Below, piece after piece: positions 1 through 64,000 of a DNA stretch of 64,000 nucleotides. This DNA is from Lonicera japonica (taxonomy: Eukaryota > Streptophyta > Magnoliopsida > Dipsacales > Caprifoliaceae), in NCBI GenBank assembly GCA_021464415.1, contig CM038466.1:36610833-36674832 (forward strand). Reading direction: 5' to 3'. Under the pieces are notes generated by a model. That model was not told where the DNA came from. It made no database searches and saw only the letters and a program-made list of their open reading frames with translations. Each line of letters begins with the position of its first letter. Within the stretch, counting starts at the first letter, position 1. The translations under genes were made by a program, and so were the position numbers.

Positions 1-338
1 GTTGGTGATTCAGATAATTCGTTAAACTTTATTGTTCTTTCCTTAACTAAGCATGAGCTTGTACAACTTAAGCTTTTGGATACCCGATTTTTGGATCGAA
101 TGCGCGTAGCGTCCGTTGAATCCAATGGCCTCTATTTTAGATATCCTTTACTGATTTCAATAGTGTGTGCGTGAGTGCGTGTGCTTTGTGTTTGCTACAT
201 GATGAAGGCCACCACTTTCCCGCTTATGATATACAAGTTTCAAGTAGACGAAAGATAATGCCCGTTGATACTTGAAGGATTACATCAGGTTGTAACCGCA
301 GGTTCGTATCCTCCACCCCCAAATGTGTGTATATATAT
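1..338. other. Unassigned AT-rich sequence
   Basis: No coding region, LTR boundary or structural RNA is recognisable here. There are only short open frames without family resemblance. It may be the edge of an element that lies mostly outside the window. Confidence 0.4.
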
Positions 339-629
339 AGTCAGCCCCCCATAAAGGGTTCAGCCTTTATTTAAAAAATATATTCTTTATTTGGAGGGTA
401 AATGCATATTTTTTAACAAACTTTGGGGGAGATGATCCTTTGACAAGTAGATTATTTCCACGAAAGTTCTTCAAAAATTCAAGTCAGCCCCCCATAAAGG
501 GTTCGACCTTTATTTAAAAAGAAAAGATTCTTTATTTAGAGGGTAAATGCATGTTTTTTTTAACAAATTTTGGTGGAGACGATCCTTTGACAAATAGATT
601 ACTTCCACAAAAGTTTTTCAAAAATTCAA
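339..629. repeat. Direct tandem duplication, two units of about 143 bp
   Basis: The unit beginning AGTCAGCCCCCCATAAAGGG at 339 is repeated at 482. Both units share the block TTTATTTGGAGGGTAAATGC (GGAGGG/AGAGGG variants), a GATCCTTTGACAA block and a TTCAAAAATTCAA end. Substitutions and small indels separate the copies, so the duplication is not recent. No coding potential is seen and the parent sequence is unknown. Confidence 0.85.
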
Positions 630-1066
630 TGTACAAGTGGGTGTAATGTAAAATATGCGTGCATTTTTGTCCCTTGAATTTTTGATTATCATCTCACCCA
701 ATTTTAGATTGAGTTTTTTCGATGAAATTTGGTATAAATGATGCTAGTCATTATAGAGATCATTTCCACCAAATTTTGTCAAAATTATTCATCCAGCCCT
801 CCAAATGGACAGCTTATTTTTCTTAAAGATAAGATCATCCTCTTTGGAGCCGAATTTTATATAATATTTTATGCTAGTGTATGACTACATAACTATATTG
901 CATGTTGTTTAAAGTAAGGGTCACGGGTTCAAATAATGTTAGAACTATTGTTTATTTTTATTCTTTTACATTAAGGAAAGGTAATTTTACAATTTTAAAG
1001 ATGAACCAAAGCATAACCGTAAGTGGTCCCTTGTCATATACATACTAATATACACGCACACATATA
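630..1066. other. Unassigned AT-rich sequence
   Basis: Non-coding, low complexity in places, with no recognised feature. It ends where the Copia A LTR begins with TGTTGGAATA. Confidence 0.4.
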
Positions 1067-1348
1067 TGTTGGAATATTTGTTGATTTATTACTGAATTAA
1101 GAGATTGTGTGAGGATAATTTAGTTTTTCTGTATTAGGAAAACCGTGTACATAGCTAGGGGAGATTCTGTACACACCGCAATTACTTTTTTCTAGGATAC
1201 TGGATTTTGATTTGTAGTTTTGTAATTAGGGAGACTTTCCTAGATTAGTTTCCCACAGTCATGTATTTAATCTTGTCATTCCCTATGATTAAATACAAGT
1301 GATAATTACGCAATTCTTCATAATTCTCCCGTCCTTACCTTGTTTATA
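1067..1348 (+). mobile_element. Left LTR of Copia A
   Basis: It begins with TGTTGGAATA and ends just before a tRNA-iMet type primer-binding site. About 282 bp is a usual length for short Copia LTRs. The right end is inferred from the primer site because no second copy exists in the window. Confidence 0.65.
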
Positions 1349-1360
1349 TGGTATCAGAGG
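1349..1360 (+). other. Primer-binding site, tRNA-iMet type (Copia A)
   Basis: TGGTATCAGAGG matches 11 of 12 bases of the classic plant Copia site TGGTATCAGAGC, complementary to the 3' end of initiator tRNA-Met. It sets the LTR end. Confidence 0.85.
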
Positions 1361-1407
1361 AAGCCCTAGTTTACTAGCCGTCCCTATGCACAATTCATTT
1401 ACCCAAT

Positions 1408-2480
1408 ATGTCTGAAGTTTCGTTTGAGCTAACCTCTTTTACCAACAATCAGCCAAAGACCCAAACAGTGATACACATTCTGTTCAGATCACCTCTATTC
1501 GCCCGAATGGTGATAATTTTTTATGGTGGTCTTAATCTTTTTGAACGTACATTCGAGGGCGAGGGAAAATTGGCAACATTACTGGAGATAAAAAGGCACC
1601 AACACCAGAGGACCCGATATATGCAATATAGGATGCATAGAATTATATGGTTATGACCTGGCTTATTAATTTCATGGATGAGGACATTAGTTCTAACTAT
1701 ATGTGTTATCCCACAGCTAAGGAGTTATTATGATTTAGGAAACCAGTCCTAAGTTTATGAGTTGACCTTAAAATTGGTCAAATTTGGCAAGGAGATCAAG
1801 CTGTCACCAAGTACTTTAACTCGCTGAAACGAATGTGGCAAGACTTGGACCTCTCTAGTGATTATGAATGGAAATCTGCAGATGACGCCAGCCACAATAG
1901 GAAGATCATGAAGGCTCACCAAATCTACAAGTCCTCGTTGGACTCAATGTGGAATTTGATGAAGTGAGAGGTAGGATTATTGGTGGATCACACTTTCCTC
2001 TAGTTAGTGAAGTGTTTGCATAAGCAAGGAGAGAAGAAAGTCATAAAAACGTGATGTTAGGAAAAAAAGGGCACCAATGGGAATCTTAAGACTTCTACCT
2101 TAAGTACTTCTGATGCAATTCCTAATAAGGCTGTCAATTACTAAAGGAAACCGAGGAGAATCCACGGGTTTAGTGTGATCACTGCAACAAACCTCGCCAT
2201 AATCAGGATACCTGCTGGAAAACTCATGAAAAACCAAAAAATTAGAAGAGTAGGAGGATCGGTGACAGGAGCAGTCCCACTACACCCTCTGCTAATAAAG
2301 CTGAAGCAAGTCCCTTCAGCAGGGAACAAATGGATCATCTTTTAAAACTGCTAAATTCCAATTCATCATCAAGTATTCCTAATGTTTCTCTTGCACAAAT
2401 AGGTAGTGAAACTAGTTTCGTGTTGCTCAAACCTTGCTCCATGGATCATTGATTCTGGAGCTTTTGATAATATGGTAAGT
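1408..2480 (+). pseudogene. Copia A gag and protease remnant
   Basis: The likely start is the ATG at 1408. The first 82 codons are open, then frames shift and stops accumulate. Words such as QGDQAVTKYFNSLKRMWQDL in frame near 1800-1850 are typical of the plant Copia gag (UBN2 type) domain. A perfect CX2CX4HX4C zinc knuckle (CDHCNKPRHNQDTC) lies at 2174-2215. The protease active site WIIDSGA lies near 2442-2462, followed by the usual NLLSVSKL word near 2640. Gag packages element RNA and the protease would cleave the polyprotein. This copy cannot make either: several stops and at least two frame changes are visible. Confidence 0.8.
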
Positions 2481-2870
2481 CTTTCTAGGATTTTTTGTTC
2501 TTATTCACCATGTTCTGGTATAAAAAAGTATAAATTTCAGGTGGTAGTTTTTCACCCATTGTAGGAAAAGGTTTGATAATTTTTTTTTGATAATATTGAT
2601 CTTAGATCAGTTTTTCATGTTTCCAAACTAGCCTGTAATCTTTTGTCTGTAAGTAAACTATCCAAGAATTCTAATTATCATGTTGTCTTCTTTGATTCTC
2701 ATTGTGAATTCTATAGTCTAAAATTGTGTTGGCTTTATTCCTTCGACAAAAACACGTTTGTTTGTAAGTTGTTTTCGTTCGTGATTACATTTGAAGAAAT
2801 TTCAAGCAAACCAAGCTACCGAAGCGATGCATTGGAGGATAACATTCAAGAAGTATTTGGTAAGCATTGG

Positions 2871-3110
2871 TGTGAGAATCTCGATGGATTTGGCGTCGCC
2901 CGGATGCGGGGCACACGCATTTCGCATGTTATTTTTAAATTATTAGACTCATTAGTACATTTTTCGGAAAAGCGGACAAAAGTGTGTTTTGTACCCTTCT
3001 GGGATACAATGCTATCTGTGTAACTAGAGTGAGATCGGGGACTATGTTACGATATGAGAAGGTGTTAAGTACCCACATCGCTCTTTCGGCTACTAAATGA
3101 ACATGCTTGT
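2871..3110 (-). mobile_element. Tat-family LTR fragment (R5) inside Copia A
   Basis: It begins TGTGAGAATC exactly like the complete R LTRs at 25167 and 34114. It then keeps degraded versions of two LTR landmarks: the GCGGACAAAA block and the block around GAAGGTGTTAAGTACCCACA, which in R1 reads GAAGGTGTTAAGCACCCATT. The remaining LTR, including the palindrome cluster, is absent. Orientation is given by the R1 reading. The right limit is approximate. Confidence 0.7.
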
Positions 3111-3217
3111 TTTCATATTTTTTTAACTCTTTTTCCTACTATTTGTGGCATGCAAAATGGCCTTCTGGACAGAAAGCCCGTACTGTGAATTGGATTGACC
3201 GTGTGGGTTTTCCCATA

Positions 3218-3700
3218 AATTCAAGATACTTAAAGGGAACTCCCGAAAGATGGCTTTTGAAGATGTATACAGAAATTCAAGGTACTTAAAGGGAACTCCC
3301 AAAAGATGGTTGCTACTCAAAAGATATGGCCACCTACAAGTTGAAGCATATATTGATGCAGATTAGGTAGGAATTTTTACTAATAGACGTTTTACCTCTA
3401 GTTACTATACATTAATTGAAGGCGACCTTATCAATCGACGGGGCAAAAAATAAAATGTGGTGCTAGGAGTAGTGCTGAAGTTGAATTTAGATCAGTAGCT
3501 CATGCAATTAATGAAGTTTTATGGACTAAGAGAATATTTGAAGACAAAAATCTTTAATCTATATTTAATAAAGATTTATTGTGATAATAAAGCAGCTATA
3601 TCTATTGCTCATAATCCGATTCTCCATGATGGAAATAAGCATGTAGAAGGCATTTTAATAAGGAAAAACTTAAAAGCTGACTAATTTGTATGCTTTAGAT
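3218..3700 (+). pseudogene. Copia A RNase H remnant with a 57-bp tandem duplication
   Basis: The in-frame words YLKGTP, GHLQVEAYIDAD, SAEVEFRSVAHAI and LYLIKIYCDNKAAISIAHNP match the RNase H end of plant Copia polyproteins, which removes RNA from the RNA:DNA hybrid. The catalytic-type words DAD and CDNKAA survive, but a stop follows DAD and frames shift. The start of the domain is duplicated: the block ATTCAAGATACTTAAAGG at 3218 recurs at 3275 with few changes. It is not functional. Confidence 0.75.
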
Positions 3701-3720
3701 CCTTGTTGACTAATTCTCAA

Positions 3721-5455
3721 TAAAGGACTACCTCTTCTCACGAACATAAGAATACTCACGAATTAAGGTTTGTGCCGTGGAAAGAAGATGGAGTAAATCT
3801 TGGTGAAACCATAGTACACACTATGTACAAGATTAGACGGTAGAAGAAATACGATAAAAGACCATATGGTTCTATTAAGCCCGTATTATTGATTCATCTA
3901 CACCAATTCCTGTTTTTGATAAGATGAGATAAAATCAGAGAGATTTTGAGGGTAAAATTTGATTCAAATTTTAGGGTTTTACTGAAAAAAAATGTTCAGT
4001 CTATATGCAATATTAAACGATCCTGAAATTAAATTTCCTGTTAATTAGTATCAAAATGATTGGTTTTTATTTGATATTACGTACAGATTGAACTAACCAT
4101 GTCGCCAGTTAAATTAATTCATGCATGTATGATGGGTAGAACGTAGAACTCAGTAACCATTGTCTTGCAATGTTCTTGTCCCGTTATTATGATTACGTAA
4201 TTATGTTTTATATGAATGGATCCCATTATATTTTTATTCGTAGTTACGTTAATGTGCATGATGATATGGGTTTTTTTCATTGTTGTAATTGTAAATTAAA
4301 TTTAGATAATTTATGTGAATTCCTTAAACAGAGGCTTATAATTTATATAATTTATTTACAGTTTAGATATAATAGTTCATGTGTGAACTCCTTGTATGGA
4401 GGCATATCACATTTGTATCTAGGGTTTATGTTTCTTTAATGAAGATGAGGGCATAACGTTAAAGAAGGCATTTTCACTGCGGACTAAGGATTTTGAAGCT
4501 TAGACCATAATAGTAGGGATTTAATTATTCTTATTATTGAATGGTTTGATAATTTGTGTGATTGTGTGTTGGTCATATATGTTTAATTATTAGGAAGCTT
4601 TATAATTTTGGACAATATGGATACATGACCATACCTAGATCACATTTTGTTTTATGTTTGACATTGGTTAAATTAAATAATGGGTATATAAATATAAGTA
4701 TTGTGCAATTGAAAAATACAAGTCTTTTTTTAATTAGAAAGCAATGAAATAATTTTATTGCACATGGGTCTTATATTTCATACCCTTGTATTTTCATTGA
4801 CTAGAATTGAACATAAATTTTTTCATAACCGCTAGTAAATATTGTTTTAAATACTAAGTGAGTGAGGAATTTTTTTACATAAAAATCTCATGGTCTCCAT
4901 CATTGATTTGTAGATAATGTAGTTTAATCTTCGTATGAGTTCTAGTACTCATCTCCATTTCAGAAATCGTAAATTATGGAATCATTGTACAAATTTTTTT
5001 GACAGATAATTTTAAATGATGTAACTTATTCTTTGTGTGGGCTTTAATGCGCACCTCCATATTGGAAAGAATAGATTGCATAATCATTGGATTAAATTAA
5101 ATGATGGAATACACTTAGATATAGATATTAGTAGACTCTCCAACTGAGTCTCTACTATTATTTATAGGATCGAAAGAAGTCATCTATTTAAATTTTATTT
5201 GACAATAAAGGATTTTCCAGATTGTACAAGTTACATGACAATGAAGGATAGTCTAGATAATAAAATTTAATAGGTTTAAACCTATCTAAGATATAATGAA
5301 TAATAGATGACCTCACTAACGTGGCATATTATTCAAAGTTTTAGCTACTGACGAATACCTTTTTAAATGGTAGAGGGTACCATATTTAAAATATGTATTC
5401 AAAGTTATTATCCCTTTTTATAATTTGTATTATTATTTGATTATCAAGATTTAAA
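3721..5455 (+). other. AT-rich non-coding; possible 5' LTR and leader of Copia B
   Basis: No gene is seen. Because the next feature is the N-terminus of a Copia gag, this stretch should hold the LTR and leader of Copia B. Its texture (paired 'CTCCTTGTATGGAGG'-like blocks, TCTCCAACTGAGTCTC near 5135) is reminiscent of plant Copia LTRs. I cannot find a clean TG...CA boundary or a tRNA-iMet primer site, so the assignment is an inference from position. Confidence 0.3.
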
Positions 5456-5600
5456 ATGACAAACTCTTTCAATCGACTTACGATTATACTAAAAAAAACA
5501 AATTGACTGGACCTAATTATATTGATTGTAAAAGGAACTTAAACATTGTGCTTACTGCTGAATGGTACAAGCTTGCACAGAAGAACCTAGTGAGGGGTGA
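5456..5600 (+). pseudogene. Copia B gag, N-terminal part
   Basis: An ATG at 5456 opens a frame that stays open for 48 codons to the Athila LTR. It contains NKLTGPNYIDCKRNLNIVL, the conserved start of plant Copia gag proteins of the Tnt1-like type, then LTAEWYK. It is cut by the insertion and continues near 15286. Confidence 0.85.
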
Positions 5601-6360
5601 TGTGCCAAGAAATTGGTATATTATAACCCACTAATTTATACTTTGGAGAGCATATATTTTTATATTTGTTGTATTTTTAGTGTTTTTCAGGTGTCTAGAA
5701 TTAAATTGGAAGATTTCGAAACAAGAAGAGATTGGCTGCGCACATCACCTGTATTTAAGAAGATTCTGGTGCTAATCCGTACGGAATTTGAAGAAAACTT
5801 CAGAAATAAAAGTTTAATATTTTTGAGTTAGCTACGCGTGGGCGAAAACCTTGCATCAATTTGGAATTCGGAGTAGAAAGTTATGGCCAAAATACAATAA
5901 GTGCGTCAAAATATTAATTCCAGCGAGCCCATCTAATTAATTAGAGAATTGGCCAACTTGCAGTCCATCAAGGCCCAGTCGCCCAGCCTGCTACTCAGCT
6001 CCCAAGCCCACCTACAGGCCAGCCCAATTCAGCCATTCTTGATCCAAGCTAGCCTATTTATCCAGCCAAACCCATTCATGTGTTTCTAAGGCCCAGTCAA
6101 CTTAACCTAAGCCCAGCAACCTATCTCAACAATCAAAATAACCCTAAGCTATCAAATATAAATAGAAAGCAGGAGGCAGAAAATCATCAATCAGCACAGC
6201 AGCAGCCGAGCACTCATCTATTTTTTTCCTTCCTTCTTTTCTTTTCCTTTCTGTCTTAAATTTTTGTAGAAGCTTTATTTATTTATTATTGATAGTATTT
6301 GGATGCTTGGATGCTTTGTAGACCATTGCAATTAATTCAGAATTATTTTCTTCTTCCTCA
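5601..6360 (+). mobile_element. Left LTR of the Athila element, 3' truncated
   Basis: It aligns with 13759-14510 of the right LTR with scattered substitutions and one indel of about 13-20 bp near 5955. At about 6360 the alignment stops in an A run. The missing part equals roughly the last 770 bp of the right LTR and also takes away the primer site, so this copy could not start a new round of replication. Confidence 0.85.
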
Positions 6361-6475
6361 AAAAAAAAAACACTTAGGAGTAGAGTAGTGTATGAGCATT
6401 GTTTGGAAGCGTGGTATTAAGAGATTGAATAGGATAGAAAACCTAGAACTTAATCCTTTGTTTGAGATAGGAACA

Positions 6476-8186
6476 ATGGCTGATGAACAAGAAGAGACGA
6501 AGACTTTAAGGGAGCTTTTCTCTCCTATCACTACCAACCCACCTTCATGTATAGTTTTACCTTCCAACACCGCAAATCATTTTGAGCTTAAACCGCAAGT
6601 TATGCAACTTCTTCCAATTTTTCATGGAATCGATCAAGAAGATCCTTATCTCCATATTAAGGATTTTCTAGAAATTTGTGTTACCTTTAAGTTTCAAAAT
6701 TTTTCAGATGAGTCAGTTCATTTACGTTTATTTCTTTTTTCCCTGAAAGGAAAAGCAAAGGCGTGGCTCAATTCACTACCTTCTAGGTCCATCAATAATT
6801 GGGAAACTTTGGTTTCCAAATTTCTTACTATATTTTTTCCCATGTCAAAAACGAATGAACTTCGAAGACAGATATTGGATTTTTGTCAAGAAGATCATGA
6901 AAAATTCTTCGAGTCTTAGGAAAGATTTAAGGACCTACTTCTCAGATGTCCCCACCACGGTTTTGAAACATGGAGATTGGTACAATTCTTTTATAATGGA
7001 TTGACTCAAACTAATCGAAATATGATTGAGTCAATGAACAGTGGTACTTTTCTTAGTCTCACTGAAGATCAAGCTTATAATTTTCTCGAGAATCTTTTCG
7101 AGAGCTCTCAACAATGGGATTTCTCTTTCGAAGAAATTCTTCACCTCAAAACAAGAAGAGGGAAGGCATCTATGAATTGACCGAAGGTGTAGAGACTAGA
7201 AGGCAGTTAGATAGTCTCTCAAAGAAACTTGAAGCTCTAACAATGCGGTTGGACGGTAATTCCGTCAACCAAGTTCAAGCTGAAGGATGTTCTGTGTGTG
7301 CTAGCCTATGCACACGTCGCAAACTTGCCCTTCTGTGGTAGGATTCTCTGAATTCGCGCCACAACAAGTAAATGCGATGAATGACTATAAGAAGTAATTC
7401 AATAGTTCATTCACAGATACATACAATCTAGGTTGGAGAAACCATCCAAATTTTTCGTGGTCACAAGGTCAGCCCATGTCCAATATGGGTTCCTCATCAT
7501 CTAATGTTCCACGACAGCAGCCACCCCCTAGTTTCCGTCCTCATGGAAATTCCTATCCACCATTCCAACCTACTCCACCTGCTCCATCATCCTATGTCAC
7601 TCCAACACAATTCTCATCTTTGGAGGACACTCTCAAATAATTTATCTAAGTGACAACCCAAAACAATCAGACTTCAAGCCAGCTTTTGCAAAAAGTCAAA
7701 AATAATGGCCTTATGAACACTCAAACCATCATCAGTCTAGAGAATCAAATGGATCAAGTGGTGAGTCAACTGGGTGAAAGAGAGAAGGGAAAATTTTTGA
7801 GTCAACAAATCCCGAACCCTAAAGATGTTTCTTCGAGTGGGTCAGCTTCTAACCCACAAAATGCACAAACACATGGGTAAGTCCAAGCCATCACCACGCT
7901 TAGATCGGGAAAGGTGGTTGACAATAAAATGAGTTTGCCAGATAGTGAGGATGAAGTGAAAGAAGAAGAGCAAATTCCAGCTGAGGTTGCTCATACACCT
8001 CAAGTTGTGAACCAAGCTCCTCCTGCTAAGCAAGTAATTGAAGATAGCTCGAGTAGGACTTTTGTTCCTAAAGCCCCATTTCCTCACAGGCTTAAAGACA
8101 ATAAGAAAGGTACACAATTTGAAGAAATTTTGGAGGTGTTTAAACAAGTCCAGATAAACATCCCATTACTTGATGTAATAAACTAA
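6476..8186 (+). pseudogene. Athila gag pseudogene
   Basis: The frame is open from 6392. The internal ATG at 6476 (MADEQEETKTLREL) is the more likely start because Athila gag proteins usually begin MAD. The gag domain is recognisable by LHIKDFLEIC, LKGKAKAWLNSLP and FYNGLTQTNRNMIESM (about residues 50-210). Breaks: a TAG at 6917-6919 where the family usually has Trp, a frame change near 7110-7180, and further stops near 7400, 7635, 7880 and 8185. The C-terminal part is rich in Q, P and S, as usual for this lineage. Gag would form the virus-like particle; this one cannot be made full length. Confidence 0.85.
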
Positions 8187-8261
8187 GTACCTTCTTATGC
8201 TAAGTTCATCAAAGACTTAGTCACTCAAAAGAGGAGAAAAAATGTTCCGAAAAAGGCATTC

Positions 8262-8801
8262 TTGGCTGAACAAGCGAGCTCCATAATTCAATACAGAATC
8301 CCTGTCAAGTTTAAGGACCCTGGCTGTCCAACAATCTCCTGCAAGATTGGGGATAATCATATTGAACGAGCTCTAGTAGATTTGGGGGCCAGTGTAAATC
8401 TACTGCCATATTCTGTGTATGTGCAGTTACACTTAGAAGAGTTAAAGCCGACCCTAATGACAATCCAACTTGCCAATCGGTCAGTGAAAATTCCTAAGGG
8501 TGTCATTGAAGATGTTCTGATAAAGGTAGACACTTTCTACTTTCCAGTGGACTTTGTTGTCCTTGACACTGAACCTGTTCAAAACATTAAAGGCCAGATT
8601 CCTGTGATTCTAGGGCGACCATTCCTTGCTACTTCTAACGCCCTAATCAATTGCAGAAATGGAGTAATGAAAATTTCTTTTGGGAACCTCACCGCTGAGC
8701 TAAATGTCTTTGACATTAGCAAAACCTCTATAGACACTGATGATGATGATGTTAGTCAAGTTCACTTGATTAATAGTCTAGTAGAGGAATCTTTTTTGTA
8801 A
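8262..8801 (+). pseudogene. Athila aspartic protease and linker
   Basis: The frame is open for about 180 codons. It holds the retropepsin active site as ALVDLGASVNLLPYSVY, the lineage-typical DLGAS form of D-T/S-G, and the flap-like ILGRPFLATSNALI further on. It ends at a TAA at 8799-8801, where the family polyprotein continues directly into reverse transcriptase; the next frame opens at 8802 without a gap. The protease would cut the gag-pol polyprotein. Confidence 0.85.
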
Positions 8802-10216
8802 ATGTGCAAAGAGGACCCATTAGAGGCTTGTTTGTCTCATTTTGGTTGCGATTTCGACATAGATGAATCAATAAAGCAAGTCAATGCGCTCTTGGATTCA
8901 GTACCTGTCATGGGTACACAATCTTTTCAACCAAAACCAGAGCCTCTCAATCTTTCATCAACTCCTCGACCTCCTTCCATCGATGAACCACCAAAGCTAG
9001 ACCTGAAGCCTTTACATGATAATCTGAAATATGCCTTTCTCGGTCTAGTAGAATCTTTGCCGGTTATTATAGCTTCTGACCTTAATAATGCTCAAGAAAA
9101 GCAACTGCTTGAAATCCTTCAGGAGCATAAAGAAGCTATTGGGTAGTCTATCGTAGATTTGAAAGGGATTAGTCCGTCAGTTGTCATGCACAAGATTCAC
9201 TTAGAGGAGAACTCAAAACCCTCTCGTGAACCACAAAGAAGGCTGAATTCGGTAATGCAGGAAGTAGTTAGGGCAGAGGTACTCAAGCTTCTTGATGCGG
9301 GTATTATTTACCTGATATCCGATAGTGAGTGAGTGAGCCCTGTGTAAGTAGTTCCTAAGAAGTCAGGAATTACAGTGGTAGCTAATGAGCATAATGAGTT
9401 AGTTCCATCTCGTGTTCAGACGGGATGGTGTGTTTGTATTGACTACCGAAAATTAAACTCGATGACGAGGAATGATCACTTTCCCCTTCCTTACATTGAT
9501 CAAATGTTGGAACGGTTAGCCGGTCATGCTTACTATTGCTTTCTGGATGGTTACTCCGGCTATAACCAGATTCCAGTTGACCTAGTTGATCAAGAAAAGA
9601 CGATATTCACGTGTCCTTTTGGTACATTCGCCTACCGACGCATGCCTTTCGGGCTATGCAATGCACCTGCCACTTTTCAGCGGCGTATGATTTCCATCTT
9701 TTCTGACATGGTAGAGCGATTCCTAGAGGTCTTCATGGATGATTTCTTTGTCTTTGGGTCTTCGTTCGAAAAATGCTTGGAACACCTGGCTTTAGTTTTA
9801 GAGAGGTGTAAAGAGAAGAATCTCGTGCTTAACTGGGAAAAAGGCCATTTTATGGCACAAAAAGGAATTGTTCTTGGGCACATCATCTCTGCAAAGGGAA
9901 TTGAAGTGGACAAGGCTAAAGTTGATTTAATCTCTAACCTACCGCCCCCGCGGATGGTTAAGGAGATTCCCTCATTCTTAGGCCATGCTGGTTTTTATAG
10001 TCGTTTTATTAAGGATTTTAGCAAGATTGCTAGACCTTTATGCAGTCTTCTTGCTAAAGACACCCTATTTGTGTTTGATGAAGCATGCCTAAAAGCCTTT
10101 GAAACTTTGAAATCTACTCTGACCTCCGCACCCATCATTCGGTCCCCTGACTGGAATCTTCCATTCAAGATCATGTGTGATGCATCTGATTATGCGGTTG
10201 GGGCTGTTCTAGGTTA
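8802..10216 (+). pseudogene. Athila reverse transcriptase
   Basis: The linker 8802-9146 ends in a TAG in the position of a usual Trp, followed by SIVDLKGISPS, the family's entry to reverse transcriptase. Around 9330-9345 the frame has a TGA and a TAA. From 9375 it is open for 280 codons: IDYRKLNSMTRNDHFPLPYI, FLDGYSGYNQIP, FGTFAYRRMPFGLCNAPATF, the catalytic FMDD box at about 9735, then LGHIISAKGIEVD. The domain would copy element RNA into DNA in the cytoplasm. The frame ends with a TAG at 10215 in the spot of a usual Gln. Confidence 0.9.
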
Positions 10217-10217
10217 G

Positions 10218-10754
10218 AAAATTGATAAAGTTCCTCACGTAATTTACTATGCAAGCAGGACTTTGAACGATGCTCAACTTCATTATTCCACCACAGAGAA
10301 GGAGTTGTTAGCAATCGTTTTTGCTCTGGATAAATTTAGATCCTATCTCTTGGGATTTAAAGTCCTTGTTTATTCAGATCATGCCACTATAAAATACTTG
10401 CTTTCTAAAAAATATGCAAAGTCATGGTTGATTCGGTGGGTCTTGTTGCTACAAGAGTTTGATTTGAAAATTAAAGATAAAAAAGGAGTTGAAAATGTTG
10501 TAGTAGACCACCTGTCCAGGCTCATAGTTGAATTCTCTAGTGATTCAGTGCCCATAGCTGAAAAATTCCCCGATGAGCAACTAATGCAAATTTCCCAGTC
10601 ACCTTGGTATGCGGACATTGTAAACTATATTGTCACTCGTGAAATACCAAATCATTGGTCAAAGCAAGATAAGTACAAATTTTTGTCCGAGGTGAAGTAC
10701 TTTTATTGGGATGGATCCCTATCTCTTCAAGTACTGTCCAGATCAGGTAATTAG
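10218..10754 (+). pseudogene. Athila RNase H and connection
   Basis: In frame with the preceding domain after the stop at 10215. It contains [37 protein letters not shown] and [15 protein letters not shown], with the catalytic E of TEKE and the D of SDHA visible. The first catalytic Asp lies upstream in MCDASDYAVGAV. A frame change near 10715 ends the frame at 10754, and the rest continues in another frame into the integrase zinc region. Confidence 0.85.
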
Positions 10755-11897
10755 GAGATGCATTCCTGAGGAAGATCAAATGAAAATTATCTCATTTTGC
10801 CATGATTAGCCATGTGGAGGCCATTTTAGTGGAAAGAAAACCGCTGCTAAGGTTTTGCAGTGCGGATTTTATTGGCCTTCCTTATTTCGTGATGCCCATG
10901 CCTATTGTGTCGCTTGTGAGAGATGTCAGAAGTTAGGTAGTCTTACGCGCCGAAGTATGATGCCCCTTAATCCAATTATGATAGTGGAGATCTTTGATGT
11001 GTGGGGGATAGACTTTATGGGACCCTTTCCTAACTCATTTGGCAATCTCTACATCTTAGTAGCCGTTGACTATGTCTCAAAATGGGTCGAGGCTACTGCG
11101 TGTCGAACAAATGACCACAAAGTGGCGGTTCGATTTTTGAAAGAACATATTCTTGCACGTTTTGGTATACCTCGCGCCATCATTAGTGATGGGGGGTCAC
11201 ACTTTTGCAATAGACCATTTGAAAGTCTAATGAAAAATTACGGAGTGATCCATAAAGTGTCGACTGCGTACCATCCACAAACTAGTGGACAGGCTGAAAT
11301 TTCAAATAGGGAGATCAAGCGCATTTTGAAAAAGACGGTAAATTCTAATAGAAAAGATTGGTCAGTCCGACTGACAGATGCTTTGTGGGCATACCGTACT
11401 GCATACAAGACTCCCATTAGAATGTCTCCCTACCGCTTAGTTTATGGCAAGGCATGCCACCTGCCTATTGAGTTGGAACATAAAGCTTTTTGGACTGTTA
11501 GACAGCTTAATTTTGATATTGACCAGGCAGGAACCCATAGGAAGCTTCAAGTGGCTGAGCTAGAAGAGATAAAGAATGATGCTTATGACTACGCTAAGTC
11601 ATACAAAGAAAGGATGAAAAGGGTACATAATCAGAAGATTCTTCGAAAATCCTTTCACCCTGGCCAGAAAGTCCTTCTTTATAATTCTCGTTTGCATCAT
11701 TCCCAGGTAAGTTAAAATCTAAATGGTCCGGTCCATTCATAGTCTAGCAGGTTTATCCTCACGGGGCCATTGAGATTCAGAATTCAAAAGATGGTAGTGT
11801 GTTTAAAGTGAATGGCCATCGTTTAAAACCATTTTTGGAGTTAGAAAACCCAGAAGTTGAAGTTATGCTTCTGGCGGATCCCGTTTATCGGGATTGA
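10741..11897 (+). pseudogene. Athila integrase
   Basis: The N-terminal zinc region ([14 protein letters not shown] to CERCQKLG) is followed by the DDE core: D in [10 protein letters not shown] (about 11010), D in IISDGGSHF (about 11185) and E in [10 protein letters not shown] (about 11300). All three catalytic residues are present. A TAG interrupts the zinc region near 10808. A frame change near 11700 separates the core from the C-terminal SKWSGPF and VNGHRLKPFLELENP words, which end with a TGA at 11895-11897. The enzyme would insert element DNA into the host chromosome. Confidence 0.9.
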
Positions 11898-13740
11898 TTT
11901 TTTTAGGGCCGTGATTCATGTATATTATTGTGTATAATATTATATTTGGATTTCTATTTTGCTTTTTTTTGTTTTCTCTCTAACAAAAGTGCAGGTTTAT
12001 CTTTCTCATTGCGCTTCATTGTCACCAGGTGATATCTTACCTTTTCTTATTTACTTGTTTTTATACATTGAGGATAATGTAAAATTTAACTTGGGGGGAG
12101 GGATTTATTTGCCTTATCATTCCATGTTGCACTTTGTTAGAAATTGAACAAAAATTTTCAATTTTTTCTTTTCTTAAAAAAAATCAAAAAAATAGAGAAT
12201 AAGAAAAAAAAATTTGCAATGGTTCATGGATTGATTTGAAGTTTCCCTTTGTATAGCCAGTGTGCTAACGATGACGCATTTGTCTTAATACTTTACATGT
12301 GCATGCTTAGTTCTTCTACTATCGTTATTAAGAGAAATTTCATGATTTTCAATCATCATTATATTTGAGCACATATGACAACTTATGCATGACTAGATGG
12401 AAGAGTGAGCATAATTAAAAATTCCTAAAAAACATAAATGTGGAGATTAAATATCCCGTGAGTATTTGAGCCAATCTTCTTATTTGAGGATTTTTATATC
12501 AACTCTTAATTTTTAAAAAGCGTATCTCGTTGAGTAGTCTCATTATTCTTTGTTTTGATTGAACACTAGAAAGGTACGTCTATGAAATGTAATTTCTCTT
12601 AAGGATTCTTGATATTATTTAAACTGAAGAACTATAAACCTTAAGAAGTGACTTAGGCCATCTTTGGTAGCCTACATTTAGCCTAATCCTACCTTGAAAT
12701 ATATACCGCTAGTCACCCCTTTTGAGCCTCATATATAAGCCTTTCTTTCATAGCCCGATATCCTTACCCTACTCTAAATAGGAGTATAAACCATATTTAT
12801 ATAGCCAACCCTTTATCTACGAATGTTTAAGATGTTATTTCTATATACATGCATTAGTGAAAAGAGAGCTTGAAATATAAAAAATCAGTAATGAGAAAAA
12901 GGAAAATAATAATAAAAAAAGCTCAAATAAAATCAAGTTTAGTCTGAAATTTTAATTTTATACATCTCAATATGTTTCTTAGAGCTTTGAATCCTTTTAT
13001 ACCACTTCATTTGATTAGCCATCACCTAAGCCTTACATTACAACCCGAAAAAGTCCTAAAGATCCTTTTGAATATGGTTTTGATGTGAGAGTGGTAGAGA
13101 GAATCCAATTATGCATTTCACCTTTCTAGTGGGATTTATCCTTTCATGAGACTCTTGTTCTTTCATTTATAGCGTTTTTCATATATATGCATGTGAGAGG
13201 CATTTGAATTTGAATACATTTACTCTTTATAGCCCAACATGTAATGAGAGCATGTACACCATATTCTTGAGTGTTTCATTTGTGGAGTGTATACCATGTG
13301 AGGAGTTGAGTCAAAGCATAGTTTGGGTGGGATTTGAAAGTTTTGCCTACTTATATATCAATGATGTTATGTTGTTAATACACACACACAATGAGATTGG
13401 AGAGAAAGAAAAATTCTTATTAATCTTGCTAGTTTGAAAACTTTGATATTGCATGTGTGTCGCATTGCTTAGCATACATGTGTTTTGATATCTTTGTTGA
13501 GTTATTTACATTTGGTGAAAAAAGGGGAATAAATTTTAATAAGAACTGCTGCATTCGAATTTTGTTGGTATATTCACTGCAAACCATCACGAGACTTCAC
13601 TCATCCTCTTGGGGGAACCATGGGGTTTAAAAGGCTTGTTGCACGTGCCAAGTGCAATTACGACTCCGCGAAACAGAGCTAGGATTAGTTATTTTAATTT
13701 CTTAGATTTTTATTAGCTTTGCTCGAGGACTAGCAAAGTA
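11898..13740 (+). other. Athila 3' non-coding region, no env-like gene seen
   Basis: Between integrase and the right LTR the sequence is AT-rich with only short frames. Some Athila elements carry an env-like gene here; I find no hydrophobic or signal-bearing frame of useful length. The internal run TTAACTTGGGGGGAGGGATT near 12088 looks like a second purine tract, which is common in this lineage. Confidence 0.6.
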
Positions 13741-13757
13741 TAAGTTGGGGGAATTTT
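13741..13757 (+). other. Polypurine tract of the Athila element
   Basis: AAGTTGGGGGAATTTTA lies directly left of the right LTR start TGTGCC. This is the usual place and composition of the plus-strand primer. Confidence 0.7.
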
Positions 13758-13758
13758 A

Positions 13759-15284
13759 TGTGCCAAGAAATTGGTACATTATAACCCACTAATTTATACT
13801 TTGGAGAGCATATATTTTTATATTTATTGTATTTTTAGAGTTTTTCAGGTGTTTAGAATTAAATTGGAAGATTTCGAAACAAGAAGAGATTGGCTACGCA
13901 CATCACCTGTATTCAAGAAAATTCTGGTGCTAATCCGTACGGAATTTGAAGAAAACTCCAGAGACAAAAGTTTAAGATCCTTGAGTTCGCTACGTATGGG
14001 CGAAAACCTTGCATCAATTGGAATTCGGAGCAAAAAGTTATGGCTGAAATACGATAAGTGCGTCAAAATATTAATTCCAGTGAGCCCATCTAATTAATTA
14101 GAGAATTGGCCAGGCCATCAAGGCCCAGTCGCCCAGCCTGCTACTCAGCTCCCAAGCCCACCTACAGGCCAGCCCAGTTCAACCATTCTTGATCCAAGCT
14201 AGCCTATTTATCCAGCCAAACCCATTCATGTGTTTCTAAGGCCCAGTCAACTTAACCAAGCCCAGCAGCCTATCTCAACAATCAAAATAACCCTAAGCTC
14301 TCCAATATAAATAGAAAGCAGGAGGCAGCAAATCATCAATCAGCACAGCAGTAGTTGAACACTCATCTATTTTTTTCCTTCCTTCTTTTCTTTTCCTTTC
14401 TGTCTTAAATTTTTGCAGAAGCTTTATTTCTTTGTTATTGATAGTATTTGGATGCTTGGATGCTTTGTAGACTATTGCAATCAATTCAGAATTATTTTCT
14501 TCTTCCTCAATTTATTTGCGCGAACTCAAGTAAGTATTTAATTTATTTATTTGTGTATTATTTAATTATGTTTTGTGTTTTAATTGCAAGCTTGCTAGGC
14601 TAGATTATTATCTAGGGTAGAGGATGATTATATTTGATTGATTCCCTTGCACATATTCATGCCAATTAATTCTACCCATTTAATGCTTTAATGTTAAAAA
14701 ATAATTCTTCCTATTGAATGCCTATTTTAATTGACATAAAAATAAAATTGGATTCTCATTATAATTTGTTGGATTCATTTTATAATTTGTTGAAAGCGGA
14801 TATAAATTGTGTTTTGACGGATATAATGAGCGTTTTGATTTTATATATAAGTTTGGCTATGGAAGAATTAATAATTAGACTTTAAAAATTAATTGGACTT
14901 AAATGATTTTATTTTGCACATCTAATAGAGTCGAGAGACCAAATTAATGCGAGATAAAGAATAGAATTTTTTAGGCATGAATATTAGGAACATGATATTA
15001 AATATATGATTTCTCCACCCTAGTATTTTATAAATTGATTATTTTTCTAATTTTTTATTAATTGATTATTTAGTTAGTATTTTATTAATTAAATATTTTA
15101 TTAGCGTTTTTAATTAATAATTCACAATCTCCCAATTTCTAAACTAGATTAGGAATTAATCAAAATTAGTAAGTGGTAAAAATATCAAGTCCCTTGGGTT
15201 CGACCTTGCACTTGCATACGCTATACTATATACCTATTTGTGCGCTTACGAGTAAATAAAACAAGTTTTTGACGCAACAAGGGG
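13759..15284 (+). mobile_element. Right LTR of the Athila element
   Basis: It starts TGTGCCAAGAAATTGG and runs to about the ACGCAACA near 15283, after which Copia B gag resumes. The end is approximate because the left LTR lacks this part and no target duplication is clear. The block GGTTCGACCTTGCACTTGCA near 15198 is typical of Athila LTR ends. Confidence 0.75.
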
Positions 15285-15285
15285 G

Positions 15286-15850
15286 CAACCGATGAGGAAC
15301 CCTAGGCTTAGTGGAGGTGGAAAATGGCTAAGGAGATGGCGTGGTGTTGCATTGTGGCTTCTATGACAAATGTGCTACAACATCAGCATGAGTCTTTTAC
15401 CACAGCCTATGACATAATGCTAAACCTCAAAGATGTTTAGGGATTAAGATTGTATCGTAAGGCAGGTTGCGATAAAGGACCTTATAAACACAACTATGGC
15501 TGAAAGAACATGAGTTAGGGATCATGTTATGAAGATGATTGATTTTTTGAATGAACTAGATATCCTTGGAGCTGAAATCGAAGGGGAAACTTAGGTTAAT
15601 ATTGTTCTCCAATCGCTGCCGGACCTATTTAAGGGATTTTGACTGAATTACGACATGAATAAGCTTAATTATTAATTGTCAAAATTTATTAAAGAGCTCT
15701 AAGCAGCTAAGGAACTATTTTGTAAGCTAGCTAGTCCTCTACTCAAGGAGGAGTGAAAAATTCCATAGGCAAGTGTTTTCACTGTAAGCAGAAAGGGTAT
15801 TAGAAGAAGCATTGTTCTCGCTTCCTAAAGCCATTAGAACAACGGAGATA
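15286..15850 (+). pseudogene. Copia B gag, C-terminal part with zinc knuckle
   Basis: It continues the gag cut at 5600. In-frame words include IVASMTNVLQHQHESF and TAYDIMLNLKD, then MIDFLNELDILGAEIEGE and VLQSLPDLFKGF in shifted or stop-containing frames. A CCHC knuckle with one stop inside (CFHCKQKGY, stop, KKHC) lies at 15774-15815. The stop sits where the family usually has Trp. Several stops elsewhere make the copy dead. Confidence 0.8.
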
Positions 15851-15889
15851 AATTTCATTTATTAGTTGTTAAAATTGTTTAGCAGTTTA

Positions 15890-16235
15890 ATTTATCGGTA
15901 CTGGATGTGTATATTCAGGAGCTACTAATCATGCTGATAACACTTTACAAGGGTTCTAAGAAACCCGGCAACTTAAAAATGGAGAAATTTATGTACACAT
16001 AGGTAATGTTACGAAGGTGGCAACAGTTGCAGTAGGAGATGATTATCATCAATTTAGTCAGGATAGGATTTTAGTAATTAAGGATTATCTCTACGTACCT
16101 TCCATTAAAAGGAATTTAATTTAAGTTTCTAGATTGGTTGAGCACAAATATTTTATTCATTTTAAAGATAAATCAATTATTATTAATAAAAATAAACCGT
16201 TTATTTATTATGGTACATTGGTGAACGATCTTTAG
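15890..16235 (+). pseudogene. Copia B protease remnant
   Basis: The words GCVYSGATNHAD (degraded active-site region) and GNVTKVATVAVGD, DYLYVPSIKRNLI follow the gag, as in Tnt1-like Copia polyproteins. The catalytic Asp of D-S/T-G is not preserved at the expected place. The hAT-like element interrupts the chain at 16235. Confidence 0.7.
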
Positions 16236-16963
16236 TAGGGGTGTTCACAATTCGGTTAACCGGACCATTGACTTACACAGCGGACCAAACCAAACTTATC
16301 CATCCTTTAAATTTTGGGACCTGACCAAAAGGCTATTGAAGACTGGACTAGACTAGATCGTTTTGATCGGTTCGGTCTCGGTCAGTCCACTTGGTCTGGG
16401 CCTCATGATGGGCCTTATCCTGGCCAAAAAACTGCATTTTAGCGGCCGAAAACACTACATTTTAGCAAAAACTCATTTTTCACAATGAACCCTAAACTAA
16501 ACTAAAATAGAGAGACGAAAGAAAAATGAGAGAAAGAAAGAGAGATACTAATTAGGAAGAGAACAGTGTGGTATACGTTGGCGTTGAAGATGGTGGAGAA
16601 TGGTGTATATACTAGCAAGGAGGAGAGTAAGAATCTGGGAGAGGAGAATGATGGCTTGTATTTGAGTTTAGGTTTAGGGTTAAAAGAGAGACAAATGTTA
16701 AGGGAGAGTGAGAGATAGATTTTTCTAAACAAAGGAAAAAGGAATAGAGGGATAAATGTGAGGAAAAGTGGGTTTGAAAGAGAGATTTATATTTTTTAAA
16801 TATATATATAACCAGTTCGAGTTTATAGGCCTTTTTTTTCACAAGATTGAAAATCGAACCAGTCAAGTTGAGTCCTATAAAAATTAGACCGAACTGTTGT
16901 ATATGTTAAACCCGTAAAAACCTATTATACGGTCTAGTCTGGTCTGGTCTTTGCACACACCTA
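16236..16963. mobile_element. Non-autonomous hAT-like element (728 bp)
   Basis: The ends are imperfect inverted repeats: TAGGGGTGTTCACAA on the left and, read on the other strand, TAGGTGTGTGCAAAG on the right (11 of 15 match). It is flanked by 8-bp duplications ATCTTTAG (16228-16235) and ATCTTTAC (16964-16971), with one mismatch. An 8-bp duplication and a TAGGGGTGT-type end are hallmarks of the hAT superfamily. The subterminal region is rich in GGTCTGG and CGGTT-like words. There is no transposase. Removing it rejoins the Copia B frame region smoothly. Confidence 0.85.
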
Positions 16964-16971
16964 ATCTTTAC

Positions 16972-17758
16972 ATTATTAATCATGACTTGTTTATACTGCA
17001 ACTGAATGAATTGAATAGCACTAATAATTTACCAATTAAAAGAAAAGACTTTTGAAAAATGAATCAAACGTATTTTTGGTACTTACGCCTTCGTAATACT
17101 ATTCTAAATAAAAATCAAAGACTGGTTGAAAATGGACCATTAGGTTCATTGAAAGTGGAGGTACTTTAAGTTTGTGAATCTCGTTTAGAAGTCAGAATGA
17201 CTAAAAGCCATTCTCAGCAAAAGGCTATAGGGCTAAAGAATAGTTAGAACTATTTCACTCTAATTTATGTGGTCCCATGATTGTTCAGGCTAGAGGAGGC
17301 TATGAGTACTTCATCACATTTATATATGATTACTCAAGGTATTTATACATTTAGTTAATGCAACGTAAGTCTGAAGCCTTTGAGAAATTTAAAGAATTCG
17401 AGGTAGAAACGGAGAAGTGTCTAGGAAAATGTATCAAATCACTACGATCAAATTATGGTGGTGAATACCTCTTGGGAGACTCTAGGGAATACTTATCATA
17501 GAATGAGATTATATCCTAGTTGTCTACATCAGGGATGCCACAGCAAAATGGCGTAGCTGAGATAAGTAATATGACTCTTATGGAAATGGTATGATCTATA
17601 AGGAGTTATTTAAACCTGCCTAATTCCTTTTGGGGATATGCTTTAGAAATAGCAGAATATATTCTTAATCTGGTATCATCAAAGTTAGTACCTACTACAC
17701 CTATAAAATTGTGAACCGAGCGTAAGCCCAATCTGCAGCATATTCTGGTATGGGGTAC
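16972..17758 (+). pseudogene. Copia B integrase remnant, cut at its C-terminal side
   Basis: It starts with the pre-integrase zinc region (LFILQLNELNSTNNLPIKRK, then LRLRNTILNKNQRLVENGPL) and continues with recognisable integrase words: GGYEYFITFIYDYSR-like text near 17300, FEKFKEFEVETE, SLRSNYGGEYLL, MPQQNGVAEISN. The DDE residues are partly visible, for example the E of GVAEISN near 17558. It ends with RKPNLQHILVWGT at 17758, where R2 begins. Several stops are present. Confidence 0.8.
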
Positions 17759-19296
17759 TGTGAGAATCCGCAAATGCGACCCCCGAGTCTCGTCCCCATT
17801 CGTTGGGCGTCTGAAACGTCGGAACGGATTCCGTCGTTCCATTTGCTGGAGTATCTTGGTTGATGATTCACATCGGGTGTTCCTAGGTTCTATTTCTAGA
17901 TGCAAGAGGGTTTGTTCAGAGTCGCCAGTACATTTTACGAGAAAACGGACGAAAGAGGTTGTGTAAGAGGAAAGGCTACAGTTAAGCCTTTCTTTACACG
18001 TTTGTCTACGAAACCAGGATTCTATAGGGTTCAGAAACTATATTACGGTTTGGGAAGGTATTAAGCACCCATTCTGCCCTTTCGGTCTCTAGTGGTCTTT
18101 TATATGTTTATTCTATGTTGAAAAACTTGGATGCTTTTACTGACAGTCTACTACTTTCTAAGTGAAAACCCTAATTTCTGGGAAAAGCGGGGAAAGGGAT
18201 AAAAACCTTTGTGTTCCGAGATCCGATGTTTTTATTATTTTGAAAGATGTAAATACAAGTGATAAAAGTTGTTTTATTTTGAGAGAGAGAGTTTCCCATA
18301 TTATTTCTTCGGATAATGACGGTTTTCTCGTATTGTGATTACTTTTGTAAAAGTTCGGATCTTGTATCGGGACTAATTTAATATAGAATTAGAACTCTTG
18401 AGGGGGGTTTCATCAAACACGTCGCAGTCTAAAAAGACAGGATATGTTGATGTTAATTCCTAGATAAGTTTTATCAATCCGGGTTTTGAAAACAGGATTT
18501 TGTCCGGACGATAATGTACTTATTCTTCTGATTTTGCAAATGATTTAATCAGGGTCTTTTTGTTTTGAAAACAGCAGACTACTTTGTAACTTGGCAATAA
18601 GTTTATTCAAATAAAACGTGGACTGAATAACAGAAGTAAAACAAGTACACAGATATATAATTTAAATACTAGAAGAGACTTTCTTTACCTTCCCGACGAG
18701 AATAATAATAAGAAAGAAAATATAATACGGCGGAGAGATTTCCGGCGATGATGATCTTTTCCTTCTTCAGATATTTTCGAGAATTCGATTCCAGAGACAG
18801 GACACACCGAGTGTCGAGAATAGATTCGATAATTCTTCAGAAATAAGGCGAGAATCGAGAATGCTTGATAAAAAACTAGAAAATCAGATATAAGCCAATA
18901 ATTCTTCAATCCCAAGTTTTGTCCTTGAACCCTTGGGGGTGTTGGCCTATTTATACTGCTCGGGGAAGATTGTCGAGCGACATGTCCCCAGAAAGGGCAA
19001 GTGTCGCGCGACATAGTGCACAATGTTGCGCGACAAACGGCTGAAGTGATGTTTCTGACAGACTGATTTGTCAGAGAGTGGATGGTCGGGGTCAGAGGGG
19101 TTTGTCGTGCGACATAAGAGTGATTGTTGCGCGACACACTGATATGTCGTGTGACAATCCCACTTAAAAATAGGTTTATTGGCCAACAAACCCTTTCGGG
19201 GTAGTTTCGGGTATTCGGGTGGGTCCCGAACCCAAAATCAGTAGTTTTCAAAGGTCGTTAGGGTTCTTGCAGGGGTCACGGATCAGGGTGTCTACA
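17759..19296 (-). mobile_element. R2 3' LTR (about 1538 bp), an older subfamily copy
   Basis: It begins TGTGAGAATCCGCAAATGCG and ends GGGTGTCTACA, as in R1, and is followed by the same purine-rich block. It is about 180 bp longer than the R1 LTRs. In the U3 region most copies of the palindrome are decayed (TGTCGAGCGACA at 18971, exact copy at 19002, then TGTTGCGCGACA, TGTCGTGCGACA and TGTCGTGTGACA variants). The TATA-like box TATTTATA lies at 18948-18955 on the minus strand. Confidence 0.9.
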
Positions 19297-19413
19297 TACC
19301 CTCTAGACTCAAGCTCCATGCTTGCAAGGAATTGAGGCGACTAGAAGAGACCATGGTCCATGGATCCCGCAAGAACTCTACGGAAGTGTGCGTATGCAAA
19401 AAAAGTGTTCGTA

Positions 19414-20130
19414 AGTGCCTCCGGAGAGGGCTTTTGTTACCTCATTGCCTCTTTCGAGGGCTTTCATTTGATCCGCTTGCCTCAGATGGGAGGACTACCA
19501 TTGCTCTATTAGCCTCAGATGGGAGGACTACCTTTTGTTCCACTTTGTGCCTCAGGTGGGAGGACTACCATTGCTACACTGTGCCTCTCTGGGAAGGCTT
19601 TTGATCTTCTCGCCTCAGGTGGGAGGACTACCATTGCTACACTGTGCCTCTCTGGGAGGGCTTTTGTTCTTCTCGCCTCAGGTGGGAGGACTACCATTGC
19701 TACACTATGCCTCTCTGGGAGGGCTTTTGATCTTCTCGCCTCAGGTGGGAGGACTACCATTGCTACATTGTGCCTTTCTAGGAGGGCTTCGCCTCAGGTG
19801 GGAGGACTACCATTGCTACACTGTGCCTCTCTGGGAGGGTTTTTTATCTTCTCGCCTCAGGTGGGAGGACTACCATTGCTACACTGTGCCTCTCTGGGAG
19901 GGCTTTTGATCTTCTCGCCTCAGGTGGGAGGACTACCATTGCTAAACTGTGCCTCTCTGGGAGGGCTTCGCCTCAGGTGGGAGGAATACCATTGCTACAC
20001 TGTGCCTTTTTGGGAGGGCTTTTGATCTGTAAGAAGAAAGAAAATTGCCTCTGGGAGGGCTTTCATGAGTAATTTTGCCTCTGGCGAGGGCTTGTGTTTG
20101 TGATTTGCCTCTGGCGAGGGCTTGTGATGT
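19414..20130. repeat. Tandem array in R2 3' region, units of about 60 bp
   Basis: About eight full units of the type GCCTCAGGTGGGAGGACTAC followed by CATTGCTACACTGTGCCTCT and a GGGAGGGCTTTTGATCTTCT tail run from 19479 to about 20030. Shorter GCCTCTGG-CGAGGGCTT units flank them. The long open frames here on both strands are a by-product of the repeats. In R1 the equivalent place carries different units built from the same GCCTC...GAGGGCTT core. Hypervariable tandem repeats just before the 3' LTR are known in the Tat/Ogre lineage. Confidence 0.9.
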
Positions 20131-20869
20131 ACTCTGGTGAATTTAATTGTTGTCTCTCTTAGACTGCTAGAGTGAGAGAGAGAAATTTTTGTGAGGGTGA
20201 AAAGAGCTTCTCGAGGTTTAAACTTTTATCCGGATGTCCGTTTTCCTGTATCTTTCTGAACTTTGACTCTCATGTTTTCCTCGAGTGAGGATACTTCTCT
20301 CATAAGGAAGTTTTCGGATTTCTTTTGCTCTCCGCAGAGTGACGGTTCGAGGTTTTCCAAACCATCTCTTCTGTATTGTGCTGAAAAGAAAATTTATTTG
20401 AAAGTTCAATCTCCGATCTCTGTTCTCTTCTTAGTTTTCTCTTTTGGGTGGGCCCACATCGTATTCTATTTTTCGATGCCCTTATTTCTCCCTCTTTTGG
20501 GAAAGACTTTTCTTGGCCTTCTCTGTTTTTGACCAAGAGTCTTTTTATCCCTTTGTCGTGATCAGGAGCTTTACTCACCCAAAACGAAGCCCTGAGCCGG
20601 TTTTGGCCTAGCTGTCACTTTTGGTGTGGCTCTCCCTGTCACTTTGCATTTCTGTTTCTCTCGCTTGCTTTGGGCGCTCATGCGGGTTCTTTCTCTTTTC
20701 TACTTTTCCAATTTTTTCTTTTTCCGTCTTATCTTGATATCCTGCTTTTTCTCATTGATGGTCTCGGTCCTTTCTGGGAAATCAGAGACTACTTTAACCG
20801 TTTGTTTTTGTTCTCGCATTTTCGGAGAGATGATTTGGAAGTCTTCCTCGAATTTTCATCCTGGGTGTG
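20131..20869. other. R2 3' region spacer
   Basis: It is homologous to R1 28590-29060: both share GGGCGCTCATGCGGG and the pyrimidine-rich TTCTCTTTTCTAC block. There is no coding frame with a recognisable product. It ends with the target site GTGTG of the solo LTR R3. Confidence 0.7.
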
Positions 20870-21186
20870 TGTAGACACCCCGATCCGTGACCCCCGCAAG
20901 AACCCTAACGACCTTCGAGAACTACTGTTTTTAGGTCCGGGACCCACCCGAGCACCCGAAACTACCCTTGGTGGGTTTGTTGGCCAACAAACATATTTTT
21001 TAGAAAGATTGTCGCACGACATATCACATTGTCGCGTGACAATCCCTGATATGTCGCGCGACAATCATGTCTTGTCGCGCGACAAACCCCTCTGCACCCG
21101 ACCAACCACTTTCTGACACATCGCAGTGTCAGAACCATCACTTCAGCCGTTTGTCGCGCGACAATCATTCCTATGTCGCGCGACAC

Positions 21187-22518
21187 TGTTATGAAATTAG
21201 GGCAGTAATCATGCATCGCATACACTAATTTACGCACTAATCATTGAATCCTATGATCTATGCAGTTCAATAAAATCGACAGATGACATACCTTAATCGA
21301 GATTTGATGTCAATGAAACGAACAGGATGGATCTGATCCTTCTGTTGTTGTCGTCCTTAGCGTAGAAAACACGACGCCTCTACGGTATGCACACACGAAC
21401 GAGATGAGATCTTGCTTGGTGTACTAGCGCCCTCTAGGGTTCTCTCTGCTATTTCGAATTTTCTTGCCTCTCTCAATTTCATTAACGGCCAAGAAGAACA
21501 AAGGTTCCCTTTTATAAGGGAACCCTAGTGAGAACCCTAAGCAACAAACGAACTGGGCCCAAGTCCAACTTGGCCCGTTTTAATTCGTTTTGATCCAACT
21601 CGTTTTGGTGTGCGACCCTGTAGGTTTTACACTCTTTGGCCGTACAATTAAAACCCGTTTTATTATACGAACAGTAAGCGGTTTCTAGTAAAACATTACT
21701 ATTATCCAAAGGGTATAAAGGTCAAAAACGACACAACCTTAAATTGATATTTCACACATTAACTCCTTTTGTCAATCGATATCTAGATTGAACACAAGAC
21801 TAGGCAAGTGTCATTCTTGTATAGTTCAATCTTTATTTCTTGATCTCTAAGTATAATTAATCCAAAACAAATGACATCTCATTTGTGCATGGCCATGCAA
21901 ATATTAATTACACTTATCAAGGGGCCCAACGATATCTCTCTCAATATATGAGAGTGACAAATCCCATCTTGATCAACCACATACCTCTACATAGTTCATA
22001 GTATGCTCGGTCATCATCTTTATAATTACTCGGTCAAGAGCAACGTTTGATAATGCCTGACATGCTAATCCCTATGTTGGTAACCATGGCGATCTCAGGT
22101 CTGAGGATAATACGATATCACAAATGGGGAACATCACTGATGACATTATGTAACACTCCTCGCAGTGTCCCCAAAGCGGGTCAGTCCAATACTTTGTTCC
22201 CTAACAAGTATCAGTATGTTCAGCTTGATATCTCCATATCCATGACTTGTGGAACATAGTCATCAGCTGACCCATACTCTAATCATTATATCAATGTGAT
22301 CCTAGGTTATTGATACATGATTAGGGACATCTAAACAATATTATTATTACATTACTAGCATCCCACAATCTAGTCACGTACTTGATGAACTAGTATTAAT
22401 AAATATTATTTACAAGAGATTATAAAGTAAAATAAATAAACTTTATTAATAAAAATAAGCATAAGATATCCAAGTACAAATCATAATCTATGAATAGTCC
22501 TAGGACATATCTCTTTCA
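21187..22518 (-). mobile_element. 3' LTR of Copia C
   Basis: It reads TGTTATGAAATTAGG to GACATATCTCTTTCA on the plus strand; both ends have the TG...CA form. It is identical in length to 38441-39772, and all stretches I compared are identical, so insertion was very recent. Confidence 0.95.
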
Positions 22519-22531
22519 GTCTCCCACTTGT
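22519..22531 (-). other. Polypurine tract of Copia C
   Basis: On the minus strand ACAAGTGGGAGAC lies immediately before the 3' LTR. The position and composition are standard for Copia. Confidence 0.8.
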
Positions 22532-22532
22532 A

Positions 22533-25166
22533 CTAGGACCATTCATTCATAAAACGAATGCCTAATGCACTAAAATGACGATCATGTTTAGTTTGAGAAA
22601 GTGGCTTAGTCAAAGGATCAGCTACATTCTCGTCTGTGGGAACCTTGCATATCTTCACATCACCATTACTGATAAACTCACGAATGAGGTGATAACGTCT
22701 CTGAATATGTTTGGATTTTTGGTGCGACCTTGGCTCTTTAGCCTGAGCAATAGCTCCATTGTTGTCACAATACAAATCCACTGGATTGGTGCTACTAGGA
22801 ATGACACCAAGTTCAGTGATAAACTTCTTTACCCATACTGCTTCCTTTGCTGCTTCTGAAGCAGCAACATATTCAGCTTCTGTTGTAGAATCAGCAACTG
22901 TGGCTTGCTTAGAACTCTTCCAACTCACAGCTCCACCATTGAGACAAAACACAAAACCGGATTGTGATCTGAAATCATCCTTATCTGATTGAAAACCAGA
23001 ATCCGTGTACCCATTTACAACCAACTCTTCTTCCCCACCATAAATCAAGAATATATCCCTAGTTCTTCTTAAGTACTTGAGGATATTCTTGACAGCGGTC
23101 CAGTGACTCTCACCTGGATCTGACTGGTATCTGCTAGTCACGCTCAATGCGCATGCTACATCGGGACGAGTACACAACATAGCGTACATGATAGAACCTA
23201 TAGCCGAAGCATACGGGATTCTACTCATGCGATCTCGCTCATCTTGTGTCTGAGGACACTGAGTCTTGCTTAGTGTTGTGCCATGTGTCATTGGCAAGAA
23301 CCCTCTTTTAGAGTCTTGCATGTTGAACCTACGTAAAACTTTGTCAAGGTAATTACTTTGACTCAGTCCTATTAGTTTTCTTGATCTATCTCTATAGATC
23401 TTGATCCCTAATATGTAGGCTGCCTCGCCCAAATCTTTCATTGAGAAACATTTTCCAAGCCAGGTCTTGACAGACTCAAGCATAGGAATATCATTCCCAA
23501 TGAGTAGTATGTCATCTACATACAATACCAGAAAGACTATCGCGCTCCCACTAGTTTTCTTGTATACACAAGGTTCTTCTTCGTTCTTTCTAAAATCAAA
23601 CTTTTTGATAGTTTCATCGAAACGAAGATTCCAGCTCCGAGATGCTTGCTTAAGACCATATATGGATCTCTTAAGCTTGCATACCTTGTTAGCATTTCTT
23701 GGATCAACAAAACCTTCAGGTTGTGTCATGTACACATCCTCTTCTAGGTATCCATTAAGGAAAGCAGTTTTGACATCCATTTGCCATATTTCATAGTCAT
23801 AATATGCGGCAATGCTTAAAAGGATCCGGATTGATTTAAACATGGCAATTGGCGAAAAGGATTCATCATAGTCAATACCATGGATTTGTCGATATCCTTT
23901 TGCAACCAATCGAGCTTTATAGACATCGATCTTGCCATCTTTATCAATCTTGATTTTGAAAACCCATTTGCAACCTATGGCTCTACAGCCATTTGGCATG
24001 TCAACCAAGTCCCATACTTGATTGTCATCCATGGATTTCATTTCGGATTTCATGGCTTCTAGCCATTTCTCGGAACTAGAGCTCTCCATTGCTTCTTTGA
24101 AAGTCGAGGGCTCATTGTTGTCTAACAACACTATGTCTTGCTCATCTGAGACGAAAAGTGATAATCTCTCAGGTTCGCGACGTGGCCTACTTGACCTTCG
24201 TAAGACTGTAACTTCTTCAGGAGTTTCTGCAACTATTTGCATACTTTGTTGAGGCTCTTCATTAAGATTACTATCATCTCGAATTTCTTCTAGATGTATA
24301 GTGCTCCCACTGTTTTCTTTGGAAAGAAACTCTCTTTCTAAGAAAACTCCATTCCGAGCTACAAACACTTTGTTCTCAGTTGGATTATAAAAATAATATC
24401 CTTTTGTTTCCTTAGGATATCCTACGAAGAAGCATTTATCAGATTTGGGTTCCAATTTAGTTGTGATTAGTCGTCTGACGAAAACGTCACAACCCCAAAT
24501 CTTTAGAAAAGACAGACTTGAGCCTTTCCAGTCCATAACTCGTAAGGTGTCTTTTCTACAGCCTTAGATGGAGATCTATTTAGTGTGAACGCTGCGGTTT
24601 CAAGAGCATATCCCCAAAATGATATTGGAAGAGATGTCTGACTCATCATTGATCGAACCATGTCTAACAGTGTTCGGTTTCTCCTTTCAGATACACCATT
24701 CCATTGTGGTGTTCCTGGTGGAGTAAGTTGTGAAACAATTCCACAACTCTTAAGATGATCAATGAATTCTTGGCTTAAGTATTCTCCTCCTCGATCTGAT
24801 CGAAGAGCTTTAATAGTCTTGCCAAGTTGATTTTGTACCTCATTTTGAAATTCTTTGAACTTTTCAAAAGATTCCGATTTATGTTTTATCAAGTAAACAT
24901 AACCATATCTACTGAAATCATCAGTAAATGTGATGAAGTACTGATATCCTCCTCTGGCAGTTGTGTTTAGTGGTCCACATACATCAGTATGAATGAGGGC
25001 CAAAATATCACTTGCCCTATCATTGTTTCCATTGAAAAGGCTCTTGGTCATCTTTCCCAGTAAACAAGATTCACATCCTTCAAAAGACTGAAAATCAAAT
25101 GAATTTAGAAGACCATCTTTATGGAGCTTCAACATGCGTTTCTCATTTATATGGCCTAAACGACAA
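22533..25166 (-). pseudogene. Copia C pol: integrase, reverse transcriptase, RNase H
   Basis: It continues the polyprotein cut by R1. From the R1 junction: zinc region RLGHINEKRM ... CESCLLGK; integrase core with D in LIHTDVCGPL, D in RSDRGGEY and E in GVSERRNRT; then a frame break near 24530 caused by one missing base in a short A run after YELWTG. The 667-codon frame that follows holds WKGSSLSFLKIWGC, the Copia reverse transcriptase (WVFKIKIDKDG, QMDVKTAFLNG, catalytic YVDD in LVLYVDDILL) and RNase H (GYTDSGFQSD, TTEAEYVAASEA, LYCDNNGAIAQA). All catalytic residues are present. It ends at 22533, one base from the purine tract region. Confidence 0.95.
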
Positions 25167-26527
25167 TGTGAGAATCCGCAAATGCGACCCCCGGGTCTCA
25201 ACCCCTCGTTGGTGGGCGTCTGAAACGTCGGAAAGGATTCCGTTGTTCCATTTGCTTCTATGTGTTGATAATTCATATCGGGTGTCCCTCTATCCTATTT
25301 CTAGATGCAAGAGGGTTCGTTCAGAGTCGCCAGTACGTTTTACGAGAAAACGGACAAAATAGTTGTGTAAGAGGAAAGGCTACAGGTAAGCCTTTCTTTA
25401 CACGTTTGTCTACGAAACCAGGATTCTATAGAGTTCGGGAACTATATTACGGTTTGGGAAGGTGTTAAGCACCCATTCCGCCCTTTCGGTCTCTAGTGGT
25501 TTTATATGTTTACTCTATGTTGGAAAACTTGGATGCTTTTACTGATATTCTACTGCTTTCTGGAAATAACTAATGAAAACCTGATTTTCGAGCGCGTTAG
25601 GAATCTACCACAACTATGTCGCCACTTCGCTTACTAGGACGGGGATCGACCTGCCCGGTCAGGTCGCGGGGTGCGGGGCAGCGCCCCGTTAGAAAAATCG
25701 AGTTTTAAACAAGTCTACAATAAAACTAATATACAAATATCTTATTTAATTACTAGAAGAGACTTTAGTTACCTTCCCGACGATATATATAAGAATAAGA
25801 GAGAGAAAATATAATACGGCAGAGAAGACCTCCGGCGAATATTAGCTTTTCCTCTTAGAAATATTTCCAGCGGTCTGACTCTAGAAGGTGGTACACCGGG
25901 TGCCAAGATTAGATCCGAGACTCTTGCGGAAATAAATGTTATCGCAGATGCTTCCGGGGAAGGCTTAAAGATTAGAAAATATCAGAGAGAATAAGGAATT
26001 TTAGTATAGAAATTGTGGCGAGAAGTTGCCGTCCAGAACCCTTGGGGGTGTTGGCCTATTTATAGTGCTCGGGAGAGATTGTCGCGCGACATTCCCCCAG
26101 AAAGGGCAAGTGTCGCGCGACATATCTCTTTGTCGCGCGACAAACGGCTGAAGTGATGGGTTCTGACACTGTGATGTGTCAGAAAGTGGTTGGTCGGGTG
26201 CAGAGAGGGATTGTCGCGCGACATAGTGGGATTGTCGCGCGACAAGCGGCTGAAGTGATGGCTCCTGACACTGTGATGTGTCAGAAAGTGGTTGGTCGGG
26301 TGCAGAGATAGATTGTCGCGCGACATAGTGGGATTGTCGCGCGACATTCCAATGATTGTCGCGCGACAATGTGATATGTCGTGCGACAATCCTTCATAAA
26401 AAAGGTTTGTTGGCCAACAAACCCACCAAGGGTAGTTTCGGGTGCTTGGGTGGGTCCCGAACCTAAAAACAGTAGTTCTCGAAGGTCGTTAGGGTTCTTG
26501 CGGGGGTCACGGATCGGGGTGTCTACA
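25167..26527 (-). mobile_element. R1 3' LTR
   Basis: It runs TGTGAGAATCCGCAAATGCG to GGTGTCTACA. In the element's direction, U3 holds eight exact TGTCGCGCGACA palindromes and one variant (26080-26387). A TATA-like box (TATTTATA, 26057-26064) follows, then a long R-U5 with the inverted repeat CGACCTG...CAGGTCG and the hairpin GGGGCAGCGCCCC near 25640-25690. It is next to identical with the 5' LTR. Confidence 0.97.
26080..26387. promoter_or_regulatory. Cluster of nine TGTCGCGCGACA palindromes in R1 3' LTR U3
   Basis: Exact 12-bp palindromes start at 26080, 26111, 26131, 26212, 26233, 26314, 26335 and 26357; a variant TGTCGTGCGACA starts at 26376. They lie just upstream (minus strand) of the TATA-like box at 26057. 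Part of the cluster comes from a tandem duplication of about 102 bp, which also repeats the imperfect palindrome CTGACACTGTGATGTGTCAG. The binding protein is unknown. Confidence 0.85.
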
Positions 26528-26560
26528 GACCCTCTCGACTCAAGCTCCTTGCTTGCAAGG
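26528..26560 (-). other. Polypurine tract region of R1
   Basis: On the minus strand GAGTCGAGAGGGTC ends directly at the 3' LTR start. The same block, with small changes, follows the R2 LTR at 19297. This is where the plus-strand primer is expected. Confidence 0.6.
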
Positions 26561-26639
26561 AATTGAGGCGACTGGAAGATACTTCGATTTGTGGCTCCCG
26601 CAAGAACCCTAAGAGAGTGTGCGTATGAAAGAAGTGCTT

Positions 26640-28340
26640 GTGAGTGCCTCCGGAGAGGGCTTGTGCCTGTAGGAAGGACTTACTCTGCCTCTGAAGAGGG
26701 CTTTCGTTACCTCGTTGCCTTTGTTTAGATGGCTTGATTTGCTCTACTTGCCTCAGATGGGAGGACTACCATGCGTGCCTCTCTGGGAGGGCTTAACCTC
26801 AGGTGGGAGGACTACCAATGTGTGCCTCTCTGGGAGGGCTTAACCTCAGGTGGGAGGACTACCATGCGTGCCTCTCTGGGAGGGCTTAACCTCAGGTGGG
26901 AGGACTACCATGCGTGCCTCTCTGGGAGGGCTTTTGATCTGAAAAGAGAAAGAAAATTGCCTCTGGGGAGGGCTTTTGTGAGTAATTTTGCCTCTGGCGA
27001 GGGCTTGTGTTTTGTGATTTGCCTCTAGAGAGGGCTTGTGCCAGTAGAAAGGACTTGTGAGTGATGTTTTGCCTGTAGAAAGGGCTTATGTGAATGGATT
27101 GCCTCCGGAAAGGACTTTCACCTAAAAAGGGCTTAGTGATTGGTTTGCCTCCGCAGAGGGCTTATGTGAATGGATTGCCTCCGGAGAGGGCTTGTGCCTG
27201 TAGAAAGGACTTGTGAGTGATGTTTTGCCTGTAGAAAGGGCTTATGTGAATGGATGCCTCCGGAAAGGACTTTCGCCTAAAAAGGGCTTAGTGATTGATT
27301 TGCCTCCGCAGAGGGCTTATGTGAATGGATTGCCTCCGGAGAGGGCTTGTGCCTGTAGAAAGGACTTGTGAGTGATGTTTTGCCTATAGAAAGGGCTTAT
27401 GTGAATGGATGCCTCCGGAAAGGACTTTCGCCTAAAAAGGGCTTAGTGATTGGTTTGCCTCCGCAGAGGGCTTATGTGAATGGATTGCCTCTAGAGAGGG
27501 CTTGTGCCTGTAGAAAGGACTTGTGAGTGATGTTTTGCTTATAGAAAGGGTTTATGTGAATGGATGCCTCCGGAAAGGACTTTCGCCTAAAAAAGGGCTT
27601 AGTGATTGGATTGCCTCCGCAGAGGGCTTATGTGAATGGATTGCCTCCAAAGAGGGCTTGTGCCTGTAGAAAGGACTTGTGAGTGATGTTTTGCCTGTAG
27701 AAAGGGCTTATGTGAATGGATGCCTCCGGAAAGGACTTTCGCCTAAAAAGGGCTTAGTGATTGGTTTGCCTCCGCAGAGGGCTTATGTGAATGGATTGCC
27801 TCTAGAGAGGGCTTGTGCCTGTAGAAAGGACTTGTGAATGATGTTTTGCCTGTAGAAAGGGCTTATGTGAATGGATGCCTCCGGAAAGGACTTTCGCCTA
27901 AAAAGAGCTTAGTGATTGATTTGCCTCCGCAGAGGGCTTATGTGAATGGATTGCCTCCGGAGAGGGCTTGTGCCTGTAGAAAGGACTTGTGAATGATGTT
28001 TTGCCTGTAGAAAGGGCTTATGTGAATGGATGCCTCCGGAAAGGACTTTCGCCTAAAAAGGGCTTAGTGATTGATTTGCCTCCGCAGAGGGCTTATGTGA
28101 ATGGATTGCCTCCGGAGAGGGCTTGTGCCTGTAGAAAGGATTTGTGAGTGATGTTTTGCCTGTAGAAAGGGCTTATGTGAATGGATGCCTCCGAAAAGGG
28201 CTTTCGATGTGTGGGTGCCTCGAGAAGAGGGCTTTGTGTGCGTAAGTGCCTCGAGAAGAGGGCTTCGTGAATGTAAGTGCCTCGAGAAGAGGGCTTGTGT
28301 TTGCGTGGGTGCCTCGAAAAGAGGCTTGGTTCTCTATAGT
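26640..28340. repeat. Tandem arrays in R1 3' region
   Basis: Three blocks share the core GCCTC...GAGGGCTT. At 26750-26935 about four units of roughly 47 bp (AACCTCAGGTGGGAGGACTA...). From about 27030 to 28190 seven units of about 155 bp, marked by TGCCTGTAGAAAGGACTTGT at about 27194, 27350, 27504, 27661, 27815, 27970 and 28126. From 28195 to 28340 four GTGCCTCGAGAAGAGGGCTT units. Each 155-bp unit is itself made of six GCCTC-type subunits, so this is a higher-order repeat. It occupies the same place as the array in R2 but with different units. Confidence 0.92.
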
Positions 28341-29100
28341 GGCAACTGATGAGAAGCTAAAGAGAGAGGTCTCTGAGGAAAAAGTGCTCATTTGGGAGTT
28401 TTAAAAACCCATTCTAAAAGTTTTGCTTTCTCTGGGAAAAACTGAAAACTTGTTTTGTAAGTTATTTTATTCCAAAAGAGGAGTTTTCACGATGGATTTC
28501 TTGATTTTTGTACTTCGTGCGTAGCAATGATTCAACCGTTTGCTTGTTTCTAAGTCGTTTCTGATTTCATCAAGCTGAGAAGGAAATCTGTTTTGAAGGA
28601 GTCTCTGATCTCTTTGATATTCATTGGCCATTCTTTGAGGCACTTTTGTAAGCCCACATCGTTTTCTGTTTTTCGATGTCCTTATTTCTCCCTCGTTCGG
28701 GGAAGCTTTTCCTGCCTTTTCTGTTTTTGGTCAAGAGCTTCTTTTCCCGTTTGGCGTGATCAGGAGCCTTACTCACCCAAGACGAAGCCCTGAGCCGGTT
28801 TGGCCTAGCTGTCACTCTTGGTGTGGCTCTCCCTGCCACTCTATACAATTCTGTTTCTCTCGCTCACTCTGGGCGCTCATGCGGGATTTTTCTCTTTTCT
28901 ACTCTTTCAATTTTTTCTATTCCCGTCTTATCTGATATTTTCTCATTCTCATTTGCTAGATTTCAGTCTTCTAGAGATCAGAGATTTCTTTGTAGGCTGT
29001 TTGCTCTCGCGATTTGAAGAAACGACTTAGAATATGGCATTTGATATTATCGTGCGAGTGTGTGTTTTTTCTGCATAAAAGTCGAGAAAAACCACCTTGA
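28341..29100. other. R1 3' region spacer
   Basis: Homologous to R2 20131-20869, including the TTTTTCGATGTCCTTATTTCTCCCTC block and GGGCGCTCATGCGGG. No coding region is seen. It contains GCGAGTGTGTGTTTTTTCTG at about 29055, the counterpart of the R3 insertion site in R2. Confidence 0.7.
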
Positions 29101-29520
29101 AGTTCCCCTACTGAAAAATGCCAAGTTTGAGATATGATTGGCCATGCGACAGTTCAATGGAGTAGGTTTTGTCCCACAAGCGGGCTCTTTTCTTCTCATT
29201 CTCTTATTCTCTCTCTAGCTTCTCATTTCTCGAGTTTTCCCGTATCTGGATGCTCAGGGTGTTCTTCGATGCAGTCTCTATTCTAATGACAAGGATGATA
29301 GGGTAGATTGTGACCGCAGTGTGATCTACTAGGATGTGAAGTGCGCTAAAAATGTGCATGCTCGTGTTTGGTGATCTTATTTGAAAGATAATGTATGCTA
29401 TGCATGTACTAGTGAAGTGGTGTTTGAACATGTTCGATAACTTGATATGTAAAAGTATTGCTTGCAGGCTGCAGATACTTTCCATGCTGTTTTGTTGATC
29501 CTGATTCGCAGTTTCCTGCA
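29101..29520 (+). pseudogene. R1 antisense gene 1: promoter and exon 1 remnant
   Basis: Compared with R2 40880-41390, the region keeps the pyrimidine-rich leader (CTCTCTCTAGCT) and an exon-1 trace: GATGCTCAGGGTGTTCTTCG here against GACGCTCAGGGCGTTCTCCG in R2, and a GGGTAGA...GTGGTCTAC-like block. The ATG, the palindromes and the TATA box are gone. Exons 2-5 are deleted. It is a relic. Confidence 0.65.
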
Positions 29521-29559
29521 TGTTTAAACAAACATTAATTAATTCACATAATTATCTCA

Positions 29560-30240
29560 ATAGTAACATCCGATTTTTGGAACTTACATACTTTTACCTT
29601 TCAAACCTTAAGGACTCTCGTAATTTACTCTAAAAAATCGTATAGCTCTCATAACTACCCAAAGTACCCTCAGGTTTTGAAAACTACATATTTTTTCCCT
29701 ATAGGCCCATAACTCTCGTAATTACCCCAAAGTACCCTCAGGTTTTTTTTTAAAAATTACATAATTTTACCCTCTTATTATATAACTCACATAATTACAC
29801 GAAAGAACCCTCAGGTTTTGACATAATTTTACCTTTATAACCCTATATCTCTCGTAATTACACCAAAGTACCCTCAGGTTTGGAAAATTACACAATTTAC
29901 CCTTATAACCCTATATCTCTCGTAATTACACCAACGTACCCTCAAGTTTTGGAAAATTACACAATTTACCCTTATAACCCTATATCTCTCGTAATTACAC
30001 CAAAGTACCCTCAGGTTTGGAAAATTTACACAATTTACCCTTATAACCCTATATCTCTCGTAATTACACAAAAGTACCCTCAGGTTTTGGAAAATTACAC
30101 AATTTTACCCTTATAACCCTATATCTCTCGTAATTACACAAAAGTACCCTCAGGTTTTGGAAAATTTACACAATTTACCCTTATAACCCTATATCTCTCG
30201 TAATTACACCAAAGTACCCTCAGGTTTCCTACACATATTT
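29560..30240. repeat. Tandem array of about 68-bp units in R1
   Basis: Nine to ten units, each with CCCTCAGGTTTTGGAAAATT, ACCCTTATAACCCTATATCT and CTCGTAATTACACC blocks. It is the counterpart of the 69-bp array in intron 1 of the R2 antisense gene (41515-42775). The units here say TATATCTCTCGT where R2 mostly says TATAACTCTCAT, so each array was homogenised separately. The short repeated frames are by-products. Confidence 0.92.
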
Positions 30241-30259
30241 ATATAAAAGTACCCTCGGG

Positions 30260-30870
30260 TTCAATACAGAGTAAAGAAATACATGCTGGTGAAAAATAGG
30301 CCTATAATGACATAAAAAATGATGACCATCAGGCCCCTGCAAAATTGAAAGGAACTAAGTGAGTATTGAAAAAGTGATTTCTTTTGGCAACAATGAACTT
30401 GTCTGTTGGAGAAATGTATGACAAATGATGAGTATAAGTGCATGATTTCTCCGATAAATACACATCTCTTCCTTCCTTCATCCCCACACTTACTCTTTTA
30501 TCTTTGTAGAAACAAAGTCCTCTCACTACATAAATGTTGACTTTTCTTATACCAAAGCTCGAGATGCCTTGGTACCCTCGGAACTCAAGCTTGCCACTCC
30601 CCATACTTCTCTATATGTGGAGTGTAGTGGCATGGACGGCTGACTCGGTAATTCAACTATGCATGGTTTGGCTTTTCTTAGCCCCTCCGGGCTGATATCA
30701 TTCGTTCAATCTGGTGATTGGTGGAGGAAGATCTGGCTGTCGTCCCTTATCAAATGCAATGGTTTCAGTTCGTGGGCTCAGAGCCCTCCGAGGCATAAAT
30801 GAAGCTTAAGTTGCACTGGTGGCTAAGGATACGATGTGGCTTCTTTCCGGGGCTAAGATGGGGTGCTAGA
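30260..30870 (+). pseudogene. R1 antisense gene 2 remnant
   Basis: It aligns at both ends with R2 45610-47086: the leader block TTCCTTCCTTCATCCCCACA, an early coding trace (GACTTTTCTTATACCAAAGC against GATTTTTCTTATGTTGAAAC), and a C-terminal trace reading QMQWFQFVGSEPSEA. The middle of the gene is deleted and frames are broken. No palindrome remains upstream. It supports the reading of the R2 gene C-terminus in a second frame. Confidence 0.7.
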
Positions 30871-30879
30871 TAACAAATG

Positions 30880-31085
30880 TACTGACTTTTGGTGTTCTGG
30901 ACCACCGTTTATGAAGTTTGAAAAACTGCTCTTTTTTATAAAACAAAAAAGTTTTTATAATAATTAAACCGGGCCTGAAGTAACTTCTCAGGTTGCCTAC
31001 GTTCCCCGTGGTATTTCCTCCATAAACAAAAGTGAGTTGGGGCTCAGGTTTACGTAGTTCTGGATTATACATGCTATTGCTTTAA
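30880..31085 (-). other. Conserved post-integrase box of Tat elements (R1)
   Basis: On the minus strand GAACTACGTAAACCTGAGCC is followed after some 40 bases by GAACGTAGGCAACCTGAGAA and CTTCAGGCCCGGTTTAA. The same pair of blocks occurs in R2 at 47175-47295. A GAACTACGT ... ACGTAGGCA pair after integrase is a recurrent feature of Tat/Ogre elements in plants. Its role is not known to me. Confidence 0.7.
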
Positions 31086-31089
31086 TAAT

Positions 31090-31280
31090 AATATTTCTTG
31101 AATGTAGCGTCTGACCATCTACATCTGCGGCTATTACAGCTCTCCTTGTGTTGATTTCTTTAACGATGTACGACCCAGTTCTGAACTTTTCTCTCGGATC
31201 TCTTATCGGCTTCTCTAACCTTTCTCAAAACTACATTGTTCTCACAAATACCCCGAGTCTTCACTTTTCGATTTTAAAGG
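31090..31280 (-). pseudogene. Integrase C-terminal tail left in R1
   Basis: The minus strand gives RLEKPIRDPREKFRTGSYIV and then KEINTRRAVIAADVDGQTLH in one frame. This is the form of the last part of Tat integrases (the segment with a K-F-x-x-N/G-Y-x-V-K pattern followed by a beta-rich D-x-D-G turn). It lies only about 50-60 bases after the gag stop, so the remainder of pol was removed by one internal deletion with a breakpoint between about 31280 and 31333. Confidence 0.7.
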
Positions 31281-31333
31281 CCCCATAATGACGATACACG
31301 GCCTTCTACCGTTTCTCATTTAGCGATGCTAAC

Positions 31334-33144
31334 TCACTTTAGCGGGTTGTTGGCCATATTTGGTCCGCCTGGTGCGGGGATTTTTCCTTCTTCGATTAGA
31401 TCTTGGATGCGGTGTCGGAGGGCTAAACATCTATCTGTGTCATGGCCCACAGATTGGTGGTATAAACAGTTCTCGTTCATCCTCCAAGAAGAAGGGACGG
31501 GATTTGGTGGAGGACGAGGGTTGAGTGGGGTAACCAGGCCCGCATTCTGTAGCAATTCAAGACTTTTGGTCAGGGTTGTGGGGAGGTTGCTGAATTTTCT
31601 ATTTTTATTGGGTTGATATGTATTGGGGGCTTCGGCTTGTATAGGCCACGTTAATTGGGGTTGTTGCTGCTGAAAAGGATTTTGTTGGTACGGATAAGAG
31701 CTTAGCTGGTTTACAACGGGGTGGCTGTGCTCTTCTCAGTATATGAGGCCTTCCTTGTTTGGGTGTCCGCCTTTCTGGCCAACTCTTCTTCTACTTGGGA
31801 TCCCATGCTTAAAAGTGCTCGAAAATGTGGGAACACGTGCTTTCCCATACAAGTCAATACAGCCGGAGTGAAGTTTTTCTGAATTATCTCTAACTGCTCC
31901 TCTTCGTCTGGTCGTTTGGACATCTGGGATGCCAATTCTCTCCAACGGGTAACAAAATCACTGAAGCTCTCTTTCTCACCCTGTTTGGCCATCTCTAAGT
32001 GTTTACGGGTGACCTCCAACTCTTCATTGGACCCGTATTTAGCCATGAATTCCTTGACGATATCCCCCCAAGTTTTTGTGTGGTGCCTCTCTAAATCAAA
32101 AAACCATCTCAGGGCTGCCCCCGTGAGAGTCATATGAAATGCCTGGGCCAACTCAGGTTCTCCACAGCCAGATACTTGCATGGATCGGATATATGATTGC
32201 AGATGTGTTTTTGGGGGCGTGGTTCCAGTAAACTTGGTGATAGATGGGAGTTTGAACCCCTGTGGTAGTCTTGCCTCGGGGTAGAGGGAGAATGCATTCA
32301 TATCAGTAACCTCGTCTGCTCCTTTCATTAGGGAAACTCCCTTCTGCAGGACCCTCATCTGTTCCTTCAGTTTTTTCATTTCTTCACTCTCTTTAGATAC
32401 TTCATCGGGCTGTTCTCGAGCTATAACTGATTCTGCATATACTGCCCGGAGTCGGTTTATATCTGGGTATTCATTGGGAGGGGCTACCATGGCTGGTGGT
32501 AGGACAGGTCCTGCAGGAATTTGTGGCCATTGTGGGTGTTGAGGGTCGAAACCTGGTTGGACTTGGGGTTGCGGCCAGATGATGGGTGGCTCTTGTTGCT
32601 GATAAGTAGGGCCGGAGTCCGGGGCCCATTGGTTCTGGTTATTGGGGTCAGTTTGAATGGGGCCTGTTGGGATAGGACCTGTTTGCTGTGGGTTGGTGCC
32701 TTGGACTGGGGGGAGTACTTGTGATGATTGCCCTTGATTCGGATCTCGATTCGGTGGTAGTCGTTCAAACCCCGGTGGCGCAGTTCGTTCGGCTGACCAT
32801 CCTTCTATTCGAACCCGGGTGTTCTGCTGCTCAGTAGATATGCTGGCCAGGCTTTGACTAACGGTTATTAATAGGCGATGCAATTCTTCTAGGGTAGGCG
32901 GAGCCCTCGGTACCTCTGCTAGATTCGGATCAACTGCTTGGATCTCTGAGTCATTCAGATTGGAAGTCGACATAGTCGGAGTGCTCGGTCGAACTAATCT
33001 ACCGGTGCAGTCTCTTCCTGCCCAACCTTCCAGACTGTAGTCGTAGGGCTGTAGATATACCACATAGCGAAGATGAAGGAAGACTGAGGTGTGATTCATT
33101 TCTGCCAAGAGAAACCACGAAGAAAGAAAAACAACGAAAACCAA
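31334..33144 (-). pseudogene. R1 gag with one frame change
   Basis: The frame is open from 33144 to 31711 (477 codons); MSTSNLNDSE at 32973 is a plausible real start. A Pro/Gln-rich N-terminal half is followed by a coiled-coil-like stretch (SEEMKKLKEQMRVLQKG) and a retrotransposon gag domain around residues 290-410 (KFTGTTPPKTHLQSYIRSM, LTGAALRWFFDLERH, TWGDIVKEFMAKYGS, FSDFVTRWRELASQM). Near 31735 the frame changes; the second frame continues to a stop at 31334 and carries CLYHQSVGHDTDRCLALRHR, the C-x2-H-x4-5-H-x4-C-like knuckle seen in Tat gag proteins. Gag would build the particle and bind RNA. Whether a shorter product works is unknown. Confidence 0.88.
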
Positions 33145-34094
33145 GTTTCGGGTGTTTATAAAGACACATCAACAACAACTTGAGTGAATTCCCGGTGGGA
33201 GTTTAGGGTAGGCAGCAAAGTGCTCCTTGGGTTACCCTACTTATCCCGAATTTTTTTTTAAAAAACTCATCTTTTGATTTTATGAAAATTGGGAATATCT
33301 CTCCTCTTGAGTTGCTTTTCATGGGAGATGTACCGGGGAAAGTCACAACGAGCTGATCTCGTTGTAAATTTCTATGACGGAGGTTGGTCAGCCTCCGGCC
33401 GTACTCGCCAATATCTGGTGGAGATATACATGACAAGGCCCTATGCGGTACGAACTCCTCACGGTTGATAAAAAAGATAAGAGTGTTCTATCTTGACTCT
33501 TCCTATATGCAACGCAGGTGTAATGCAAGGTGAAGGCTTCAGGCTCCCCCCTATTTGGCAAGACCTCGCGATATACCCCAGGGGCGGGTACGTGCAAGAA
33601 TCTTTTGATATACTTCCCGGGTACGTGAGTGTTCTCGTCACTCGATATACCTCGGGGGCGTACTTGGCCAAGGAGAGTGGAAGTAAATGCTTTCGGTTTA
33701 TGTTGGCCCAAGCAAGCCAACTCCCTACTCACTTATAATACTTCCGAGGGTTTGGGGTAAAAATCACACTCGTAAGATCCATGCATGAATAGTGATGTGC
33801 GTGAAAACAAGAGTTTTCAAAAGATTTAATTACAGATATCTTATCTTTGAGGTGTATTTTGAAAACGCCATTTTTATTTGAAAACATATTTCTTTACAAT
33901 CAAATACAACAGAAAGGGGAAATCCTAAACATATGTCTATGTCAATGAATGGACACTACTGCGCCTCTAGGTCAGGTCAACAATAAAATCCAGGCGCCAC
34001 GTCAGGGGGCAAGTAGGGAAAGCAGTAAAAGCATGCATATCAACATATTTATAAACAAAAAAAAAAACCACACATAAGAGCCTAGTTCTCTCGG
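33145..34094 (-). other. R1 5' leader
   Basis: About 950 bp between primer site and gag. It contains short minus-strand frames (for example 33732-33388) without a recognised domain. Ogre elements often have an extra gene before gag; none is identifiable here. Confidence 0.6.
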
Positions 34095-34112
34095 TCCCCA
34101 GCAGAGTCGCCA
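34095..34112 (-). other. Primer-binding site of R1, Tat/Ogre type
   Basis: The minus strand reads TGGCGACTCTGCTGGGGA, one base from the 5' LTR end. This is the form used by Tat/Ogre elements, close to the 3' end complement of a tRNA-Arg. It fixes the element's direction as minus, matching gag. Confidence 0.85.
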
Positions 34113-34113
34113 C

Positions 34114-35472
34114 TGTGAGAATCCGCAAATGCGACCCCCGGGTCTCAACCCCTCGTTGGTGGGCGTCTGAAACGTCGGAAAGGATTCCGTTGTTCCATTT
34201 GCTTCTATGTGTTGATAATTCATATCGGGTGTCCCTCTATCCTATTTCTAGATGCAAGAGGGTTCGTTCAGAGTCGCCAGTACGTTTTACGAGAAAACGG
34301 ACAAAATAGTTGTGTAAGAGGAAAGGCTACAGGTAAGCCTTTCTTTACACGTTTGTCTACGAAACCAGGATTCTATAGAGTTCGGGAACTATATTACGGT
34401 TTGGGAAGGTGTTAAGCACCCATTCCGCCCTTTCGGTCTCTAGTGGTTTTATATGTTTACTCTATGTTGGAAAACTTGGATGCTTTTACTGATATTCTAC
34501 TGCTTTCTGGAAATAACTAATGAAAACCTGATTTTCGAGCGCGTTAGGAATCTACCACAACTATGTCGCCACTTCGCTTACTAGGACGGGGATCGACCTG
34601 CCCGGTCAGGTCGCGGGGTGCGGGGCAGCGCCCCGTTAGAAAAATCGAGTTTTAAACAAGTCTACAATAAAACTAATATACAAATATCTTATTTAATTAC
34701 TAGAAGAGACTTTAGTTACCTTCCCGACGATATATATAAGAATAAGAGAGAGAAAATATAATACGGCAGAGAAGACCTCCGGCGAATATTAGCTTTTCCT
34801 CTTAGAAATATTTCCAGCGGTCTGACTCTAGAAGGTGGTACACCGGGTGCCAAGATTAGATCCGAGACTCTTGCGGAAATAAATGTTATCGCAGATGCTT
34901 CCGGGGAAGGCTTAAAGATTAGAAAATATCAGAGAGAATAAGGAATTTTAGTATAGAAATTGTGGCGAGAAGTTGCCGTCCAGAACCCTTGGGGGTGTTG
35001 GCCTATTTATAGTGCTCGGAGAGATTGTCGCGCGACATTCCCCAGAAAGGGCAAGTGTCGCGCGACATATCTCTTTGTCGCGCGACAAACGGCTGAAGTG
35101 ATGGGTTCTGACACTGTGATGTGTCAGAAAGTGGTTGGTCGGGTGCAGAGAGGGATTGTCGCGCGACATAGTGGGATTGTCGCGCGACAAGCGGCTGAAG
35201 TGATGGCTCCTGACACTGTGATGTGTCAGAAAGTGGTTGGTCGGGTGCAGAGATAGATTGTCGCGCGACATAGTGGGATTGTCGCGCGACATTCCAATGA
35301 TTGTCGCGCGACAATGTGATATGTCGTGCGACAATCCTTCATAAAAAAGGTTTGTTGGCCAACAAACCCACCAAGGGTAGTTTCGGGTGCTTGGGTGGGT
35401 CCCGAACCTAAAAACAGTAGTTCTCGAAGGTCGTTAGGGTTCTTGCGGGGGTCACGGATCGGGGTGTCTACA
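34114..35472 (-). mobile_element. R1 5' LTR
   Basis: 1359 bp, differing from the 3' LTR only by a missing G in CTCGGAGAG (about 35018) and a missing C in the ATTCCCC run (about 35042). The palindrome cluster is at 35026-35333 and the TATA-like TATTTATA at 35004-35011, all on the minus strand, so transcription should start near 34975 and run into gag. Confidence 0.97.
35004..35333 (-). promoter_or_regulatory. R1 LTR promoter with TATA box and palindrome cluster
   Basis: Eight exact TGTCGCGCGACA sites and one TGTCGTGCGACA variant lie within 308 bp, the nearest 14 bp upstream of the TATA-like box. This is the promoter expected to make R1 genomic RNA. All sites are intact in this young copy, in contrast to R2. 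Confidence 0.75.
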
Positions 35473-36808
35473 GACAATGCCATAAATAAGTAGGATTCGA
35501 ATCATCAGACTTGATTCTCTTGTTATTTACGTTATAAACAGGTATTTCAAGATTTAGAATATAAAGACCATCCAATAATTGTCCAATACCATATTGCATA
35601 TTATTCAAAGAAAATGAACAACGTTTGTCCTTAAAATTGAATTCAAAACCTTCTTCGTCTAACAAAGAAATAGAAATAATGTTTCTGCTAAAAGCAGGCA
35701 CATAGTAACAATTATTTAATTCTAAAATTAATCCTGAAGGCAAAAGAATCTCAAATGTTCCTACAGCTAGAGCGGCAACTTTTGCTCGATTTCCAACGCG
35801 TAGGTCCACTTCTCCTTTAGCCAGCTTCCTACTCCTTTTGAGTCCCTGTACATTTGCACAAATGTGAGATGCACTACCAGTATCTAATACCCAAGAAGTA
35901 GAAGAAGCTGAAGTAACATTTACTTCTATAACGTAAGTACCTGAAGACGAAGGGGCTAGTCCCTTCTTTTTGTCGTCAAGGTATTTCTTGCAGTTTCTCT
36001 TCCAATGACCCTTTTCATTGCAGTGAAAACATATCATTTCAGCTTGTGGATTAGGCTTGGGCTCAGAATCTTGCTTCTTGTTCTTCCAGTTCTTAACTGG
36101 AGCTTTACCTTTGCCTTTGGCATTGGACTTTCCTTTGCCATTTCCACCCTTCTTGAAACCCTTTCCCTTTTGAACCATCAGAACATTATTCTTACCTTTC
36201 TTAACAATATTCTGCTCAGCTGTTTTCAGCATCCCATGCATCTCAGTTAATGTCTTCTCCAAGCTGTGCATATTGAAGTTCATAATGAAACCATCATATG
36301 ACTCAGGCAGCGACTGGAGAATGACATCAGTGGCCAGCTCTTGGCTAATAGTTGTCCCCAACCTTTCTAGGTGATCAATGTACCCAATCATTTTGAGTAC
36401 ATGAGGACTAACTGAGCCTCCCTCAGGAAGCTTGCAAGAAAACAAAGACTTAGTAGTCTCGAAGCGTTCGACTCGAGCTTGTTCCTGAAACAAACTCTTT
36501 AGTTCCTTAACCATGTCGAATGCATTCATGTTTTCAAACTGCTTCTGCAGATCAGCATTCATGCTAGCAAGCATGAGACATGAAACATCTAAATCATCAT
36601 TCAGATGCTTCTGATATGCATCTTTCTGTGCACGAGGAGCATTAGCTGCTGGTTCTTCAGGAATAGCATTTTCGAGGACATAATCTTTCCTCTCCTGTTT
36701 GAGAACAATTCTCAGATTCCTAAACCAGTCTAGGAAGTTGGTTGTATTTAGTTTTTTCTTCTCAAGGACAGATCGCAACGAAAAAGCGGTTGTGTTATGG
36801 TTCGTCAT
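35473..36808 (-). pseudogene. Copia C gag and protease (cut by R1)
   Basis: The frame starts at the ATG at 36808 (MTNHNTTAFSLRSVLEKKKL) and stays open up to the R1 junction. Gag domain: LNTTNFLDWFRNLRIVLKQE, ASMNADLQKQFENMNAFDM, then a Lys/Gly-rich segment and a perfect CCHC knuckle (CFHCNEKGHWKRNC, about residues 267-280). Protease: WVLDTGSASHICAN with catalytic DTG. The pre-integrase zinc region begins with YLWHC, and R1 sits exactly there; the zinc region continues at 25166. No stop or frame change is seen in this part. Gag-pol of this type works as a single polyprotein in the cytoplasm. Confidence 0.95.
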
Positions 36809-38427
36809 CTATCTACAGCAAAATAACATATGCAAACATTTAATATGCTTATTTATAAAAAATTCCTACTATGTCTTACACACAATTGTCCCAATAGGAC
36901 ATAGTAGGTCCAAGATCCATATTACACAAGGTATTAAGAAAGCTTTGGCTTTTCACTTAAACTTTGTTAATTAGGTAAGCAACATTTGTTAATTACATCC
37001 TATGTAATTCTTGGTTTGTTGAGTTTTACATCTTATGTTTCGGCTTCTCAACACTTTGCCTCAAGGCCCAAAACCGTTTTGATGGCCCGTGAAATCAAAC
37101 CAATACTTTTCTGATTTATGGATGTCCGACTTCCATACTATTAATTTATGATGATTTAAGATAACCCCGTTTTGGCAGGCGTCTTCTAAAATAATCATAA
37201 AATTAATAGTTATCAGTATTGGAAAGGCACAAATAATTTCATTTGTTCTAGGGACATAAATATGCAGTCTCACAATAATACAACAGAATATTTAAACATG
37301 CATCAACCAAAAATATGTGATATAGTATGGCCAGAGAAATAAAGCTACTAATTAACTATGCTCTCCCATCCTTTGTAGCTTTGGACATTCCAAAGTTCTT
37401 GGCTATCTTCTCTTGTGATGAGGGATCCTCCATCTTCTATGCGAGGTAATTATACAATCAATTGTACATCCTAATACAAGAGACTAGTAATTGAAACTAG
37501 TAATTGAAATTACATTGCAAAACAAAAAAACGACACGCAGGCCGTATTTATATATTACAATAAAAACAAGACGACACGCAGGCCGTATTTAGTTTGGCCA
37601 TACTATATCACTATAAATAATAACCCTGCAAGTTAGTATTATCCCATAACACAACACATTGCATACTCATAAAAGGAAACATAAATTTAATCAATTATTA
37701 AATAAACAATTAGGGGTCGAGGGGCAACGCCCCCGCGGGGTTTGGGGCAGCGCCCCAACGGGGTCGAGGGGCAGCGCCCCCGCGGGGTTTGGGGCAGCGC
37801 CCCAACCGGGGTCCGGGGGGTGGACACCCCGGCGGCGGTCCCGCTGGCTCGGTGTATGACCTGCAAGAGAATCATACTTCTGCCACCGTGGAAAATTTGA
37901 ACGATTTCAAATTATTTCCTCCAGAAACGTGTCTGATCTTATCAGACAGATTCGTCTAGACTAATCACATTAATCTGCCCTATCTCGTTAATCAAATCAA
38001 CGTGAACGAACCCGATAGCCGTGATCTCATCAAGTCTATCAGATTGCGTAAACCCTAAACGAACGATTCTGAAAAACGCTAAACATGATAATTGCGGAAT
38101 TAAAATCACAACAGCATATGATGAACCCTAATCAAAAACGACTTAACAGAATCATGAACATGTCGATAACAGTCATACAATAATCACGTTTTTGACATAT
38201 CAGATCTCTATTAATCAGATTATAAAGGGACATATCGTATATGTAAACTGATTAACGAAAACAGAAACATGCTACAGAAAACGATTAACCCATTAATCGA
38301 TATTACTAAAACCTAGCATGATACTAAAATCCGAATATGAAATTAATCGAAATTTTAAACGAGAACAGATCTTCAAGTTATAAAACGATTATAATCATGA
38401 TCGAAATTAAAGAACAGCAATAACCTT
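36809..38427 (-). other. Copia C 5' leader
   Basis: About 1.6 kb of AT-rich, non-coding leader between primer site and gag. It contains a GC-rich repeat (37713-37806) and, at about 37530-37600, two copies of the block ACGACACGCAGGCCGTATTT. A long leader is usual for Copia elements with long LTRs. Confidence 0.75.
37713..37806. repeat. GC-rich tandem repeat (2 x 47 bp) with GGGGCAGCGCCCC hairpins
   Basis: Two near-identical 47-bp units of the form GGGGTCGAGGGGCA...CCCGCGGGG...TTTGGGGCAGCGCCCCAAC. Each GGGGC-AGC-GCCCC can fold into a 5-bp GC hairpin with a 3-base loop. The GC content stands out sharply from the AT-rich leader. The same hairpin word occurs in the R-family LTRs near 25675, 34620 and 40305. 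Confidence 0.85.
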
Positions 38428-38439
38428 GCTCTGATACCA
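38428..38439 (-). other. Primer-binding site of Copia C
   Basis: The minus strand reads TGGTATCAGAGC, a perfect 12-base match to the plant initiator tRNA-Met site, one base away from the LTR end at 38441. Confidence 0.95.
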
Positions 38440-38440
38440 C

Positions 38441-39772
38441 TGTTATGAAATTAGGGCAGTAATCATGCATCGCATACACTAATTTACGCACTAATCATTG
38501 AATCCTATGATCTATGCAGTTCAATAAAATCGACAGATGACATACCTTAATCGAGATTTGATGTCAATGAAACGAACAGGATGGATCTGATCCTTCTGTT
38601 GTTGTCGTCCTTAGCGTAGAAAACACGACGCCTCTACGGTATGCACACACGAACGAGATGAGATCTTGCTTGGTGTACTAGCGCCCTCTAGGGTTCTCTC
38701 TGCTATTTCGAATTTTCTTGCCTCTCTCAATTTCATTAACGGCCAAGAAGAACAAAGGTTCCCTTTTATAAGGGAACCCTAGTGAGAACCCTAAGCAACA
38801 AACGAACTGGGCCCAAGTCCAACTTGGCCCGTTTTAATTCGTTTTGATCCAACTCGTTTTGGTGTGCGACCCTGTAGGTTTTACACTCTTTGGCCGTACA
38901 ATTAAAACCCGTTTTATTATACGAACAGTAAGCGGTTTCTAGTAAAACATTACTATTATCCAAAGGGTATAAAGGTCAAAAACGACACAACCTTAAATTG
39001 ATATTTCACACATTAACTCCTTTTGTCAATCGATATCTAGATTGAACACAAGACTAGGCAAGTGTCATTCTTGTATAGTTCAATCTTTATTTCTTGATCT
39101 CTAAGTATAATTAATCCAAAACAAATGACATCTCATTTGTGCATGGCCATGCAAATATTAATTACACTTATCAAGGGGCCCAACGATATCTCTCTCAATA
39201 TATGAGAGTGACAAATCCCATCTTGATCAACCACATACCTCTACATAGTTCATAGTATGCTCGGTCATCATCTTTATAATTACTCGGTCAAGAGCAACGT
39301 TTGATAATGCCTGACATGCTAATCCCTATGTTGGTAACCATGGCGATCTCAGGTCTGAGGATAATACGATATCACAAATGGGGAACATCACTGATGACAT
39401 TATGTAACACTCCTCGCAGTGTCCCCAAAGCGGGTCAGTCCAATACTTTGTTCCCTAACAAGTATCAGTATGTTCAGCTTGATATCTCCATATCCATGAC
39501 TTGTGGAACATAGTCATCAGCTGACCCATACTCTAATCATTATATCAATGTGATCCTAGGTTATTGATACATGATTAGGGACATCTAAACAATATTATTA
39601 TTACATTACTAGCATCCCACAATCTAGTCACGTACTTGATGAACTAGTATTAATAAATATTATTTACAAGAGATTATAAAGTAAAATAAATAAACTTTAT
39701 TAATAAAAATAAGCATAAGATATCCAAGTACAAATCATAATCTATGAATAGTCCTAGGACATATCTCTTTCA
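38441..39772 (-). mobile_element. 5' LTR of Copia C
   Basis: 1332 bp, TGTTATGAAATT to CTCTTTCA on the plus strand. It is the same length as the 3' LTR and looks identical. Outside it the R3 LTR resumes with GACAAACCCC. Confidence 0.95.
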
Positions 39773-40819
39773 GACAAACCCCTCTGCACCCGACCAACCA
39801 CTTTCTGACACATCACAGTGTCAGGACCCATCACTTCAGCCGTTTGTCGCACGACATACAGGAATGTCGCGCGACACATGCCTTTTTTGGGGAAATGTCG
39901 CGCGACAATCTTCCCCGAGCACTATAAATAGGCCAACACCCCCAAGGGTTCAAGACGGCAACTTCTCGCCACAATTTCTATACTAAAATTCCTTATTCTC
40001 TCTCATATTTTCTAATCTTTAAGCCTTCTCCGGAAGCATCTGCGATAACATTTATTTCCGCAAGAGTCTTGGATCTAATCTTGGCACCCGGAGTGCCACT
40101 TTCTAGAGTCAGACCGCTGGAAATATTTCTAAGAGGAAAAGCTAATATTCGCCGGAGGTCTTCTCTGCCATATTATATTTTCTCTCTCTTATTCTTATAT
40201 ATATCGTCGGGAAGGTAACTAAAGTCTCTTCTAGTAATTAAATAAGATATTTGTATATTAGTTTTATTGTAGACTTGTTTAAAACTCGACTTTTCTAACG
40301 GGGCGCTGCCCCGCACCCCGCGACCTGACCGAGCAGGTCGATCCCCGTCCTAGTAAGCGAAGTGGCGACATAGTTGTGGTAGATTCCTAACGCGCTCGAA
40401 AAACAGGTTTTCATTAGTTATTTCCAGAAAGCAGTAGAATATCAGTAAAAGCATCTAAGTTTTTCAACATAGAATAAACATATAAGACCACTAGAGACCG
40501 AAAGGGCGGAATGGGTGCTTAACACCTTCCCAAATCGTAATGTAGTTCCCGAACCCTATAGAATCCTGGTTTCGTAGACAAATGTGTAAAGAGAGGCTTA
40601 TCTGTAGCCTTCCCTTTTACACAACTATTTTGTCCGTTTTCTCGTAAAACGTACTGGCGACTCTGAACAAACCCTCTTGCATCTAGAAATAGGATAGAGG
40701 GACACCCGATATGAATTATCAACACGTAGAAGCAAATGGAACAACAGAATCCTTTCCGATGTTTCAGACGCCCACCAACGGGAATGAGAACCCGGGGGTC
40801 GCATTTGCGGATTCTCACA
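39773..40819 (+). mobile_element. R3 solo LTR, right part with promoter
   Basis: It continues the LTR cut at 21186. It holds several palindromes (exact ones at 39865-39876 and 39896-39907, with a CpG-decayed TGTCGCACGACA at about 39845), a TATA box TATAAATA at 39923-39930, the R-U5 hairpin region near 40300 and the LTR end at 40819. It would fire rightwards into the R2 antisense genes. Confidence 0.9.
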
Positions 40820-40824
40820 GTGTG

Positions 40825-41142
40825 CGGTTTTTAGCAATCTTTTCGAAAACTGCTTCTCTGAAGTACCCCTGCAGGAGATAAAATGAGACAAAGGTCAAAA
40901 AATCAGGGGAGGGAGGTGATTGTCGCGCGACACTTCGGTGGCCAGGCTCTTTGTCGCACGACAATGTGGCCATTTGTCGCGCGACAAACTGCTCCACTAT
41001 ATAAGCCCCTTGCTGAGCTCATTCCACCTCATTCTCTCCTTCCTCTTTCTCTCTCTAGCTCTCTTTCTCTCTTCTCCCAAGCGCGGAAGCCCTGCCGCTT
41101 TTCTGACTTTTTACAATTTTCTCATACTCTACTTACACTCAG
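40825..41142 (+). promoter_or_regulatory. Promoter and leader of R2 antisense gene 1
   Basis: Palindromes: exact TGTCGCGCGACA at 40921 and 40975, and a TGTCGCACGACA variant at 40952. A TATA box TATATAAG at 40998-41005 follows 11 bp after the last one. A pyrimidine-rich leader (CTCTCTCTAGCTCTC) precedes the ATG at 41143. Arrangement and spacing mirror the LTR promoter of the same family. It lies on the plus strand, opposite to R2 genomic transcription. Confidence 0.7.
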
Positions 41143-44100
41143 ATGGATCCTGCACAGCCAGATAGATTAGAGGGTGACCAGGAGGAGGTCACTTTTACTG
41201 ACGCTCAGGGCGTTCTCCGGTGCAGCCCTCACCATGATGACTGGGAGGACCTTGATTGGTACGGTGAGGATGGGGTAGACCGCGGTCGGGCGGTGGTCTA
41301 CCGAGACGTTACCCGGGCTGCTCCGATTCCGGACGTTCTGTGGCTCTTGATGGAGCATGTTTCTCACGAGATTCGTTGACGATCTCTGGTATGTCTTCTT
41401 TTCGTGTTTTTATCTATTTTGTTATTTCTGTCGTTTCCTGTATGTATTTTAAACAATGTTAGTATGCATGTCTGCCTAGAAATAACGTCCGATTTAGTAA
41501 ACACATACTTTTTACCTGTGATACCTCTTAGGTTTTGGAAAATTACATAATTTACCCCATAGCCCTATAACTCTTAAAATTACACCAAAGTACCCTTAGT
41601 TTTGGAAAACTACATAATTTACCCCTATAACCCTATATCTCTCATAATTACACCAAAGTACCACGAGGTTTGAAAAATTACATAATTTACCCTTATAACC
41701 CTATATCTCTCAGAATTACACCAAAGTACCCTCAGGTTTTGAAAAATTACATAATTTACCCTTATAACCTTATATCTCTCATAATTACACCAAAGTACCC
41801 TCAGGTTTTGGAAAATTACATAATTTACCCCTATAACCCTATAACTCTCATAATTACACCAAAGTACCCTCAGGTTTAGAAAATTACAATTTTTACCCTT
41901 ATGACCCTATAACTCTCAAAATTACACCAATGTATCCTCAGGTTTGGAAAATTACATAATTTACCCTTATGACCCTATAACTCTCATAATGACACCAAAG
42001 TACCCTCAGGTTTTGGAAAATTACATAATTTACCCTTATGACCCTATAACTCTCATAATTACACCAAAGTAACCTCATATTTTGAAAAACTACATAATTT
42101 ACCCTTATGACCCTATGACTCTCATAATTACACCAAAGTACCCTCAAGTTTTGGAAAATTACATAATTTACCCTTATGACCCTATAACTCTCATAATTAC
42201 ACCAAAGTACCCTCAGGTTTTGGAAAATTACATAATTTACCCCTATAACCCTATAACTCTCATAATTACACCAAAGTACCCTTAGGTTTGGAAAATTACA
42301 ATTTTTAGCCTTATGACCCTATAACTCTCATAATTATACCAATGTACCCTTAGGTTTGGAAAATTACATAATTTACCCTTATGACCCTATGACTCTCATA
42401 ATTACACTAAAGTACCCTCAGGTTTTGGAAAATTACATAATTTACCCTTATGACCCTATAACTCTCATAATTACACCAAAGTACCCTCAGGTTTTGGAAA
42501 ATTATATAATTTACCCCTATAACCCTATAACTCTCATAATTATACCAAAGTACCCTCAGGTTTGGAAAATTACAATTTTTACCCTTATGACCCTATAACT
42601 CTCATAATTACACCAATGTACCCTCAGGTTTGGAAAATTACATAATTTACCCTTATGACCCTATAACTCTCATAATTACACCAAAGTACCCTCAGGTTTT
42701 GGAAAATTTACATAATTTACCCTTATGACCCTATAACTCTCATAATTACACCAAAGTAACCTCATAATCCTGTACTCGTTCTTTTGTCTACAATGGGTTG
42801 GTCGTGGTTGGGGTTCCCCCAACACCACTTCTTTAGAGTGGCGACAGGCACCGGCCCTTGTCCAGGAGTTGCTCCTTGCGACTCCTTTCGGTTCTTTTTT
42901 TGATGCCCTTTCGGAGCGGGTATCTAGGGCAGCTGTGTTGGTGTCGGCTCTGGCCTGTCACTAGTTGGACACCACCCATACATGACGATGACCCCCCTCA
43001 ATTTATTTGCTTTGACCGGGATTCCCTCAGGGGGTGTCCCTATCCAGATTGACGTCGCCTTGCGTCTGACAGCGGAGGGCATCGTTGGTGCTCTAGGATG
43101 GTTTCCAGAGCGACGGAGTTCCGGTGATATGATTCCTCGGGCTGTTTTGGTCACGCGCCTGGCGATGGAGAGAACCAGATTGATTACTTCGGGAGCGCTG
43201 ATGACCCGCCAGGAGGTGCATCAGTATGCTCGTGTCCTCCTGTTACTGATGCTCCATGACTTGTTCGAGGCTCGTGGGAGGGACCCGGCCCATCTCTGGT
43301 GGCTGCCCTATCTTAGAGATTTCAGCATCATGTTCGATTATGACTGGGGGGCTTTATTCTGGTTGTTCTATATGACGCTATGGACCAGGTTTCTCGTCAT
43401 TTAGCCCTGAATCTCAAGGGTTTTTCTTTGCTGTGGGAGGTATACACTTTTGTTCCTTTATCTTTGTTTCAGTCCTGTACATATTATCCGTTGATTATTT
43501 GCTGATATTCTTTATGTTTCCTCTTCAGAGTTGGTTCGTGGCGTATACACGTCTGGGTCGTGCCCAGGTGGATCTCCTCGTTGAGAACGAGGACCAGTTT
43601 TTTTTTATCCGCCGATTCATCGCGGGGAACTATAGGACTCCCTACGTATATCAGACTCGGGAGATCGGAGCTGCTGCCGTCCATGACTTGCTAGAGGAGC
43701 AGGTAATTATCTTTAGTATTCTTTCTTTTCAAAATAGATAAATGGTAAATAAAATATAAATCACTGAAGTAAAATTTTTTGTTTTTGTTCAGATTGAGTG
43801 GGCCCTCTAGGGTGATCTGGGTCTTCATTTCGGATATGGCCGTGCTCTGACTGCCTCGAGGTCTAGGCGGCTTATTAGGGACGAGTACGGCCTTCACTTC
43901 TATTTGGGCGAGAGAGTTATTCGCTAGCATACACCGGCCCAGTGGCCTAAAGTTCCCCTGTTTCCGCCAGTTCTGATGAGGCGGACGGGTGAGATTGACC
44001 TTATGACGGTGCAGGCGTTGGTCGACGGGCTCGGTTTTCAGACTTTCACCGAGGAAGGAGATTATGCTGCCTTCGCCGCCCGTTACTTGATGAGGGAGCC

Positions 44101-45231
44101 GAAGGGGACTCGGGGTTGGGTCTTTTATGAGAGGTACCGGGCGTTGGGAGGCGATCCCAACTATATACGAGGGCAGGCTCATTTGTCCCGAACAGTTCCC
44201 GGTTAGCTGTCGCCTGTCCCTGATCAGAGGGACAACATTTTGGACTCTGACGATGATGATCCTGAGGGAGAGAGGGACGTCCCTGCTAGTGCTGGGGGAG
44301 GCGATGATAGGCCTGAGGGAGGTGATGATAGGCCTGAGGGCGGTGAAGGAGGTGGGACGTCGGCTGTTCTAGAGCAGCCGCCTCAGACGTCACGCATGGA
44401 GGAGCAGTGCGCTGAGGGCTTTGAGTTTCCTACCGGCCCTTCTGTGTCTCCGGAGGTCCTTTTTGATGCTGCTGAGGCTGCCGAGGGGAGGGCAGGATTT
44501 TCTGAGCGGTCCTAGGAGCCTGCGGACCTTGGGACAGATTATGAGCAGTTTGGGCGGACCCCTCCTGCTGCGGTGACTACTCCTTCTAGTGGGGTCCCGC
44601 CTCTGAGAGCAACGGCTTTGGTGGATCCCCTAGGTGTTCGTACTTTCGCCACACTGACCCCTCTTCCGTCGACTGCTATGGGCCCTCAAGCCCGATCTCC
44701 AGGTTTCGGGGGTTCTTCCTCTTGGCCTCCCTTGTTCCCGATCCGCGAGGAGGGTGGGTCCACTTCTGCTGCTATACCGGCGGGTTCGTCTGTTTATCCG
44801 ATAGACCTGCCGCCACTTCCTCAGGACATCTCTTATATTGGCGCCGGTTTATGTCGATATACGGTGCCTGAGTATATTCTCCCTGAGGATACATTCGATT
44901 ACTTGGGTGGCCGTTCTGATGATGAGGTATACGTTTTATCTTCCCTCAATATCTCTTCATATCCATGTTCATTTTATCTTTACTATGCTGATTCTTTCTT
45001 TTCTCTTTTTTGTAGCGGGTGAGCATGCGTGTGGCGGATCTGAGAGCTTGGCACTCCCAGTACCTATATAGCTGAAACCTGCTTCAGTACGTTGGTCGAG
45101 ACCCTACGATTTATATGCGCGACTATCAGAGGGCGATCGACGTTTTCCTGTGGGCGGATGACCTTTTGTCTTCCTCTCGTGCTAGGACGGAGTCTCGGCG
45201 GAGTACCAGTCGGACCTCTAGGCGATCCTGA
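41143..45231 (+). pseudogene. R2 antisense gene 1: five-exon plant-mobile-domain-like gene
   Basis: Proposed exons: 41143-41388, 42839-43439, 43529-43702, 43793-44926, 45016-45231. Each intron has GT...AG ends and all are phase 0. Exon 2 carries the core resembling the plant mobile domain (PMD, aminotransferase-like) family: MTMTPLNLFALTGIPSGG, DPAHLWWLPYLRDFS, YDWGALFWLFY; exons 3-4 continue with SWFVAYTRLGRAQV and ALTASRSRRLIRDEYG. Exon 4 ends in an acidic and Pro-rich tail. Breaks: TGA in exon 1 (41377), a TAG and a frame change near 42962-42982, a 2-bp insertion near 43373, four in-frame TAGs in exon 4, one TGA in exon 5. PMD proteins of plants act in nuclear silencing and development or occur in transposons; the role here is unknown. 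Confidence 0.7.
41515..42775. repeat. Tandem array of 69-bp units in intron 1 of antisense gene 1
   Basis: About 18 units of 69 bp, each with CAGGTTTTGGAAAATTACAT, AATTTACCCTTATGACCC and TATAACTCTCATAATTACAC blocks. It fills almost the whole proposed intron (41389-42838). R1 has a related but separately homogenised array of 9-10 units in the corresponding place. Repeated short frames inside it are not genes. Confidence 0.93.
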
Positions 45232-45700
45232 TCTTCGGTGATTTGCCCTATGGCTTCGGTCCAGTCAACGGGGCCTCTCAACCAGCAGTTCCTTCTCACC
45301 CGGATGTCCCAGCGGTAGATCCTACGCCAAAGGAGGGTTCGGGCGATAGTGGTAGCGTGTCGAAGTGAGCTAGGATAGATTAGCTTTCTTTTTCCTGCAT
45401 TTAGTTAGTTCTGACAGACATGTATTTATTTAGACATGTAGACAGTTTTTTAGTCCTTTTTTGAAAACTGTTCTTTTATTGGATTTATGAAAAATCTTTA
45501 TTTGTGTCTGATGATATACATTTATTCTCTGTCTGTGAAAGATATATATATATATGAGTCATTAATTTAGGAGCCATACCTTGTAACGTAGTGACATTCG
45601 GGATTCCTGCAAAAGAACAAAGTGAGAACAAGAATGCATTCCAAAAGTGATTCTTTTGGCAAGAATGACTCTTATGTGTAAGAAAAGCAAGAACAGAGTG
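45232..45700 (+). other. Spacer between the two R2 antisense genes
   Basis: It holds the 3' end of gene 1 and a stretch with TTTTTAGTCCTTTTTTGAAAAC. No further coding region is recognisable. Confidence 0.5.
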
Positions 45701-45710
45701 ACAACAAATG

Positions 45711-45830
45711 GGATTGTCGCGCGACAATCCCTCCTGGACATGGGTTTGTCGCGCGACAAACAGGTACATGACACTCTTTTTTGCTATAAATACACCCATC
45801 TTCCTTCCTTCATCCCCACACCTTCCAAAA
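45711..45830 (+). promoter_or_regulatory. Promoter of R2 antisense gene 2
   Basis: Two extended perfect palindromes: GGATTGTCGCGCGACAATCC (45711-45730) and GTTTGTCGCGCGACAAAC (45744-45761). A TATA box TATAAATA (45785-45792) lies 26 bp further, and the ATG is at 45831 after a pyrimidine-rich leader. It is the clearest example of the family's palindrome-TATA arrangement. Confidence 0.75.
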
Positions 45831-47086
45831 ATGTCTTCTTATCGCACAAATTTTGATTTTTCTTATGTTGAAACCCGAGATGCTCTGATATCTTCTGAGA
45901 GTGGTTTGAACTTTGGTGCCTTTAGCCCTTTAGCGGGCTGGTGCCATCGTCCTGTAGATTTTTCGTTTCTGTTAGGTGCTTTATATTCCTAGAGTCCTGT
46001 GGATCATCTTTTCCGCTTTGGACTAGATGAGCTCTGTCCGACTTATGAGGAGTTTTTCTGGCTGTTGCGTTCTGACGCCCGTCTCCCGATGGCAGTTCCT
46101 ATAGAAGAAATTAGTCCTCGAGATATGTTGATTGCCTTGTTAGCCATTCCTCAAGTGGCATGTGATGGTTTTATTATCGACGGGCTTCTTGACCTCCATA
46201 AAATGGTGAGGTTTTTTCATCGTTACGAAGAGAAAGTTTCTTATAGTGTGGGGCGTACTGCGGTGGTCTTGATCTGTCTTGTTTCTGATATGTTACTGGT
46301 GACGGGCTCTTCCCGTGTTGATTCGACTATTCTGAGTCTGATTTACCAGGCTAGAAATGGGGAGTCTATAGTGCCGATCGTTCTTGCAGAGACTTTGAAT
46401 GGCCTAGATGATCTTCAAAGGGGAGCCTCACATTTCCTTAGGGGAAGCCCGCGTTTGCTATATATGTGGCTGTTGGAGCGTTTCCGATCGGTGGGTTTTA
46501 ATGGGGTGCGGCTTGACAATCCGATGCATTTTTTTCGTCGTCCCCTCTTTGGGGCTTTGACCATGTCTTCCTCTGATTGGACGGTTTGGTTTTTGGAGAG
46601 CTTTCGGGCTATCCGGTGGAACATTCCTTGGTGGAAGCTGAGGGTGATGGTGCTTAGTACAGGGGGTCAGAACTATGTTCGGCTCCGCGGGCTCTGGTTT
46701 ACCTCCTTTTATCTCCCAGGACGTCTCCTTCGTCAGTTTAACATTCCTCAGGACATTCCCCTTGGTCTGAACAACTTCTCCTCAGAGTCTAAATTTGTGA
46801 CCCCGCATGTTTCTTTATCGGTAGAGAGGATGTGGCATGCTCGACTAACTCGTCAGTTCAATTATGCCCGTTTTGGTATTACCAGGCCCCTCAGGGCTGA
46901 CTTTATCCGCTCTTGCTGGCAATCTCTGGAAGGAGAACTGATTGATGACCCCTTCCAAATGGAGTGGTTTCGATTTATGGATCCGAGCCTACAGAGAAGA
47001 GTATTGTCCTTGCGTACCAGATCCTTGATGAGGCTCGAATTGATTTGGCTACTGAGGACCCAGTGTGGCCAACCCCTAGGGATTAG
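45831..47086 (+). pseudogene. R2 antisense gene 2: DUF7745-like protein
   Basis: An ATG at 45831 (MSSYRTNFDFSYVETRDALI) opens a frame that continues past one TAG at 45990-45992 for about 380 codons. Words: HLFRFGLDELCPTYEEFFWL, VAPIEEI-like PMAVPIEEISPRDML, SIVPIVLAETLNGLD, SPRLLYMWLLERF, NIPWWKLRVM. This layout resembles plant proteins with the DUF7745 domain, which often accompany retroelements; I am only moderately sure of that name. Near 46980 one base seems to be missing: the other frame continues GSEPTEKSIVLAYQILDEAR to a stop at 47084-47086, and R1 has a matching GSEP trace. Function unknown. It is antisense to R2, 600 bp downstream of gene 1, with its own promoter. Confidence 0.7.
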
Positions 47087-47149
47087 TTTCTTCTATATGC
47101 TGTATCTCCTTTGTATCTTTCGGTGTTCTGACCCACCTTAATAATATAT

Positions 47150-47335
47150 GAAGGACTGTTTTATGGGAAATAAATTCTTTTACAAAGTTTAAACCGGGCC
47201 TGAAGTCACTTCTCAGGTTGCCTACGTTCCTCTTTTGATTTTTCAAAAACACAAATTTGAGTTGGGGGCTCAGGTTTACGTAGTTCTTATCTATACTTTT
47301 GCTCCAGTTATACAATCTATTGTGAAGATTCTAGG
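47150..47335 (-). other. Conserved post-integrase box at the broken end of R2
   Basis: The minus strand again shows GAACTACGTAAACCTGAGCC, GAACGTAGGCAACCTGAGAA and CTTCAGGCCCGGTTTAAAC, as in R1 30960-31070. About 40 bases further the similarity to R1 stops and chromovirus RNase H begins, marking the R2 breakpoint. Confidence 0.75.
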
Positions 47336-47660
47336 CTTGGCTTGGCTAGTGTCCTAATGTAGGATGAGTATGTTGTGGCTTATGGTTCTTGACAACTTAA
47401 GCAACATGAGAAAAATTATCCCACTCACGATTTAGAGTTAGCAGCCGTTGTCTTTGCACTTAAGATTTAGCGCCATTACTTTTACAGTAAGAGATTTGAA
47501 GTCTATTCTAATCATAAGAGCCTGAAGTATATCTTCACTTAGAAAGATCTGAATCTTAGACAACGCCGGTGGGTAGAGTATCTAGAAGACTATGATTTCA
47601 CTCTGCAATATCACTCAAGCAAGGCTAATATGGTAGTTGATGCTCTAAGTTGAAAATCCT
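47336..47660 (+). pseudogene. Chromovirus RNase H remnant
   Basis: QLKQHEKNYPTHDLELAAVV and FALKI, stop, RHYFY, then VYSNHKSLKYIFT and [17 protein letters not shown] follow the Tekay/Del RNase H pattern. The usual TDHKSLKY is SNHKSLKY here, so a catalytic Asp is changed to Asn. At least four stops interrupt the frame. Confidence 0.82.
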
Positions 47661-47929
47661 AAGGGTCCTTAACCACGTTGCGATGTCGGGAATGGAGGTT
47701 GAGGGAAGAATTGTAAAGATATAACCTTATAGTGAATCGTGATGAGAACTGAGCCTACTTATATAACATGATTGCCCAACCGGCAATCCAGCAACAAGTG
47801 ATAGATGCCCAACAAATAGATGGAGCATTTCAGGTTATACACGATCATTTGGCTACGGAAGCCGAATACAGTGGGTATAAACTTGGGACCGATGGTGGGA
47901 TTTGAGTCTAGGATAGACTAGTAGTACTG

Positions 47930-49020
47930 AAAGATCCAGAACTTAGAAATGAAATTCTAAGTGAAGCACACCATTCTAGATTTTTCATTCATCCCGGTGG
48001 TACAAAGATGCACTGGGACTTGTGTCGAAACTTTTGGTGGAACAGCATGAAGAAAGATATTACAAATTTTGTAAGTAAATGTATGACATGTCAGCTAGTG
48101 AAGACTGAGCACCAAAGGCCTGCAGGGCAACTTCAACCATTGCCCATTCCCGAGTGGAAATGGAAGCACGTTACCATGAATTTTGTTTTGGGGTTACCAA
48201 GAGAATTGGGAGGTCAAGATACGATTTGGGTAGTTATCGATAGATTAACAAAGTCTGCTCATTTTCTTCCTTTCCGGAACAACCAAAATGTGGAGAGTTT
48301 AGGAAAACTCTATGTCCGAGAAATAGTCAAGCTTCATGGGGTTCTGTTAACCATTGTGTCAGACTGGAATCCTTGTTTTATGTCTCAATTTTAGGGAAGT
48401 CTTCAAAAGGCTTTGGGGACACAATTGAAATTTAGTACGGCATTTCATACACAAACCGATCGACAATCCGAGCGGGTTATCCAAATACTTTAAGACATGT
48501 TGAGAGCCTGTGTCCTCGACTTTCGAGGGAACTGGATAGAGCATTTGCCATTAGTCAAGTTTGCATATAATAATAACTTCCAGGCTAGTGTAGGCATGGC
48601 GCCTTACGAAGCCCTTTATGATCATCCGTGTAGATCCCTAGTTTGCTGGTATGAAATATGGGAAAGAACCTTGTTGGGTCCAGAGCTGGTAAAGCAAACT
48701 ACCGAAAAGATCAAAGCCATTTGATAACACCTTCTTACTACCCAGAGTTGGCAAAAGAGTTATGCCAACAGATGCCATCGTTTGCTAGAATTTGAAGTTG
48801 GTGATCATGTGTTTCTGAAAACTAAATCCCATTTTGATATTACCCAATTCGGTAGTAAAGGAAAGTTGTCTCTTTGATACATCGGGCCATTTGAGATTCT
48901 CGAACGTATCGAGAATGTTTCATATCGTTTAGCTTTGCCGCCGCAATTGTTTAACATTCACAATGTCTTCCATGTATCGATGCTACGTCAGTACGTTCAT
49001 GATCCTTTCCATTTTTTTCA
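47930..49020 (+). pseudogene. Chromovirus integrase
   Basis: Zinc region: AHHSRFFIHPGGTKMHWDL to CMTCQLVKTEHQ. Core: MNFVLGLPRELGGQDTIWVV, where the first catalytic Asp is Asn (codon 48179-48181); D in TIVSDWNPCF; E in TDRQSERVIQ. Later words are MLRACVLDFRGNWIEHLPLV and GMAPYEALYDHPCRSLVCW. A stop near 48393, another near 48492 and a pair at 48722 interrupt it. The C-terminal part reads FEVGDHVFLKTKSHFDITQF and YIGPFEILERIENVSYRLAL, as usual before a chromodomain. Confidence 0.88.
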
Positions 49021-49049
49021 ATGGAAAAACCTCAAGGTGTTAGACAACG

Positions 49050-49215
49050 GAACATATGAAACCCGTCTAATATAAATTTTAGACCACTGAGATCAAGTGT
49101 TACGAAACAAAGTCATACCGTTAGTGAAGGTCTTGTGGTTGCATACGGAGCCGAGGAGGTGACGTGGGAGTTAGAAACAGAAATACATGGAAAATATCCA
49201 GAGTTGTTTAATTGA
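49050..49215 (+). pseudogene. Chromodomain remnant
   Basis: Words in two frames: QVLRNKVIPLVKVLW and then GAEEVTWELETEIHGKYPEL followed by FN and a stop at 49213. This is the usual C-terminal chromodomain of Tekay/Del elements, thought to guide integration to heterochromatin. It is split by a frame change and two stops. Confidence 0.8.
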
Positions 49216-49251
49216 TATGTAATTATTAAATTTCGATGACGAAATTTTATT

Positions 49252-49264
49252 TAGTGGGAGAGAT
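49252..49264 (+). other. Polypurine tract of the chromovirus
   Basis: TAGTGGGAGAGAT lies directly left of the LTR start TGTAATACTC, as expected. Confidence 0.75.
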
Positions 49265-51086
49265 TGTAATACTCTGTATTTATTTTAATGTTAATTATGT
49301 GTTAAATATTTATTCTGTGTGGAATTTGTAATTTTAGAAAATTTTATGTCCATAATTTGGAGAAAAGTTCCGCCTGTAGATTGTAGATCTCGGAATTTCC
49401 TTCCCGTGGATATAAAAAACATCTCAATCGGAGTACCGAGTAAGAAGTTATGGCCAAAACAAGAAAAGGGTAGCAGGATAGGAATTTTGCCTATGGACTG
49501 GTATGGGGAATTTGGCATACCGGTCCGGCGTATACAAATTTGGGAAAAACTTAGTTATGGACCGGTATGCAGTTTTCAGCATACTAGTCTGGCATGTAAA
49601 GATTTGGGAAAATTTTGGCTGCAGACCAGTACTCAGTTTTCAGCATACCGGTCTGCCATACGGCACAATACACTGACTTAACCCATTTTAAGTCGATTTT
49701 ATCCTTCTTTTCCACCCAATTTTGACCCAAACCTCCCACAAACTCTTGGAGAGTTCTAGAGAGAATGAAAGGAGTTCCTAAGTGATTCTTGCATGTTTTT
49801 CACTCTCGATCGAAGATTTATGTTCCAAACTAACCAAATTATCCTCCTCTTCACTATTCATCATCATCAACCTTAAGATCTTTGGGGTTCCATCAAACGA
49901 GGCTCAGGATATCATCTTTTCTTTTTTCTTTTGGCTAAATCACTTGGTGGTGTGTAAGATAATTATTGATGAAATTGGCTTTTTGATAAATTATGCATAC
50001 CACGTGAAATGTGGTGGAACTTTTAGAGTATATATGAGATATATTTCTTCATATGTTCATTAATATCATGCTGTGCACGATACATATTATTATTGTGTCA
50101 ACCGACGGCTCGAAAATCTTATGGCAAGATTTTAAACAGATTCGTGGCTTGTGGTTTGACTGGCTATCTCATGAAAGGCCTTCATCATATATCAGTGGTT
50201 GTAAGAGCTTGTGTCTCTCAAGAATAAATTCCTGGTATGATTATATAGTGCTTGCCGGGATGGGAAAATAGGCTGGGCTCAGTGGCCTTGGGTTGAAAAG
50301 CTTTAAACCCCTGGGGGAACAATGTATAGCCGCCTATGAGCCACCGGTGTGGAGCCCGGGAACCTAGGAAAATTGGCAAGGCACTATGGTTTTGTTGTTA
50401 TCTGGGTTTCTATGGGATCGAGGTGATTGATCCTAGGGCTGTTATTCTCTATATTCATATGGGATCGGGATAATTGATCCCAGTGTATCAGCTTGATGAT
50501 TTGGCATCTTGTATACTCACAACTCAGACTCTCTATTATACGGTAATCGGTTGACATGGGAGGTACCTTGCATTAGCACGTTCATGCATTGTTACTTGAC
50601 GAAAATGATTCTTGTTGATATTATTTAAGTAAACGTGATTTGAAAGTTATGATTATAAGTATGTTTTCGAACTTATTGCCTATATCCCCTTTACTGAGCA
50701 AATAGCTCACCCCGGTTTATTTTAAATCTTTACAAGTACTCATGAGTGTCATGGGGACAAGGAAGCGACGGGGTCATGGATGAAATAGGAGCTCTGATAC
50801 AGTTCATTTTTGGTATATATATGTTTTTATGGGAATCCACGGCTAGCCCGAGGATTGTATACATTTTGGGAACGCATGTGGTTTGGGTTTATATATATAT
50901 GTGATGCATGCTTGAACATTATACTATGTTTTTGGTGTACTTCATGTTTAGAACACTTGAGATATATGTTGTTGCTTATTTCTTTTATTTTATTTTCTAC
51001 CTATCTTAGTCCTACTAAGATAAGTTAGCAACGCTCCAGCTCTTAATTATAGGTGTTATCCTATAGATTAAGGCGGGGGTGTTACA
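49265..51086 (+). mobile_element. 3' LTR of the chromovirus
   Basis: About 1822 bp from TGTAATACTCTGTATT to GCGGGGGTGTTACA. It contains repeated GACCGGTATG/ATACCGGTC-like blocks near 49500-49660. It ends next to unassigned sequence. No target duplication can be tested because the left end is lost. Confidence 0.85.
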
Positions 51087-51249
51087 AGCTTTCTATTATA
51101 GAGAAGCTCAAAGGCCAATCACAAGAGAGTTTCACCTTTCACTCAACCTGAATACAAAATAGTTCATCAAACCCAATGCCATAACAAAACCCATTAGGAT
51201 TATTCATTCTTGTTAATAAAAACGTAATTGATATATCCGCATTTATAAC
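51087..51249. other. Unassigned sequence between two LTRs
   Basis: 163 bp without a recognised feature. Confidence 0.4.
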
Positions 51250-53656
51250 TGTAACATCCCATGTTTTAATTACATTTGATTTAGTTCATTTTTTTAGTTT
51301 AACACTCAAATCCTTATTATTTTAAGCTCGAACACTTTTTTAAAATTTTTGGGAGATCCAAAAATTTACTTCGTTGCTTCTATAGTGTCCTATTATATAT
51401 TTAAGAATATTCTGGAAAGTTTCGTCACTATCGGAATTGAAACGAGTATTAAAGTGGCATTTTTTTCAAACCCAAATTTTTTGGTTATCGGTTGATTTTC
51501 AGTCAACTTTAGTCACTCATAACTTCTTCAATTTTTATCCAAATCCTACTCCGTGAACTACTGTAGTTTCATCATATCCCCCCTACAACTTTCGTGTTTT
51601 GACCAAAATCTAATTCACGCTCCTCATTGGCCAAAACTGAGCTCGAAGTCAGCCGATTGACAAAAAACTGCACTGTCAGATTTCTGTTGCATTTCGGCAC
51701 AGCGCTGACTTTGATCAAATTCTGGTATTAATATGTCCGGAATTTGGTGAAACATCCTTCAGCAAAGTTGTAGAGCTTTGAATTACCTTTCTGTTGATAT
51801 AAAGATCATCCCGATCATAGTTCCGGGCAATGAGTTACGACCAAATTACTAGCAGTAACTCCGTAACCTCGTTTTTAACGTTTTGACCTGCATTGACTCG
51901 TTTTTAAGACATCTTCTTCTTCTTCTTCTTCTTCTCCATTTTAGCTCATTCTTGAGGGTGAGAGAGCTTTGTACATTTCTAGAGAGAGAGAGTGTCACTC
52001 TGGATGAAATTTTGGTGATTCCTAGCTCAAATCTTGGAGAATCAAACTGGAACTTCAGATTTTTGGGGGTTCTTCGCGCTCTTGTCTCATTTCTGGTCTT
52101 GCATGCTTGTTTTGGATGGTTTCTTGAGCCATTCAGGTCATTTGAGCTCTGTCCTTCTAGCTATTCAGATGGGGACTTCCCTTCATCTTTCATTTCTTGG
52201 ATATATGGATTGTTAGAATGATAGTTTAGCAATTTCAGTACCAAGAACACCCCTTTTTCTCTCCATGTGTTAGAATAAACTGTTTCTTTTCAGATCTGAG
52301 CTTATATATGATCTTTTATAATGCTATTACTGCTGTATATGAATGTGAATCATTATGCATGTTTGTATTTTCGGGTTAATCAGTGAATTTAGTACCGGAA
52401 TTGCTAGAAATTAAGCCTTGTATGTCTAAAAATCTCTTAACTCCAAAGTTTGATTAAATTTCCAGAATTTAAAATTATTCTATATGTGTTATAAAATCTG
52501 CCATTGGACATACAAGGGTGGTTCTATGTCATTCTAATGAGAGCATCACTTTGAACTCATACCATGCCTAACTAATTATGGAAATGAGATTTTTCTTGCA
52601 TAGAATGGGTATGTTGTATGGTATAATTGTACTTTAGAATTAAAATTCAATATTTTTCAAAAATATGATGATGAAATGTTGGACTTCAAATATGAAATTT
52701 TAGCTTATACCAAGATTAGTTAATGGTTATACGTAGCTATAGTAATTAAAGATGCGAGATCATAATTTTAATACTATAACTCTATTTCCCCATAAATTTT
52801 ATGATAAGCTTGGAACTATCTTTGATAACTCTTGTGTTGCGCGTATATGTTTGTGATTGTTGGAATCGGATCGGCATCGGTATAGAAATGCCTGAGTTTT
52901 GATATTGCACAGACCCATGGGCAAGATGGGGTGCCATAAAACATGGTTACCAGTGCACAGGCCCACGGTTTGAGGTGGGGTGCATATGTGAGCATGCATT
53001 CCGTCTAGTACCGGTATTAGGTTGAGGAGGAGGAGGAGGTGGATGGACGTGTGTGCTATGATTAAGAGTGTGATGTATCGATCATAATTGGATTATAATG
53101 ATATACGATAATTGGTTTTCTTAATAAATTGATGATTATTGGGTAACATTATTAGCAGGTAATAATTGTGTTTTTTTATATATATATAAACAATTAGTAG
53201 TACGTTCTTGCATTTCATTTTCCCTTTCCCGTTAGTTCCAACTAGGCTAGTTGTGGCTCATTCCCTCATTTTCCTTTCAGGTACTCACCGTGTCTCGGGT
53301 AGAGGTAGGGGAGCAAGTCCGAGTTCTTCGTAAAAATCTTCTCTGATGCATCCATGGATTTTTTGTCGTTATGTTCTTTTATTTGAGAGTTGTAATCCTA
53401 AATTTAATTCAAGTACTTTGGAACTTTGTAATGATATTCTAGTTGTATCTCCTTTTGGTTTTGGTATGTCATTTGGATTTCTTGAGTGCTGGATGTTAAA
53501 TAGGATGGATTATTTTCCAGTATTTACGAGTACTTCATGCCGGATTTTTATTAGATATCTTTGCCCTGCGTTGGTTCATTTCATTTATTATATTCTTAAT
53601 CGCTGTTATTTAGTTACAACATCCGTAACACTTGCTTAATTAGGTGGGTTGTTACA
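51250..53656 (+). mobile_element. Solo LTR of a second Tekay-like family
   Basis: It begins TGTAACATCCCATGTTTTAA and ends GGTGGGTTGTTACA, 2407 bp. The flanks ATAAC (51245-51249) and GTAAC (53657-53661) agree in 4 of 5 bases. There is no internal region. The block GTACTCACCGTGTCTCGGGT near 53280 is characteristic of LTRs of this group. Short frames inside it have no protein resemblance. Confidence 0.8.
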
Positions 53657-56600
53657 GTAACTCTGAACTATGATCTCCTATGTCGAAGTGGGGATACTTG
53701 TGCATACGCACTCTCCAGTAACTATAACCAGGAAGTGAAGTTTTCTTCTCTTATTAACCCTATAGGTTTGGTCCACATGATTATAAGTGACAATGAAAAG
53801 AAGGAGCTCAACTTAATCATTAACTGGCTCTGGATCATATAATAAATGAAATGAAAGGATTCGCCATAAGCGAATATATCTACTGCAAAAAGAGTCCTTA
53901 CAAAAGGAACTTAACCCTAAAGTTTGAAAGATTTCGGATGTTATCTCCTATATAAGGTACTTGGAATGATCCAACAAAGAGGTTATTGAGTTCTTTGAGC
54001 AGAAGAAGGTTTTCGGGAAGGGCCCGTGAGTAACATTAGATCTTTTCGAGGATTATCCACTCTTACGAAGGAATATTCAACCATTTCGTCGCTAGAGTTT
54101 GAACTGTCCTTGACATGATTTGATATTCGTCTATTCTCGTATATGAGTGTGCATTACCGGTTATGCTATGAGAAGAACGAGATTTGCATACTACGATTCT
54201 AAAGATTACAATTCGTCATGCACCACATTACTCAATAGCTGAGTTATACTGTTCTTCCTATGAGCAGGGCATCATCGAATCTCCCATATCTACAGTCTTA
54301 TTCATATTTTTAGGTGAAGTGTTCAAAATTAGGTTACTCCACACGACTTACCCAAATAAGGAAATATAGGTACTTGTATTCTCACCTTAACTGACTATAA
54401 TTCACTTATCAGATACGAAAATTCCAAAGACTTATTACAGCTCTACCTTTGGAAAATAACAATCAAGGTCATGAATTGCTGGTAAGGAATGCATTGAATA
54501 TAAATGAATCATGAGAATAATGGGTTCACTTGATGAGATTATACGCTAACACCCCTCCTAAGAGAATTGGTCATTATCCTATATTAATCAGACAATCCAA
54601 ACTTAGAGTGTCGTTCCAAGCTCCACAATGTCTTTAGAGAAAGGCCAGATAATCATATACAAATCACCTTGTCAATTTATACTCCCAAAAGGTAGGTTAT
54701 ACAAATCCAAGAGTTATAACGTAAGGATGTTGGCTGTTCCAATGAGGTTCTATCAATTCTATAAAGAATATAAGTCTAAATAGAAAGAAAAGTAGTCATA
54801 ATTCCATCAACTGCTCTCAATCAAGACCTATGCACAATCATTAACTCAAGGGATTATTAATAATCCTATTGACCTCATATAAAAGAATTTCTAAATCGGA
54901 TCTATTGGTGCATGAATCGGAGAACTATATTAAATATAAACTTACCAAGTAATATTCTTCCACTGCGCGCTCTGCCACACTATCCCTTAACTGTAAGAAA
55001 TGGAAACCGTACCCCTATTGGGTGGAACAAGACAAATACACATCTCTCTCACATTCGATCTAACACAAAACTCTACCATAAACTCCATATTTCTATCCTC
55101 ACAAGCCATACATATGACAAAGACAACGTAGAAGATCAATGGCATGGCTTAGGTGCTTACTAGTTGATCTATATCTGGATTTAAGTTAGAAGAATTCACT
55201 CCCAAAATGAGGGAATCATTTTCCTAAGTTTACCGGAATAAGGGAGATACTCATAGTGCCATGACTAATAGACTTTGCCACATATGGGCATTCCAATATT
55301 GTATAGGAGGTTAACTTTTTCGATCCTAAGCTCAAACTTACAGTGTACACCATAATTAAGAAAGGGTGGGTTACACCTACATTAACCAAAACTTTAATAC
55401 GACACTGAGAAAAACAAGGCTACCTTCCACTACTGGGTACCTTGAGTCCGCTATAAGGATCTGGTTGAAAACTCAGCCAACTCGGCTTCTCTGGATTAAT
55501 AGCTGACTTAGGTGATGGTTTGGTTGCTATTACTGGAATTGGAAAGTCTCTAAATTCTAACTCCCACTTGGAGTCTAGTTTTGATACTGTGGTTAGGGCA
55601 ACTGGCCTTCAACATACTAGGTTGGCCACCATTGCCCTATCTACCTTGCCTTTGTTCACTACTCAAGGCCCACGTCTTTTCTCTGATTGTGGTTCGGAAC
55701 ACTCTCAACAATACTGGCTCCAACTCTCTCAAGTTCTATACTTAATGTGTGGCCCCTCTTTTTCCACCATTGTAAATATTGTTCCTTCGGGAAGGTTTTG
55801 AACTTAGACAAGCTTTCTTATTCCTCTTTCGTGTATTTCTACAGCTACTTGTCTTCCTCTTGCTCGCCGGTCCTATAAGTTGGACGATCTGCTAGCTTTC
55901 CTATCAAGATTAAGGTCCACTTTGACCCCTTGCCTTAAAAGAGGAAGAATCAATGGAGGCTATAGTACTGCACTATTTGAAGTAGAAGATCATAAGGGAG
56001 CCTCCCTCACACTTAATCAATTCCTAAAACCTGAGGCAATAACTCTCAACCGTCATCCACATTGAGTATAAAACTTCTTTCTTTTTTACTTTGTAATAAG
56101 CATTTGGCATACATCTATCACGAAAGGTTCTATGAAGCGTAGTTCACCTTATAGTTGCATCATTCTCACTAATGGATCTCCACCAATGTGGTGCATGACG
56201 TTTTGGAGGAGTGGAACAAATGCACTTGTTCTCAGGAGTAATGAGAATCTTAAGTTGGAAATCGATGTTATTTAGTCCTCCCTCGGTAGACTCAGGTGTA
56301 GCCGGCCCATTAAAATAGGGTGGTTACGGATCGTAAAACTTCTAAAAGTAATGAACTTTACTGCTTTCCCATCCTTAAAGGTCACTCTAGACGGTCACTG
56401 CATCCTCTTCATAATTTGAGATGGCTCTCGGAGCTCTGGTGCAGATGAGATTGATACCGCAGCTAATAAAGCGACTATCCTACGACTCTAATGAGTTAGA
56501 TACGGCGAATATAATAAGATTACATGAGAGTAGAAGATAAGATTGAAGTTCGAGGAATGAAAGGAAGGAACATTTTAGGTAAGACTCAATTGGTTATTGC

Positions 56601-56843
56601 ATTTCAGTTCCAATTAGCAGCAGCCGACTAATGGTTTATAATATAGTTATCCGTTGCGCTGTGACTGACTATAGTGTAACCCAATAGTGTCTCTATAGCC
56701 AAGCTAACAATTGAAACCCATTCCTTGCGCTTTTCCCAAATTGCCGATACAACAGGGTAAATAGGATCAATACAGAATGGAATTCCCCTAATCTACCCCA
56801 CTCACAGCAAAGGAAAAGTAAACCTATGCCTTTGATACCAACT
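53657..56843 (-). mobile_element. Internal region of element E, no recognisable coding
   Basis: It is attached to the E LTR by a primer site on its right, so it should be read on the minus strand. I find no gag, protease, reverse transcriptase or integrase word in any frame. It could be a large non-autonomous (LARD-like) element or a badly decayed one. No left LTR of E is visible; the left boundary with the solo LTR is uncertain. Confidence 0.45.
56829..56840 (-). other. Primer-binding site of element E
   Basis: The minus strand reads TGGTATCAAAGG, three bases from the LTR. The first eight bases match the initiator tRNA-Met site; the rest are diverged, as in many Tekay-type elements. Confidence 0.65.
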
Positions 56844-59517
56844 TGTAATGCCCCTAATCCTATTTAGGAGATTTCTCCTTCAAGACCCGGTTCATCACTG
56901 GTGCCGCACACCGACGGCGAAAATGTTACTAGTAAAAATCTAATTAAAGAAAATTTTGACATGAGGAGCCTATTAGTTTAATAAATTCAAACATGTGAAT
57001 GAAATATAACTCTCAATCTTTCAAATCAAATTCCGCATCAACAAGTATAAATATCTATCGCTCAGCTACAATATAACAGCTAGCCTCCAATGAGGTCCCA
57101 AGTATAGTATATACAATTTTAGCTAAGCATACAACTCCCATATAATCTGTACCAACAACCATTAATACAATAGATATATATAGATCAACAAACTCTAAAG
57201 GTAATGATCCCCTCTATCATTAAGAACTATGACCTAAACTACGGTACATAGGCAGTCTAAGAGATACATCCTCGCTTTCCCCATTTTTCGTATAAACCTG
57301 CAAAAGAAACTAGGTGGAGAAAAGATGGGATGAGTCGAAGGACTCAGTGGGAGTCATATAAATATAAGTATATTAAGTTTAATTATAAAAATAGCATTTA
57401 GAAATCTCTTTTCATGTAACTGTAGGAGAATATTTTGTATAATAGTATAAAGTAATTCCCTCATACATAAATCAAGAATAGTTTTAGGGAAACCCATTTT
57501 AGACTAAGACATCAGTATTATTTATAAAAAAATGTCACTTTAACTTTGTATAAAACCAACCCCCGTCTCAATTTAGAACCCATCGCACAATTCATGTATC
57601 TTTCCTCGTGATCCTCGAGCCAATATCTCGTAAGCCATGCAATTATCCAGACGTCTCTAGGTCTACATTTCGTGGCCTTTCACTCACGCGGCAACATGGC
57701 CTACCGTTAGTTTCGTGCACGGTTTTAGGTCTTTCACCCAGGAGCACTCTGTCCTAACTTATGGTCCCAATCTTTAGGGACCAACCTGTGACTAATCAAT
57801 GGGTAGTGCCAACATATAATCTTGACAGCATATAAACTGGCTCATTTGAAACATAATTGTGCCATATATGTATAACTTCCATTTATCATGTGGAACATCA
57901 ATTGTATAACCAACTAGCGTAATCTCCTATTAAGTCTTCCAATCAATTTAACAACTCACCAATAGAGATTTTGTAGAGCAAAATCACCACTTGAACCCTT
58001 AAGAGTAATCATTAAGCTTTATGACAAGAATCATTAACATTCGTAAGGGTTCCAGGTGGGTTTTTGCGTAAACCAAATGATCGGCTGTAAGTTCTTGTCA
58101 AAACATGTATTTTCATATATATAAAAGCTAGCCGAGCCATTAATTTCATTATTAAAGCAAGATATGTTCACATAACCAAAAGTCACCTTTTTCATGTTAG
58201 GTTCTTATGTAGCCAAGTAGTAAAATTATAACCAAGGAGCAAACGTAAGTAATAAATCATAGTTTCTTGCTAAATTATGTAATTTGATATATTAATATAT
58301 GAGCCATTCAAACCATGAATTCCATTGTTAAAGAAACACCTTTTCATATACTCAAACCCCCTCCCTTTACCAAAGTTAGGGTTTTTGTATAATTTCACCA
58401 AACCAAGCTTTGAATCATCAAATATTGTTTAATAAAAAATTTATACGATTTATAAGCTACTTAGTCCATATAAGGTATGAATTAAACATATAACCAAAAA
58501 CCCACTTTTCATGTTAAACATATATGTATTCATGCGGGAAAATTATTATAGAGCAATCATAAGTTAAAGAAATAGGTTTAAATGTTTGATTCCCACCTCA
58601 ATAGGTTGATATCTTCGAGCTAGAAGCAATGAATAGAGCTGGAACAAGATGAACCGTAAACCCCCAAAATTCGAGCTTGAAGCTTCTTCATTGGAAGAAT
58701 GGAGAAGATGAAGATGAATAGTAATTGTAAAAGGATGTTTTAGTGTGGGTTTGATGTGTTCTTAAGTGGGGAAGAAATGGAGGTGAATGGTTCCTCAAAT
58801 CCCTCACAAGATTGAACTTGATCTCTCTAGAGGAGCTCTCAGAAGTGGTGATAAAAAATGAGGAGAAATGAAGCTGAACGTGTATATTAATTTTTGTCAC
58901 TGTTCACGCGCGTAGCTTTTGGGACTTGCAGCACCGAACTTCAAATGGCCATAACTTCTCGCTCGGAACTCCAATTAAGGAGATCTTTATGTCCACAAAA
59001 AGATTATTCTAAGCTCTACAAGTTTTTAAGAGGAAGATTCTCCAAATTCCTGATGGATTATTCCCAGAAATGCATCGAAGTCAGCACATTGCTACAATGT
59101 TACCGAACAAACAACTATTAGCGATTGACCTACTTCGCACTCACTTTTGACCAAGTAGGAACCTGAGTTGGCTTTCATCCAAAACACAAAAGTTTTAGAT
59201 TGCATAAAAATCTAGACACACTTGAGAAGGGAAATTCAATCGGGCAGGGAATAAAGATGCTACGCTTTTTCAAAGTTGGCCAAAATTATGAAATCGCGTA
59301 AATTGAAAACTTGCAATTGACATCCCAATTTCAATTTGAACTACCCGAATTGCGAAACGATCATTTTTACGAAGTTAATACCTTTAATATGACATGTTGA
59401 AAATGTTGGACTGGCTCGAAAAGGTCCAAAATAAAGAATTCAAGCCCTAACGGGATTTAAGCATTAGTCGGGCTTATAAAGAGTATAAGCTTGCAATTCA
59501 AAACACGGGGTATTACA
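56844..59517 (-). mobile_element. 5' LTR of element E
   Basis: About 2674 bp; on the plus strand TGTAATGCCCCTAATCC to ACACGGGGTATTACA. Two related LTRs in the same orientation lie at 60114 and 61821. The shared landmarks are ACCACTTGAACCCTTAAG near 57985 and the TTATGTCCACAAAAAG block near 58988. Its right flank is a Tat LTR fragment. Confidence 0.8.
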
Positions 59518-60105
59518 GAGGGACACCCGATATGAATTATCAACACATATAAGCAAATAGAACAACATAATCCTTTCCGATATTTTAGACTCCCAAACTA
59601 GAGGTTGAGACCCTAGGGTCACTGTAAATCTCATATCAGAAAGTGGGAAAAACCTTGAGGCACATATATGTGCATCTGGGAACCTAACTGGTAGGACGCA
59701 TTTTGGGGGGTAAGTGGGATCATGTAGTCCTGCCATGAACAAAGTCATGAGGGTGAGTGGGACCATGTAGCCCAAAGTGGTCAATATCCTGCCAGGGTCA
59801 GAGCCTGGGGTGTTATAAAGGGTATTAGAGCGAACCCCACAGAGTACAGTGTGTCGACAAAGGCGTCGGTCCCCTTGAGGGGGGAGGATGTAAATTCCAC
59901 ATCAAAAAGTGGGGGAAACCTTGAGACCTATATATGTGCACCTAGGAACTTAACTAGTAGGACGCGTTTTGGGGGGTGAGTGAGATCATGTAGCCCTGCC
60001 AAGAACAAAGCCGTGAGGGTGAGTGGGACCATGTAGCCCAAAGCGGACAATATCTTGCCAGGGTCGGAGCCCGGGGTGTTACAGTTGGATTTACGGATTC
60101 TCACA
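59518..60105 (+). mobile_element. Tat-family LTR end fragment (R4), split by a TRIM
   Basis: 59518-59622 (GAGGGACACCCGATATGAAT onward) matches R3 40697-40800, and 60084-60105 (ATTTACGGATTCTCACA) matches the LTR end. The missing upstream 1.2 kb should lie on the far side of element E, but I do not see it. Substitutions are many, so it is older than R1 and R3. Confidence 0.82.
59623..60083 (+). mobile_element. TRIM element, 461 bp with two 195-bp LTRs
   Basis: LTRs 59623-59817 and 59889-60083 are direct repeats of equal length, beginning TGTAAAT and ending GGTGTTATA / GGTGTTACA. Directly after the left one comes GGTATTAGAGC, a tRNA-iMet primer site with a change; directly before the right one comes the purine tract GAGGGGGGAGGA (59877-59888). 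The flanks GTCAC and GTTGG are both derivable from GTCGC, the R-LTR sequence at that point. This is a full terminal-repeat retrotransposon in miniature, not coding, depending on other elements for movement. Confidence 0.92.
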
Positions 60106-60113
60106 GTAACCGA

Positions 60114-61439
60114 TGGGAGTTGTCTCATATCATAGTTTTTGAATAACATACTAACTCATACGCAAATGTCTTGTAGCATAAAAACCACCACTTGAACCTT
60201 TAAGAGTGAACATTTAGCTTATTATTAAGGTTTATTAACAATAAAGTAATTCCAAGTGGGTTTCGGTATGAATCAAGTGATTAATTAGAAATTCTTACCA
60301 AATCATATAACTTAAGCAATAATAAGACTATTTGAATCATCAATTTCGTTATCAACTCAAAACCTTGTCACTAACCTAATAAATCATATAGAAAAGCTAG
60401 GTTTTGGTTTAACATGTAGCAAAATCATAATAAAACAACAATAAGTTATAAAAATAAGTTTTAGCAGTAGATTCCCACCTTTACGAAGCTTTTTCCTTGA
60501 GTTTGAAAGTTTAAATCGAACCAAAAGTCATTCAATCACAAAATCCCCAATTTTTTCCTTTGAGCCCTAGCCATGGAGTTAAGGAAGATGAAAGAGATGA
60601 TGAATAGTGATGTGAGATGGTGATTTGGTGTTGGTTTGATGGAGATTTGAAGTGGTAAAGAGGTGTAGGTGAAAAACTCTCCAAGTCCCCCTCAAAGATG
60701 CTATTTATCTCTCTCTAGAAGGCTCTAGGCTTGTGGCTCAAAATTGGGACAAAAAGGGATGTAAATAATGCTTTAAAGTACTATAAATGGGCCCAGATTT
60801 GCTGCCGGACTGGTCCACAAAAATGCCAGACCAGTCCATGATTTAGCATTTTTGTGTCTGGAGCACTGTTTGTATTTTGGTGATAACTTTTCGTTATGAA
60901 CTCCGATTGAGGTGATCTTTATGTCCACAAAAAGCTAATTCAAAGATATACAACTTTCTAAGAGGAAGAATCCTTAAATTCTAGATAGATAATTCCCAAA
61001 AATTTGTTGAAGACAACGCTCTGCCTAAGCGCTACCAAATGAACAAATTTTAGCGACTCGCTTACTTCGCACACAGTTTTGATTGACGAAAAGCATAAAT
61101 TAGCTTCCGATCAAAAGAAGAAAGTTACATATTAGATCAAAGCCTAAACACAAGCATAAATAAGTGCTTAATCGGATAAAGAACGAAGAAGTTATGATAT
61201 CTCGAATTTGGCTAAAATTAAGAAATCATATAAAGTGAAAACATGCGATTAACACCTCTATTTTGATTCGAACCACTCGAATTACAAAACTCTAGTTCTT
61301 ATAAACTAGATATACCTAATATAACATGGTAGAAGTGTTGGATCAGCTAAGAAACCAAAAGTTTATGCCCTAACGGAGATTAAGCAGTAACTGGGCTTAA
61401 GAAGAAGATTAACTTGAGAATGGAACACGGGGTATTACA
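60114..61439 (-). mobile_element. Shortened E-family LTR (F)
   Basis: It ends ACACGGGGTATTACA like E and shares ACCACTTGAACCTTTAAG and TTATGTCCACAAAAAG landmarks. It is 1326 bp, half the E length. ACCGA occurs at 60109-60113 and 61440-61444, a candidate 5-bp target duplication with LTR ends TGGG...TACA. It may be a deleted solo LTR. Confidence 0.7.
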
Positions 61440-61820
61440 ACCGATTAGGGCCATCTGAAGACCAATTTGTGTTCACTTTAGACAGGATGAGGAGGATAAA
61501 AATCGATCGATGGGCTTTGAAGTCCGATTCATACTAGGCAGATATCGACCAACATAGATCAAAGACAGATCATTTTTGTTAAAGATTGATCGATTTTTGT
61601 GGTTAGCTCAATCGGTTATGGGAGATGATCGATCGATCATTTGCAGGTTCACCATCCATTCAACATTATTGAGTTATCTTCTTTTGGATTTTGATCTTTG
61701 ATCTCAGCCGTGACTTCACAATGCCATTAGAGTCCAAATATACCATTTTCCTTGCTGTTTGAGACCAGTGTTTGATCATGTTTTGTTGGATAGCAAGCAA
61801 CCTTTCTTTCTAAGGGTCGT
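61440..61820. other. Unassigned sequence rich in GATCGAT words
   Basis: 381 bp with no TE hallmark, with the words ATCGATCGATGGG, TTGATCGAT and GATCGATCGATCATT. It could be original low-copy DNA between insertions. No gene is visible. Confidence 0.4.
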
Positions 61821-63337
61821 TGTGACGCCCATGATCCTATTAAGAGGATTTATCCTCCGAGACTCAGTTAGTCACGGGCGTCGTGTGCTGACGACAGGTA
61901 AACAAAAATAGTTATCTCTGAGATCATTAAAATGATTCAAAATTCTAATTAACGAGACGGGAATTCATACTACAATTGTGCCATACAAAATGTATCCAAA
62001 ACCAGGAAATAGCTTAACACATCAACAAATCTCCAACGATGTCCAAAAAATACTGAGTCTACAATACCCATATAATACATAAGTTATGATATCAGGATAG
62101 TATGTATGATGTTAGCAAATTTTTAAGAATAATGGTCCTTCAATCATGAAGGACCTTTGACTGGTAACGATATAAAGGCGATCTAAGAAGTAGTGTCCTT
62201 CCATTTCCCTTTCCGTGAAGAAGTTGCAGAAGTACCTATATAAAAATAATAGGGGTGAGTCAAATGGAGTTAGTGGGAACCATAAATAATAACTTAATTA
62301 CGAAAAATAGCTTTTAGAAAACTATAGAGAAATTTTAAAAAACAAACCCCTCATCTGATAAAATCCTATGGCATGATTCAATATTCATTTATCTCACAAA
62401 CTCTAAGCCACAATTTCGATAATCCTCGCAACTATCCAAGCGTACACCAGGTCTGCATTTCGTGGCCTTTCACCCACGCGGCAGTAGAGCCCCCTATTCA
62501 TTTTTGTGCACGGTTTCGAGTTTTGCACCCAGGAGACTATGTCCTAACTTTCGACGCCTGCCTTTAGAGACCAAACCTGGGACCGATCATGCACTAATGT
62601 TACCGTGTACTCTAAAAAAACATTAACCGACTCATATGAGAAATAATTATGCCTTATACTATCACCTTCATTTATCATATGAAACACCATTTGTATGACC
62701 ATCAAGAAAAATTCGGTATCAACCTTCCTGGTTAATGTATTAACTCAAAGACAAAGGTTTTGTAAAGTAATACCACCACTTGAACCCTTAAGGACTGACA
62801 TTATAGTTTATAGTAAGGATCATTAATAAAAAGAAGGGTTCCAAATGGGTTTTCATGCAACCTATGTGATTAACCTAATCTCTGGTTTAATTATGCAATT
62901 TAAATTATATCTGACCTCTTATAAGCATCAATTTCAATATTAGAACATAATATTAAGATATACTCAAAACGCCCTAGCTTTTTGACATGTTAGGTTTTTA
63001 GGTAAAGAAAGAGAAGAATCATAATTAAGCTATAACAAGTTATAAAATAGGTTTTAGTATTAGATTCCTACCTCAATAGAGCGATATCCTTGAGTTTGGA
63101 GGGCTGAATCGAGCCCAAAGTTATTGAATCGCGAAATCCACAAATTTGAGTTTGAAGGAGATGAAGATAGTAATGATGAAATCTTGTTTCGGGGATGCAG
63201 ATTGAGTAGAAATCCCTCTGGGAATCCTCTCCAATGAGCTCTCACCCTTCTCTAACGTCTCCTAAGTGTATAGTTTGAAATGAGTGGAAATAGATGAAGT
63301 TCGACATTTTAAATTGAGTAAGTCGGTGCATAGTGAT
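61821..63337 (-). mobile_element. E-family LTR (G), truncated on the right
   Basis: On the plus strand it begins TGTGACGCCCATGATCC, parallel to the TGTAATGCCCCTAATCC of E, and shares the CATTTCGTGGCCTTTCACCC block (62457) with 57668 in E. It stops near 63337, where an Athila-like LTR starts. No primer site lies to its left. Confidence 0.72.
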
Positions 63338-64000
63338 TGAGCCAAGAAATTATATTTCTAATCCTTTAAACAAGGCTCAATTAATTTCTAGTAACTATTT
63401 AAACTGGAAACTGCATGTACATTCAGTTTAAGTGTGAAAAGAAGGCATTGCATTGTATTCTTGTGTTAGTAAGCCATTTTGTAAGCCTAAAGTGATTAAG
63501 TAACTGAGGTTGTATGCGAGATAGAAGGTCAAAAATACAAAAAATTCAAGAAGAATGCCCGAAGAAAAAGTCAATATCTATTTGGAAGCCCGATGTGAGG
63601 AAAACTCCTCAAACTACCCCCAAAGCACTAGAAAGAAGAGAAAAGAAAGTTCTCAAGAATGAATGAAGTGAATGAAAAATGTTCAAGAGTGATTCCAAGA
63701 GAAAAGAAGCTCAATCGAATCAATTCTGGAAGTTTCCGAGCAAAATCGAGAACTGCCGTAAAAAGCCTAAAGTTGTAGTTGATTAAAGTTTTTCCTCATT
63801 AGGAATTTGAAGAAATCTCCATAAATAAAAGTTGTAAAGCTTTGAATTACCTATGCGTAGGTGAAAACGGTGCGTCAATCGGAGTTTGGAGCAAAACGTT
63901 ATGAGCAAAGGAAGAAATAATGAAAAAAAAGGAAAAAGAATAAAAAAGCATAAGGATCGATCCCCATGCCATGATCTATCCCTATTCCTTTTGTAATATA
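63338..64000 (+). mobile_element. Start of an Athila-like LTR (H), continues beyond the window
   Basis: It begins TGAGCCAAGAAATTATAT, parallel to TGTGCCAAGAAATTGGTA of the Athila LTR at 5601. Further on the order GAATTTGAAGAAATCTCC, GTAGGTGAAAACGGTGCGTC and GGAGCAAAACGTTATG mirrors 13938-14042. It is a different family of the same lineage and is open at the right edge. Confidence 0.7.

Follow-up and report, generated by a model that had tools for sequence, protein, structure and literature searches.

A 12-bp palindrome, TGTCGCGCGACA, lies in helically phased arrays upstream of the TATA boxes of three promoters in one retrotransposon family of Lonicera japonica, namely that of the LTR and those of two antisense genes. 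The arrays may well be operators of one trans-acting, probably dimeric factor shared by the three promoters, a reading to which we assign a probability of about 0.72. In the window (the whole 64-kb stretch of DNA analyzed), 27 exact copies were found against 0.01 expected, and 38 sites with up to two mismatches against 0.45 expected. Genome-wide (L. japonica cv. Sijihua), there were 29,561 copies of the palindrome and 1 of the reversed string. A chance origin was rejected on the window and genome counts, and plain CpG-rich composition was rejected on the single genome copy of the reversed control. At the places examined (20 loci and 50 listed places, out of the 29,561 copies), the exact 12-mer sits in one retrotransposon family. 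Each site holds three CpGs and is flanked on each side by A/T pairs (extended form WWTGTCGCGCGACAWW), and among 114 distinct contexts, each of the two positions next to the site on either side is A or T in 101–110.

Several searches were performed with the motif. CAMTA sites follow VCGCGB, and this reading was rejected, as neither CGCG of the palindrome fits the strict consensus. The exact-string literature search returned only one irrelevant paper, on a chicken gene, and the pattern of two palindrome sites gave 0 matches in viral contigs. With the aim of finding the array in other species, the U3 reading frame crossing it was compared with 5.8 billion proteins, and none of 115 candidates reached E ≤ 0.001. 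A scan for a second inverted repeat found none.

The position of the sites was analyzed in 20 element 3′ halves. By the preliminary description's own criterion, palindromes equally frequent at random positions of the family would have counted against it; in this sample, which was chosen for a palindrome–TATA match so that presence is biased and absence elsewhere is not, all 250 sites (≤2 mismatches) fell into three clusters per locus, LTR U3, antisense promoter 1, and antisense promoter 2, and none lay elsewhere. Composition-only shuffles of the same loci gave 4.5 sites on average. Each locus carried 9–16 sites, 4–11 of them within the LTR, where the total of locus L022 includes a stray piece of a neighboring LTR that makes up 1 of the 60 clusters; antisense promoter 2 was accordingly seen in the other 19 of the 20 loci. 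Two gag-pol halves contained no palindrome outside the LTR. The usual distance from palindrome to TATA was 15–16 bp in the LTR, 10–11 bp in antisense promoter 1, and 26–28 bp in antisense promoter 2. The TATA box expected by pattern was absent from antisense promoter 1 in 1 of 20 loci (L014) and from antisense promoter 2 in 2 of 20 (L022 and L024), and in L024 the TATA-proximal palindrome of antisense promoter 2 had decayed past two mismatches. Genome-wide, 3,792 sites showed the LTR layout (1,889 + 1,903), 1,151 the antisense 1 layout (563 + 588), and 1,043 the antisense 2 layout (510 + 533; at least 2 of 100 listed belong to other arrays), and 72 + 66 sites lay at TATA gaps of 17–25 bp. These counts bear out the earlier claim that a single motif stands before the promoter of the LTR and those of the two antisense genes.

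The family is represented in the window by R1, a solo LTR, and R0. The R1 element (25167–35472, minus strand; TSD GACAA) is a very recent derivative, and its LTRs (25167–26527 and 34114–35472) have no mismatch over 1,361 aligned columns, with 2 gaps. The only gene found in R1 was gag, and a motif scan of the window detected no palindrome between its LTRs, while the LTR arrays were retained. The preliminary description gave one site per R1 LTR, which proved incorrect: the 3′ LTR U3 array (26080–26388) and the 5′ LTR array (35026–35333), both on the minus strand, each hold eight exact sites and one 1-mismatch site. The TATA gaps reported for them, 15 bp (with the TATA box downstream when the minus strand is read) and 14 bp, were confirmed. 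A solo LTR of the same family (20870–40819, plus strand; TSD GTGTG at 20865–20869 and 40820–40824) is inserted within the older element R0 and is itself split by a Copia element; its palindromes lie at 21010–21185 and 39845–39907, the last (39896–39907) 15 bp before the TATA box at 39923. The U3 array of R0's own 3′ LTR (18971–19156, minus strand; LTR right edge 19296) is decayed, with one exact site, four sites with one mismatch, and one with two.

R0 also carries both antisense promoters. Antisense promoter 1 (40921–41003, plus strand) has palindromes at 40921, 40952 (one mismatch), and 40975, and the last (40975–40986) is 11 bp from the TATA box at 40998. Antisense promoter 2 (45710–45790, plus strand) has two perfect extended palindromes, 32 bp apart, and the core at 45747–45758 is 26 bp from the TATA box at 45785. 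These two gaps and that of the solo LTR agree with the earlier measurements. For the extended palindromes, previously given as 20 and 18 bp, the proximal 18 bp (45744–45761) stood, but the distal one is 22 bp (45710–45731). Likewise, the LTR and antisense promoters do belong to one family, but those named earlier sit in different copies, the solo LTR and R0. The TATA gaps thus named differ by promoter (11, 15, and 26 bp), and not all of the differences between them amount to one helical turn.

The palindromes within the arrays are helically phased. All 165 neighboring pairs within 40 bp were spaced 20–23 or 29–32 bp, although the copies stem from a few masters, so that neither pair counts nor alignment cells are independent. 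Genome-wide, exact neighbor pairs numbered 8,257 at 20–23 bp and 4,827 at 29–32 bp, compared with 26 at 24–28 bp and 257 at 33–37 bp. In the LTR subfamilies L010, L047, and L048, spacings of 20–22 and 30–32 bp were kept with different spacers. The intervals between groups of sites (70–81 bp) were not cleanly in phase, and the phasing could partly be inherited or have spread via tandem duplication or conversion.

The palindromes diverged less than their spacers; the difference was clear for the LTR and for antisense promoter 1, and less so for antisense promoter 2. Mean pairwise divergence in antisense promoter 1 was 0.044 for palindromes and 0.311 for spacers. For the LTR-proximal palindrome it was 0.050, compared with 0.325 for the upstream sequence and 0.239 for the gap (Mann–Whitney p = 6e-5), and the TATA block showed 0.024. 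In antisense promoter 2 (20 sequences kept including the window, L022 dropped), the values were 0.081 and 0.247, and this excess was not significant, as 1,691 of 20,000 random block sets were as low. CpG decay affected 25 of 368 cells in palindromes and 120 of 733 elsewhere, the LTR palindrome scored for decay being the next-to-last site and that used for divergence the proximal one. Among 29 hand-picked distinct LTR-proximal spacers, only 54% was shared on average, and the palindrome was kept. Restoration of symmetry after mutation was not visible, with 3 of 27 doubly changed sites symmetric.

Judged from its domains, the element is a Tat/Ogre-type Ty3/gypsy LTR retrotransposon. The pol of locus L025 contains RVT_1 (180–339), an RNase H-like domain (403–533), RVT_3 (591–703), an integrase zinc domain (804–855), and rve (873–969), an order in which an additional RNase H (aRH) is placed between RH and INT, as is characteristic of Tat elements. 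An extra antisense ORF with a plant-mobile-domain (PMD), as known from Ogre elements, was found at L005:2803–3540, a relative of antisense gene 1 matching PF10536 at E 1.6e-17, above the cut-off. TRP28 (Transposase_28, PF04195), which marks Retand elements, had no match in the antisense frames scanned. Conversely, 0 of 20 PF04195 loci in the same genome carried the palindrome, a weak comparison covering the best 20 of 75 matches and about 1.5 kb on each side. Elements of the Ogre type typically use a tRNA-Arg primer binding site; the sequence following the 5′ LTR here reads GTGGCGACTCTGCTGGGGAC..., and a tRNA scan of the window found 0 genes.

Antisense gene 1 of R0 (41143–43404, plus strand) would be spliced, with a first exon from the ATG at 41143, a repeat-filled intron, and a PMD region at 42928–43404. 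Its frames are interrupted in R0, and the window frame had no Pfam match at E ≤ 1. A downstream frame in this region terminates in basic, NLS-like stretches. Antisense gene 2 (45831–47086, plus strand) is also interrupted in R0 and matches the PMD weakly, at E 7.2e-5 for the window copy and at E 1.6e-5 and 3.5e-5 otherwise, all under the curated cut-off. Antisense gene 1 therefore appears to encode a PMD protein, and gene 2 perhaps does likewise. When antisense gene 2, the domain of gene 1, and the alignment of that domain were searched against the PDB, one match at E 0.57 was obtained and otherwise none. A relative of antisense gene 2 in L010 shares 87% identity with a protein annotated in Lonicera macranthoides. 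The annotated N-terminus of that protein reads like two palindromes and the TATA region in translation; at the protein level, this points to the same promoter in a second species.

We propose that TGTCGCGCGACA serves as the operator of a single factor that recognizes this DNA sequence, most likely as a homodimer, and binds side by side along one face of the helix. The arrays would then form a common upstream control element of the LTR promoter, which drives the genomic RNA, and of the two antisense gene promoters, and the factor would most likely activate all three jointly. Because R1 keeps its LTR arrays without any palindrome between the LTRs, a trans-acting factor is the simplest reading, and non-autonomous derivatives could retain the LTR array alone. 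As there are three CpGs per site, the factor would probably work best at unmethylated sites. Counting against this reading are the nonsignificant conservation excess in antisense promoter 2, the intervals between site groups that are not cleanly in phase, the small share of symmetric sites among those changed twice, the unequal TATA gaps, and the descent of all copies from a few masters. The two-way feedback circuit of the preliminary description was considered and down-weighted.

Two candidates for the binder were weighed. It is quite possible, if short of an even chance, that the element exploits a host transcription factor, as the need of R1 for a factor in trans would suggest. The half site resembles the TTTGTCG core of the INDETERMINATE DOMAIN (IDD) zinc-finger factors; these seven bases open the IDD sequence TTTGTC(G/C)(T/C)(T/a)(T/a)T given in the available text of PMC7349898, and Sirevirus boxes were scored mainly as stress-factor sites in that of PMC2829016. 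The eighth IDD base also fits the palindrome, but the last three do not. Furthermore, we know of no dyad symmetry in IDD sites. More tentatively, the binder could be the element's own antisense PMD protein, regulating its own genes and the LTR as a self-regulon, in the manner of VANC arrays or of the Tax/HBZ logic. Copies of the exact 12-mer far exceed the chance expectation and, at the places examined, lie in this family. The antisense genes are preceded by the same motif as the LTR, and typical binding sites of plant factors are shorter and less strict than the palindrome. The PF10536 match of antisense gene 1 and the NLS-like ends of the downstream frame point the same way, as does an enrichment for a promoter motif among genes down-regulated in Arabidopsis main and mail1 (PMD) mutants (PMC7156037, in the part available). 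Against it, no account of PMD proteins binding DNA came up in the literature consulted, the PDB search found no solved relative beyond the match at E 0.57, and Sireviruses have similar boxes with no such antisense genes mentioned in the available text (PMC2829016). The fuller proposal, in which antisense PMD proteins bind phased operators in the LTR and their own promoters and switch element transcription on or off, relieving or imposing host silencing in trans and including non-autonomous copies, is rather unlikely.

Two other explanations dispense with a DNA-binding factor. The palindromes could act as RNA, pairing with one another toward the 3′ end of the genomic RNA for dimerization, packaging, or hairpins feeding small RNAs. 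In that RNA, the transcribed copies all lie downstream of pol, any two exact copies are complementary, and palindromic LTR regions of maize Sireviruses are reportedly linked to siRNAs. However, among 176 neighbor pairs (22 loci), 85 had both partners exact, 63 had one changed, 24 had both changed and non-complementary, and only 4 had both changed and complementary. RNA pairing also leaves the TATA distances at three promoters and the 10-bp phasing unexplained, and we consider it improbable. Slighter still is the chance that the palindromes are a passive by-product, spread by tandem duplication and conversion in LTRs and carried along by amplification. The tandem duplications of about 100 bp within arrays and the origin of the copies from few masters suit this explanation, but it does not account for one motif in three distinct promoter contexts, for the slower CpG decay in palindromes, or for their persistence among the diverged LTR-proximal spacers.

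The closest precedent for the shared operators is the repeated motif (RM) boxes of Sireviruses, as described in the available text of PMC2829016. Like the honeysuckle sites, these are short, CpG-rich palindromes in at least eight copies per element, shortly upstream of a conserved LTR TATA and conserved amid diverging sequence (PMC2829016). A second cluster outside the LTR precedes the extra gene ENV, as the honeysuckle clusters precede antisense genes 1 and 2 (PMC2829016). However, a CGG-CCG core is present in 12 of the 13 boxes listed (all but Tnd-1), whereas TGTCGCGCGACA has neither CGG nor CCG, and ENV is a sense gene with no internal promoter conclusively identified there, in contrast to two antisense TATA promoters here (PMC2829016). 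Sireviruses are Ty1/copia elements, whereas the honeysuckle element has the Ty3/gypsy domain order and a dual RNase H, and its arrays show helical phasing. The preliminary description had treated the site as novel. In the literature searched, the exact 12-mer turned up only in the paper on a chicken gene, but the novelty was overstated, because high-copy palindromic boxes upstream of both the LTR TATA and an extra gene had already been described in Sireviruses (PMC2829016). What seems new is the extension to antisense promoters, in the other superfamily.

More distant parallels also exist. VANDALs are Mutator-like DNA transposons, and they encode the VANC anti-silencing systems, in which a protein of the element binds the motif and removes DNA methylation, whereas the honeysuckle element is an LTR retrotransposon. 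HTLV-1 has 21-bp U3 repeats with Tax, and its antisense HBZ feeds back on sense transcription. It shares repeated U3 sites and an antisense gene with the honeysuckle element, but it is a retrovirus with unrelated proteins and sites, and feedback in honeysuckle is hypothetical; HBZ is mentioned in the available part of PMC11963269. VANC targets are likewise dense, family-specific arrays of short motifs in the noncoding sequence of plant transposons that encode extra proteins, but VANC21 motifs are non-palindromic and in one orientation, and their binding was demonstrated in vivo and in vitro, whereas the honeysuckle operator is a candidate known from sequence (PMC5735166 and PMC10398659, as available). 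Ogre/Tat and Retand elements share the dual RNase H, the long pol–3′ LTR region with tandem repeats, and antisense ORFs, with a PMD domain in 57% of Ogre elements and TRP28 in the Retand antisense proteins, the latter absent from the honeysuckle frames scanned; the available texts mention no motif common to LTR and antisense promoters (PMC6317226, PMC11963269, PMC7264820). In Grande, the antisense gene23 likewise sits downstream of pol and ahead of the 3′ LTR; it is transcribed from its own promoter and has a nuclear product, and no LTR-shared motif is mentioned in the account available (via PMC7264820).

Together with the Sirevirus boxes, our results suggest that both superfamilies of plant LTR retrotransposons have palindromic arrays beside their LTR promoters and extra genes. 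A single 12-bp site, arrayed in phase at each of three TATA promoters, offers a probe to identify the factor, and such a probe could tie the antisense genes to the control of genomic RNA. According to the available parts of PMC7264820 and PMC11963269, retrotransposons of the Tat lineage frequently carry antisense genes, and the function of these genes is unknown. A self-encoded regulon, if true, would give these unexplained genes of Tat/Ogre elements a function.

The genome (886,079,548 bp in 967 contigs) was searched for the palindrome TGTCGCGCGACA. Exact copies numbered 27 in the window and 29,561 genome-wide, compared with 1 for the backward-read control string. In the search near TATA boxes called for by the preliminary description, TGTCGCGCGACA followed by TATAWA 8 to 35 bp on was found 3,658 + 3,552 times, compared with 0 + 1 for the control. 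Most of these cases fell into three layouts: the LTR layout, with a gap of 15 to 16 bp to TATAAATA (1,889 + 1,903); the layout of antisense promoter 1, with a gap of 11 bp to TATATA (563 + 588); and that of antisense promoter 2, with a gap of 26 to 28 bp to TATAAATA (510 + 533, at least 2 of the 100 cases listed being other arrays). Gaps of 17 to 25 bp occurred 72 + 66 times, and the 100 listed, judged by eye, resembled mostly antisense-2 copies whose gaps fall just short of 26 bp and LTR subfamilies with a gap of 17 bp. These results bear out, in thousands of genome copies, the proposal that the same palindrome stands before the LTR promoter and both antisense promoters.

Twenty element halves (L005-L024), chosen from the genome-wide palindrome-then-TATAWA matches, each contained exactly three clusters, with 250 sites distributed as 44 at antisense 2, 59 at antisense 1, and 147 in the LTR; one cluster counted under antisense 2 (L022) is a neighboring LTR piece. 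The gap to the TATA box was 26 (13 halves), 27 (3), or 28 bp (2) at antisense 2, with no TATA box in 2; 11 (18) or 10 bp (1) at antisense 1, with none in 1; and 15 (19) or 16 bp (1) in the LTR. Outside the LTR, no palindrome was found in two gag-pol halves.

The window contig is C4 (36610833-36674832). Its old Tat/Ogre-type element, R0, lies on the minus strand with its own 3' LTR leftmost, reaching to 19296 on the right, followed by tandem repeats at ~19.3-20.9 kb that precede later insertions. Between these repeats and the antisense genes lies a plus-strand solo LTR of the same family (20870-40819, target site duplication GTGTG), interrupted by a Copia element in which R1, also of this family, is nested (25167-35472, minus strand, target site duplication GACAA). 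The R0 antisense genes follow, gene 1 with its promoter at 40921-41003 and ATG at 41143, and gene 2 with its promoter at 45710-45790 and ATG at 45831. Because its two LTRs match without a mismatch (1,361 aligned columns, 0 mismatches, 2 gaps), R1 is very young. Gag was the only coding part found in it, and the scan of the window found no palindrome between its LTRs. The family carries three unlike tandem arrays, in the R1 3' region (26945-28330, ~155-bp units), the intron of antisense gene 1 (41555-42814, ~69-bp units), and the R0 3' region (19486-20031, ~63-bp units). Just past antisense gene 2, a plus-strand frame (47912-48394) resembles, by eye only, the zinc-binding part and core start of a chromovirus-type integrase and probably belongs to another nested element. 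The plant C/D-box small nucleolar RNA snoR71 (6857-6963, minus strand; RF00097, 47.2 bits) lies inside what appears to be another LTR element, whose ends repeat each other at 5600-6361 and 13758-14510.

A long family member, pieced from two stretches (L025 and L005), carried, in Tat order, a gag containing G-patch domains, then reverse transcriptase, RNase H followed by a second RNase H, and integrase; in the opposite direction, it had a probably spliced gene encoding a plant mobile domain (PF10536, E 1.6e-17). The second antisense gene matched PF10536 weakly, under the domain's cut-off. A plant mobile domain is carried by 57% of Ogre elements (PMC6317226). Four copies on contig C1 (9.83-9.85, 9.99-10.00, 13.46-13.48, and 15.54-15.56 Mb), each spanning ~17 kb, had the order LTR (+), antisense 2 (−), antisense 1 (−), LTR (+). 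Four matches to the plant mobile domain cluster at C8:2656690-2673737; three score high (308-379 bits), the other contains stops, and they may represent MAIN/MAIL-like host relatives of the antisense proteins. In L. macranthoides, the protein LguiA_007186, compared as an annotated protein alone, was 87% identical to the antisense-2 product of L010, and its start (MGLSRDT...VCRATN...FFAINTPIF) read like the translated antisense-2 promoter, including both palindromes, whose three-frame translations are XSRDX, CRAT, and XVARX.

In antisense promoter 1, mean pairwise divergence among 21 sequences was 0.044 in the palindromes versus 0.311 in the spacer, and only 5 of 20,000 random block sets were equally low. 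The corresponding values for antisense promoter 2 (20 sequences) were 0.081 and 0.247, an excess of conservation that was not significant (1,691 of 20,000). Among 20 LTR sequences, divergence was 0.050 at the TATA-proximal site, compared with 0.325 for the sequence upstream of it and 0.239 for that between it and TATA, and 0.024 in the TATA block. CpG decay affected 25 of 368 palindrome cells versus 120 of 733 elsewhere, the cells not being independent, and CpG transitions made up 48 of the 63 singly changed sites, as expected if the sites were methylated after insertion. The flanks were A or T at positions −2, −1, +1, and +2 in 106, 102, 101, and 110 of 114 distinct contexts.

All 165 pairs of neighboring sites up to 40 bp apart (up to 2 mismatches) were spaced by 20 to 23 or 29 to 32 bp, the spacers comprising 102 distinct sequences. 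Genome-wide, exact pairs, which come from copies sharing descent, numbered 8,257 at 20 to 23 bp, 26 at 24 to 28 bp, 4,827 at 29 to 32 bp, and 257 at 33 to 37 bp, the listed examples of the last class being at 33 or 34 bp. Spacings of two and three helix turns are therefore allowed, and a spacing of two and a half turns is disallowed. Despite the shared descent, the same spacings recurred in the L010, L047, and L048 subfamilies, whose spacers differ.

In 5 of 22 LTRs examined, a second palindrome, TGTTGGCCAACA, preceded the first array site by exactly 32 bp, and a form two changes from it lay at 32 to 33 bp in 6 more; in L006, L007, L009, L019, L020, and L021, the array instead begins with a TGTCGCGCGACA-like site 32 bp before the next one. 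Perfect palindromes of 18 to 20 bp surround TGTTGGCCAACA in U3 upstream of the array at 26404-26423, 35349-35368, and 20975-20992. Between the palindrome groups in U3, L005 has an imperfect inverted repeat, CTGACAC-N6-GTGTCAG; its counterpart in the L010 subfamily, CTGACTC-N6-GAGTCAG, is altered in both arms, a feature seen by inspection and not picked up by a pattern scan.

The nearest relatives in kind are the Sirevirus RM boxes, palindromes present in 8 to 32 copies per element and located upstream of both the LTR TATA box and the ENV gene (PMC2829016). Compared with the honeysuckle palindromes, they belong to another superfamily, have a different core sequence, and accompany a different gene. 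A palindrome common to LTR and antisense promoters was not described in the literature searched, which covered few subscription papers.

The near-fixed TATA distance in all three promoters, the dyad symmetry, the phasing, and the conservation above the flanks are features typical of a protein operator; the WWTGTCGCGCGACAWW sites probably form one, cooperatively bound on one DNA face, with one factor that would occupy the arrays side by side. The binder may be encoded by the element itself, given the strictness of the 12-mer, its location within this family in every case examined, and the position of the plant mobile domain genes under the same motif. It may instead be a host factor: Sireviruses have similar boxes (PMC2829016), and the half site TTTGTCG resembles the IDD core (PMC7349898). 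The youth of R1, which nevertheless has no antisense promoters of the palindrome type, suggests that the factor is able to act in trans.

Because sites upstream of a TATA box are often activating and recently moved copies have kept their arrays, the factor would most likely activate all three promoters jointly.
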